Positions 1 through 43,228 of a DNA stretch of 43,228 nt are shown here, in pieces (position 1 is the first letter of the stretch; each line of letters starts with the position of its first letter). Position numbers and translations under genes: made by a program. Source of the stretch: Candidatus Sumerlaeaceae bacterium (GTDB lineage Bacteria > Sumerlaeota > Sumerlaeia > Sumerlaeales > Sumerlaeaceae); assembly GCA_026418615.1 (NCBI GenBank), contig JAOAAY010000028.1, positions 1-43,228 of the forward strand. Direction: 5' to 3'. Below the pieces are notes generated by a model. That model was not told where the DNA came from. It made no database searches and saw only the letters and a program-made list of their open reading frames with translations.

Positions 1-11
1 GCTAAGAAGCG

Positions 12-34
12 CTTGCCGTGCGCCGCGAGGCAAG
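12..34 (-). terminator. Possible weak terminator hairpin after the solute-binding gene
   Basis: A six-base inverted repeat (CTTGCC at 12-17 and GGCAAG at 29-34) lies just downstream of the minus-strand stop at 67. Read on the minus strand it is followed by a short pyrimidine stretch, but not by a clean T-run. It may be an inefficient terminator or chance. The rest of 1-66 shows no gene. Confidence 0.25.
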
Positions 35-66
35 TTTCCGCGCAGGGTATGCCCCGACGCCGCGCC

Positions 67-1569
67 CTACGGCGCCCCGGCAGTCGTGCCCGTCGTCAGC
101 AGGCCCGCCGCTTCGAGATCGCGGTTGATGGGGTCAAGTTCGCGGATTTGGAAGCGCGCGGCCGCCCGCCGCAGGATAGCCGCCGGGTCGGCCCGTTCGT
201 TGACCAGCACCTCCTGCACCGCCGGCCCCGTATATTGCTTGTACAATTGTTGGCACCGGTAGGGCGGCTCCGCGCGCACGGCCTGCGCCGCCTCCTGCAT
301 GAGATCCGACAGGTCCGGCACATTGCGGTACTCGTTCACAATCGCGTCGAGTTTCTCCTGATACTCCGGCAGGAAAATGGGAATATAGGGGATGCCGATG
401 CGCCGCCCCTGTTCGCTCAGCAGTTTCACGCGGGGCCTGACCAGATCGAGGTCGTGTTCGATCAGCATCGCGTCCACCGCGCGCTGCTTATGGAGACCGG
501 TCAGGCGGGGGTTGATGATCTGAAACGCCCCTCCGATCTGGTTGGCCCGCCCACCCGGACCTTTCGGCAGCAGGCAGATGCCGATTTTCTCGTAAGGCAT
601 CTGATACTTGTCCACCAGATAGGTGAGATACTCGGGCGTGAAAATCGCCATCGCGATGCGATCGGACGAAAACAGTTGGAATAACTCGTCGTTGGTCGCG
701 AGAACATTGCGTTGAAGCACATCGTGCTTCCAGCGCAGGTCTTTGATGAACTGCAGGGCGCGCACGGCCTCCGGCTCGTCAAAGACGGCCTTCCAGCGCC
801 CGTCGGGACCGCGCCGCTCAAAATCGCCGCCCGCCTGCCATACCCAGTTGAGGAAGTGCCAGCCCGAGGCGGCCGTTTCACCAAGGATGCCGAACCCGGC
901 CACGCCTCGTTCGCGGTTCGTGAGCCGTACGGCGTAGGTGGTGAAGTCTTCCCACGAGTCCGGCGGAATCGGACGGCCCTGCGGGTCGGTGAGCCCCGCC
1001 GCCCGGAACATGTCCACATTGTAAAACAGCGTCATGACATAGAAGCCGCCGGCCGCGCCCCCAACCGGCAGCCCGTAAATGCGCCCATCGCGCGAGATCA
1101 GATCGAGCATGCGCGGGTTGAGATACTTCGACAGCGGCCATGCGCGAATCTCTTCGGTGATGTCCGCCGACATGCGCCGGTCAAGAATCAGCGTGGCTTC
1201 CGTGGCAAATAGCCCGACCACATCGGTCAGAGTGCCGCCCACATATTTCGCGAAAAAACTGTCCGGGGAAAATTGCCAAGTGTCGTGGAACAGCGTCGCG
1301 TCGGGATATTTTTTTTCGAAATACTCCCGGACGAGGCGCTGCTCGGCCTGCCGTTTTGCATCGTCCTCGGGCGCACCATTGTTGAGCGTCACCACGAGGC
1401 GTCCGCCGGCCGCTTGCAGGGTGGATGTGGTGGAAGCCGGGGTGGACGCTGGCGCCGGGGAACCGCCCGAACGCATTCGCAGGGGCGGAACCCCGTATGT
1501 CCACAGCCCGGCTGCAAACAGCAGCACGGCAACCAACACCGCGGCTTGTGCCTTGAGACGCTGTATCAT
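67..1569 (-). CDS. ABC transporter extracellular solute-binding protein (sugar type)
   Basis: The protein has 500 residues. An N-terminal hydrophobic segment (about residues 9-27) anchors or exports it, followed by a Pro/Ser/Thr linker. The mature part has the two-lobe layout of family-1 (maltose/glycerol-3-phosphate type) binding proteins: a beta-strand VVTLNNG start, a DVVGLF segment, the NVDMFRAAGL region, an SWEDF segment and a flexible FGILGE loop. The likely role is capture of a sugar or oligosaccharide outside the cytoplasmic membrane. No permease or ATPase gene is adjacent in the window, so its partners must be encoded elsewhere or to the left. The start is uncertain: ATG at 1569 places the membrane segment near the N-terminus, ATG at 1611 is possible, and neither has a well-spaced Shine-Dalgarno. 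The family call is firm; the substrate is unknown. Confidence 0.85.
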   Translation of the reverse strand: MIQRLKAQAAVLVAVLLFAAGLWTYGVPPLRMRSGGSPAPASTPASTTSTLQAAGGRLVVTLNNGAPEDDAKRQAEQRLVREYFEKKYPDATLFHDTWQFSPDSFFAKYVGGTLTDVVGLFATEATLILDRRMSADITEEIRAWPLSKYLNPRMLDLISRDGRIYGLPVGGAAGGFYVMTLFYNVDMFRAAGLTDPQGRPIPPDSWEDFTTYAVRLTNRERGVAGFGILGETAASGWHFLNWVWQAGGDFERRGPDGRWKAVFDEPEAVRALQFIKDLRWKHDVLQRNVLATNDELFQLFSSDRIAMAIFTPEYLTYLVDKYQMPYEKIGICLLPKGPGGRANQIGGAFQIINPRLTGLHKQRAVDAMLIEHDLDLVRPRVKLLSEQGRRIGIPYIPIFLPEYQEKLDAIVNEYRNVPDLSDLMQEAAQAVRAEPPYRCQQLYKQYTGPAVQEVLVNERADPAAILRRAAARFQIRELDPINRDLEAAGLLTTGTTAGAP

Positions 1570-1655
1570 CGGTTGAGACGGGTCCTCCAGCCCGAGTGCA
1601 ACCGCTTCCATGCGGCCCGTCACTCGCAAAGTGCAACCGGAATGCTCTCCCGGAG

Positions 1656-1690
1656 AAAGAAAAAGCCGCCGGACCCGCAGGCCCGGCGGC
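1656..1690 (-). terminator. Rho-independent terminator of the secreted beta-protein gene
   Basis: GCCGCCGG (1665-1672) and CCGGCGGC (1683-1690) form a perfect 8-bp GC stem with a ten-base loop. Read on the minus strand it is followed at once by TTTTTCTTTC (1664-1655). It lies 26 bases past the stop of the gene ending at 1717. Stem, loop and T-run all fit an intrinsic terminator. Confidence 0.85.
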
Positions 1691-1716
1691 GACTTGCCCA
1701 GTGTGGATTGAAAACC

Positions 1717-2574
1717 TTAGAACAGGGACCAGTCCTCAACAGCGGCACCGGCTGGAACCGCGTATTTCGTCCGCACAGCATTCAGGAACGCTGCTTCAGT
1801 GGCAAATGCGTCGTCCCAGAAAGTGATGTCGTCAATGTGGACGACGGTGTTGGCCGTGCCGACCGCCGAACCCGCGATGCACAGACCCAAAGCAAACCGG
1901 TTGACCGTGGCCTGCACGGTTGGGTTCGCGGCGCCGCTGTACGACTGGAGCAGCACGGCTGAACCGTTGAGCGGATTAATGTCCCAAACCTTGTAGGAAC
2001 CGTTGGTGGCATTGGGCGTCACAAGCCATGCCAACAGATGCCAGCGTCCGCCATCGAGCGTAGCCCAGTTGCTCGGGTTTCCAGCGGCCCATGCGGTTGT
2101 GCTGATCGGACTCGCAGCGCCAGGCCATCCATTCTCATTGGTAGTGCGGAAATTGTTTCCATTGCCCCGCACATTGAAATACGGCGAATAGGTCCCCGCG
2201 GTGTGATCCAGCGTCATGATGTCCACATCCGTGTCCGTCGGGTCAAAACTGACGACGCGCAGCGGATAGGCAAACTGGATCGTGTTGGCATTCGTGGCGA
2301 TCGTGCCGCCATTGAATTGAACCCAGTCGTTCACGGAACCATCCGTCACAAAATACTTGGTGCTGCCGATGCCCGGAAACGGCGAAGCCGTGCCGATGCT
2401 CGAATACGGCGCCGCACCACCCGCCGTGCTGAGGGTAAACCCGGTAATGGACGGCGTGCCTGTGATGTCAGCCGACCCGTTTCCCGAAAGCCCTTCAAAT
2501 GTTTCCGTGACGCTGGCGGCGTAAACCGCCCCGGCAAACAAAATGGATGCTGCAGCAAAAAACAGGCGTTTCAT
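1717..2574 (-). CDS. Secreted protein of unknown function, beta-rich
   Basis: The protein has 285 residues and starts at ATG 2574 behind a well-placed GGAGG. A classical signal peptide (MKRLFF, a hydrophobic core, then VYAAS; about residues 1-19) predicts export. The mature protein is rich in Gly, Asn, Thr and Ser with alternating hydrophobic residues. It contains segments such as GGRWHLLAWLV and VHIDDITFWDD that resemble jelly-roll or LamG-like carbohydrate-binding sandwiches, but I do not recognise the family. There is no PEP-CTERM or other sorting tail; it ends in VEDWSLF. The gene is monocistronic, with its own leader, candidate operator and strong terminator, which suggests independent and perhaps high expression. 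Its codon use looks slightly less GC-rich than the neighbours. Confidence 0.75.
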   Translation of the reverse strand: MKRLFFAAASILFAGAVYAASVTETFEGLSGNGSADITGTPSITGFTLSTAGGAAPYSSIGTASPFPGIGSTKYFVTDGSVNDWVQFNGGTIATNANTIQFAYPLRVVSFDPTDTDVDIMTLDHTAGTYSPYFNVRGNGNNFRTTNENGWPGAASPISTTAWAAGNPSNWATLDGGRWHLLAWLVTPNATNGSYKVWDINPLNGSAVLLQSYSGAANPTVQATVNRFALGLCIAGSAVGTANTVVHIDDITFWDDAFATEAAFLNAVRTKYAVPAGAAVEDWSLF

Positions 2575-2612
2575 GTGATCCTCCAGAAAGTGGGTTAGCG
2601 GTATCTGAAACG

Positions 2613-2624
2613 CAAACGCGTTTG
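2613..2624. promoter_or_regulatory. Perfect 12-bp palindrome, candidate operator
   Basis: CAAACGCGTTTG is a perfect palindrome 39 bases upstream of the start codon at 2574. Its size and symmetry fit a LacI/GalR-type operator. A TTGACA hexamer on the minus strand (2670-2665) lies further upstream and may be a -35 element, but no good -10 is visible at the usual spacing. No regulator gene adjoins it. Confidence 0.35.
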
Positions 2625-2735
2625 AGAGGCCACCAATTGTCACTTACGACCCTCTCGTGGGACTTGTCAAGCCCCTGCTGACACCGCGTTGAATAGCACG
2701 ATACAAAATTCTCAGAAATGAAACCGCAGGGATGT

Positions 2736-3338
2736 TCATCCGCCGCCGAACACCCCGGCCTCGATCAACTCGCACCAGATGTGGATGACCGTGATGTGTG
2801 TTTCCTGAATCCGAGCGGTGGACTGACTGGGTACGATCACGCAGGCATCGCACAGGGCCGGCATGGCACCGCCGTCGCGGCCGGTGAGTCCTACTGTGCG
2901 GGCGCCCGCCCGCCGCGCCGCTTCGAGGCCGGCCAGCACATTGGGCGAAGTGCCCGATGTCGAGATCGCCACCACGACATCGCCCGGATGCACCAGCCCC
3001 TCGACCTGCCGCGCAAACACGCGTTCGTATCCATAATCGTTTGAGATCGCCGTCAGGCTCGACACATTTTCGTTGAGCGCCATGGCCGGCAGCGACGGCC
3101 GGTCGGCTGTGTACCGGCCCACCAGTTCCGCCGTGAAATGCACGGCGTCCGCCGCACTGCCCCCGTTGCCGAACGCCACCACCTTTCGCCCCGAGCGCAG
3201 CGCCTCAATCATCAGATCCGCCGCCGCCGCCACGGACTCCGGCAGGATCCGCGCCGACTCCTCCTTCAATCGCGCACTCTCGCGCAACACCGCCGCTATG
3301 CGTTCCCGAGCGTCCAACGCCGCCTCCTCTTCCGGCAC
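2736..3338 (-). CDS. SIS-domain phosphosugar isomerase (GmhA/DiaA-like)
   Basis: The protein has 200 residues, close to the usual GmhA length. It is a single SIS domain after an N-terminal helix pair. The sugar-phosphate loop reads GNGGSAADAVHF, the second conserved loop is ISTSGTSPN, and a late SQSTARIQETH segment matches GmhA/DiaA proteins. In lipopolysaccharide synthesis GmhA converts sedoheptulose-7-phosphate to D-glycero-D-manno-heptose-7-phosphate in the cytoplasm. DiaA is a close paralogue binding DnaA, so the exact role is not settled. No other heptose genes are near. The start is a GTG at 3338 without a clear Shine-Dalgarno, so the true N-terminus may differ slightly. Confidence 0.8.
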   Translation of the reverse strand: MPEEEAALDARERIAAVLRESARLKEESARILPESVAAAADLMIEALRSGRKVVAFGNGGSAADAVHFTAELVGRYTADRPSLPAMALNENVSSLTAISNDYGYERVFARQVEGLVHPGDVVVAISTSGTSPNVLAGLEAARRAGARTVGLTGRDGGAMPALCDACVIVPSQSTARIQETHITVIHIWCELIEAGVFGGG

Positions 3339-3435
3339 ATCGTCTCACTGCACAGACGCGCAAACACCGGAAAAAACCAGAAAAAACCGCCAACGACGGC
3401 ATGCAAGAGCCCCGACAAGTGCCATAAAAGAAGTG

Positions 3436-3610
3436 GATAACACAGAGACTGTCGCCCGACAGACCCTCGTGACACTCCCGTCAGGCTGGCCTTGGGTTTG
3501 ATTTTCTCTCGGCCTCTGCTGCGCTCCGATGGGGCCGTTGGCGACCCTGCGCCTTCGCGTTGAATTTCCGGTTTTTCTCGTTACTCTGTGTTGTCGCGCC
3601 TCTGCGGTGG
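3436..3610. repeat. Degenerate intergenic element with inverted ACACAGAG arms
   Basis: The gap 3339-3580 contains no convincing gene. Its ends carry inverted near-copies of a 12-base word: GATAACACAGAG at 3436-3447 and, on the other strand, GACAACACAGAG at 3595-3584. The right arm continues as CACCGCAGAGGCGCGAC on the minus strand (3610-3594). This resembles the 'CACAGAGGC(G/A)CAGAG...ACACAGAG' intergenic sequences I recall from many environmental genomes; that likeness is from memory. A 6-bp inverted repeat (CTGTCG/CGACAG) also lies near 3449-3462. The right arm overlaps the 3' end of the next gene. Confidence 0.45.
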
Positions 3611-5929
3611 CCTGTTGTCCGTCGGCCCGCCATGTGCCCGCCACTCGTCCACGGCTGCCTTATGCCAACCGGCCCAGACGAACTTCACGGCATCAATGTT
3701 GAACCGTTGGCCGGTGTTGGCTGAGGCTGGATTGTTGTTCGTGATCGTCAGCGACGCGCCCCCGCCCGGCTGCATCTCGACATCCGCCGCCAACAGGTAC
3801 CACTTGTCCGCAAGGTCAGGGTTGAGCCGCGACAGGTCGAATGTCCCTGAGACCTCGCCTGCGGCGCCAACGATGCGGAAACCGGCCCCCGGCGAGTGGA
3901 CATTCGGCCCTGCCGTGGCGTTCGGCCCGGTCACATAAACATGATACCGGCCGGGCGACACGATCTCCGGCCGGAAAACGGCATACGCGCCCAGCGAGTT
4001 GTCGCCTGTCCATCGCGCCCCCGACCCTGTCAATCCCGGCGCCGCGCTTTTCGCCGTCGTGTTCCCCCAGACTCCGCCACTCGTTAGAAACTCCTGATAG
4101 CGGGGCGCCAGCGTCTGCGCGCCGTTGGGCTGCCGGCTCTCGATGATGATGTCGGGCACAGCCACCACCGTGGCGGTCGCGCTGCTGACACCCGGCTCGC
4201 CCAACCCCGTGTCCGCGTCCTCATACAGCACCGTGATGGTGTCGCCGAGGGCCACCTCCAATTCTCCATTGCCGGGCATCGGCGCGCCAAACGACAGGGG
4301 AACGGTCGTCGCAAAAACCCCCGATGCCGGCTGGGTCTCTGCGAGGGTCACCGTCTCGCCGCCCGTATCGCTCGTGCTCGACATCCGCACCACCGCCGTG
4401 CCCGACCCGGCGAGGTCGCTGTCTACCAGCGTCACCACCGGCGAAACGCCGAACTGGTACGAGGCGCGGTCCATCGTCACCGTGCCGCGCGAGTTGCGCA
4501 GCGTAATCTCCACCACCGTCGCCTGTCCCGCCGTCACGGCCACATTCGACACCCGCCCCGTGCCGAGGCCCGCCTTCGTCGCCGTGAGCGTGGCGGTCGT
4601 GCCCGGTGCCACATAAATGATGGCAAAAAAGCCGTCCCACGCGGACAGATAATGATACGGATCTCCGGCGAGGTTCACCTTGGCGTCCAACACGGGCGCG
4701 CCCGACATGTCGCGCACATAGCCCACGATATGCCCCTGCGTCGGGGCCGTCTTCCACGGCATCTCGGCGACGGGGGCCTTCGCGGCGTACGGTCCGGACT
4801 TGAAACCCGCCCAATAGTTTGTCATCGAGCCGACCGAGAAGATGCAATGGCCCGCGGCGGACTGCAGCCGCGTCTGCTGATGCTCGGCCAGCAGGTCGGA
4901 CAGCGCCTTTGTCCCGCTGCCCGTCGTGCTGCCTGCCACGACCAGCCGGTCGCCGCGCCGGGCCTGCCAGTCGGCCAGCAGTTTCTCGAACGGGTGCGCG
5001 CTCCCGACAGTCCAATAAATTTGCGGCACCATGAAATCCAGCACCCGCGACTGCAGCCAGCCCCAGCCGTCCTGATACCACTGGTGATAGGCCTGAGTCC
5101 CTGTCCCCTGGTAGTTGGTGGTGGCGTCCTTGTACATGATGCCGAATGGCGCCGCGGAGGTTTTCACCCACGGCTTGTACCTCATGATCTCGCCGTGAAT
5201 GTTGCGCAGATCGCGCGTGATCTGACTGCGCATGAAATCCGCCCACCCGAGCCGGTCCGGGTTGCCGTCGCCGTTGAAACGCGCCACCGTGATGGGGTCA
5301 TAGGAATATCCGGGGCCGGGCGTGCGGATGCGGTCAAAGTGCACTCCGTCCACATCATAATTGCGTACGACATGCAGGATGGCCCGCCGCGTATGCCAAC
5401 TGGCCTCCGGGATGCCCGGACTCAGCCAGTAGTAACTGTCCACGAGGCCCGCCGGCACGCCGCCCGAGTCGTGGATCAGCCAGTTTTGTCCGGGCGGCGC
5501 CCCGGGCCCGTGCAGATTGTAAATGTGTTGCGGCACCGTGACCGCCGGCGGAACGGGCGCCGCCATGGTGTGCGTGTTGATGTACGCGTGAAACTCCAGC
5601 CCTCGCGAGTGCGCCGCCTCAATCGCGTAGGCCAGCGGATCCCAGCCCGGATTCGTCCAACCGTAAGTGTTCGACCACGGCTCGTACGGCGAGGGATAAT
5701 GCACATCGCACTGCCCGCGCACTTGAAACAGCACCGTGTTAAAATGGTTGTCGGCGATGTTCGACATGATGCGGTCAATGTTGGCCTTTGCCGTCGCCTG
5801 ATTGCTGCTCGGCCATTCAAACCGCGACACCCATATGGCGCGCGTTTCCGGAGCCGTCGTCTGGGCCGCGCCCGGTGCTGGCAACAGCGCCACCACCGCC
5901 GACGCCGCGACGAGGATGTGTCTTAACAT
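3581..5929 (-). CDS. Secreted glycosidase-like protein (GHL10 / family 10-like), multidomain
   Basis: The protein has 782 residues with a signal peptide (about 1-22, ending GAAQ). Residues about 28-360 form the GHL10 (DUF187) TIM-barrel-like domain: TRAIWVSRFEWP, a FNTVLFQVRGQCD segment, SRGLEFHAYINTH and YDVDGVHFDRIR match its conserved blocks. The family is thought to hydrolyse glycans, but few members are characterised. Next come a carboxypeptidase-regulatory-like beta domain (about 395-475), a second beta domain (about 485-590), and a golvesin/lyase-like C-terminal sandwich (about 600-770) that may bind carbohydrate. ATG 5929 follows GGGAG. The last residues (PPQRRDNTE) and the stop codon are written by the repeat arm at 3584-3610, so the tail was probably gained from that element. 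Confidence 0.85.
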   Translation of the reverse strand: MLRHILVAASAVVALLPAPGAAQTTAPETRAIWVSRFEWPSSNQATAKANIDRIMSNIADNHFNTVLFQVRGQCDVHYPSPYEPWSNTYGWTNPGWDPLAYAIEAAHSRGLEFHAYINTHTMAAPVPPAVTVPQHIYNLHGPGAPPGQNWLIHDSGGVPAGLVDSYYWLSPGIPEASWHTRRAILHVVRNYDVDGVHFDRIRTPGPGYSYDPITVARFNGDGNPDRLGWADFMRSQITRDLRNIHGEIMRYKPWVKTSAAPFGIMYKDATTNYQGTGTQAYHQWYQDGWGWLQSRVLDFMVPQIYWTVGSAHPFEKLLADWQARRGDRLVVAGSTTGSGTKALSDLLAEHQQTRLQSAAGHCIFSVGSMTNYWAGFKSGPYAAKAPVAEMPWKTAPTQGHIVGYVRDMSGAPVLDAKVNLAGDPYHYLSAWDGFFAIIYVAPGTTATLTATKAGLGTGRVSNVAVTAGQATVVEITLRNSRGTVTMDRASYQFGVSPVVTLVDSDLAGSGTAVVRMSSTSDTGGETVTLAETQPASGVFATTVPLSFGAPMPGNGELEVALGDTITVLYEDADTGLGEPGVSSATATVVAVPDIIIESRQPNGAQTLAPRYQEFLTSGGVWGNTTAKSAAPGLTGSGARWTGDNSLGAYAVFRPEIVSPGRYHVYVTGPNATAGPNVHSPGAGFRIVGAAGEVSGTFDLSRLNPDLADKWYLLAADVEMQPGGGASLTITNNNPASANTGQRFNIDAVKFVWAGWHKAAVDEWRAHGGPTDNRPPQRRDNTE

Positions 5930-6108
5930 GGATGCCGCTCCCTCGCCCTGACCAAATACACGAATGCTTGCTGTTCCCAAGTCCACCCGCCAGCGAAATC
6001 CGCCTGACACCGGGCATCTGGTTCTTGCAGGGCTCACTAACCAACCCACAAGCCTGACGCGCCGCCGGGTGACCGGTGTCCCGCCGTTTCATTTCTCCCA
6101 GTCCGCTA

Positions 6109-6138
6109 TTGACAAGATTCTTTCAATGCACCCTTAAT
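6109..6138 (+). promoter_or_regulatory. Candidate sigma-70-type promoter for the subtilase gene
   Basis: TTGACA at 6109-6114 is followed, after 18 bases, by CTTAAT at 6133-6138, in a locally AT-rich stretch between divergent genes. It points toward the protease start at 6269, leaving a leader of about 125 bases. The -35 is perfect; the -10 matches four of six positions. Confidence 0.4.
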
Positions 6139-6268
6139 TGACGGCGTAAGCCTGCGGAGGTGTGGAGGTCGGCGGGGGCCCGAGCAGGTGTTCGAAACCT
6201 GACACGCATAAATCCATCATTTTGCCAGCGCCCACAGCGGGCGACCGAGCAACAGGAGGGTGTAAATC

Positions 6269-8551
6269 ATGATTCGCCGCATTGTTTCGTTGTTGCTGTC
6301 CGGCATCGCGGCCGGACTCTGGGCGCAGAGCGCTCCACGCCCCACGCCGCCGCCGGAACCGCCCGTGAAACCCGTCATCGTTGCTCCCGTGGACCGCGAC
6401 CGCGACGGTTCGCGCGTGGATGACCGCATTGAGCAGCGCGTCGCCCGCGCCCGCGCGACGATGGCGCGCGCGGGTGTTGCCCCCGCGGAGATCGCCGCAG
6501 CGCAGGCTGTGCTCCAAGAACCCGCCGCGGTGGAACTCATCTTCGACCGTCAGATCTCGCAGGATCAGATTGACGCCTTTCTCAAGGCCGGCGGAACGAT
6601 TGACCATGTTTTTCAGCGCGTGAGTTACGGGTTCACTGGTCGAATCCCAACCGGCCAAGCCGAGACTCTTCCCGCCGCCCTCGGGGCTTCTCTCCTTGGC
6701 GTCGTGGAAAAATCCGCCACGGCGCCAACCCTTGACCATGCCACGCGCAACAGCCGCGCCCGGCCGACGGTTTGGAATGCCGGCGTGGACGGCAACAGCG
6801 CCGCGCCCCCTAACGCCAACGGCATCACCATCGCCATTCTCGACACGGGCGTGGACGGCAGCCACACCGACCTCTCCGGCCGCCAGCAGTATTGGAAAGA
6901 TTGGACGAGCGACAACCTGCCCACCGCGCAAGACATCGGCCACCACGGCACCCATGTGGCCGGCATCGCCGCCGGTACGGGCGCTGCCGCGGGAGCCAGC
7001 CCCTCGAGCATCTCCTTCATGTCGCTCGGCAACTTTCCGCTCGCAGGCGGCAGTTTCTTGCCCGCCCCGCTTTATGTCCAGCCCAACCCCATCAACTGGA
7101 CGACGACTCTCCGGTTCGCAACGCTCACGACGGCCACCGCCCTTGTCGCGATTGGGTTCGCCAATGGTGAGGGTCCCTCCTCCTCGTGGGGAGGCGGGGC
7201 CGCGGTGACCGGTACGGTGAGTCCCATTTCCACTTCGGTTTCCGGCCTGACGAATCCGCAACCCGGCTACATCAACCGCTGGTCACCCATCATTACCACG
7301 ACCTCCGGTTCCAACGGCGAGGAGTACGCAGCCGCCACCAGTGTCACTTATGCCGGCCTCGGCGACGGCTACAATGTCGTGCGCGGCGTTGCGCCGGACA
7401 CGAGGTGGGCCGGACTCAAGGTGTTTAAAGACGATGGCTCAGGCAACACCCTGGACATTGGCGAGGCGCTGGACGATATCGTGGCGCAGAACTCGACGCA
7501 CAATATCAAGGTGGCAAACATGAGCCTTGGCGTTGTCGGTTCGCCCGGGCTCGACAGCACCGTGCGGGCCAAGGTCAACACTGCCGCCTCCAACGGGATC
7601 GTCATGTGCGTCGCGGCCGGCAACGACGGGCAGGCCGGGTCGGCTCCCGCCCGCGAAATTGACGACCCCGGCCGCGCTCATTACTGTATCACGGTCGCCG
7701 CCTCCAACGATATCAATCAGTTGACCGATTACTCCAACGCCGGCTTCACGCCGATGGGCCCCGGTTCCGGAGCAGAGGACATCAAACCCGACCTGTGCGC
7801 GCCGGGAGGCTCGCGCCACTACTCCATGATCATGGCCGCCGACAGCAACAACGGCGACAGCCTGAACAATACAGGGGCCAATTTCAGCGACTCCGTTGCC
7901 AACAATTACTACAACATCTCGGGCACCTCGATGGCTACGCCCCATGTCGCGGGCGCCGTCGCCCTCGTCATTGACGCCCGCCAACAGGCCGGCATCGCCT
8001 GGGTCTACAATCTCGCCAGCGTTCTCGCAGTGAAAGCCGTCTTGCTCGCGACCGCCACCGAGACCAACCAGAACCGCGAACAAGGTCCCGGAAGCAACCC
8101 CACGCTCAATCGCGGCGCCAAGGACACGCAGGAAGGTTTCGGTATGATCAATGTTGATGCGGCCACGGAACTTTTCACCAACGCTGTGATCACGGGCCCC
8201 AGCCTGAGCGGTCTGTCCGACACCTTTGGCTCGGGACCCTTTGATAAGCGTTGCTGGGCCCGCCGCGTCCAACTGACCAACGGCAGCCCCGTCACGATCA
8301 ACTTGGATAATCCGGCCGCCGGCGACTACGATGTGTACCTGTACAGCGCCACCCCCGACACCTACGGCAACCCTCAGATCCTCGCCTCCTCCACCACCGC
8401 GGGCGTCGGCGTGGATCACACCCTGTCGTACACGCCCACGGCAACGCAGGTGGCCTATCTCGTCGTCAAGCGCGTCAGCGGCAATGGCACTTGGTTCTTT
8501 GGTTCCGGCAGTTTCGTTCCCGTCGGCGTGACGGAATTCATTACCGAATAA
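6269..8551 (+). CDS. Secreted subtilisin-like serine protease (peptidase S8) with C-terminal PPC-like domain
   Basis: The protein has 760 residues. It starts at ATG 6269 behind AGGAGGG, with a signal peptide of about 20 residues. A propeptide-like region precedes the catalytic domain. The triad motifs are DTGVDG (about residue 190), GHHGTHVAG (about 225-233) and GTSMATPHVAG (Ser about 552). The spacing is unusual: roughly 120 extra residues (about 245-370), rich in Gly, Ser and Thr, sit between the His motif and the RGVAPDTRWAGLKV strand that normally follows soon after it. The C-terminus (about 665-755) resembles a bacterial pre-peptidase C-terminal domain (YDVYLYSATPD). It probably acts outside the cell as an endopeptidase. 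It overlaps the convergent gene at 8541 by 11 bases. Confidence 0.92.
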   Translation: MIRRIVSLLLSGIAAGLWAQSAPRPTPPPEPPVKPVIVAPVDRDRDGSRVDDRIEQRVARARATMARAGVAPAEIAAAQAVLQEPAAVELIFDRQISQDQIDAFLKAGGTIDHVFQRVSYGFTGRIPTGQAETLPAALGASLLGVVEKSATAPTLDHATRNSRARPTVWNAGVDGNSAAPPNANGITIAILDTGVDGSHTDLSGRQQYWKDWTSDNLPTAQDIGHHGTHVAGIAAGTGAAAGASPSSISFMSLGNFPLAGGSFLPAPLYVQPNPINWTTTLRFATLTTATALVAIGFANGEGPSSSWGGGAAVTGTVSPISTSVSGLTNPQPGYINRWSPIITTTSGSNGEEYAAATSVTYAGLGDGYNVVRGVAPDTRWAGLKVFKDDGSGNTLDIGEALDDIVAQNSTHNIKVANMSLGVVGSPGLDSTVRAKVNTAASNGIVMCVAAGNDGQAGSAPAREIDDPGRAHYCITVAASNDINQLTDYSNAGFTPMGPGSGAEDIKPDLCAPGGSRHYSMIMAADSNNGDSLNNTGANFSDSVANNYYNISGTSMATPHVAGAVALVIDARQQAGIAWVYNLASVLAVKAVLLATATETNQNREQGPGSNPTLNRGAKDTQEGFGMINVDAATELFTNAVITGPSLSGLSDTFGSGPFDKRCWARRVQLTNGSPVTINLDNPAAGDYDVYLYSATPDTYGNPQILASSTTAGVGVDHTLSYTPTATQVAYLVVKRVSGNGTWFFGSGSFVPVGVTEFITE

Positions 8552-10112
8552 ACCGCCGCCATTGGCTTGGGGCCAAAGCCCGAAACGCTGTCATCGCAAA
8601 GAAAACAACCAGACCATAAGTCAGCACGGTCGCACCTAGGAAGACGGCGTACCAAAGGTGAGGGATTTTTAGCGGATCCGGCAGGTTGCCGCAGACCCAG
8701 TCAAACATCAGGTCCCGCGGCAACCACACTTTCATAGACGAACCGTAATAAGTCTTTTGCACGACCAGCAAGAGGTCATGCCGGTTGATCAGAAGCACCG
8801 CAGCGGCTAACAAACATGCAGCCGATAATTCGGCTTTCGGTTTGACTTGTGTGTGACCGAAAAGGACTGAGAGAAGACAACTCCAGCCGCGCATAAGCAG
8901 CAGTCCAATCGGCATTTGTAAGACAAGAAAATGCCGGCCGGTAAAACCTGTGCGCTGTACAGACAGAATTTCCCGCACGATTCCTGCCGCGAACACGAAC
9001 AAGACAGCGCCAATGACAACAACGGCCCGCTGCAGATATCGGGAGGACAGCGGACGGGTCCAAAGGCTGACGAGAGGCGGAAGCACCAAGAGGATCCACC
9101 ATATGTCTCCGGGCGACCGAATCTCACTCATATTGCCGTACCCGTGGAAGAAAAGACGCCAAGTCCCGAGTTTTTCCAAGACCGGATGCAAGCAGTCTCC
9201 TTCCAGATGGCGCACCATGCGAAAGAACACGGGATTCATTGAGAAATAATGCCAGCCGCCGTGCATGGTACTGTAGAAAAAATGCGCTGTCAGCCCCGCT
9301 ACCGGCGGGCCAAACACAAGCAAACCACATAAAACCAACACCCGCCACCCGTGGGACCGCGCCAGCACCCAGAGCCCCGCTACGACAACGAAGGGAAACA
9401 CGCTGGCTTTTGAGAGGCAACCAGCAGCAAGCAGAAGGCCTAAGAGCAAACTGCGCCCGGGCGTGGCTTTGTCCCAAACGATGAACAGCGCACTGAGCCA
9501 TGCCGAACAGGCCATAGCCAGCGAGTCATTCGCGGCTGTTATCCGCATGTATTGCGCCATGGGAACGGCCATCATCCAGACTGCCAGTGCCATCCCGCCG
9601 ATCCGGCGGGCGCGGGGCCATACACGCCGACCGACATAGTAACCTGCAAGGACAGTACTCGCGCCAGCAAGGAACGAGAAAAGACGGCAAACCTGCCAGC
9701 GTTCCAGAGGCCCCAGACTGTCTCGGAAGGGCATCATGGCCAGAGAAGCCATCAGATAATGCAAAGGCGCATGACCGGCGCCATAAAAAGGAAAAGGCGA
9801 AGGCTGGAACCAGTCCAAGGCTTTGTCCCGAAACAGTTGCTCGTACTCGGAATGCCTCGGGGACTGACTGGAAGGCCGGTACCTGTTCTCTCGTGCCGTG
9901 AACCACCGCACATCCGTCATTACCTGACTGATTCGGTCTCGCTCCATATTGGGCAAACGGCCATGCTCAAGGATGAAGGTTGTGTAGTCGGCATGACCGA
10001 ATTCATCTGGCGCCTGCCCCAGCGGCGTGGAAACCCACCAAATCAGGCTGGTGGTGACATAGGTCGCCAAGAGGACCGTCAGGCAGACGGCTTGGGTGGC
10101 GCGCGGACTCAT
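8541..10112 (-). CDS. Polytopic membrane protein, GT-C/DUF2142-like
   Basis: The protein has 523 residues with about 11-12 predicted membrane helices. After the first helix, a periplasmic-side loop reads TPLGQAPDEFGHADY. This acidic motif is characteristic of DUF2142 and related GT-C glycosyltransferases, which take sugars from polyprenyl-phosphate carriers; the Asp-Glu pair would be the catalytic or metal site. A further periplasmic loop contains ARENRYRP and a GHAPLHY segment near helix 3. The substrate cannot be told. It starts at ATG 10112 with GGAG nine bases upstream. It stands alone, convergent with the protease gene; the stop codons of both lie in the same 11 bases (8541-8551). Confidence 0.75.
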   Translation of the reverse strand: MSPRATQAVCLTVLLATYVTTSLIWWVSTPLGQAPDEFGHADYTTFILEHGRLPNMERDRISQVMTDVRWFTARENRYRPSSQSPRHSEYEQLFRDKALDWFQPSPFPFYGAGHAPLHYLMASLAMMPFRDSLGPLERWQVCRLFSFLAGASTVLAGYYVGRRVWPRARRIGGMALAVWMMAVPMAQYMRITAANDSLAMACSAWLSALFIVWDKATPGRSLLLGLLLAAGCLSKASVFPFVVVAGLWVLARSHGWRVLVLCGLLVFGPPVAGLTAHFFYSTMHGGWHYFSMNPVFFRMVRHLEGDCLHPVLEKLGTWRLFFHGYGNMSEIRSPGDIWWILLVLPPLVSLWTRPLSSRYLQRAVVVIGAVLFVFAAGIVREILSVQRTGFTGRHFLVLQMPIGLLLMRGWSCLLSVLFGHTQVKPKAELSAACLLAAAVLLINRHDLLLVVQKTYYGSSMKVWLPRDLMFDWVCGNLPDPLKIPHLWYAVFLGATVLTYGLVVFFAMTAFRALAPSQWRRFIR

Positions 10113-10615
10113 CTGCTGCGGCTCCAGCGCGCGCAGAAATCCCCGGCAACGGGTCTTGAGAGCCTATGACAAGTCTGGGCTGTTGGTGATTTCGGCGGGG
10201 GTCTTTTCGAGGGCCCGACGACACAAAAACATGCCGCACCCAAAACGGCTGACTTGCCGGACAGCCGGAACAGTGACAAACCGGCCATGGATCGTGTGTG
10301 TTGCGTCGCCAACACGAGACTTCCCCCTTTGGCAGCAACCCCGCAAGCACCCCGTCAGTCAGGCGGTTGGGAGTTACCAGCATCTCAATGCCTGCCGCGG
10401 GCGGCGGGAATATCAAGAATTTACTGAGAGCGGTTGGGAGGTGGCCGCAGCCATTTGACGGCGAAGGGCGACTCGCGGAATTCGTTCAAACATCGCGACG
10501 GAGTCGTTGATCCGCAGGCGTCCGCACGAAGCATCCGCGCATCCAGACGCCAAACCCCCGCAGCGGCTCACGCGTGCCCACAATGGGAATCGTATCTGCC
10601 GCGCGAAAACGCCGC
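10113..10615. other. 500-base region without a convincing gene
   Basis: Short open frames exist on both strands, but none has a good ribosome binding site, a recognisable motif or coding-like codon use. No tRNA cloverleaf or clear terminator was found. It separates the membrane protein gene from the phage-derived block and could hold decayed coding sequence, a promoter for the left-hand gene, or both. Confidence 0.4.
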
Positions 10616-10930
10616 TCACAGCCAGGCGCCGAGGGCTCGCAGCAGTTCGCGCACCTCCGCGGTGCGGTGACCGGCGAGCAGCAGCGCAACGGCGACCGCG
10701 GCCAACGCAAGGCGAACAGGGTGCATGTGGCACCATTTCACCAAGCCCCACCGGTGCTCGTTGCGGGCGTGGTAGTCGGCATGATGCGCCTGCTCGTCAG
10801 CGATATAGACACGCAATTCGTGAATTTGACGGCCGAGGTCCCGCACGCTCTGCGCGATGTGGCGCAGTTCGGCGGTCACCTCGCCGCGCCAAAGGTCTTC
10901 GTCTTGCTCGGGGTGATGATATCCGCTCAT
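10616..10930 (-). CDS. Small protein with one C-terminal membrane helix, possibly phage-derived
   Basis: The protein has 104 residues starting MSGYHHPEQ at ATG 10930, behind GGAAAGGG. An acidic, amphipathic helical part (about residues 10-50, with ELRHIAQSVRDLGRQIHELR) is followed by a His-rich hinge and one membrane helix (about 74-92, RLALAAVAVALLLAG). The layout of a coiled helix plus a tail anchor resembles XhlA-like or other small phage membrane proteins, but no family motif is decisive. It is the most downstream member of the minus-strand run that includes the phage head genes, so a phage origin is plausible and not proven. Confidence 0.55.
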   Translation of the reverse strand: MSGYHHPEQDEDLWRGEVTAELRHIAQSVRDLGRQIHELRVYIADEQAHHADYHARNEHRWGLVKWCHMHPVRLALAAVAVALLLAGHRTAEVRELLRALGAWL

Positions 10931-10978
10931 GCCCAACCCTTTCCGCGCCCCGCGCGGCCGGGCTGGCCCCGCGCAGGC

Positions 10979-11713
10979 CTAATCTTTCAACTGTCTGACG
11001 CTGCGCACGAAGAACTGCAGTGCGCTTTCCTGTGCCTCCATGGTGGCGCGCGGACCCGTCGTTCGCACGAATAGGCTGCCCTGCGGGCTGCCCTCGATGA
11101 CTGCGCCGTAAAGCGCGTGATTGGGCCGCGGCTCGGGCGGGTCCACGGTCATCGGGCCCATGCTCGACGGCGTGTAGGTTCCGCGCGCCTTGACGAGCGC
11201 AACCCGAAGACCGTCCTGCTCGAACTGCGCCGCCTCGGTTTCCACCGGGCCTGTCGTCCCGTCATCGCGCGTGAACATGCCGACCCAGCGCCGGACATTG
11301 GCCTCGGCGGTGCCGCCCTGACCGGGGCCAAAGTAAAAGATGACCATTTCGGCGGGACCGGCCTCACCCGGCAACTCGAATTGCGCCACGCGCATGCGAC
11401 TGCGCGGTTGCACCGATTTCCAGCCGTCGGGAATCGCCAGTGCCACCTCGCCAACCGTCAGCGAGTTCGAGGTGATCTCGACTTTCACCGGCGGCGGTTC
11501 GGGTATGCCGAAGGCACCCGGAGCGCTGCCGGGCCCCGCTCCGGTGCCTTGCGGCTGCAACGCCGCGGCCGGCGTCTGAGCCACGCGCACTTCGCGCATC
11601 CCGGCGAGGCTCGTACCCTCAGGCCGTGACCACCGCACATTCTCCTCGCCGCCGCATCCGGCCAGTATCATCAAGCCCGCCGCGGCCACGACATACCCGT
11701 TCCACCTCAACAT
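10979..11713 (-). CDS. Lipoprotein of unknown function
   Basis: The protein has 244 residues. It starts at ATG 11713 with AGGAG upstream. Its signal peptide ends in the lipobox LAGC (Cys 20), followed by GGEE, so it is probably lipidated and membrane-attached. A Pro/Gly/Gln linker (about 45-75) leads to a folded domain with IPDGWKSVQP, MVIFYFGPGQGG and NVRRWVGMF segments. This pattern recurs in unannotated lipoproteins, but I cannot name the function. It lies 68 bases downstream of the phage-derived block on the same strand and may be cotranscribed. It looks like a host gene and not a phage one. Confidence 0.7.
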   Translation of the reverse strand: MLRWNGYVVAAAGLMILAGCGGEENVRWSRPEGTSLAGMREVRVAQTPAAALQPQGTGAGPGSAPGAFGIPEPPPVKVEITSNSLTVGEVALAIPDGWKSVQPRSRMRVAQFELPGEAGPAEMVIFYFGPGQGGTAEANVRRWVGMFTRDDGTTGPVETEAAQFEQDGLRVALVKARGTYTPSSMGPMTVDPPEPRPNHALYGAVIEGSPQGSLFVRTTGPRATMEAQESALQFFVRSVRQLKD

Positions 11714-11780
11714 GCCTGTCTCCTGTGTCGCCGTAAACGCCCTGCGCCCGCGCGACCGTGCGACGCAGGCGTGCAGTGCA

Positions 11781-12134
11781 CTACATCTCTGGCGCCGGTT
11801 CGTGCGATGGAAGGCTGTCTTCGGCTTGCGAGCCGACCGCGGGCATGATGTCGAACACCCGGCAGATCGCTCCCGGCGTCTCGCCCACGGCGGCGGCAGC
11901 AGCACGGGCGCGCGCCGTTTCCGTAGCGCAAAGTGTTACCAAGGCGGCATGCACCTCCGCGTGCGCCGCCGGCAGGGCCGTACGCATCAGCGCGGCAAAC
12001 GCTTCCGCCATGGCGCAGGCAGCCTGCCGATCGGGCGCGCGCGCCGCTTGGTAGGCCGCGAGCGCCGATTCCAAGCGCATCGCCGCCACGACCAGAGCGG
12101 ACGGCCCCGCGGGGATGCTGTGATCAGAAGCCAT
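11781..12134 (-). CDS. Small Ala-rich helical protein within the phage-like block
   Basis: The protein has 117 residues, starts at ATG 12134 behind GGGAGG and overlaps the 3' end of the preceding gp36-like gene by 11 bases, so the two are translationally coupled. It is strongly alpha-helical and Ala-rich, with no membrane segment or signal peptide. Its position corresponds to where Mu-type phages carry the next head-tail joining gene (gp37/DUF1834), but the sequence does not show that family's features. The product is unknown; the gene is real on ribosome site and coupling evidence. Confidence 0.55.
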   Translation of the reverse strand: MASDHSIPAGPSALVVAAMRLESALAAYQAARAPDRQAACAMAEAFAALMRTALPAAHAEVHAALVTLCATETARARAAAAAVGETPGAICRVFDIMPAVGSQAEDSLPSHEPAPEM

Positions 12135-12543
12135 GGAGATCCTCCCGGGCAAACACCCGTTCCTCTGCGTCGCGCAACGCCGCGATGGCTTGCGGCTTTG
12201 GCCCGCGTCCTGCAAGCACCACCACGCCCTCCGCCAGCCGCGCCAGCAGATGCTCGGCGTCGGCAAAATCCCCGCGATAAAGCGACCCCGCCGTGCCCGG
12301 CGACCGGCGCGCCAGATTGCGCGCTGCCAGCACGCACGCCAGTTGACTGATCATCAGCGGCACAGGGGCCGAAAACGGGACCTCGTAACGGCGGCCCAGT
12401 TCCAAGTTGATGAGCGCCGCCGCGTCCGAAATGGCCTGCTCGAGCACCGGAGTGTCCGGCACGCCGTCGCCGTTGTCATCGGCCACCGATACCAAAAAGG
12501 CCGGTGCAAACCGGCGCTTGAGTTCATCTGTCGTAGTGTACAC
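12124..12543 (-). CDS. Mu gp36-like head completion protein (DUF1320)
   Basis: The protein has 139 residues, the usual length for this family. The reading frame extends further upstream, but a GTG at 12543, seven bases after GGAGG, gives the family-typical N-terminus YTTTDELKRRF. Conserved features follow: a VLEQAISDAAALINLELGRRY helix with the surface residues of DUF1320, then YEVPF, an ISQLACVLAARNL helix, and a region ending in ERVFARED. Members sit at the head-tail interface of Mu-like virions. It follows the major capsid gene, as in Mu, with a strong hairpin between them. Confidence 0.8.
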   Translation of the reverse strand: MYTTTDELKRRFAPAFLVSVADDNGDGVPDTPVLEQAISDAAALINLELGRRYEVPFSAPVPLMISQLACVLAARNLARRSPGTAGSLYRGDFADAEHLLARLAEGVVVLAGRGPKPQAIAALRDAEERVFAREDLHGF

Positions 12544-12564
12544 TGGTTTTCCTCCATGTGCAGG

Positions 12565-12598
12565 GCGGGCCGGCGCACGACGGTGTGCGCCGGCCCGC
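12565..12598 (-). terminator. Strong GC hairpin directly after the major capsid gene
   Basis: GCGGGCCGGCGCAC (12565-12578) and its exact reverse complement (12585-12598) form a perfect 14-bp stem with a six-base loop. It sits in the 65-base gap between the capsid stop and the next GTG start. No T-run follows on the minus strand. It is therefore more likely an attenuator, RNA-processing or 3'-stability element than a full intrinsic terminator. Confidence 0.6.
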
Positions 12599-12608
12599 GG
12601 GGACGGGG

Positions 12609-13547
12609 TCAGGTCACAGCGTCGGCCACGCGGTAAATGGCCGCCGGCGCGACGATCTTGTGGTCGTAATATTTCTGGACACGGATCATATCCGCCTTGC
12701 GCCGCGGCTCGCGCCAGCGCTCGACGACTGTGCCGTCCGTGCCACCCGACGCACCCGTCCAGACAAAGGTATAGACGCCACAGATCTGTTTGAGCCCCGG
12801 CCGCGAGGCCACATGCAGAAAGTAGGCGTGGTTGCCCCACACGGGGGCCATGACCGGAGCCTGCCCGCGCGTCGCGGTGTTTTTGTGCGCGCGGCCCACC
12901 ACCACGCGGGCCACGCCGGTCAGTTGCGCCAGCAGGTCCTCCGTCACGATCCCCGCCGAGGAGTGCTTGATGCGCTCCACGACGGCCGGATGATTGCGCA
13001 GCGCCTCGAACACGGGCGACGACAGCAGGAGCAGGTTGGGCTGGCGCTGCGTGCCGACCAGCACCGACGCACGCGCCTCCGCAAACACCGCAAACGGGTC
13101 GCTGTCGGGATTGTCCCAGAGATCTTCGCCTGACAGCGCTTGGCCGGGCACGCCGGCGGCATTGGCCAACACGCCGGCGAGGGCAATCTCACGGTTGAGC
13201 GCGATCTTTTCGGTCAGAAATTCCGTCCGGTCAATGTCGGGCTGGATCGCCGGGTCGGCATTGTCGCGCTCTTCGTCGGGAATGGCCGCCTCGAGCGCGT
13301 GGTCGTCGCAGAAATAACTGTCCGTGGAGACCGAGAAGTTGACCTCGTTGGCCTCGGCGCCCGGCGAGCGGCCGTCGGGCGAAGGACGCATCCATTCGCG
13401 CTCCGCATCGTAAACGAAATATTTGTCGCTCTGCTTGCGCACCGGCACGGGCGGCGCCACGGCGTCCGCCACATACTCGGGATTGCTGTAGGCCACGCTG
13501 ACAGCCGTCAGCGCGGCGTCCACATGGACTTGGGAAGGTTGGGGCAT
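12609..13547 (-). CDS. Phage major capsid protein
   Basis: The protein has 312 residues, starts at ATG 13547 behind AAGGAG, and matches the length of Mu gpT-type capsid proteins. The N-terminus (YSNPEYVADAVAPPVPV, then KYFVYD) is typical of capsid proteins from Mu-like and related tailed phages. An acidic region with NREIALAGVLANAAG follows, then SSPVFEALRNHPAVVERIKHS, a block shared by these coat proteins, and a C-terminal ICGVYTFVWTG segment. It should adopt the HK97 fold and build the shell. Neighbours are the decoration-like protein upstream and gp36-like downstream. The frame is intact. Confidence 0.85.
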   Translation of the reverse strand: MPQPSQVHVDAALTAVSVAYSNPEYVADAVAPPVPVRKQSDKYFVYDAEREWMRPSPDGRSPGAEANEVNFSVSTDSYFCDDHALEAAIPDEERDNADPAIQPDIDRTEFLTEKIALNREIALAGVLANAAGVPGQALSGEDLWDNPDSDPFAVFAEARASVLVGTQRQPNLLLLSSPVFEALRNHPAVVERIKHSSAGIVTEDLLAQLTGVARVVVGRAHKNTATRGQAPVMAPVWGNHAYFLHVASRPGLKQICGVYTFVWTGASGGTDGTVVERWREPRRKADMIRVQKYYDHKIVAPAAIYRVADAVT

Positions 13548-13592
13548 GGGAGTCTCCTTGGGAAGGGATTCAGGGTGGAATGGCGGGCGTTT

Positions 13593-13991
13593 TCAGGCGC
13601 CGGTGGCCGTGCGTTCATGAATCGAGATGAACACATCAATGATGTCGCCGGCGGCGGCCGCGCGGGTTTCGGCAAACCCGAGGCACTGAACGCGCGTGTC
13701 CGCCGGCTCGTTCACGGCCTTCACACGGCCGGCGGCGTCGGCGATGTTCACCGGTGCGCCTGCGGGGATTGGCCCCGCCGCGGTGACCTCCGCGATGCCG
13801 GCTTTGCGCACCGACACACTGCGGCCTGCGGATGGCTGCGCATGGACGGTCACGCCAAGGATCGCGCCGGCGTTCGCCTCGGCGGGCAGCGCGCAGTCGC
13901 CCGCGAGCGGACCCTGAACGACCACGCGGTTCGCCGCCACACCCGAGGGCGTCGCGACGCGGTAGGTCTTGTCCATCAGGTAGATGGGCAT
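13593..13991 (-). CDS. Capsid decoration/cement-like protein (DUF2190-like)
   Basis: The protein has 132 residues and starts at ATG 13991 behind AAAGGAG. It is small, beta-rich and Gly/Ala/Val-rich, with no signal peptide. The repeated strand-turn pattern (GDCALPAEANAGAILGVTV, then AGIAEVTAAGPIPAGAPVN) resembles DUF2190 proteins, which stabilise the capsid from outside and are usually encoded between protease and capsid genes, as here. The call rests on pattern and position and is moderately sure. It is followed after 45 bases by the major capsid gene. Confidence 0.65.
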   Translation of the reverse strand: MPIYLMDKTYRVATPSGVAANRVVVQGPLAGDCALPAEANAGAILGVTVHAQPSAGRSVSVRKAGIAEVTAAGPIPAGAPVNIADAAGRVKAVNEPADTRVQCLGFAETRAAAAGDIIDVFISIHERTATGA

Positions 13992-14054
13992 GGATGATGC
14001 TCCTTTCTTGTTAAATCATTAATTTTATTTCATATTAGCATGTATGTGTGGAGA

Positions 14055-14948
14055 TTAGAACGGCGGACGGTGGCGTCCGGCTTCGCGCGAGGCGGCCAGG
14101 AGCGCCTCTGCGTAGCCGAGCCCCGGCGACTCGCGCCGGAGCGCAAGAGCGCGCAGGTGCAGCCGCACGGAGGCCGGATCCGTGCGTTCGTCAAACGCGA
14201 CGGCGGCCGGCGCATCCGGCCGGCCGGCCGCGGCAGCCGACTCGCTCAGTTCGGGCCGCAGGGCTCCCCGCTGCAGGAAACCGCGCAGCCAGTCAGCCAG
14301 CGGGGGTCTGCCGTCCGAAAAGGCCGCCGTGCCGGCCCCCTCCAGTCGCAGCAGGGTCGCGATGGTTCGGGCATCGTCCTCGTCCACGCGAATGCCAGCC
14401 GCGCGCAGGTCCGCCACGAGCGCCTCCGCCTGCCGAGCCGTCTCGCGCTCGGCAAACAGCGCGACCTCGCCGCGCAGCCGTTCAATCTCCGCGTCGCGCG
14501 GATCTCCGGCCGGCGGCGCTGACAACTCGACCGTGTCCACCGGTTCTCCGGCATCCGAGAACTTCACGGGCCGCAGCCCTTTCACCTCCGGCACCGCCGC
14601 TCCCAGCAGCGACACCGCGCGCAGGTACGGGCGGCCGGTCGCGGCAAAACGCCGGAACAACTCGATGCTGCGCTGGCGGTAGGCCCCGCTTCGGATCAAA
14701 TCGCGCAGCACCTCGGGAATCCCCGCCACGCGCGCAACAAGCCGGTCGCCCGCCCGCCGGAGCGCCCGCACCCAGCCCCACGCCGGTCCACTCTGTGCGT
14801 GATCGAGCGTCAGCGGCGCCTCGTGGAGATCCGCGCGGTAATCCGCCGCCAACGCTTCCAGCGCGGCCTCGTCAAACCGCCCCTTCGGACCATAATCGCC
14901 CGTCCGGAAAACCTCCATCTCCAACTCATCTTGCCCGTCGTTGCTCAT
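14055..14948 (-). CDS. Mu I-like prohead protease / scaffold
   Basis: The protein has 297 residues and starts at ATG 14948 behind AAAGGAGG. The first half carries the protease signature of Mu gpI-type proteins: an EVFRTGDYGPKGRF start, LTLDHAQSGPAWGWV with its His, GDRLVARVAGIP, and YRQRSIELF containing the conserved Ser. The second half is a Glu/Arg/Ala-rich helical region (about 150-230, DAEIERLRGEVALFAERE) as expected for an internal scaffold. It would cleave scaffold and coat during head maturation. The frame is complete with the presumed catalytic residues present. Confidence 0.8.
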   Translation of the reverse strand: MSNDGQDELEMEVFRTGDYGPKGRFDEAALEALAADYRADLHEAPLTLDHAQSGPAWGWVRALRRAGDRLVARVAGIPEVLRDLIRSGAYRQRSIELFRRFAATGRPYLRAVSLLGAAVPEVKGLRPVKFSDAGEPVDTVELSAPPAGDPRDAEIERLRGEVALFAERETARQAEALVADLRAAGIRVDEDDARTIATLLRLEGAGTAAFSDGRPPLADWLRGFLQRGALRPELSESAAAAGRPDAPAAVAFDERTDPASVRLHLRALALRRESPGLGYAEALLAASREAGRHRPPF

Positions 14949-14998
14949 GCCTGAGCCTCCTTTATAGAAATTTTGTTCTAATTTTGAGGATGTTAGAT

Positions 14999-15015
14999 TC
15001 CCGCGGTTCGCGGGA
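14999..15015. other. Perfect hairpin between portal and protease genes
   Basis: TCCCGCG (14999-15005) and CGCGGGA (15009-15015) form a perfect 7-bp stem with a three-base loop, nine bases past the portal stop. An unusually AT-rich stretch (about 14960-14998) follows on the minus strand, ahead of the protease ribosome site. It could be a processing site or a weak terminator; the AT-rich part could hold a promoter. Confidence 0.4.
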
Positions 15016-15023
15016 TTGCTGCG

Positions 15024-16502
15024 TCAGCGGTTTGTGCGGTCGTCGCGCAGTTCGGCGTTGGATGATTCCTGTTCCGGAAAGTCGGCGGGGGCGGCGGGAG
15101 GCACGGGGTCCGCCTCCGGCCGCCGCGGCGGCGCATCGCCCCATGGCACCGGGGGCAAGCCGAGCGAAGCGCGCACCTCGTTGATCGTCAGCACCCCGAA
15201 CTGCAGGTGATATTGGTAAAGGTTTTGGTCGTCGTACCGGAGCGCGCGTTCACCGGGGCCGGGGACCGGTCTGCGGTATTTCTCGTGAAAATAGCCCGAG
15301 GGCAGCGCCACACCCATGCGCACCAGTTGCTCGTCCACCTTGAGTTCCTCGAGGAACTCGGCCGAGTCCGACACATCGAATACGAGCCTCGGCGCGGCTT
15401 GCGCCGGGCCGAAGTTGAAGTCCACGATCCAACGCACGAGTTGCGCGGTCAGCGCAGCGCCCAAGGCCTGCGCGTCGGCCGCAAGGTAATCGCGACGCAC
15501 GCGGTCGTGCACGGTGCCCAAGGCCATGCTGCCGCTGCGACGCCCCTCGCCCGTCGTCAGCGTCTGCCCCAGCACCAATTTCGAGATTTCGTCGTTACAC
15601 CAGTCGGCAAACTCGCGATAAGTGTTTGTCGCGCCCGAACGCCGCGCCTCGAGAAACTCCAGCGCGACGCCCTCGGGCAGGAGCACGCCCGAATCGCTCT
15701 GCAGGCTTTCGAGCACGCTCGTCAGGCGGTCGAGTTCCTCGCTGGTGGCTGCGGACCCGTAGCGCGCGACGGCGGTCGGAGCGCCAAACTTTTCGTTGTA
15801 CACAGCCCAGAATTTCACATTGTTTTTCTTGAACCAGTAGTACCAGTAGGCTTTGGCGCAGAGCGGCGAACCGTAGGGCGCCCCCGGTCCGCCTTGAAAC
15901 ACGAACCTCACGAATTTGCGCTCGGGCATGGGCCGCGCGCCCCGCGCCCAGACCATCGTCTCGCCCGGACGCGGCAGCAGGTCCCGCGGCCGGGCAGCCT
16001 CGCGCCAGTCCGTCGCGTCATCCGTCAGCAGGTAGAGCGCGCCGCCGGCGTCTACCGCAAATGCCGACGCCGGACGCCCGCGCAGTTCCCGAACCGCGGT
16101 GCGGCCGGTTGCCGGGTCTACCGTCCACAGGATTTCTGCCACCGCCCAACCCTTGGCGAACGCGTCCAACAGGTGGAACACGGCGCCGCGAAAGTCGGCG
16201 ATGCCAGCCAGTACCGTGCGCACCAGCGCCGCCGCCTCGCGATCCGCCGGCGACTCGCCCGCCTCAATCACCTTCCATTCTGCAGCCGCCAGCATGTTCT
16301 TGCGCGTCTGCAGGGTTGCGAACAGGTGGGCATCCTTGTCCTCCATTTCGGCAAACAGGCCGTAGGCCCCATCCGCTCCGAAAGCCGACCACTCCGCCGA
16401 CGCCATCAAGCGGCACAAGGTCGCTGAACCCGGCCCTGCTGCGTGACCCGCTACCTCTGCCGTTACCGGGACCATTCGTGCCATCGTCTCCGTCCGCCTC
16501 AT
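15024..16502 (-). CDS. Phage portal protein, Mu gp29-like (DUF935)
   Basis: The protein has 492 residues, the normal size. It contains the DUF935 blocks: DKDAHLFATLQTRKNMLAA, then AFAKGWAVAEILW, RKFVRFVF, a Tyr/Trp-rich YWYYWFKKNNVKFW segment, and EISKLVLGQTLTTGEG. The last is a near-diagnostic motif. Portal proteins form the dodecameric ring through which DNA enters the head. In Mu the terminase gene lies directly upstream; here upstream is only a 300-base spacer and a divergent host gene. The start is uncertain: ATG 16502 has no clear ribosome site; ATG 16484 has GGAG close by. No frameshift or internal stop is seen. Confidence 0.85.
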   Translation of the reverse strand: MRRTETMARMVPVTAEVAGHAAGPGSATLCRLMASAEWSAFGADGAYGLFAEMEDKDAHLFATLQTRKNMLAAAEWKVIEAGESPADREAAALVRTVLAGIADFRGAVFHLLDAFAKGWAVAEILWTVDPATGRTAVRELRGRPASAFAVDAGGALYLLTDDATDWREAARPRDLLPRPGETMVWARGARPMPERKFVRFVFQGGPGAPYGSPLCAKAYWYYWFKKNNVKFWAVYNEKFGAPTAVARYGSAATSEELDRLTSVLESLQSDSGVLLPEGVALEFLEARRSGATNTYREFADWCNDEISKLVLGQTLTTGEGRRSGSMALGTVHDRVRRDYLAADAQALGAALTAQLVRWIVDFNFGPAQAAPRLVFDVSDSAEFLEELKVDEQLVRMGVALPSGYFHEKYRRPVPGPGERALRYDDQNLYQYHLQFGVLTINEVRASLGLPPVPWGDAPPRRPEADPVPPAAPADFPEQESSNAELRDDRTNR

Positions 16503-16632
16503 GCATGGATTTGACAGCCGGCATCCTTACTGTCCGCCCCGGCGGCTGCCAATTCCCGCCCGGCTCCTAAACGCCCCTTACCGGAACATAATCCCATTCG
16601 TGCGATCCGGCCAAATCGCACGCGCAGAAATT

Positions 16633-16644
16633 GAACAAGCGTTC
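16633..16644. promoter_or_regulatory. LexA-like SOS box (GAAC-N4-GTTC)
   Basis: GAACAAGCGTTC fits the Gram-positive/actinobacterial-type LexA consensus, including its RNRY centre. It lies in the AT-richer spacer between the divergent portal gene (start 16502) and the radical-SAM gene (start 16801). One 12-base match could be chance; the DNA-repair-like product downstream and a second partial box nearby make it more credible. Confidence 0.45.
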
Positions 16645-16767
16645 TGTTCTTGTGACCGGATTTGTCACTCGTCCGTTCTAAAGAATCCCACAATCAGAAA
16701 CGATTTTGGCCTCTATTGTCGGGAGTTTATGGCTTTTAGAAAAATTTGAGAATACCGCTTGATGTTG

Positions 16768-16779
16768 AACATATATTCT
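16768..16779. promoter_or_regulatory. Second, imperfect LexA-like box overlapping a possible -10 region
   Basis: GAACATATATTC differs from GAAC-N4-GTTC at one position and keeps the RNRY centre. It overlaps TATATT (16773-16778), a possible -10 element, 22 bases upstream of the ATG at 16801. A repressor bound here would block that promoter. The site is AT-rich, so chance similarity is possible. Confidence 0.35.
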
Positions 16780-16800
16780 AACAATCATAGGAGGGCGATC

Positions 16801-17910
16801 ATGACCTTGTACCCGTACAGCCCCTCAACTTCGATCCGAGGACGCGGAACTGCCACCAACCCCCGGAACCGGTTCGAGCGCCTCCATGTCGAGCAAGACT
16901 GCGAAGCCTTGGCCGGCGCTTTTTGCCCGGAGATGGAAGCCCCGGCCGAGGCCCCACCCCCGCCCACGGAATTCTTTCCGGACGCCTCGCGTTCCATTCT
17001 TTCCTATAACGACAGCCCGGATGTCGGGTTTGAGGTAAGCGTCAACCCTTATCGCGGCTGCGAGCATGGCTGCGTTTATTGCTACGCCCGTCCGACCCAT
17101 GAGTATCTCGGCTTCTCCTGCGGCCTCGATTTCGAGACGAAGGTGCTGTACAAGCCTGATGCGCCTGTCCTGCTGCGCGAGGCGTTGGAGGCATCGTCGT
17201 ACGAGCCCCGCCCCATCGCGCTGAGCGGCGCGACCGATCCCTATCAGCCCATCGAGCGCCAGATGGAACTGACGCGCGGCTGCCTGGAGGTCCTCGCCGA
17301 CTTGCGCAACCCGGCCTGCGTCATGACGAAAAGTCACTTGGTGACGCGCGACGCCGATCTGCTCGGGCGCCTCGCCCGCCACGACGCGGCAGCCGTCATG
17401 ATCTCGCTCACGACACTCGACCCCAACCTCGCCCGCCGTCTCGAGCCCCGCGCTTCGGCCCCCCTCAGCCGCCTCGCCGCCATCAGCACCTTGGCCCGTG
17501 CCCGCGTGCCCGTGGGCGTGCTCGTCTCGCCCGTCATTCCCGGGCTGACGGATCACGAGATGCCTGCCTTACTGGCCGAGGCGGCCCGGGCCGGCGCCAC
17601 CTTTGCCCGCTTTGCCATCCTGCGCCTGCCTCATGCCGTGGCCGAACTCTTCGACGACTGGCTGGCGCGCCACTACCCCGCCCGACGCGAAAAGGTGCTG
17701 GCCCGCATCCGCGACATTCGCGGCGGCCGCCTTGACGACTCACGCTTCGGAACACGCATGCGCGGCGAAGGTGTTTTCGCCCTGCAAACCGCCGATCTGT
17801 TCGAAGTCTCCTGCCGGCGGGCCAACCTGCGCACCGAAACCCCGCGCCTGAGCGTCGCCTCTTTCCGCCGCCGCTTCGGGCAACTTTCCCTGCCCTTGTT
17901 TGATGAATAG
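16801..17910 (+). CDS. Radical SAM protein, SplB-like (PA0069 family)
   Basis: The protein has 369 residues. ATG 16801 is chosen because AGGAGG lies six bases upstream; an upstream in-frame ATG at 16759 has none. The radical-SAM cluster motif is CEHGCVYC (Cys at about 87, 91 and 94) within NPYRGCEHGCVYCYARPTH. ALSGATDPYQPIE and VMTKSHLVTRD are further blocks of the PA0069/COG1533 family, relatives of spore photoproduct lyase. The actual substrate is unknown. Reductive SAM cleavage on a 4Fe-4S cluster is expected in the cytoplasm. LexA-like boxes upstream would suit a DNA-damage role. It is convergent with pheS, 69 bases away. Confidence 0.85.
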   Translation: MTLYPYSPSTSIRGRGTATNPRNRFERLHVEQDCEALAGAFCPEMEAPAEAPPPPTEFFPDASRSILSYNDSPDVGFEVSVNPYRGCEHGCVYCYARPTHEYLGFSCGLDFETKVLYKPDAPVLLREALEASSYEPRPIALSGATDPYQPIERQMELTRGCLEVLADLRNPACVMTKSHLVTRDADLLGRLARHDAAAVMISLTTLDPNLARRLEPRASAPLSRLAAISTLARARVPVGVLVSPVIPGLTDHEMPALLAEAARAGATFARFAILRLPHAVAELFDDWLARHYPARREKVLARIRDIRGGRLDDSRFGTRMRGEGVFALQTADLFEVSCRRANLRTETPRLSVASFRRRFGQLSLPLFDE

Positions 17911-17979
17911 TCGCGCGCGCCACCTGCCCACCGCGCGGGCATACCGCACAGGCTCGGCGTTACAGGTAACAGATTGGTT

Positions 17980-18999
17980 TTACGAGGCGAACTGTCTTAG
18001 AACGCGGATGTCGTTTTCGTAAAAGGCGCGGATCGTCGGGATCCCATAGCGAAGCATGGCGAAGCGCTCGACACCGAGCCCAAAGGCAAAGCCGGTGAAC
18101 TCGCGGGAATCTATGCCGCAGTTTTCCAACACAGCGGGATTGACCATGCCGCAACCGAGGACTTCGAGCCAGCCCCCGCCGCCCTTGGCGCCGTGCCAGC
18201 GCATGTCCACCTCGGCGCTCGGCTCGGTGAACGGAAAATAACTGGGCCGGAAACGCGTCTCCACATCCTCGCCGAACATGGCCTTGAGAAACGCGTCGAG
18301 TGTCCCCCGCAGGTGGGCCATCGAGATGCCGCGGTCCACCACCAGCCCCTCGACCTGCGTAAACACGGGCGAATGCGTCGCATCCACATCATCCACCCGG
18401 AAGACGCGGCCCGGCGCAATGATGGCCAGGGGCGGCTTGTGCGCCAGCATGTAGCGGACCTGCACGGGCGAGGTGTGAGTGCGCAAAATGCCGCCCGCTT
18501 CGAGATAAAAGGTGTCGTGCATGTCGCGCGCGGGATGGTGCGGCAGGATATTGAGGAGATCGAAATTGTTGGCCTCGGTCTCACTCTCCGGTCCCTCGGC
18601 CACATCGTAACCCATGGACACAAAGATGCGCTCGATCTCGAGCAGCGTGAGGGTCAGGGGGTGGAGCGAGCCGGCGGGCGCGGCCGGTGCGGGCAAGGTG
18701 ATGTCAATGCGTTCGCTTTCGAGCCGGCGCGCGAGGTCCGCCTCGCGCAATTCGGCGAGACGCGCCGCAAAGGCCTCTTCGACCCGCGCCTGCGCGTCGT
18801 TGATGACCCGGCCGGCTTCGGGCCGATCCTCCGCCGGAAGACTGCCCAACCCTTTCATGTGAGTCCGTAACGCGCTTTTCTTGCCAAGAAGTTCCGGACG
18901 CAACGCCTCGAGCGCCGCGAGATCCGCGGCCTGCGCAATCGTTGTCAACGCGGCCGCCTCGGCTGCCGCCACCGCCGCCTGAAGTTCTGTCATGCTCAT
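17980..18999 (-). CDS. pheS: Phenylalanine--tRNA ligase alpha subunit
   Basis: The protein has 339 residues, typical for PheS. The N-terminal part is a helical coiled coil (about 1-85) that binds tRNA, with LGKKSALRTHMKGL. The class II catalytic core shows LHPLTLTLLEIERIF, the motif 2 region RTHTSPVQVRYM, and motif 3 GFAFGLGVERFAMLRYG near the end. It charges tRNA-Phe as an alpha2-beta2 enzyme with PheT. In most bacteria pheT follows directly; here the next gene downstream is the convergent splB-like gene, so pheT is elsewhere. The start is between ATG 18999 and ATG 18993, with an upstream GTG possible; ribosome sites are weak. Confidence 0.95.
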   Translation of the reverse strand: MSMTELQAAVAAAEAAALTTIAQAADLAALEALRPELLGKKSALRTHMKGLGSLPAEDRPEAGRVINDAQARVEEAFAARLAELREADLARRLESERIDITLPAPAAPAGSLHPLTLTLLEIERIFVSMGYDVAEGPESETEANNFDLLNILPHHPARDMHDTFYLEAGGILRTHTSPVQVRYMLAHKPPLAIIAPGRVFRVDDVDATHSPVFTQVEGLVVDRGISMAHLRGTLDAFLKAMFGEDVETRFRPSYFPFTEPSAEVDMRWHGAKGGGGWLEVLGCGMVNPAVLENCGIDSREFTGFAFGLGVERFAMLRYGIPTIRAFYENDIRVLRQFAS

Positions 19000-19157
19000 A
19001 CCCACCAGCCCAAGCCTCGGCGGGCTTGAGCCTCAAGCGGTTTTTCGGCGCGCAGGCCGGCGGGGCGCACCGCGTGAGTGCCGGACAGCACCCAGGTCGG
19101 CCGTGAGGCACGGTTCGATTAGCGCTGCCGGCCGCTTGTACGGATACTTTGCCTCCC

Positions 19158-19538
19158 ATGTTGCGCAAGGTGCTCCACAGCAAACTGCATCAGGCCGTGT
19201 GCACGGCCGCGCTGCCGGATTATGTGGGTTCCATTACCATTGATGAGGACCTGCTCGATGCGGTCGGCATGCGGGTCAATGATGCGGTTCTGGTGGCGAA
19301 TTGCCGCAACGGCGAGCGCTTCGAGACTTACATCTTCAAAGGCGAGCGCGGGTCGCGCCGGGTGGAGGTCAACGGGGCCGCGGCGCACTTTTGCGAACCG
19401 GGTGACAAGTTGATCATCCTGCATTTTTGCCTGCTCGATGAGCGCGAGGCGGCGACTCACCGTCCGCGGGTGGCGATCGTCGGAGCGAACAACGAAATCG
19501 TCCGGACGCTCGAATACGAGTCGCCCGGGGCGCCTTGA
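19158..19538 (+). CDS. panD: Aspartate 1-decarboxylase
   Basis: The protein has 126 residues, the standard PanD length. It starts MLRKVLHSKLHQAV at ATG 19158, as the family does. The self-cleavage site is Gly24-Ser25 in DYVGSITID, where Ser becomes the pyruvoyl cofactor. NGERFETYIFKGERGS and GDKLIILHF follow, the latter matching the conserved (I/V)I(I/L) strand. It makes beta-alanine from aspartate for pantothenate and coenzyme A. It is divergent from pheS and followed at once by a solute-binding lipoprotein, with no other pan gene nearby. No clear Shine-Dalgarno precedes the ATG. Confidence 0.92.
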   Translation: MLRKVLHSKLHQAVCTAALPDYVGSITIDEDLLDAVGMRVNDAVLVANCRNGERFETYIFKGERGSRRVEVNGAAAHFCEPGDKLIILHFCLLDEREAATHRPRVAIVGANNEIVRTLEYESPGAP

Positions 19539-19554
19539 CGGGCCGACGGCGGGG

Positions 19555-21171
19555 GTGTCGGGGGCGGTGGCGGGAGGCCTGACACGGCGCGAGTGGCTTC
19601 GGGCCATCGGCGGCGCCGCCGCCTTGGCATGGACCGCACTCGGCCCCGCGGGATGCTCCGTCCGCCGTTCGCCCGAAGATCTGGCGCGCCGCCTGATCAT
19701 CGGCATCTCTGACGACATCAAAACCCTCGACCCCGCGTACCAGACCCGCGCCCTCGACGGCTCGATCATCGTCCAGATTCACGAGCCGCTGACCTGGTTC
19801 GACCGCTCGAACAAACTGGGGCCGCGCCTGGCCCTGCACTGGGAATCGCCGGATAACGGGATGACATGGGACTTCCATCTGCGCGAGGGCGTGGCGTTTC
19901 ACGACGGCACCGAGTTTGACGCGCAGGCGGTTAAATTTCATTTTGACCGCATCGCCGATCCCAAAACGGCATCCAACCGCTTCACCCACATGAAGCATGT
20001 CGAGCGCATCGAGGCGGCCGACCGCCGGGTGGTGCGCTTCCGGATGAAGCGACCGTTCAGCGTTTGGCCCGAGGTCGTTCGCGATCCCTTTGGCTGCATT
20101 GTCAGCCCGGCCGCGGTACGGGCGTGCGCCGACCCGCGCGAGTATTGGCGCGCCCCCGTCGGCACGGGCCCGTTCCGGTTTGTCGAGCATGTACCGGAGC
20201 GCCGCATTCTTTTGCGGCGCAACCCGGACTACTGGGACCAGTCGGTGGCCTTGGTCGAGGAGGTGGAGTTTCGCCCGGTGCGCGAGACGACCACGCGAGT
20301 CATCCTTCTCGAGCAGGGCCAACTCGACATCGCGGGGGTGTTCTGGGCCCATGCGGAAGCCGTGCGCCGCGCCGGACGGGTTCACCTGCAGCAAGTGCCG
20401 TGGCTGGCCATCCGATACATCGGGTTCAACAACATGAAACCGCCGTTCAGCGATGTGCGCGTCCGCCGCGCCGCCAACTATGCCATTGACCGCGAGGCCA
20501 TTGTCAAATATGCGTTCCGCGGCAACGCTGACCCGGCGCGCGGTCCCCTGCCGGCCAGCCTGCCGGCGTTTAACCACCAGATGGAAGTGTACGGGTACGA
20601 TCCCGACCGCGCGCGAGCACTCATGCGCGAGGCCGGCCTTGCCGGCGGGGTGGACGCCGTTTTGTGGGCGATGGATACCGTGACCGATAAAATCATTGCC
20701 GAAACGGTCATGGAACAGTTGCGCGCAGTCGGCATCCGGGTGAAAGTCCAACAGTTTGACAGCGCCGTGTATTGGGACAAGTTCGACGCCTACCAGACGA
20801 GTGATGGCAAATGGTTCCCCACGCGCGAGGGCGTCTTTGATATGTTCATTGACGGGTGGGTCGGCGGGGAAAGCGCTTACGGCTACCTCGACCCGCTGTT
20901 CCGATCCACCAGCAGCAGCAACGCCGCGTTTTACAAAAACGAAGAAGTGGACCGCCTGCTTGAGCAGGTCATGGCGTTGACGGATCCGGCGGCGCGCGAC
21001 GAGGTTTATCGCAAATTGCAAGCCGTTATCATGGCCGATGCGCCGTGGGTGTTTACCTACCACTCCCATATCATTCAGGGGGTGAATCCGCGCGTGGTGG
21101 GCTACCGCGTTCATCCCGCGGGCGAGTTTATCCTCCAAAATGTGGCTTTTGGCATGGTTGGGCGCGTGTGA
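19555..21171 (+). CDS. ABC transporter solute-binding lipoprotein, family 5 (peptide/nickel type)
   Basis: The protein has about 538 residues. The N-terminus has a twin-arginine-like TRREWLR, a hydrophobic stretch, and a lipobox ending GPAGC, so it is probably a Tat-exported lipoprotein. The mature part has the SBP_5 blocks: SDDIKTLDPAY, WDFHLREGVAFHDGTEFDA, the YWRAPVGTGPFRF region, and VRRAANYAIDREAIV. It would bind oligopeptides or similar solutes for import by Dpp/Opp-type permeases, none of which are in the window. The start is unsure: GTG 19555 is chosen, GTG 19567 also fits, and ribosome sites are poor. It starts 16 bases after panD and may be cotranscribed. It ends 175 bases before the next gene. 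Confidence 0.85.
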   Translation: MSGAVAGGLTRREWLRAIGGAAALAWTALGPAGCSVRRSPEDLARRLIIGISDDIKTLDPAYQTRALDGSIIVQIHEPLTWFDRSNKLGPRLALHWESPDNGMTWDFHLREGVAFHDGTEFDAQAVKFHFDRIADPKTASNRFTHMKHVERIEAADRRVVRFRMKRPFSVWPEVVRDPFGCIVSPAAVRACADPREYWRAPVGTGPFRFVEHVPERRILLRRNPDYWDQSVALVEEVEFRPVRETTTRVILLEQGQLDIAGVFWAHAEAVRRAGRVHLQQVPWLAIRYIGFNNMKPPFSDVRVRRAANYAIDREAIVKYAFRGNADPARGPLPASLPAFNHQMEVYGYDPDRARALMREAGLAGGVDAVLWAMDTVTDKIIAETVMEQLRAVGIRVKVQQFDSAVYWDKFDAYQTSDGKWFPTREGVFDMFIDGWVGGESAYGYLDPLFRSTSSSNAAFYKNEEVDRLLEQVMALTDPAARDEVYRKLQAVIMADAPWVFTYHSHIIQGVNPRVVGYRVHPAGEFILQNVAFGMVGRV

Positions 21172-21346
21172 CAATGGAATTTGAGCGCGCACCCGCCTAC
21201 CCTTGGTGCTTTTTGACCGGCCATCAAACCCCGCTTGCAGTTGCAATTTGGACGAATAAAGGCTTGCTGCCAATTGCTGGAATTAGTGCCTGCCACGACG
21301 GACATTGGCCGCAGTGGCGGTTGAGTGACTCAATATCAGAACATCA

Positions 21347-21748
21347 ATGTACGAGTGCCAACTCAAGACCCGCCGGCGTGTGGAGATGATCAACATCACA
21401 CGCGAGGTGGAGGACGAAGTTCGTCGCCGCAACATCCGCGACGGACTTTGCATCGTTTATTGCCCTCACACCACGGCCGCCATCACCATCAATGAGGCGG
21501 CTGATCCCGATGTGGCACGCGACATTGCCGCCGTGCTCGAGCGGCTTGCCCCGCACCGCGGCGACTATGCCCATGCCGAGGGCAACAGCGATAGCCACAT
21601 CAAAACCGCCCTGCTGGGGCCCTCCCAAGCCATCATCGTTCGAGACGGACGGCTGGCTCTGGGTCAGTGGCAGGGAATCTTCTTCTGCGAATTCGATGGC
21701 CCCCGCGACAGACGCTTCTTCGTGAAAACGCTTCAGGACAACTCATGA
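21347..21748 (+). CDS. yjbQ: YjbQ/UPF0047 family protein
   Basis: The protein has 133 residues, near family length. Conserved blocks are clear: CPHTTAAITINEAADPDV, then HAEGNSDSHIKTALLG with its His pair, and GQWQGIFFCEFDGPR. The family is a small trimeric beta-barrel; E. coli YjbQ has been described as having secondary thiamine-phosphate synthase activity, and its usual cellular role is unsettled. ATG 21347 has no obvious Shine-Dalgarno. Its stop overlaps the next gene's start (ATGA at 21745-21748), so the two are translationally coupled. Confidence 0.88.
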   Translation: MYECQLKTRRRVEMINITREVEDEVRRRNIRDGLCIVYCPHTTAAITINEAADPDVARDIAAVLERLAPHRGDYAHAEGNSDSHIKTALLGPSQAIIVRDGRLALGQWQGIFFCEFDGPRDRRFFVKTLQDNS

Positions 21749-22317
21749 GCAGAACCATGACAGCGCAACCCAAACAGGATCCCCTTGCCCAGCGCGACAC
21801 CATCACCTTTGCGGAACTTGGCGACGGCGTCGTGGTCATCCGCATCGTTGGGCGCGGGAGTTTTGCCAACAGCGTGGAATTCAAGCAATTGACCGACCGT
21901 CTGGCCGACGCGGCCGGGTCGAAACCCTACCGCTTCATCGTGGACATGGAGCAGGTGACGACGCTCGATTCGACCTTTATGGGCGCGCTGGCCGGCGCGG
22001 GTTTGCGCCACAAGCGCGACACGGGCGAGCAAATGACCCTTTGCAATGTCAACGAGCAGTGCTGCCGGCTGCTTGAAACGGTGGGAATCAAGCATTTCGT
22101 CCAGGTGCGGGCTTGCCCCACCGAGGCCGCACCCGCGCAAACGGTGGAGTTTCGCGAGGCGGACCGCGCGGAAATTTCGCGCGCCGACCAAATCATTCAC
22201 ATGATCGAGGCGCACGAAAACCTTGTGACGATTGATAATGAAAATCAGGCGCGCTTCGAGAGCGTGCTCAAGTACCTGCGCGAAAGCCTCGAGCGCGAAA
22301 ACCAGAAGAAAGGGTAG
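21745..22317 (+). CDS. STAS-domain protein with C-terminal helical extension
   Basis: The protein has 190 residues and starts at ATG 21745 with AGGA six bases upstream. Residues about 18-120 form a STAS domain (anti-sigma factor antagonist fold): FIVDMEQVTTLDSTFMGAL carries the Asp-Ser/Thr site that partner kinases phosphorylate in SpoIIAA-like proteins. TVGIKHFVQV closes the domain. The extra C-terminal part (about 135-190) is charged and helical (MIEAHENLVTIDNENQARFESVLKYLRESL). It could act in a partner-switching circuit, but no kinase or phosphatase gene is adjacent. It is coupled to yjbQ by an ATGA overlap. Confidence 0.8.
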   Translation: MSRTMTAQPKQDPLAQRDTITFAELGDGVVVIRIVGRGSFANSVEFKQLTDRLADAAGSKPYRFIVDMEQVTTLDSTFMGALAGAGLRHKRDTGEQMTLCNVNEQCCRLLETVGIKHFVQVRACPTEAAPAQTVEFREADRAEISRADQIIHMIEAHENLVTIDNENQARFESVLKYLRESLERENQKKG

Positions 22318-22322
22318 CGCCA

Positions 22323-23669
22323 TTGGAGGCCGGCGGCGGGTTCGCGTCAGGGCGCGGCTTCGTCAATCATGCCCCCCCTCCGTCGCCTCTCCGTCGCGCG
22401 GTCGCTTCGTGCCGACGGGCAGCGATCGCAGCCCTGACGGCCGGCGCGTTGGCCGCCCGGGCGGAAACGGCACCTGAGCGCGTCAGCAAATACCACGACG
22501 GGTTCGCCCTGCGCGATCGCGATACGGTGGTTTTCCTCGGCGACAGCATCACCGCAGCGCAAACCTACGGCAAGATTGTGGAAAACTATACCTTGTTGCG
22601 GTTTCCTGAGCGCCGCGTGCGTTTTCATATCTTAGGCAAAGGCGGCGACACGGCAGCGGGCGGGCTTGCGCGCCTCGAGACAGATGTCTTCCCGCTGCGG
22701 CCGACCGTCGTGACGGTCGCCTACGGCGTGAACGACATTGGCTGGGGTCTACGCGCGGACGCGGAGCACAAGCAACGCTACCTCGACGGCATCCGGGGCA
22801 TCGTCCGGCGCTGCCATGCGCGCGGAATCCGGGTCTATATCTGTTCGGCAGCGCCGACCGCCGCCGACCCTTTCGAAGCAGAAAACGGGTTTCTCCGTCG
22901 CATGTGCGACGAGGGCATGGCCTTGTCGCGTTCGCTTGGCGGCGGCGCGATCGACATTCAGGGGACCATGCGCGAGATTCAGAAAAAAATCTGGCGTGAG
23001 CGCGGGACGACGGAGGCTCTGCGCGCCCTGCACATCGAGGACGGCATCCACCTCAACGAGACCGGGCAGATCGCCATGGCTTATGCGCTCCTCAAAGGGT
23101 TGGGCGCCCCGGCGGAGGTCTCGAGCGCCACGCTCGATTGGAAGCCTCTGCGCGTCGCCGGCACGGACGGGTGCCGCGTGCGCCAATTGCGCCGCCGCGC
23201 CGGCACGCTGGAATTTACCCGGACCGACACGGGATTGCCCGTCACGCTCGGTTTGATCGGTCACCTTGCGGGCCGCGATGTGCCCCTCGCCGACGGTCTG
23301 AACCGCTACATGCTGACCGTGCGCGGTCTGCCCGCGGGCCGCTGGGAGGTGCTCGCGGACGGCCGCCGTGTCGGCGCGTGGGACGCCGACCGTCTGGCCT
23401 CAGGGGTGAACCTCGGCATGGCCACGCCGGATCCTTGGGAGCCGGGCGGGCCTTGGGATGTTCAGGCAACAGTGCTGGCGCGGGTCACCGAGGCGCGGTC
23501 ACAAATCGAATTGGCACGGCGTGCGGCCCGCCACTACAAGTTGCCTGAGCATACGATCGCCGAGATGGACGCCCGTTGCGCCGCCATCAACTCCCTGCTC
23601 GAGCAATATCAGCGCGCCGCCGCACGCCCGCGGGCGTACCGCTTCCTCATCCGACCGGCCGCACCGTGA
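22323..23669 (+). CDS. Exported SGNH/GDSL-type hydrolase
   Basis: The protein has 448 residues. Block I is FLGDSITAAQTYG (Ser about 74), followed by GKGGDT, block III-like AYGVNDIGWGL, and the catalytic His in GIHLNETGQIAM (about 242). These define the SGNH esterase fold. The C-terminal 190 residues add a beta domain and a helical tail (YQRAAARPRAYRF). The N-terminus has basic residues and a short hydrophobic stretch ending LAARAET, suggesting export. No ATG is in frame there; TTG 22323, after AGAAAGGG, is the best start. It could deacetylate or de-esterify polysaccharides. It follows the STAS gene by five bases and ends in a palindrome shared with the next gene. Confidence 0.78.
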   Translation: MEAGGGFASGRGFVNHAPPPSPLRRAVASCRRAAIAALTAGALAARAETAPERVSKYHDGFALRDRDTVVFLGDSITAAQTYGKIVENYTLLRFPERRVRFHILGKGGDTAAGGLARLETDVFPLRPTVVTVAYGVNDIGWGLRADAEHKQRYLDGIRGIVRRCHARGIRVYICSAAPTAADPFEAENGFLRRMCDEGMALSRSLGGGAIDIQGTMREIQKKIWRERGTTEALRALHIEDGIHLNETGQIAMAYALLKGLGAPAEVSSATLDWKPLRVAGTDGCRVRQLRRRAGTLEFTRTDTGLPVTLGLIGHLAGRDVPLADGLNRYMLTVRGLPAGRWEVLADGRRVGAWDADRLASGVNLGMATPDPWEPGGPWDVQATVLARVTEARSQIELARRAARHYKLPEHTIAEMDARCAAINSLLEQYQRAAARPRAYRFLIRPAAP

Positions 23670-23688
23670 CCGCGCGGGGGCGCGGTCA
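23667..23688. terminator. Hairpin formed by the stop codons of two convergent genes
   Basis: TGACCGCG (23667-23674) and CGCGGTCA (23681-23688) are a perfect 8-bp inverted repeat with a six-base loop. The TGA at 23667-23669 ends the plus-strand hydrolase; the TCA at 23686-23688 is the stop of the minus-strand peptidase. The same stem would form in both transcripts. There is no T-run on either side, so it may stabilise 3' ends or weakly terminate. Confidence 0.5.
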
Positions 23689-24864
23689 GTGATCGTCGCC
23701 TCGGATCGGTTCGCGGCCTGCGGGGAACGGCTCGAGATCCGTGATGCAGCGCCTGGGCACACCAGCGGGCGGCAGGATGACCAGCGCAATGCCCTGCTTT
23801 GTTTCCATCCAAACCTTTTGGAAATCCTCCAACAGCCACTGGCACCGGTAACCGCGACCGCTCTTGGCCAGGAAGGAATCGGTCACCACCACGCGACCAT
23901 CGTCCGTCACGCCATTGAGCGCCACGATGTGGTTGCCCATCGAGGCGTAGGGCGGCTGCTTGCACGAGCCCTCCTTCAGCCGGATGGAGCACAGGATAAC
24001 CTTGTTCTGCGCCACCGCCGCTCGCACGCTGTCCCAGTCGCGAAAACGGTCAATAACGCCCTCGAATCCGAACTCGCCGGCGGCGGCAATTACCCGCGGC
24101 CACACGCCCGGGTAGTCGTACTCGGGCTCATGGGTAAGCGCGACAATGTCCTCGAGAGGCACCGGGCGGCCAAAGTATTCCATGGCTGTTGCCAGTGCGG
24201 CCGACTGGCAGCGGTTGGGCGTGATGACTCCGGCCGAGGTCATTTGCCGGCGGAAGGGCAGGTCCAGCACGCAGGCACCGGCTGTCGAGGGCCAATCGCC
24301 GGCCTGCGGGGCTGCCGCCATCGCCAGCGTCGTGCTCGACGGCGTGTTGTCTGTCACCACGACGGTCAAGGTCGGTCTTACCGTGAGGGAGGCCGTGCTG
24401 GCCTGCACAACCTTGAACTGGAAAGTCACGGCTTTTTCTTTCAATTGGAGCCAGTCCATGTCGAGCCGGCCGCGGTCAAAGGTGGGTGCGGTGCGGCTGG
24501 TGACCGGGTCGCGCACTTGGCCCCAGAAGCCGGCATAAAGCCATGGGGACTTTGTCCCGTCCGCGAATCCGGCTCTCAGATGAAGCCGGAAGCCTTCACC
24601 GCGCGGCAGCCGTACGGCCCACGAGTAAATGAGTTCATCAAAGGCGAATGGCGGCTCGACCACGGGGCCGGTCCATTCACCGGGAGCGGACTCGCGGAAG
24701 GCGTCTGCGGCAACGCTGGTGCGCCAGTCGGCGGCTGAAGTCATCATGCTGACGGTCTCGGTGGAAGCATGCCCGGTCGCCGGCATGATGGTAACGGCGG
24801 CAAAGAGCCAGACGGCCGCCATGAAATCGAACCGGCCCGTGGGCATGCCTCGCGTGATTTTCAT
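23686..24864 (-). CDS. Exported C39-like cysteine peptidase
   Basis: The protein has 392 residues from ATG 24864. An N-terminal signal (hydrophobic FMAAVWLFAAVTIMP, then GHAS; about 1-33) predicts export. A beta-rich region (about 40-205) precedes a C39-like papain-fold domain: NRCQSAALATAMEYFG holds the catalytic Cys (about 217), MGNHIVALNGV the His (about 311), and VVVTDSFLAKSG the Asp. Classical C39 enzymes cut double-glycine leaders inside ABC exporters; this one is free-standing and secreted, so its substrate is unknown. The start is unsure; ATG 24846 is an alternative. It is convergent with the SGNH gene. Confidence 0.75.
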   Translation of the reverse strand: MKITRGMPTGRFDFMAAVWLFAAVTIMPATGHASTETVSMMTSAADWRTSVAADAFRESAPGEWTGPVVEPPFAFDELIYSWAVRLPRGEGFRLHLRAGFADGTKSPWLYAGFWGQVRDPVTSRTAPTFDRGRLDMDWLQLKEKAVTFQFKVVQASTASLTVRPTLTVVVTDNTPSSTTLAMAAAPQAGDWPSTAGACVLDLPFRRQMTSAGVITPNRCQSAALATAMEYFGRPVPLEDIVALTHEPEYDYPGVWPRVIAAAGEFGFEGVIDRFRDWDSVRAAVAQNKVILCSIRLKEGSCKQPPYASMGNHIVALNGVTDDGRVVVTDSFLAKSGRGYRCQWLLEDFQKVWMETKQGIALVILPPAGVPRRCITDLEPFPAGREPIRGDDH

Positions 24865-25011
24865 AGAGCCATCGGCCACTCGTTGACAGGTCGAGTCAAG
24901 CGGGCGCATGGCGCGCCGGCCTGTCCATCGCCGCTTGCAATTCGCGCCGGACGAGGCTGGCTGGAGAGCGATGGGGATCGCATTCAACCTGTTTTATCGG
25001 GAGCGAGCCGG

Positions 25012-25944
25012 GTGAAGATTGTCGTAAGCGGTTCGACGGGTCTGGTAGGTCAGGCGCTGGTGCGGGCGCTGGTCAACGAGGGCCATGCGGTGACGCGGCT
25101 TGTGCGGGCGGCTTCCCGACGCGTGACGCCGCCCGCCTCGCCGGGTGCCCAGCCGTTGGTGAACGATGTCGAGTGGTCGCCGGCGCAGGGTCGCCTCGAT
25201 GCCGGCGCGCTGGCGGGGGCGGACGCTGTGGTGCATTTATCTGGCGAGAGCGTGGCGGAACGCTGGAACCCGGAAAAGAAGCGGCGCATTCGCGACAGCC
25301 GCGTGGTGACGACGGCCCTGCTGGCCTCCGCGGCCGCCTCGGCCTCCCCAAAACCAAAGGCTTTTCTGTGCGCCTCTGCCGTGGGGTTTTACGGCAGCCG
25401 CGGCGATGAAACGCTCACCGAGGACAGCCCGCCTGGTCAGGGATTCCTTGCGGCGGTTTGTCGCGACTGGGAGGGCGCAGCCGCGCCGGCGGCGGACGCC
25501 GGCATCCGCACCGTTTGGTTGCGGTTTGGCATCGTGTTGCATCCTTCCGGCGGCGCTCTGGCCAAGATGCTGCCGCCATTCCGCATGGGCATGGGCGGAC
25601 CGATTGGCGCCGGGCGCCACTATGTGAGTTGGATCTCGCTCGACGACGCCGTGGCCGCGATCCTCTTCCTGATCCGCAATCCGTCGGTGTCCGGACCGGT
25701 CAATGTTTGCGCGCCCGAGCCGGTGACGAACCTTGAGTTCTCCCGCGCGCTGGGGCGGGTCCTCCACCGGCCCTCCATGGTGTCGGTGCCGCCCTCCATG
25801 CTGCGCGTCATGTTCGGCGAGGCCGCGGACGAGGTTCTTCTGGCCAGCCAGCGGGTCGTGCCGCAGCGCCTGCTGGAGGCGGGTTTTCAGTTCTCCCACA
25901 CGGATCCGGAAACAGCCCTGCGCCATGTCCTTGCGCGGCCCTGA
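25012..25944 (+). CDS. TIGR01777-family NAD(P)-binding epimerase-like protein (YfcH type)
   Basis: The protein has 310 residues, matching the family. It starts at GTG 25012 behind CGGGAG. The extended-SDR Rossmann motif is GSTGLVG (residues 7-13), followed by VVHLSGESV and the family signature RWNPEKKRRIRDSR. The active-site region is CASAVGFYGSRGDE, with Tyr, and the C-terminal part has the PFRMGMGGPIGAGRHYVSWI block. The biochemical substrate of this family is not known; a nucleotide sugar is often presumed. It begins a plus-strand run with GT2, the alpha-barrel protein and the flippase-like protein; the next start is 82 bases later. Confidence 0.88.
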   Translation: MKIVVSGSTGLVGQALVRALVNEGHAVTRLVRAASRRVTPPASPGAQPLVNDVEWSPAQGRLDAGALAGADAVVHLSGESVAERWNPEKKRRIRDSRVVTTALLASAAASASPKPKAFLCASAVGFYGSRGDETLTEDSPPGQGFLAAVCRDWEGAAAPAADAGIRTVWLRFGIVLHPSGGALAKMLPPFRMGMGGPIGAGRHYVSWISLDDAVAAILFLIRNPSVSGPVNVCAPEPVTNLEFSRALGRVLHRPSMVSVPPSMLRVMFGEAADEVLLASQRVVPQRLLEAGFQFSHTDPETALRHVLARP

Positions 25945-26026
25945 GGTTGCGCAGGGAAAAACCTGTTGCCGCGGGCGGCGAACAGCCCATGAAGGGGATC
26001 GAACCAAAGGAGATCCGCAGGAACCC

Positions 26027-26908
26027 GTGGAAAACGCCCAGCCGGTTGATGTCAGCATTGTGCTGCCCGCCTTCAACGAGCAGGACGCCATCGCCAAAGT
26101 GATTGATGATGTCCGTGCCGCCATGGCGACGGCGCCGCAATGGCGCTACGAAATCCTCGTGGTGGACGACTGCAGCACCGACGCCACCGCGGAGCGCGCT
26201 CAGGCCTGCGGCGTGCGGGTGGTGCGCCACCGGCAGAACAGCGGCAGCGGTGCCGCCCGGCGCACCGGCATCCTCGAGGCGCGCGGCGAAATCATTGTCA
26301 TGCTTGACGCCGACGGCACCTATCACGCCGCATCCATCCCCGAGATGTTGCGTTATTTTCCGGATTATGATCAGGTCAACGGCGCCCGCACCAGCGAGCA
26401 GGGGACCCTCAAGCCCTTGCGCATCGGCGCCAAATGGTTCATCCGGAAACTCGCCGAATACCTGGCCGGCCGGGAAATCCCCGACCTCAACACCGGCCTG
26501 AAGGCGTTCAAGCGCTCGGTGATGTTGAAATATCTCTGGGTGCTGCCGGAAGGGTTTTCGTGCGTGACCACGATGACGCTGGCTTTCCTCACCAACGGCC
26601 ATCCCGTAAAATATGTGGCAACGCCCTACTACAAGCGCATCGGCAAGTCGAAGTTCCATCCGGTGAGCGACACGGCCAATTATTTGCAAACGGTGGTGCG
26701 GATGGTCACCTATTTCCGCCCGCTGCGGGTGTTCGGGCCGGCCGCCTTGCTGCTGCTGCTGACGGGGTTCGTCACCTCCGTGTACCATGTCATCCGGCGC
26801 GGCAAGCCGTCGCTGGAAGAGTCGGATATTATCCTGTTGTGCACCGGCATCATTGTGGGCGCCGTGGGACTGCTGGCAGACCTGATGGTCGCCCAGCGCC
26901 GGGGGTGA
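26027..26908 (+). CDS. Family 2 glycosyltransferase with C-terminal membrane helices
   Basis: The protein has 293 residues. It starts at GTG 26027 with AGGA six bases upstream; no ATG fits well. The GT-A nucleotide-sugar domain shows SIVLPAFNEQDAI, VVDDCSTDATAE and the acidic LDADGTYH, then the acceptor-side LNTGLKAFKRS. Two C-terminal hydrophobic helices (about 225-245 and 258-280) anchor it in the cytoplasmic membrane. This DPM/GtrB-like architecture usually transfers a sugar to a polyprenyl phosphate or another lipid acceptor. It is seven bases upstream of the next gene, clearly cotranscribed with it, and a flippase-like gene follows in the same run. Confidence 0.88.
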   Translation: MENAQPVDVSIVLPAFNEQDAIAKVIDDVRAAMATAPQWRYEILVVDDCSTDATAERAQACGVRVVRHRQNSGSGAARRTGILEARGEIIVMLDADGTYHAASIPEMLRYFPDYDQVNGARTSEQGTLKPLRIGAKWFIRKLAEYLAGREIPDLNTGLKAFKRSVMLKYLWVLPEGFSCVTTMTLAFLTNGHPVKYVATPYYKRIGKSKFHPVSDTANYLQTVVRMVTYFRPLRVFGPAALLLLLTGFVTSVYHVIRRGKPSLEESDIILLCTGIIVGAVGLLADLMVAQRRG

Positions 26909-26915
26909 GGAGCGC

Positions 26916-28583
26916 ATGACGACCGAGCCGGCCAGCCTGCGCCGCCGCTACACAGACGAGGCCCTGCTCTACCTGCCGCGGCTGTTCCAGATGGTGGATC
27001 GCAACCGCTACAGCCCCACCTATGGCTGTTTCGACCGTTCCTATTGGCACTACCGCACGATGGACTTTCCGTGCGGCATGTACCAGGAATTTGTTTTACC
27101 GCTCGCGCTGGCCTATGTCCACGGCTACCCCGACAACCCTTTTCACGGCACGCCTCGCGTGCGCGAACTGGCCCTCGCAGGCGTGGAATTCGCGCGCATC
27201 TCCTCCCACCCCGACGGAACCTGCGACGATTACTTCCCCTTCGAGCGGGCGCTGGGGGCGCTGGTGTTCTCGCTTTACGCGTGCACCGAGACCTGTCTGG
27301 TCCTCGGCGAGCAAAGGCCGGAATGGCTGGAGTTCTTTGCGCGCCGCGGCGACTACCTGCGGACGCACAACGAGACGGGGCAACTGACCAACCATCAGGC
27401 GCTGGCCGCCCTCGCCTTGTACAATGTATATGAATTAACCGGTGAAAAGCGGTACCGCGAAGCCAGCAACGCCTTTGTCAACATTGTTCGCGACTGGCAA
27501 TCCGACGAGGGGTGGTTTCAGGAGTACGAGGGCGCGGATCCCGGCTACCACACCTGCACCATCGCCTTCCTGGCCAAACTCTGGCGCAAGTCCAACGATT
27601 CTGCGTTGCTCGACCTGCTGAATCCGGCCGTGGACTTTGCCTGGCACTTCATGCACCCCGACGGCAGTTACGCCGGCGAGTACGGCAGCCGAAACACCTA
27701 TCACTTTTACCCTCACGGGTTCGAGGTCATGGCCCCCCACAACCCGAAGGCCGCCCAGATCGCCGACCACTTCCTCACGCACGCGCTGCCGCGGCGCACG
27801 CGATATTTCAACGACGACGACCGGATGTGCGCCCATTACCTGTACGACTGGATGCAGGCGTACAACGATTTCTCTCCCGTGCGGTCCCACGAGCCGCTCA
27901 GCGCCCGTCCCCCCTTGCGCAAAACCTTTCCCAAGGCGCGCATCCATGTTGAAATCACGCCCCACTACCACGCTGTCGTCAGCCTCGCCAAGGGGGGAGT
28001 CCTCAAGGTCGTGTCCGCGCAGGGACCGGTTTACAGCGACACGGGCCTGATCGGACGGACCACGGACGGACGCGTTCTCGTCTCGCACATGGTGGACAAC
28101 CACGAGGTGACCTTCGACGACGCCAACCGCCGCTGTTCGGTGGAGGGCGTGCTCTGCGAGCGGCGCTCGAAACTCGCCACGCCGTTCAAACAGATTCTTT
28201 TCCGCCTCATCAATCTCACGATCGGCCGCTTCAATCCCAATCTTTTGCGCGCCCTGCTCCAGAAAATCCTGATCACAGGCAAGCGCCGGACGGCCTGGAA
28301 GTTCCGGCGCGAATTCGAATTTCTCGACGACCGCATCATCATCCGCACGCGCCTGACGGCCCCGCCGGGCAGCCGCGAAAAGTTCGAGTTGCTCCATCTG
28401 GCCAGCGATGCGACCAGCATTTATGTGGCCAACAGCAATGTGTACCAGCGCAGCGTTCTCCTGCCATGGCGCGAACTGGGCGCCGTGCGCGATGCGGTGA
28501 ACACCACCGGGACGGGCGAGCATACCCTGACCGTCCAGCCCGACCGGATGAGCAGAGGCCTGTTTGGAACCGAACATGAGTGA
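26916..28583 (+). CDS. Unknown cytoplasmic protein, predicted alpha/alpha-barrel carbohydrate enzyme
   Basis: The protein has 555 residues from ATG 26916 behind GAGGAG. It has no signal peptide or membrane helices. The first 330 residues are helix pairs with aromatic and acidic loops (DGTCDDYFPFERALGALVF, GWFQEYEGADPGYH, DGSYAGEYGSRNTYHF) like (alpha/alpha) toroid sugar lyases or epimerases of the heparinase II/III kind. The remainder is beta-rich (IHVEITPHYHAVVSLAKGG, then WKFRREFEFLDDRIIIRTR), as in their C-terminal sandwiches. The missing signal peptide and the GT2 and flippase neighbours suggest work on a lipid-linked or nascent glycan. I cannot assign a reaction. Confidence 0.7.
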   Translation: MTTEPASLRRRYTDEALLYLPRLFQMVDRNRYSPTYGCFDRSYWHYRTMDFPCGMYQEFVLPLALAYVHGYPDNPFHGTPRVRELALAGVEFARISSHPDGTCDDYFPFERALGALVFSLYACTETCLVLGEQRPEWLEFFARRGDYLRTHNETGQLTNHQALAALALYNVYELTGEKRYREASNAFVNIVRDWQSDEGWFQEYEGADPGYHTCTIAFLAKLWRKSNDSALLDLLNPAVDFAWHFMHPDGSYAGEYGSRNTYHFYPHGFEVMAPHNPKAAQIADHFLTHALPRRTRYFNDDDRMCAHYLYDWMQAYNDFSPVRSHEPLSARPPLRKTFPKARIHVEITPHYHAVVSLAKGGVLKVVSAQGPVYSDTGLIGRTTDGRVLVSHMVDNHEVTFDDANRRCSVEGVLCERRSKLATPFKQILFRLINLTIGRFNPNLLRALLQKILITGKRRTAWKFRREFEFLDDRIIIRTRLTAPPGSREKFELLHLASDATSIYVANSNVYQRSVLLPWRELGAVRDAVNTTGTGEHTLTVQPDRMSRGLFGTEHE

Positions 28584-28604
28584 CTCGCCCGCAGGACGGC
28601 AGCC

Positions 28605-29591
28605 GTGAAACGCCTTGTCGCCGCCGTGGTCACGGTCGCGCTGCTCGCCCTGATCTTTGCCAGCGTGGATCGGGCGGCTTTGGCCCGCAATTTGGCCCAG
28701 ACGCGCCCGGGGGTGTTCGCTCTCGCCATCGCCATGTTCATTCCGCAGGTGTGGGCCATGGCGGCCCGATGGCGTCGGCTCGTCGGCGTCTTCACTCCGC
28801 TGCCCATGGGCGAAGCCGTGTCGCTCATCCTGGCCAGCCAGACGATGAACCTCGTGCTCCCGAGTAAAGCCGGCGACCTGACCAAAGCCCTCTTTCTCAA
28901 GAGTTCGGGCACACTCGACCTCAAGCGCTCGGCTAACATTGTCGTGTTCGAAAAACTTCTCGATGTCGCCGTCCTGGCGCTGATCATGCTCGGCGGCGTC
29001 ATCTTCCTGCTGCTTCGCGGAGCGTCGCGTCTCGAGACGGCGGCGGGTCTGACGGCGGGGGCGCTGGGCCTGGTCGCCGTCGCGGCGGTCGGCGTCATTT
29101 ATTTCGTGCCGCCCGACCGGTTGCCGGGATTGCAGCGGCTGCTGGCGCTGCTCGATGCCCAGCCGCGTTTGCAACGCCTCGCCGAACTCGTGCGCACCGG
29201 CCACGAGACCATCGCCCTGTTGCAGTCGCGTGGGGCGCGCCGCGACCTTGTCATTGCTTATTCTTTCCTCATTTGGGCGCTCCATCTGATCCAGATCGGC
29301 CTGTTCTTCGCGTGCTTTTCCCGCGTCATGACCGCGCCGACGCCAACCGCCCAGTTCCTGTCGCTCGTGCCCCTGGCTATCTTCATTGGTCTCCTGCCGG
29401 TTTCGATTGCGGGGTTTGGCACGCGCGACGCGGCGTTGATCGCCTTTTTTCCGCAACATCCTGCGCCGGTCATGTTGGGCGTGGCAATGTATGTGAACCT
29501 GCGCTACATCGTGCCGGCCATGGCCGGCTTGCCGTTTCTCGGGCGCTACATCACCCAGCGGCGGGCTGCCGGCCCTGCCGGGCGCGACTGA
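28605..29591 (+). CDS. Flippase-like integral membrane protein (LPG synthase TM / UPF0104 family)
   Basis: The protein has 328 residues with about eight membrane helices, as in the AglD/MprF flippase-domain family. Family features are the early arginine-rich WAMAARWRRLVGVF loop, LASQTMNLVLPSKAGDLTKALFLK, and the late LVPLAIFIGLLPVSIAGFGTRDAAL block. Members translocate lipids or support polyprenyl-linked glycan transfer. It starts at GTG 28605 behind AGGA, 21 bases after the preceding gene, and closes the GT2-containing operon. It has no C-terminal synthetase domain, so lysyl-lipid synthesis is unlikely. Confidence 0.85.
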   Translation: MKRLVAAVVTVALLALIFASVDRAALARNLAQTRPGVFALAIAMFIPQVWAMAARWRRLVGVFTPLPMGEAVSLILASQTMNLVLPSKAGDLTKALFLKSSGTLDLKRSANIVVFEKLLDVAVLALIMLGGVIFLLLRGASRLETAAGLTAGALGLVAVAAVGVIYFVPPDRLPGLQRLLALLDAQPRLQRLAELVRTGHETIALLQSRGARRDLVIAYSFLIWALHLIQIGLFFACFSRVMTAPTPTAQFLSLVPLAIFIGLLPVSIAGFGTRDAALIAFFPQHPAPVMLGVAMYVNLRYIVPAMAGLPFLGRYITQRRAAGPAGRD

Positions 29592-29610
29592 GCCGCTCTC
29601 GCGCGACCGT

Positions 29611-30735
29611 TCAAGGCGTCGGCAGCCCCAGCCGCTCGCGCAGAGCAGGGGTCGCCATCAAAAACTCCAGCAGCCACTCTGCGATGCGCGCATGGGTCTC
29701 GGCGTTCGGATGCAAGTCAACAGGTTCCGTGGCCGACAGCCATGTCGGGGAGGGGTCGCTCCAGCCTTTCTCGCGCAAATAGCGCTCAAATGGGCCGTAA
29801 AGATCGAGGACATGCAGACCCTCCGCGCGCAGGCGCCGGGCCACGGTGTCATGAAGTTTGATGTACTCGGGCCGGGACTCAAAGTCCTCGCCGGGCAGAA
29901 CACTGCTGTTGTAGAGCACCACAACGGCCGTCGTCGCGTCGTCGCGCACAGCGGCGGCGATGTCGGCAAACGCGCGCAGATTGTCCTCGAAGAGCGGCCC
30001 GCCGGAGATGAACTGCGCCGTGATTTCGTGTTTGTGCAACCGCCCGACTTCCGCCCGCTGGCGTGCAATGCGGCCCTCGCCGATGCGCCGGATAAAGGCT
30101 TTGATGAGTGCTGAACGGAGCGGATTATCGCCGTAAGTCGGGTCAAGATACCCGTAGCGGAGCGACCAGGCGGCCGGTTCGCAGTCGTTCGGGTCGCGGT
30201 GGACAATGACAAGGTCGGGCTTCCAGTCTCGGACAGCCTTGCGGTAGAGTGCGGCTTCCTGCGCCGTGTTGTAGCCGGGAACAGCCCAGTTGCGCAGGTC
30301 CACGGGCCGGCTCGTGATAGCCTCCAGCCGCGCACAAAGCACAGCGCCGTAGGACTGATGATAGGCGACGCCCCATCCGAACGCGGTGGAGTCTCCGAGC
30401 AGGGCTACGCGCAGCGCGCCGGGGCGCGGCGGCGGTTCCCCGTTTTCGGGAATTCTCCGGCCATCGGCGCTTACAAGCACGCGGGCCCCGTGCACCTGAA
30501 GGTCAGCCCCCGGCAACAGGCCATAAACCAGTTCCGGGTCGTCGAGGTTCGTGATGCAATCCTTGAGCGAGGCGTTGCGCAACCGGGCGGTGAGGTAGCG
30601 CGTGTCGTGGAGTTGCGGCGCAAACAGACGCAAACCCGCCTCAATGGCCGCCAGGGCAAACGCGAGCGCGGCCACGGCGACAGCCGCCTCGCGCCAAAGG
30701 CGGCGGCGGGAGGCTGCCGGCGCCTCCGGCCTCAC
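29611..30735 (-). CDS. Membrane-anchored SGNH hydrolase-like protein
   Basis: The protein has 374 residues. An N-terminal helix (about 17-38) anchors it, leaving the rest outside the cytoplasm. Block I is VALLGDSTAFGWG (Ser 116), block II-like NWAVPGYNTAQE carries the Gly/Asn region, VIVHRDPNDCE matches block III (Asn), and DLHPNAETHARIAEWL has the Asp-x-His pair (about 345-350). It could be an O-acetyl esterase for envelope glycans. It starts with GTG 30735, overlapping the TGA of the LivH gene (GTGA at 30735-30732), so it is translationally coupled to a permease, an odd pairing. Confidence 0.8.
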   Translation of the reverse strand: MRPEAPAASRRRLWREAAVAVAALAFALAAIEAGLRLFAPQLHDTRYLTARLRNASLKDCITNLDDPELVYGLLPGADLQVHGARVLVSADGRRIPENGEPPPRPGALRVALLGDSTAFGWGVAYHQSYGAVLCARLEAITSRPVDLRNWAVPGYNTAQEAALYRKAVRDWKPDLVIVHRDPNDCEPAAWSLRYGYLDPTYGDNPLRSALIKAFIRRIGEGRIARQRAEVGRLHKHEITAQFISGGPLFEDNLRAFADIAAAVRDDATTAVVVLYNSSVLPGEDFESRPEYIKLHDTVARRLRAEGLHVLDLYGPFERYLREKGWSDPSPTWLSATEPVDLHPNAETHARIAEWLLEFLMATPALRERLGLPTP

Positions 30736-32009
30736 GCCCGTTTCGCCGAGGCCTTGCCCAGCAGACCCGTTGGTTTGAAAACGATCACCAGGATCATGAA
30801 CGCATAGGCCACGGCCAGTTGGTACTGACCCGGTTTGCCAAAACCCTGGACAAATTCAGCGTAACCTTCGCGCGTGATCCATCCGGCGCGCACAGCCGCC
30901 TCGAACCATGCAAACCTGTCGAGAGCATCAAACAATGGCACGAACGCCGACACGATCCCGATGACCATACCGCCCAACATGGCGCCCGTGATGTTGCCAA
31001 TGCCGCCGAGAACGGCGGAGGAAAAGGCGAGAATCCCGACCATATAACCCATTTGCGGATGAATGGGAGTGCCGCGCAGCACATACAGCGGCGCCACCAT
31101 GGCGGCCAGTCCCGCGCCCAGCGCAAACGCCACGGCCACCACTCGATTCACCTCGACTCCCATCAGGCTTGCGGTCACACGGTCTTGCGCGCACGCCCGC
31201 ATGGCACGGCCCGTGCGGGTTTTCATGACGAACAACTGCAGGCCGGCCATCAGCGCCAAAGCCAGGACGACGATCACAAGGTCGAGCCGCGACAACGACA
31301 GCGCCGGTGTCAGCGTCACCTGCTGAGACCCGAGAATGGCCGGCCGCACCGACGCCGGGAAATAACGGCTCGACGAGCCCCAAATGAGTTGCGCAAAATT
31401 CTGGAGGAAGAGCGACAGGCCGATGGCCGTGATCAGCGCAATCAGCCGCGGCGAGTGGCGCAGCGGCCGGTAGGCCAGCAAATCCATCGTCACGCCAAGG
31501 CAGCAAGTGTACACGATGGCCAGAGCATAGGCGGCAAAAAACGGAAGGATTGCCGCGCCCGCGCCAGTCGCGGGCATCAGGCGGGCGTTGGCGGCAGCCG
31601 CAGCCGCACCGGCCGCGACAGCGACCGCACCGCGCATCCAGCGGGCCGGGATCCGCTCCGCAAGCACCCAAACCGTGCAAGCCACAATCAGAAAAACGGT
31701 GGCACCAATCAAAGCGGGAGCCATCGTCTGTCCGCCCTCCGGCGGCACCAGCAGCATGAGCACAAAAAAGGTCGAGAACATGAAAACTTCGCCGTGGGCG
31801 AAATTGATTAACTGGATAATGCCGTACACCATGGAGTAGCCCACGGCGATCAGCGCGATGATGGCCCCTTGCGGCAGCCCCAGCACAAGGTAGCGCAGAA
31901 AAGTCTCGAAATCGCGGTTGAGCGTGATGACGAGCGCAAACAGGGCGAAGCCACCGCCCCACCATAAAGCCGTGTTCCATCCCGACTGTCTGCCGCGTTC
32001 AGTCGCCAC
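30732..32009 (-). CDS. Branched-chain amino acid-type ABC permease, LivH-like, with an insertion
   Basis: The protein has 425 residues; LivH is normally about 300. It starts at GTG 32009 behind AGAGGAG, six bases away; the frame is open further upstream but without a signal. LivH blocks are plain: LVLGLPQGAIIALIAVGYSMVYG, IIQLINFAHGEVFM, DLLAYRPLRHSPRLIALITAIG, and the late MVGILAFSSAVLGGIGNITGAM. Between FFVLML and LLAYRPLR lies an extra stretch of roughly 100 residues with two or three more hydrophobic helices. It forms a membrane channel for amino acid import with LivM and two ATPases. None of these is downstream; livM/G/F are absent from the window. Confidence 0.9.
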   Translation of the reverse strand: MATERGRQSGWNTALWWGGGFALFALVITLNRDFETFLRYLVLGLPQGAIIALIAVGYSMVYGIIQLINFAHGEVFMFSTFFVLMLLVPPEGGQTMAPALIGATVFLIVACTVWVLAERIPARWMRGAVAVAAGAAAAAANARLMPATGAGAAILPFFAAYALAIVYTCCLGVTMDLLAYRPLRHSPRLIALITAIGLSLFLQNFAQLIWGSSSRYFPASVRPAILGSQQVTLTPALSLSRLDLVIVVLALALMAGLQLFVMKTRTGRAMRACAQDRVTASLMGVEVNRVVAVAFALGAGLAAMVAPLYVLRGTPIHPQMGYMVGILAFSSAVLGGIGNITGAMLGGMVIGIVSAFVPLFDALDRFAWFEAAVRAGWITREGYAEFVQGFGKPGQYQLAVAYAFMILVIVFKPTGLLGKASAKRA

Positions 32010-32217
32010 CGTCTGCTCCTCTGCTTTGCTGCGGCGGTATGCCCGCCGCGACGCAACGGGCGCGACTGACAGGAAAAAACGCACTGTTCGCAACGAAAGA
32101 TTCGCGCCCCGTCGGCTTTGCGCGCCCACCGCCCGGGGCATGCGGCGCCGCCAGCCCGCGCACCGACGGTCTGAAGGGGCGTGTTGACATGGGCGGGGTG
32201 CCGCGCTGGCTGGGGCC

Positions 32218-33126
32218 ATGAAAAATCGTCCGCTGGGCCGCACAGGCCTTATGGTATCGGAGATCGGCTTGGGCGCCTTGGAAATCGGCCGCGATTGGGC
32301 TGCCGATGTGAACCCCGACCCGCGCCATCTGACGGCGAAGGAGGCCGCCGCCGTGCTCCACGGGGCCCTCGACGCCGGCATCAATTTCATTGACACAGCG
32401 CCCGCCTATTGGCACTCGGAGGAATTCATAGGCGAAGCCCTTGCCGGGCGGCGCAACGAGTTTGTGCTGGCCACCAAGGTGGGCGAGCATTGCGACCCGT
32501 CGGGATCCGTTTACGATTACTCGCGCGAGGCCACGCGGCGCTTCGTGGATCAAAGCCTCCGCCGTCTGCGCACAGACCGCATTGACTTGCTGCAGATTCA
32601 CTCCGCTTCCATCGAAGTGCTTGAACGCGGCGAAACCTATGAGGCCATGGACGAGGCTCGGCGGGCCGGCAAGGTGCTGCATCTGGGCATGACCGGCGGC
32701 GTGGCCGAATGCATCCGCGCTCTCGAGATCGGCGGCTACGAGACGGTTCAGGTGCCCTACAACCTGCTGAACCTTGCCGCGGAGGAGCGTCTGCTGCCGC
32801 TGGCGCGCGAGAAGGGGGCGGGCGTGATCATCATGCGGCCTTTGGCTGGCGGAAAACTCTCCGACAAATATGTGCGCCTCGCTGACGAACGCCTGCGCGA
32901 GGCCATTGCCGGATTCCTGCAGTTTACGGGCGATGGGGTGCCGACGCTGGCCCATCTGGCCCTCGGCTATGTGCTGTCGCGCCCGGAGGTGTCGTGCGCC
33001 ATCCCCGGCTCCCGCCGCCTCGAAGCCATTCGCGAGAACATCGCGGCTGCCGGGCAACCTCTCGCGCCCGACCTTGTCGAGGCTGTGAGGAATTTCGCTC
33101 TGCGTGCCGCCGTGTCCGCATGGTAG
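32218..33126 (+). CDS. Aldo/keto reductase
   Basis: The protein has 302 residues. The AKR barrel starts with RPLGRTGLMVSEIGLGAL. The catalytic residues are all visible: Asp59 and Tyr64 in NFIDTAPAYWHSE, Lys87 in VLATKVGE, and His128 in DLLQIHSAS. The NADPH site near the C-terminus is CAIPGSRRLEAIREN. It reduces carbonyl compounds in the cytoplasm; the substrate is unknown. ATG 32218 has only a weak GGGG upstream. It is divergent from livH, with 208 bases between them that hold both promoters. No co-oriented neighbour follows, so it is probably monocistronic. Confidence 0.92.
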   Translation: MKNRPLGRTGLMVSEIGLGALEIGRDWAADVNPDPRHLTAKEAAAVLHGALDAGINFIDTAPAYWHSEEFIGEALAGRRNEFVLATKVGEHCDPSGSVYDYSREATRRFVDQSLRRLRTDRIDLLQIHSASIEVLERGETYEAMDEARRAGKVLHLGMTGGVAECIRALEIGGYETVQVPYNLLNLAAEERLLPLAREKGAGVIIMRPLAGGKLSDKYVRLADERLREAIAGFLQFTGDGVPTLAHLALGYVLSRPEVSCAIPGSRRLEAIRENIAAAGQPLAPDLVEAVRNFALRAAVSAW

Positions 33127-33185
33127 GGGCAGCCTGTGGACGCGGGGCGCGGCACTGCTCCCCCGGATTTGCGCCTGCCGGCGCG

Positions 33186-33467
33186 CTACAAGATCTCGAC
33201 CAGATGTTCCCGAACCTCAAAGTCAGCGGCCGTCTCCAGATCCTTCATGACGGCGCGAAAGAGCGAGTCCACCTGTTCGCGATTGGCGTAAACCGTTACA
33301 ATGGCAATGACGGCGCTGCGCCAGATGTCATGATCGTCCACCTCGGCAACGGCGCAGTTGTAGGTGGTGCGCAGCCGGTGAATGGTTTTCTTTACCACAG
33401 AGCGTTTGTCTTTGAGCGAATTGGCGCCTACGATGTGCAGGTGGACGCGCAGCGACCCGATGACCAT
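33186..33467 (-). CDS. DUF503 / YlxP-like small protein
   Basis: The protein has 93 residues, the standard DUF503 size. The family blocks are MVIGSLRVHLHIVGANSLKDKRS at the start (split here as conserved VGSLRV-type strand and the SLKDKRSVVKKTIHRLR helix), then NCAVAEVDDHDIWRSAVIAIV. These proteins have a ferredoxin-like fold. In many bacteria they sit near infB-rbfA and a ribosome-associated role has been suggested. Here the neighbours are an Mg transporter and an aldo/keto reductase. ATG 33467 lacks a clear ribosome site. It begins 50 bases after the MgtE stop and may be cotranscribed. Confidence 0.85.
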   Translation of the reverse strand: MVIGSLRVHLHIVGANSLKDKRSVVKKTIHRLRTTYNCAVAEVDDHDIWRSAVIAIVTVYANREQVDSLFRAVMKDLETAADFEVREHLVEIL

Positions 33468-33517
33468 GATGCGTTCAGGTGATGCGGCGCAGTGAGACTG
33501 CCGGTCAAGACGAGGTG

Positions 33518-34507
33518 TCAACCGGCGAGCCACCATTGGGCCACATGGAAATAGAACAGCAGGGTGCAGATGTCGGCCATAGCCAGCGCGACCGGTCCGG
33601 CGGCGATGCGGGGATCGCGGCGCGCCACATGCAGCAGGGCGGGCACGGCCACCCCCAGCAGGCCCGCTGTGGTGACGGCGAGGGTGATGCTGGCGCCGAT
33701 CGCCGCCGCCACGCCGGCATGTCCTTCCCAAGCCCAGGCAAAACCGGCCACCAGCGCGCCGCACGCGGCGCCCAGTTGTCCCGCCGTGAGCGCTTCCGCC
33801 GTCAGACGCCGGGTAATCCACTGACGCGTCGGCATGCGGTGATGAAGATGCTGGAGGGTGGTGGTCATGGCTTGGACGGCCACGCTTTCGCCCAGACCCA
33901 GCGTCACCGTGAGAAACGCAGCGAGCGCCAGCGCTTGCGCGATGGTCGCCTCGTAGGCCGTCGCGATGGCTGCGCAGATGAGACCGCTGCTGATGGTGGC
34001 CAAAAGCCACGGAAAGCGCAGCCGCGCCGCGCGCCACGGCGAGGCGTTGCGCAACTGGCTGATGCGCACACCGATCCACTGAAACAAATCCTCGGCTTCC
34101 TGGCGCTCGGCAAAATTGAACGCCTCGTCCGTGAACAGATCAATCCCCACCGTGCCCAGCAGCCGCCGGTCGGCGTCCACCACGGGCAGGGCAAGAAACC
34201 GGTGGATCAGGAACTGCTCGCACGCATCGGCAACGGTTGACTCCGCAGGCAGCGCGAGAACACGCCGCTGCATGAGGTCGCGCATCATGGCGCCGGGTGC
34301 GGATGTCAGGAGTTTTCTGGACGGAACGACGCCGGTCAGGCGTTGCATCGGATCCGTCACATAAAGGTAGAGCACACCGTCGGCTGGCGCGTCGCGGCGC
34401 AGGCGCGCGAGGACTTGCTCCACGGTGTCTGTCTCGGCAAACACGGGCACGCCCGTCTGCACATGCGCGGTGATAGGCTCATCCAGCCGCTCGCGATGGG
34501 TCAGCAT
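33518..34507 (-). CDS. MgtE-type magnesium transporter lacking the N domain
   Basis: The protein has 329 residues, whereas full MgtE has about 450. It starts at ATG 34507, eight bases after GGGAGG. Two CBS motifs (about 15-135; FLIHRFLALPVVDADRRLLGTVGID) are followed by the five-helix pore domain (about 165-329). That domain keeps ESVAVQAMTT, DPRIAAGPVALAMADI with the conserved pore-lining Asp, and a terminal LLFYFHVAQWWL. The superhelical N domain that normally precedes the CBS pair and helps sense cytoplasmic Mg2+ is missing. Start and ribosome site support a genuine short form and not a truncation. It probably carries Mg2+ across the inner membrane. Confidence 0.85.
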   Translation of the reverse strand: MLTHRERLDEPITAHVQTGVPVFAETDTVEQVLARLRRDAPADGVLYLYVTDPMQRLTGVVPSRKLLTSAPGAMMRDLMQRRVLALPAESTVADACEQFLIHRFLALPVVDADRRLLGTVGIDLFTDEAFNFAERQEAEDLFQWIGVRISQLRNASPWRAARLRFPWLLATISSGLICAAIATAYEATIAQALALAAFLTVTLGLGESVAVQAMTTTLQHLHHRMPTRQWITRRLTAEALTAGQLGAACGALVAGFAWAWEGHAGVAAAIGASITLAVTTAGLLGVAVPALLHVARRDPRIAAGPVALAMADICTLLFYFHVAQWWLAG

Positions 34508-34598
34508 GACAGGCACCTCCCGTGGCGTTTACAACATCCATAGCCGCCTGCCGGCGGTGTCATGCACGGCGACGATGCGGGCTTCCGATGGGGGCGTA

Positions 34599-35348
34599 TC
34601 ACCCGCGCTGCTTAAGCAACTCCATCGCGCGTGCGAACACTTCCTCGGGGGAGCCGTCCGCGGGTACTGTCACGAGCAGTCCTGCGCGCGAGTAAAACTC
34701 GGCCAGCGGCGCGGTGCTGCGCTCGTACGCCTCCAGCCGCACGCGCACCGACTCCGGCCGGTCATCTTCGCGCTGGTAGAGTTCACCACCACATTTGTCG
34801 CAGACGCCCTCGCGAGCCGGCGGTTTCATGACAACATGAAAGGTGCTCTTGCACTGTCGGCAGGTGCGCCGGCCGCTGAGCCGCTCGACCACCTTGTCTA
34901 TCGCAAGATCGTAGTTGAGCACCGCATCGAGGGTCAGTCCCGCCTCGCCCAGCATTTGCTCGAGAGCCTCGGCCTGCGCAACCGTGCGCGGAAAACCGTC
35001 CAAGAGAAAACCGCATTCGCATGTCAGGCAGCCGAGGCGCTCGCGCACCATCTCGATGACGGTCTCGTCGGGCACCAGTTCCCCGCGCTGCATGTGACCC
35101 AGTGCGGCCTCCATGGCCGGCGTCAGGCCCTGACTGGCCGCGCACTTCGCCGCACGAAACACATCACCCGTTGACAGGTGGCAGGTTCCCAGCGCTTCGC
35201 ACAACAACTCTGCCTGCGTGCCCTTGCCCACCCCGGGGGCACCCAGTAGGACAATGTGATAGGCGCGCTTTTTCTCCAAGCCCTCAAGGTTGCAGGGTGT
35301 TTGCGGGCCGTGGAGCCAAGCCGAGCGGTCGCGGGTCGGTTGCGTCAT
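34599..35348 (-). CDS. adk: Adenylate kinase, zinc-LID type, with N-terminal extension
   Basis: The protein has 249 residues. The P-loop is GAPGVGKGTQ (36-45), then LSTGDVFR and the LLDGFPRTVAQAEAL motif (about 115-129) that are diagnostic. The LID carries four cysteines, CRQC (163, 166) and CDKC (183, 186), which bind structural zinc. The enzyme interconverts ATP plus AMP with two ADP in the cytoplasm. About 28 residues precede the normal N-terminus; they are not a signal peptide. No strong ribosome site precedes ATG 35348, so a start at TTG near codon 24 cannot be excluded. It stands alone and not in a secY-type ribosomal operon. Confidence 0.95.
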   Translation of the reverse strand: MTQPTRDRSAWLHGPQTPCNLEGLEKKRAYHIVLLGAPGVGKGTQAELLCEALGTCHLSTGDVFRAAKCAASQGLTPAMEAALGHMQRGELVPDETVIEMVRERLGCLTCECGFLLDGFPRTVAQAEALEQMLGEAGLTLDAVLNYDLAIDKVVERLSGRRTCRQCKSTFHVVMKPPAREGVCDKCGGELYQREDDRPESVRVRLEAYERSTAPLAEFYSRAGLLVTVPADGSPEEVFARAMELLKQRG

Positions 35349-35438
35349 GACAGTTGCCTGTTTTTCGGATTGTTCAAGGTGGCGGCCTCTTCAGGCCGCC
35401 GCGTTCCTACGGGCGGCCCCCACGCGGTGCAACAGATT

Positions 35439-36491
35439 TCAAGACGGCACAAGAACGAGTTTCCCAATATGGCGGCCAAGTTCCATTTCCTCGTGCGCAC
35501 GGCGAACCTCGTCCAGCGCAAAGGTGCCGCCGATATGCTGACGGTAGGCGCCGCGCGCAAACCCCCCGAGCAAGTCGCGACAGGCACGGTCCACAAGCGC
35601 CGGATCCGCGCTCGTGAGTTCGCCCAGCACCCAGCCGCGGATCGAGGCCCATTTGCGGATGAGCGGCGTCACATCGAGATGGCCCGGCTTGCCCAGAAGG
35701 CCGTACACCCATATTGTGCCGCGCTGGGCAAGACAGCGGATTTCATTCTGCAGAAACTCCCCGGCAGCCACCGGATCAAAAAAGACATCCACGCCGCGCC
35801 CGCGCGTCTTGCGCCGCAGCGCGTTCACCCATTCGTGCTCGGTGCTGGCCCCGCGTCGTGTAACCAGAATATCCTCATACGCGCACGACGGCATGGCTTT
35901 GAGAATCTCCACCTTTTCGGGCGATGTTGTCAGACCAATGGGGACGGCGCCGCGCTCGCGCACGATCTGAGCCGCGGCCAAGGCCACGCTGCTCGACGCA
36001 GCCGGAAGCACCACGATCTGGCCCGGCTGCAAATCCTGCTTCCAGACAAGGCAACCCCATGCCGTCAGGTACGCCAGCCATACCGCACCCAATTGGTCAT
36101 CGGGCAAGGCGTCCGGAGCCACATAAACATCATTCTCGGCCGCGATATAATGGCTGCGGTAGGTGCCGCCGGGTGTTGGTGTTTTGGGCTGCTTGCCGTG
36201 GCGTGGTGCGCTAGGCGAGAGGATGACCCGCTCGCCGATGCGCCGCGACACAACGCCGGGGCCGACCGCGTCAATGTAACCGCCCCCCTCCAGCCCCGGC
36301 ACAAACGGCGGTTCGCCCGAATAAAGACGGTACTCCCCCGCCCGAGCCATCAAGTCCGCATGATTTAACCCGATACTGGTCTGGCGGATACGGACCTGCC
36401 CCGGCCCCGGCTCGGGCAGGGGAACCTCGACAACCCGCAAAACATCGGGGCTGCCAAAGCGATGAACCTGGACTTCGATCATGGTGGCCAT
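35439..36491 (-). CDS. Medium-chain dehydrogenase, quinone oxidoreductase-like
   Basis: The protein has about 350 residues. The GroES-like N-terminal domain shows VHRFGSPDVLRVVEVPLPEPGPGQV and IGLNHADLMARAGEY; no structural or catalytic zinc cysteines are visible. The cofactor domain has QPGQIVVLPAASSSVALAAAQIV in place of the usual AAGGVG-type loop, then GLTTSPEK and GRGVDVFFDPVAAGEF. It fits NADPH-dependent zinc-independent quinone/enone reductases. The AASSSV nucleotide loop is the odd feature. The start is ATG 36491 or ATG 36482; neither has a good ribosome site. It is 90 bases upstream of adk on the same strand. Confidence 0.85.
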   Translation of the reverse strand: MATMIEVQVHRFGSPDVLRVVEVPLPEPGPGQVRIRQTSIGLNHADLMARAGEYRLYSGEPPFVPGLEGGGYIDAVGPGVVSRRIGERVILSPSAPRHGKQPKTPTPGGTYRSHYIAAENDVYVAPDALPDDQLGAVWLAYLTAWGCLVWKQDLQPGQIVVLPAASSSVALAAAQIVRERGAVPIGLTTSPEKVEILKAMPSCAYEDILVTRRGASTEHEWVNALRRKTRGRGVDVFFDPVAAGEFLQNEIRCLAQRGTIWVYGLLGKPGHLDVTPLIRKWASIRGWVLGELTSADPALVDRACRDLLGGFARGAYRQHIGGTFALDEVRRAHEEMELGRHIGKLVLVPS

Positions 36492-36728
36492 GGGGCGGCA
36501 GGGGAAACAACTCAAGGTTTGGCGGTCAAGGGCGGTTTGAGCGGGATCACATGAACCGCATTGCACCGCGCGAGAGGCTCAACCGTACCATGCCGTACAG
36601 GCACCGCATCCCGCGCGACGAAGCGGCAAGGGCGACAAGCGTCCTAAATAAGGATGTTTCAACCATCTGCATACCCGCGAGAAGAGGTCACAGGCCATGG
36701 CGTGACCTTTGCGACTTCCGCCGGTGCC

Positions 36729-37631
36729 ATGTCACTGCGTGCCACCACTGTTACGGTCGTCACTCTGATCATGCTGGCGTTGATTATGGCCCTCGTGGCG
36801 GATTGGCGCCAGTCCAGCCGCCACGGTTCTGCCCAGAATCCCGCATCAGGCCCGGCACCTTCGGTCTCGGGGTCTGCCGGCGGGCAGCCGACTTTCCTGT
36901 TCGGGAACGCTCCGCGGCCCTCCAACTCGTCGCGAGGAGTGCGCGAATACAATCTGCCCGCTTCTCCGACCATCAAGCAACCGTCGGCGCAACCGGCAAA
37001 CCGTCAGGCTGCCTTGTCCGTAGCCCGGCTGAGGGCACTTTACGATCTGACATCAGACCCCTTCGAACGGGCGGGCCTTGCGGCAGCCATGGCCGAATGC
37101 CCGTCGGCCGACGCCGGACATCAACTGCTGGATCTGATCGCGCGCGAGGAGGATGGCGATGTGCGGCTCGCATTGCTGCGGGCGCTCGCGCAATGGCCGG
37201 GGCGCGCAGAATTGGCCGCAGAGATCAGCGTCGCTTTGCGAGCCCGGTTTGCGGCCATCGAAAACGACCTGTCCGAGCGTGTCGCCGTGCTCGATACCCT
37301 CGGCGAACTGCCCGATGCAGCGGCCGCATCGTTGCTTGAGGAGGTCGCGTTCGATCCGGCGTCCGATCCGTCCGAGCGTGCCGCGGCGGCGGCCAGCCTG
37401 TTGCGCCAGTATGAGGCGGGCTGGCCCGGAGCCGCGCGGCTGGATGCGCACGCGCTGAGAACTGCGCTCGCCCTCGATGCGCAGGCAGCCGCCGATGTCG
37501 GGACGCGCATGCTGGCGGTGTCGGCGCTCGCGATCAGCCCAACGGGCCACGAAAAGGTGTTTCACGGTCTCTTGAAGACCGAATCCGACAGCGGGCTGCG
37601 GCGAATGCTGCAGCACCTGGCTGACGAATGA
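36729..37631 (+). CDS. Membrane-anchored helical-repeat protein of unknown function
   Basis: The protein has 300 residues from ATG 36729; the frame is open to 36654 but this start puts the single membrane helix (about 6-23, TVVTLIMLALIMALVADW) at the N-terminus. A Ser/Pro/Gly-rich linker (about 30-95) is followed by an all-alpha region of roughly 40-residue units (LYDLTSDPFERAGLAAAM, LRALAQWPGRAELAAEI, LDTLGELPDAAAASLLEEV). These read like HEAT or armadillo-type repeats used for protein binding. No catalytic motif is visible. Ribosome sites are weak. It overlaps an open ATGA at 37628 but the next real start is probably 37721. Confidence 0.65.
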   Translation: MSLRATTVTVVTLIMLALIMALVADWRQSSRHGSAQNPASGPAPSVSGSAGGQPTFLFGNAPRPSNSSRGVREYNLPASPTIKQPSAQPANRQAALSVARLRALYDLTSDPFERAGLAAAMAECPSADAGHQLLDLIAREEDGDVRLALLRALAQWPGRAELAAEISVALRARFAAIENDLSERVAVLDTLGELPDAAAASLLEEVAFDPASDPSERAAAAASLLRQYEAGWPGAARLDAHALRTALALDAQAAADVGTRMLAVSALAISPTGHEKVFHGLLKTESDSGLRRMLQHLADE

Positions 37632-37720
37632 AAGGTTTCTCAGCGATGGGCGCAGCGTCCACAGCAAAGCGCACCACGCTACGAGGCAGCACACAATACC
37701 ATTTCGCGGGAGGAGCAACC

Positions 37721-38593
37721 ATGAGCAGGTACAACTTGCGGGCCTTGATGGCAACCCTTGCCATCTGCGCCCTTGTCATGCCAGCCGCGCTCAGCGCGCA
37801 GTCGTCCGATCCCACCACCTCGGGACCGTTTGTGATCGGCAAGGTGACGGTGAAAGACCCGCGCATCCTTGATGTTACCGGCACCCCCTACGAATTCGAC
37901 GGCGTCAACCACGACATCGTCCTGGGGCTGGTTCAGGATCCGCGGGGAAACCTGATCAGCACGGGCGTCGTCACGCTGAGTGAAGGCACGACACGCCCGG
38001 TGCGCCTGACGGGCCGGCTCAATGTGATAAGCACAGGTCCCCTGACCTTTGTTTTGCACAACCAGCCATTTCAGCCGCAACCGCCTCAGCCAGCCCCCGC
38101 GTCCGATGTGTCAATGACCCCGACATCTGGCCCGCTGCTGATCATCTCAGGCGTGCTCGCGGGGCCTGAATTCCGCTGCCGTGTCGTGGCCAAAGACTTT
38201 GCACCCGGCTTGGGCGAGGAGTTTGACGCTCCCCTACTGCCGAAGAAACCCGTGCGGGGTTTTGTGGTGCAGCCGGCGCCCGTGCGCCAGATTGCGCCGG
38301 GAGTGTTTGTGAGCCTGCGGCGGATTGATTTGCCTTGGGGGCAGATTCTCTTGCCGGCTGTTCAACGGCCTGCGCTTGGCAAGGGCATTGTTTTCCAAAT
38401 TCCTGACCAGCGGCGCAAGGGCACGCCTGTACTGCGCTTGCCGTTCGGGCTGGAGGTCGTGGGCATGCCCGACGGACTGGGCGGATTCCAAGTGGACATG
38501 AGCCGCGTGATGCTGCCCTACGGCATGCTGCTGGTGCCGCCGGCGGATACCGAGGTGTTGCCGCTGGCACCGCTGCCAACGGCAGCCCAATAG
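37721..38593 (+). CDS. Exported protein of unknown function
   Basis: The protein has 290 residues. ATG 37721 is chosen because GGGAGGAG lies just upstream and a classical signal peptide follows (hydrophobic LMATLAICALVMPAALSAQ, cleavage near residue 26). The mature protein is beta-rich and Pro/Val-rich, including GKVTVKDPRILDVTG, an HDIVLGLVQDPRGN segment, a Pro/Gln stretch (FQPQPPQPAPAS) and a positively charged C-terminal half with LPFGLEVVGMPDGLGGFQV. I do not recognise a family. It lies 89 bases after the helical-repeat gene and ends in a strong terminator, so the two may form one short operon. Confidence 0.65.
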   Translation: MSRYNLRALMATLAICALVMPAALSAQSSDPTTSGPFVIGKVTVKDPRILDVTGTPYEFDGVNHDIVLGLVQDPRGNLISTGVVTLSEGTTRPVRLTGRLNVISTGPLTFVLHNQPFQPQPPQPAPASDVSMTPTSGPLLIISGVLAGPEFRCRVVAKDFAPGLGEEFDAPLLPKKPVRGFVVQPAPVRQIAPGVFVSLRRIDLPWGQILLPAVQRPALGKGIVFQIPDQRRKGTPVLRLPFGLEVVGMPDGLGGFQVDMSRVMLPYGMLLVPPADTEVLPLAPLPTAAQ

Positions 38594-38620
38594 ATTTCTC
38601 TCCATCTCCCATCAGGATCA

Positions 38621-38657
38621 GGGGGCGGGTTCCGGCCCAACCTGCCCCCTTTTCCTT
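38621..38657 (+). terminator. Rho-independent terminator
   Basis: GGGGGCGGGTT (38621-38631) pairs with AACCTGCCCCC (38639-38649): eleven base pairs with one G-U wobble and a seven-base loop. TTTTCCTTT follows directly. It lies 28 bases past the stop of the exported-protein gene at 38593, in the 190-base gap before the coiled-coil gene. Confidence 0.9.
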
Positions 38658-38785
38658 TGACGGAGAACCGCCGCCGGCACCATCCGCAAGGACTGTCGCG
38701 GCGGGTGTCATAAATCCCTTGAAAGTGCACGCCTTTGTGGCAAGTACCACAGGGAAAATTCTCAATCCGGCGAGGAATTTAGTGT

Positions 38786-38989
38786 ATGTCCAACCTGACG
38801 GCAGAAGACATCCTCAAAAAGGTGCAGGCCAAGATCGCCGAGCAAAATCAGGTCATCCTGGAACAGCAGATGCAAATTCAGGAGTACCAACAGAAGGTTG
38901 AGGATCTGGATCGGCAACTGAATGAGTTGAAAGCAGCCGAAGCCGAAAAGCAGACCCTCATGGCGAAACTCGCCGAGTTGATCGAATAG
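38786..38989 (+). CDS. Small coiled-coil protein of unknown function
   Basis: The protein has 67 residues from ATG 38786, with GAGGA about ten bases upstream. Nearly all of it is one charged amphipathic helix with heptad spacing (ILEQQMQIQEYQQKVEDLD, then LNELKAAEAEKQTLMAKLAEL). It has no Cys, membrane segment or signal, and probably oligomerises. Coding status is supported by the ribosome site, a clean heptad pattern and a terminator upstream that makes this the first gene of a new transcript. It lies 110 bases before dacA and could be cotranscribed with it. Confidence 0.65.
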   Translation: MSNLTAEDILKKVQAKIAEQNQVILEQQMQIQEYQQKVEDLDRQLNELKAAEAEKQTLMAKLAELIE

Positions 38990-39099
38990 GCTCCGGATGC
39001 TTGTCTGGCCGCGGTGCCGCCCGTGGCGCGCGCGGCACTGTCTGTGCTTGTGGCGCGGGCTTGCCCTGATGGTGGTGGCGTGACGGAGGCGAGACCCGC

Positions 39100-39903
39100 G
39101 TGCAAGAAATTCTCAGTTTTATCAGATCCATGCAGGTGCAGGATGTGCTCGACATCCTGCTCGTGACAGGGATCCTCTATTTCATCCTGTCCGTCATCCG
39201 CGAGAGCCGCTCGCCCACCGCGATGCGCGGCCTGCTGGGCATGATGCTCGCGGCGGTCGCCGTGTACACCTTGGCGCGGTTGCTCGACCTGACCACAACC
39301 ACCATGCTGTTCGAGCGTTTCTGGCTCGTCTTGGTGCTGCTGGTCATTATCGTCTTTCAGAACGAATTCCGCAAGGCCCTCACGGACTTGGGCCATATTT
39401 GGGTGTTCCGGCGGCTTTTCATGCGCAACACGGCTGCCGTGGACGAAATCGTGAAGGCCGTCCGGACTTTTTCGCGCCAGAAGGTGGGGGCGCTCATTTG
39501 CCTCGAGCGGCGCACACCGTTAAAAACTTATGCGGATACAGGAACCGCCATTGACGGGCTGGTCTCGGCGGAACTGCTGCGCACGATTTTTATGACCTAT
39601 TCGCCCCTGCATGACGGCGCCGTGATCGTGCGCGGCGATCGGATCGTGGCGGCCGGCTGCATCCTGCCCCTGTCGGCCAATCCCGCGCTGGCCAAGGAAC
39701 TGGGCACGCGCCACCGCGCCGCCATCGGACTGAGCGAAGAGACCGACGCCGCCGTGGTGGTCGTATCGGAGGAGACGGGCATCATCTCGCTCGCCCTGAG
39801 GGGCAAGATCGAGCGCAACCACACACAGGAATCGCTGCGGGAGGCGATCAAGGACATCCTCGATGTCAAAGACGACGATCAAGAAGAGCCCGCAGCGGTT
39901 TAG
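39100..39903 (+). CDS. dacA: Diadenylate cyclase, CdaA/DacA type
   Basis: The protein has 267 residues. It starts at GTG 39100 after GGAGG. Three N-terminal membrane helices (about 13-30, 45-60, 70-88) precede the DAC domain. The catalytic signatures are HDGAVIV (about residue 170) and GTRHRAAIGLSE (about 201), the DGA and RHR motifs that join two ATP into cyclic di-AMP. QNEFRKALTDLG links the membrane part to the catalytic part, as in CdaA. It acts at the cytoplasmic face of the membrane. Its 3' end overlaps the next gene, a CdaR-like regulator, by 41 bases, the usual gene pair. Confidence 0.95.
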   Translation: MQEILSFIRSMQVQDVLDILLVTGILYFILSVIRESRSPTAMRGLLGMMLAAVAVYTLARLLDLTTTTMLFERFWLVLVLLVIIVFQNEFRKALTDLGHIWVFRRLFMRNTAAVDEIVKAVRTFSRQKVGALICLERRTPLKTYADTGTAIDGLVSAELLRTIFMTYSPLHDGAVIVRGDRIVAAGCILPLSANPALAKELGTRHRAAIGLSEETDAAVVVVSEETGIISLALRGKIERNHTQESLREAIKDILDVKDDDQEEPAAV

Positions 39904-40972
39904 GCTGACGGACAACCTCAACTACCTGCTGGCCGCATTCGGCGTGGCCTTTGTGGCGTGGGTTTTTGCGAAGTCGGGCCAGACGCTGGAATCGCGCGTG
40001 GTTGTGCCGGTGTTGCTGAAAAATGTGGACCCGCGCATCGAGGCGCGGGTCGCGCCGGAGTCGGTGCCGGTTGTCATGCGTTATTCCAGCGATCTGCAGG
40101 GATACATCAACAGCGAAAACTTTCACTTTGAAGTGGACGGCAGCGACCTGCGGCAGGGACTCGGGCTGGAGTGGAAAACAAGGTCGCTGGCCCTGACGGA
40201 AAAAAACTGGGTGTCGCATCTGCCCCGGCGCCGGCGGGTGACGCTGGTGCGCATCGGCGGCTCCGGCAACACCGTGGAAATCCGCGCGCGTTGGCGCGCT
40301 CAGGCGGCCGTGGTCGAAGCCGATGTGGTGGGGGCCGCAGACCTGCCTGAGGGGCTGCAACTGGCCGCTGTCCGGGTGACGCCGCGCGAGGTGTGGGTTG
40401 CCGGCGACGACGCAGCCCTCGCCGGGCTGCCGCGCGACGAAGCCACGGGACGCCTGCGCCTGCTGACCGAGCGTGTCAGCGCCGCCAACCGCACCCAAGG
40501 AGCCATCGAAAATGTCGGCATCCGCCTGCCGGCCGGAGTGGAGATTGTCCAGCCCCCGACCACCTTTGCTGAGGTTTATCTGGACATTCAGGAGGTCGTC
40601 TCCATCCGCGAACTCCGGGATCTGCCGTTGCAGTTCGAGGCCGTCTCGCCCGACACCATCCGCCTCGAGTACAACGCCACCACAGCCACAGTCACCGTCC
40701 GCGGTCCGCAAAGTTTGCTCAAGCAACTCGGCACAGAGTCCATCGAGGTCCGACTCGTGCGCCCGCCCGAGGAACTGCCCGGCACCGTTCGCGAAGTGCC
40801 GGTCGAGGCACGCTTCAGCCGCATGGTCCCCGACGATGTCCGCGCACGCTTGTCCATCCAGTCCGTCGAGCCGAAGACCATCAAAGTCCGTTACGCCCAG
40901 AAGGCTGAATCGCCGGCTCAGAGGAGTACGCCGCCGGCGGACACACCCGGGCAGCCCAACACGCTCAATTAG
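39863..40972 (+). CDS. cdaR: YbbR-domain protein, CdaR-like regulator of diadenylate cyclase
   Basis: The protein has 369 residues. A short cytoplasmic start is followed by one membrane helix (about 21-38, YLLAAFGVAFVAWVFA) and an extracytoplasmic part made of YbbR repeats. Repeat signatures include VVVPVLLKNVDP, VPVVMRYSSDLQGYI, LQLAAVRVTPREVWVAG and VSIRELRDLPLQFE. In Firmicutes CdaR binds CdaA across the membrane and tunes c-di-AMP output. The last 20 residues are a Pro/Thr-rich tail. ATG 39863 lies inside dacA, so translation is coupled. Its TAG overlaps the convergent sbcC stop (TTAG at 40969-40972). Confidence 0.88.
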   Translation: MSKTTIKKSPQRFRLTDNLNYLLAAFGVAFVAWVFAKSGQTLESRVVVPVLLKNVDPRIEARVAPESVPVVMRYSSDLQGYINSENFHFEVDGSDLRQGLGLEWKTRSLALTEKNWVSHLPRRRRVTLVRIGGSGNTVEIRARWRAQAAVVEADVVGAADLPEGLQLAAVRVTPREVWVAGDDAALAGLPRDEATGRLRLLTERVSAANRTQGAIENVGIRLPAGVEIVQPPTTFAEVYLDIQEVVSIRELRDLPLQFEAVSPDTIRLEYNATTATVTVRGPQSLLKQLGTESIEVRLVRPPEELPGTVREVPVEARFSRMVPDDVRARLSIQSVEPKTIKVRYAQKAESPAQRSTPPADTPGQPNTLN

Positions 40973-43228
40973 GCAAGCACGAGCCGCGCGTGACTGGCAC
41001 CGTGGGTCGTGGTGACCTCCAGCCGGGTGTTGCGGATGCGCTCGCGCAACTCGGCGACATGCGAGATGATGCCCACAAGGCGCCCGCCCTCGCGCAGCAG
41101 CATGAGCGCCTCCATGGCGCGGTCGAGGGCGTCGGAGTCCAGGCTGCCGAAACCCTCGTCAATAAAGACCGTGTCGAGCCGAATACCGCCGGCGAGGCTC
41201 TGCACGGCATCGGACAGGCCAAGGGCAAGCGCGAGGGCGGCAACAAAGGTTTCTCCGCCCGACAGGGTCTCCACGGGACGAACCTTGCCACTGTAACCGT
41301 CCTTAACCTCCAGGTTCAGTCCGGCTTGCAACTCGCGCTTTCCTCGCGCCTCCGTCTTGCGCTGCAGGCGGTAGCGCCCGCCACTCATCGTGGCAAGGCG
41401 GCCGTTGGCATGCATGAGTACCTCGTCGAGCCGGTACCCGAGCACGAACCGGTGGAATCCCGGATTGGCGGGCGCGCGGCCGCTGGCCAGGTCTGCGAGC
41501 CGCTGCACGCGCTGATGCTCGCGCTCGCGGGCGGCAAGCCGCTTCGTGATCTCGTCGAGTTTTTTCGTCACATCGGCCAGTTGTTTGAGCGCCGTGCGCA
41601 ACGAGCCAATGCGCGTGTCGCAATTCTGAATGGCCTGCCGCGCTTCGTCACAGGCGGCGCGAAGTGACGGCAGATTGGGAGCCTTCAGCCCCTTCGCCGC
41701 CTCGGTCGCCTTTTGCAGGCGATCGCGGGCTGCCACAATGGCCTCGTCATAACGGCGGAGTTCGCCAGCGAGTTTCTCCATGTCGCGGGTGGACATGATG
41801 GAAGCCTGATAATCCTTTTCATTGGCAAATCCGGCTTTTTTCAGGCGCTGCTCGAGTTCGGCCTGCGCCTTCACGGCCGCAGCCTCGCGCTTGTCCCGCT
41901 CGGCTTTGGCCGACTTGACCTTTTGCTCACAACCGGCGTGCTGCTTTTCCGCCCGAGCAAGACGGTCGCGGGCTGCCTGCAGGGCGGCGTCCAATTGCTT
42001 CAGGATTTTCTCCTGCCGGGCGATCGCCTTCTCCAGCGCTCCGGCTGCACGCAGCGGCTTCTCAACCTGTGCCTCAAGTTCGTTGACCTGCGCCCGCGCG
42101 CTGGCAGCCTTTTTCTGGGCGGAAGCCTCGTCCTTCGTTGCCGCATCCAGCCGCGCGCGAGCCTGCTGCAACCCGCGGGTCAGCGCTTGAATGGTCCCGC
42201 GGATCTCGCGGACGCTTCCGGCAGCCTTTTGCGCGCGGCCCAAGGCGTCTTGCTGCTTCTTGAGTTGGCTTTCCAGCCGCGTGACACTGACGCCGGCCGC
42301 GGCCTTCTCGAGCGACTTTTCCAGCGTTTCAACCTCTTTGGCGGCGGCGGCAACGGCGCTCTGAGCCTTCGACTCGTCGCGCTGAGCAGCCTTGAGCGCC
42401 TTTTCGGCCTCGGCAGCCTGCTTCTCCAGCGCGGCGATTTTGTCCGCGGTGGCGATGCCGCGGGCGGGCTGGGCCGGCGAGGGATGTTCGGTCGAGCCGC
42501 ACACGGGGCAGGGTTCTCCGTCCACGAGACTGGCGGCCAGTTCGGCGGCAATCCCGCGCAGGCGCTCCTCACGCGCCTTGTCCAGTTGCTTGCGTGCCTT
42601 TTCGTGCGCCGCCTCGGCCTCGGCCAGCGCCGCGGCAGCACTCTTGGCCGCGCGCTCGGCAGCCGCCTGCTGCTTGCGGGCTTCTTTCAGGCGTTGCACC
42701 ACCTTGATGGTCTTCTCCGCATTCTTGATCTGCGCCTCGAGCCCCGCAAGTTTCGCCGCCTCGACGGAGGCGATTTCGTGCTGCTTTTTGGCCTCCTCCA
42801 ACTCTTTTTCCGCCTTGGTGGCGGCCCGGTGGGCCTTGCGGCGGGCCTCCGCGGCTGCCAGCACCTTGGCCTCCGCCTCCGCAAGCGTCTCTGTGGCTTT
42901 CATGAGTTTGGTGACCTGGGGCTCGAGGCTCCGCAGGCGCTGGAGTTTCGCGCGTTCCGCCTCGCGCTCCGGTTCACGGCGCTCCTCGCGATCCATGTCG
43001 CTGCGCGCCTGTTTGAGTTCCGTCGCAGCCGCGCCCAGCATCGCCTCGGCGCTGCTCAGTTGTCCGGCAGCCTCTTTGGCCTCTTTTCGGCGCTCGTCGC
43101 GGTTGGCGACGGCATCGGACAGTTTTGCGGCGCGCTCGGCCCGCTCCAGTCGTGCGCGCTGGCTGTCGCGTTGCGGGCGTTCGTCCTCGAGTTTTTTTAC
43201 GGCTGTTTCCGCCGCGGTCTTTTCGTCA
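40969..43228 (-). CDS. sbcC: SbcC-like exonuclease subunit, 3' part (5' end outside window)
   Basis: The frame is open from the stop at 40969 to the right edge, about 753 residues; the N-terminal Walker A half lies beyond 43228. The visible part is two long Ala/Glu/Lys/Arg-rich antiparallel coiled coils around the zinc hook CPVCGSTEHPSP (near 42480-42520). It ends with an ABC head: LSGGETFVAALALALGLSD (signature), DTVFIDEGFGSLD (Walker B and D-loop), and IISHVAELRERI (H-loop). With SbcD (Mre11-like) it would process DNA ends and hairpins. An internal Met at codon position 43041 is not the start, because the coiled coil continues unbroken upstream. Confidence 0.93.
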   Translation of the reverse strand, partial: DEKTAAETAVKKLEDERPQRDSQRARLERAERAAKLSDAVANRDERRKEAKEAAGQLSSAEAMLGAAATELKQARSDMDREERREPEREAERAKLQRLRSLEPQVTKLMKATETLAEAEAKVLAAAEARRKAHRAATKAEKELEEAKKQHEIASVEAAKLAGLEAQIKNAEKTIKVVQRLKEARKQQAAAERAAKSAAAALAEAEAAHEKARKQLDKAREERLRGIAAELAASLVDGEPCPVCGSTEHPSPAQPARGIATADKIAALEKQAAEAEKALKAAQRDESKAQSAVAAAAKEVETLEKSLEKAAAGVSVTRLESQLKKQQDALGRAQKAAGSVREIRGTIQALTRGLQQARARLDAATKDEASAQKKAASARAQVNELEAQVEKPLRAAGALEKAIARQEKILKQLDAALQAARDRLARAEKQHAGCEQKVKSAKAERDKREAAAVKAQAELEQRLKKAGFANEKDYQASIMSTRDMEKLAGELRRYDEAIVAARDRLQKATEAAKGLKAPNLPSLRAACDEARQAIQNCDTRIGSLRTALKQLADVTKKLDEITKRLAAREREHQRVQRLADLASGRAPANPGFHRFVLGYRLDEVLMHANGRLATMSGGRYRLQRKTEARGKRELQAGLNLEVKDGYSGKVRPVETLSGGETFVAALALALGLSDAVQSLAGGIRLDTVFIDEGFGSLDSDALDRAMEALMLLREGGRLVGIISHVAELRERIRNTRLEVTTTHGASHARLVLA

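Follow-up and report, generated by a model that had tools for sequence, protein, structure and literature searches.

The window, meaning the whole 43,228-base stretch of DNA analysed here, holds 29 predicted genes (34,368 bp), including a phage-derived module, and is distinguished by two four-letter words that it does not contain. Its features, and one gene elsewhere in the same genome to be considered below, are collected in Table 1.

Table 1. Features of the window and a candidate gene on another piece of the genome.
Feature	Position	Strand	Basis or remark
Whole window (contig C42 of genome G000)	1..43228	.	AGCT and ACGT lacking on both strands
Mu-like phage head module: Gp36-like, major head, cement, protease, portal	12124..16502	-	PHROGs and Pfam matches
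GAACTG, encoding Glu-Leu without GAGCTN	39571..39576	+	Direct reading
Gene after CcrM-like methyltransferase	L001 2452-3426		Adjoins the sole CcrM-like methyltransferase

AGCT is found 0 times where base composition predicts 142 copies and a maximal-order Markov model 91.4; ACGT is also found 0 times, with corresponding expectations of 142 and 103.3. Shuffling synonymous codons within each predicted gene gives 83.6 for AGCT and 98.1 for ACGT, again with none observed, while the control words ACCT and AGGT occur 143 and 139 times in the window. A preliminary description of this DNA had reported AGCT missing throughout, and this is borne out by all three measures; its expectation of roughly 140 holds as a base-composition value, but a fairer figure would be about 84–91. 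Its details stand as well: AGC is followed by G (286 times), C (279), or A (168), never by T; the HindIII-, SacI-, and PvuII-type hexamers AAGCTT, GAGCTC, and CAGCTG are all lacking; and, with no copies of GAGCT or CAGCT, Glu-Leu and Gln-Leu are written without GAGCTN or CAGCTN. The mobile DNA is also without both words: segment 10400–16600, spanning the Mu-like region, has 0 ACGT for 15.5 expected and 0 AGCT for 10.7. Viral relatives of the portal protein retain both words in 20 of 20 loci; no phage near-matches to positions 1–25000 were found.

The source genome is a MAG, 92% complete and in 124 contigs, from which 80 pieces totaling 1.58 Mb (44% of the genome) were read; a further 20 small contigs consisted entirely of N. 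Genes were called by our own simple ORF scoring rather than a standard gene finder, and 920 of them entered the codon-shuffle test. Across the 1.58 Mb there are 40 copies of AGCT (Markov expectation 3721) and 25 of ACGT (3777), and within the predicted genes just 8 (codon-shuffle expectation 3150) and 9 (3289), respectively. DNA outside called genes is likewise emptied, some of this fraction being genes that the calling missed, as in L176 and L226. The loss is seen in every part of the genome read, although it is not literally total, with 65 sites left. An effect limited to the window was rejected: seven stretches of about 20 kb each, taken from other contigs, are depleted in the same way, as are all 80 pieces pooled. 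Beyond the window, then, neither word returns to its expected frequency, and the original AGCT observation is correct, even understated.

Of the 65 surviving sites, 25 lie inside 25 tRNA genes with a combined length of 1,983 bp, one more is within a 6S RNA, and some are located in AT-richer, atypical genes. At 1.0 per tRNA, survivor density is no lower than in the tRNAs of other genomes (45 in 73). The structure of tRNAs may outweigh a per-site cost of cutting, allowing their sites to persist, and persistence despite such a cost suggests that these sites are normally protected. Survivors outside tRNAs correspond to a divergence of at most ~0.2% since any relaxation of the pressure; the pressure appears to be active now or to have been so until less than ~0.2% divergence ago.

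So complete a loss, in a MAG, could raise the suspicion of sequencing, base-calling, or assembly error at modified motifs, or of an edited or recoded window. This can be given almost no weight. The tRNA and 6S sites read normally, the words are gone from DNA outside called genes as well, and the substitutes for the missing words track the reading frame and preserve the protein, whereas a basecaller cannot know the frame. A library cut at AGCT and ACGT could hardly have yielded contigs as long as 272,738 bases. Editing or recoding, which the preliminary description had named as what might undo its observation, is not borne out, given substitutions that respect the frame and tRNA sites that have been left in place. 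The clustering of survivors in structured RNAs would also fit avoidance at the RNA level, in which a sequence-specific RNase such as a toxin cuts AGCU and ACGU in mRNA while folded RNAs escape, and palindromes, having no strand information, leave room for this. It is nonetheless very unlikely, since DNA outside called genes (a fraction that includes missed genes) has been purged as well, and the words avoided most strongly are palindromic, as expected of dimeric DNA enzymes but not of RNases.

The routes by which sites have been lost bear on whether mutation rather than selection could be responsible, through deamination to T of a methylated C in AGCT or ACGT. Within genes, every reading phase has been emptied (observed/expected 2/698, 2/1855, and 4/582 for AGCT; 3/1104, 3/1823, and 3/378 for ACGT), and exits use any synonymous change, including transversions. 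Products of C-to-T or G-to-A change are enriched where no other, or almost no other, single step preserves the amino acid (AGTT 2.30 in phase 0; AACT 1.94 and ATGT 2.21 in phase 1). Survivors are in slight excess in NNA|GCT (4 of 8, against an expected 582 of 3135), which leaves room for a minor mutational contribution. However, the words are gone even where deamination would alter the amino acid (NNA|CGT 3/378, NNA|GCT 4/582), and there exits are mostly via the flanking A (GGCT 1.39 and GCGT 1.35, with AGTT at 0.66). From ACG|T, exits to ACT (2.35) and ACC (1.37) exceed those to ACA (1.14). Loss is thus neither mainly C to T or G to A nor spared where such changes are non-synonymous, and PF00145, the C5 methyltransferase family that deamination would call for, has no match in the assembly. 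Since all phases are emptied and any synonymous change is used, methyl-C deamination is highly improbable as the main engine, and the idea that AGTT and AACT are decay relics of AGCT does not hold up for most of the loss.

Other words are avoided to a lesser degree. Relative to codon-shuffle expectation in the 920 genes, RTCGAY is at 0.11 (158/1454) and CCWGG at 0.24 (1052/4336), with control ratios of 0.85 for CCSGG and 1.25 for YTCGAR. The four most strongly avoided words (AGCT, ACGT, RTCGAY, and CCWGG) are all palindromic, restriction-type targets. AGCT and ACGT both match A-S-S-T, and the preliminary description had proposed either two activities or one with this relaxed target. Restriction-type activities are indeed the best explanation, but the relaxed target fails on the control counts it had itself suggested: ACCT (4458/4027, 1.11) and AGGT (3218/3038, 1.06) are not avoided in genes. 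A SetI-like endonuclease would need every ASST word to be avoided, and a single such enzyme behind both losses is refuted.

Relatives were compared in samples of 4–60 kb. The loss is shared by none of seven same-family genomes and is lacking in 19 of 20 others sampled from 32 of the class or phylum, the remaining sample being all N. The lowest ratio for either word among them was 0.36, on an expectation of only 11. A clade-wide trait was accordingly rejected; the loss is lineage-specific and particular to this genome among those sampled.

AluI-type systems target AGCT and MaeII/TaiI/HpyCH4IV-type systems ACGT, sites that coincide exactly with the two lost words; searches of the assembly turned up genes for neither type of system. 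M.AluI is described as acting at AGCT (PMC12707154). The M.AluI-like m5C methylase that might have been anticipated did not appear, PF00145 (C5-cytosine methyltransferase) having 0 matches in this incomplete assembly and positives in 10 of 14 control genomes. PF02384 and PF07669 also gave 0 matches each, with positive controls, and no type I or Eco57I-type methyltransferases were found in the searched assembly; PF09019, PF15515, and PF05063 gave none either there or in any control genome. There is one match to PF01555, a CcrM-like methyltransferase, and one weak, phage-like match to PF02086. A regular-expression search for methyltransferase motifs, run over 6,825 stop-to-stop stretches from those 80 pieces, returned only these two already-known methyltransferases as convincing, other listed [DNS]PP[YFW] matches being judged by eye to be chance, and searches of the genome, which took in few endonuclease families, yielded no convincing endonuclease. 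PADLOC and NCBIfam scans took in 107 of the 271 ORFs omitted by our gene caller. The only PADLOC "REase" matches were MutY and a phylum-wide HNH protein, the latter rejected as a cause since it is found in six of the seven same-family genomes, which are without avoidance. No restriction-type family was among the 25 of 175 NCBIfam families listed. The PADLOC scan also gave one mad2-like and one viperin-like match.

Relatives of the CcrM-like methyltransferase, 54–62% identical to it, occur in 8 genomes out of 193. Seven of these genomes keep both words in small samples, AGCT being lowered in G014 (12/26); in the eighth, G025, AGCT is at 0/6 and ACGT at 15/12 in a 3.4 kb sample. The product of the gene after it (Table 1) has no match in Pfam, PADLOC, PHROGs, or NCBIfam at the limits used, nor in phages, plasmids, or viral contigs. 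Its sole relative among the 193 genomes, in G179, also lies beside a methyltransferase. A near-total purge alongside very few known methyltransferases would fit an unrecognised DNA-targeting system that hits both words in this Sumerlaeota-related lineage, whether one or more nucleases whose protection is non-methyl or of an unknown family, or a lone nuclease with very little need of protection on a nearly site-free genome, and this gene is a candidate component. Such a system is rather unlikely: an unprotected solitary cutter would strike essential genes, given the sites retained in tRNAs, and a structure model of the candidate, built from two sequences, was useless (mean pLDDT 32.6). The same scarcity of methyltransferases could mean that restriction systems purged the sites and were very recently lost, an unlikely but serious alternative. 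Traces of lost systems are described by Rusinov et al. (PMC4687349), searches of the assembly gave no C5, type I, or Eco57I-type methyltransferase, and a truncated C5-like start on the phage-like contig C96 (L220 1921–2340) gives a weak match (E 0.0079 and 0.011). Against this, several specificities would all have to be gone, and their loss is confined for both words to the narrow interval of less than ~0.2% neutral divergence.

Long, strong selection against AGCT and ACGT, and weaker selection against RTCGAY and CCWGG, probably imposed by several restriction specificities of the orthodox Type II kind, accounts best for these observations; the pressure is best read as still present or as ending within that same interval. 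The palindromes are under-represented, near-cognate controls are normal, and the effect is lineage-specific, as would be expected of Type II site avoidance; that the searched assembly gave no cognate enzymes counts against it. At each site the chromosome would run a slight risk of being cut; the scaled cost would be about 2Nes = 6 (ln expected/observed, from the codon-shuffle numbers), at which mutation, selection, and drift would hold a word at ~0.25% of expectation. Persistent leakage in a large population could suffice, with no need for a lethal enzyme, and the cognate genes may lie in the unassembled or unread part of the MAG or belong to unrecognised families. According to Rusinov et al. 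(PMC4687349), avoidance is found for orthodox Type II systems, more strongly with longer residence, and among other types only for Type IIM at GATC and Type III at CAGAG. The lineage-specific deficit of short palindromes, with more than one word per genome, resembles the cases in that source. It differs in that two 4-bp words are at ~0.25% of a codon-preserving expectation (their avoidance cut-off is 0.78, on a different ratio) and in that no cognate genes were found in the searched assembly.

Restriction-site avoidance is already known; the degree of loss and the missing enzymes are unusual, and a literature search of titles and abstract openings found no report of near-absence of AGCT or ACGT. 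The genome offers an unusually clean natural experiment on the extent to which restriction can remodel a chromosome, with thousands of sites removed synonymously, tRNA genes spared, and survivors gauging how recently the pressure acted. A small per-site cost, it suggests, suffices for near-total loss, and word counts alone may forecast which restriction specificities an uncultured bacterium carries. With its methyltransferases missing, the genome also tests whether systems still unrecognised can generate pressure of this sort.

Near-total loss of a single palindrome was seen twice elsewhere, in an Elusimicrobiales MAG locus (L059, CALUZQ010000005.1; ACGT 0/49) and in G019, a genome of the same class (GGCC 2/135), but in samples of 21–24 kb, whereas here two words were followed across 1.58 Mb. 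In the baseline, which is small and taxonomically uneven, two of 873 palindrome-locus pairs from 75 loci fell below 0.05. CTAG, reported to be rare in prokaryotes (PMC6471742), is low in many of the sampled relatives and in this genome too (141/555 in genes, codon shuffle), though less extremely than AGCT and ACGT. The non-palindromic six-letter word TAATAC is low as well (14/37).

Neither AGCT nor ACGT occurs in the window, where Markov expectations from its own shorter words are 91.4 and 103.3, base composition alone gives 142 for each, and 83.6 and 98.1 are expected when synonymous codons are shuffled within its 29 predicted genes. The absence of AGCT reported in the preliminary description is thus correct, as is the position of its example GAACTG (39571-39576), and near-total loss extends to all sequence examined. 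In the assembly (3.57 Mb, 124 contigs, 92.3% complete), the window is contig C42. Among named genomes, the closest PheS is that of a Candidatus Sumerlaeota MAG (67% identity), so a relative of Sumerlaeota is the probable source. Initial sampling elsewhere in the assembly, in seven stretches each about 20 kb long, gave (observed/expected) 4/339 AGCT and 2/313 ACGT; 43 pieces totaling 863,463 bases contained 25/2073 and 13/2019, and all 80 readable pieces, totaling 1,576,590 bases, 40/3721 and 25/3777. As far as sequence was examined (44% of the genome), the loss is genome-wide. The 920 predicted genes (1.206 Mb) have 8 AGCT vs. 3150 and 9 ACGT vs. 3289 expected from a codon shuffle holding the protein sequence and codon usage of each gene constant. 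Beyond called genes in the 863 kb set, a fraction that includes tRNAs and missed genes, the counts are 21/611 and 10/555.

By the same shuffle of the 920 genes, RTCGAY (158/1454, 0.11), CCWGG (1052/4336, 0.24), CTAG (0.25), and TTAA (0.34) are also low, with mild deficits of GTYRAC (GTCGAC included, 0.57) and GTAC (0.72). Near-cognate controls are not strongly avoided (CCSGG 0.85, YTCGAR 1.25, ACCT 1.11, AGGT 1.06). The last two ratios refute a single activity with a relaxed A-S-S-T target, one of two explanations proposed earlier; the other, two activities, is supported in kind. Ranked by strength, the leading 4-, 5-, and 6-letter losses of the 863 kb set are all palindromic words or sets, the next 6-letter word being the non-palindromic TAATAC (14/37).

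Codon phase bears on whether sites were lost to selection or to decay of methylated cytosines. Across the three start phases, AGCT stands at 2/698, 2/1855, and 4/582, and ACGT at 3/1104, 3/1823, and 3/378. The words are purged even as NNA|GCT and NNA|CGT, where deamination-type changes (C to T, G to A) would alter the amino acid; the main excess there is in GGCT (1.39) and GCGT (1.35), with the flanking A changed, and the deamination product AGTT is only 0.66 in the NNA|GCT phase. In the ACG|T phase, ACTT (2.35) and ACCT (1.37) exceed ACAT (1.14). C-to-T/G-to-A products are enriched in the remaining phases (AGTT 2.30, AACT 1.94, ATGT 2.21), where they are the sole or nearly sole one-step synonymous exit. 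Sites have therefore left by any synonymous change open to them, which is a signature of selection against the words and not mainly of methyl-C decay. NNA|GCT accounts for half of the eight AGCT remaining in genes; mutation may thus have had a small share in the loss of this word.

The 1.58 Mb retain 65 sites (survivors), of which 25 are inside 25 tRNA genes spanning 1,983 bases; as 73 tRNAs of other genomes have 45 sites, tRNA genes show no sign of purging. The other 40 (21 AGCT, 19 ACGT) include one in 6S RNA, and many are single sites in seemingly ordinary genes. Those in the C44 cluster, the 148-aa gene, and the AAA/DUF4276 pair (see table), and one AGCT in the gene adjoining the CcrM-like methyltransferase, would be recent arrivals, the AAA/DUF4276 pair probably so. 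The 148-aa gene is flanked by glycosyltransferase-like and membrane-protein-like ORFs, and resembles an REase model weakly, below the cut-off (E 0.0092).

Locations of features discussed in the text (L, DNA loci)
Feature	Location	Sites
Mu-like phage head module (Gp36-like, major head, cement, protease, portal)	window 12124-16502	free of AGCT and ACGT
AAA/DUF4276 gene pair, resembling HEC-01 defence candidate, AT-richer	L176 8057-10041	three AGCT
Start of contig C44	L168 243-405	four survivors inside 170 bases
148-aa gene, lowest G+C of its set	L226 14114-14560	one AGCT and one ACGT, within 60 bases
6S RNA	L197 153-331	one survivor
Conserved HNH protein	L174 8802-9620	
392-aa ORF (genome G012)	L263 2537-3715	
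C5 methyltransferase (genome of L059)	G193:C4:18443-19486	

Single changes creating either word number 24,281 (synonymous, in genes) and 35,794 (outside called genes). Assuming equal rates for all changes, the 17 and 23 non-tRNA survivors in these classes allow neutral divergence of at most about 0.21% and 0.19%, respectively; selection, if it has stopped, stopped within at most about these limits. At an equilibrium ratio of about 0.0026, the scaled cost of each site (ln expected/observed) would be about 6.

Rusinov et al. (PMC4687349) report that sites of orthodox Type II systems are avoided, increasingly so with longer residence and with traces left after system loss; for other types they found no avoidance apart from two exceptions (GATC of Type IIM and CAGAG of Type III). 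The present genome resembles Type II site avoidance as described there in its several palindromes, lineage specificity, and graded strength, and stands at the extreme of a phenomenon already known. Most likely, a large population would long have borne a small, persistent cost per site from incomplete protection. What the data establish is a signature of selection; the identity of the enzymes and their present activity we infer rather than observe.

Profile searches found one PF01555 methyltransferase, on contig C30, and one weak PF02086 match, on the phage-like contig C96. The AluI-like methylase suggested in the preliminary description is not supported: PF00145 (C5-cytosine methyltransferases), like PF02384 (type I) and PF07669 (Eco57I-type), matched in control genomes and not in this 92.3% complete one. 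PF09019, PF15515, and PF05063 matched neither here nor in the controls. Recovery of genomic islands and mobile regions in MAGs is reported to be incomplete (PMC13381789), so absence of an enzyme from the assembly is weak evidence.

The C30 methyltransferase is CcrM-like (PDB 6pbd match, E 2.8e-23), scoring 95 bits against the NCBIfam CcrM model (cut-off 830). Relatives at 54-62% identity are found in eight of 193 genomes searched, seven of which keep both words (samples 3.4-24 kb), including G014 with lowered AGCT (12/26); the 3.4 kb around the relative in G025 (L268; AGCT 0/6, ACGT 15/12) is too short to judge. A 325-aa downstream neighbour has no family match in the protein family libraries searched, and just one relative besides itself among the 193 genomes, in G179, also adjoining a methyltransferase. 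The 392-aa ORF in G012, without Pfam or PADLOC matches, adjoins a CcrM-like methyltransferase as well, and has a C-terminal cysteine pattern that we take to be like those of iron-sulphur DNA glycosylases. When PADLOC was run on 107 of the 271 ORFs absent from our gene calls, its restriction-type matches were limited to MutY and a conserved HNH protein; the latter occurs in 43 of the 61 genomes searched for it, and in six of seven in the same family. C96 (L220, 3.8 kb), which is without AGCT or ACGT, has a D12 methyltransferase, an ORF judged integrase-like by eye, and a truncated C5-methyltransferase-like start (a weak match).

Loss of AGCT and ACGT was seen neither in the same family (seven genomes sampled, each with 20-60 kb readable) nor in 19 further class or phylum genomes (4-20 kb each; class/phylum total 32); the lowest ratio in a relative, 0.36, is based on 11 expected sites. 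Among 873 baseline palindrome-by-locus pairs with expectations of at least 25, from 75 loci, just two are below 0.05 (ACGT, 0/49 in L059 from an Elusimicrobiales MAG; GATC, 1/28 in L029), so total loss of one palindrome is rare, yet not unique. The 21 kb of L059 (CALUZQ010000005.1) also have TCGA at 3/31; its genome, which has one C5 methyltransferase, is a good place to seek an ACGT system. Extreme palindrome loss may recur in the class studied here: same-class genome G019 (L152, L266), with no PF00145 match, has GGCC 2/135, CCWGG 1/34, GTAC 2/14, and RTCGAY 0/11. Partial losses were found in G004 (CCWGG 24/104), G006 (GATC 19/83, CCWGG 3/17), and, for GGCC, G028 (3/32) and G030 (0/14).
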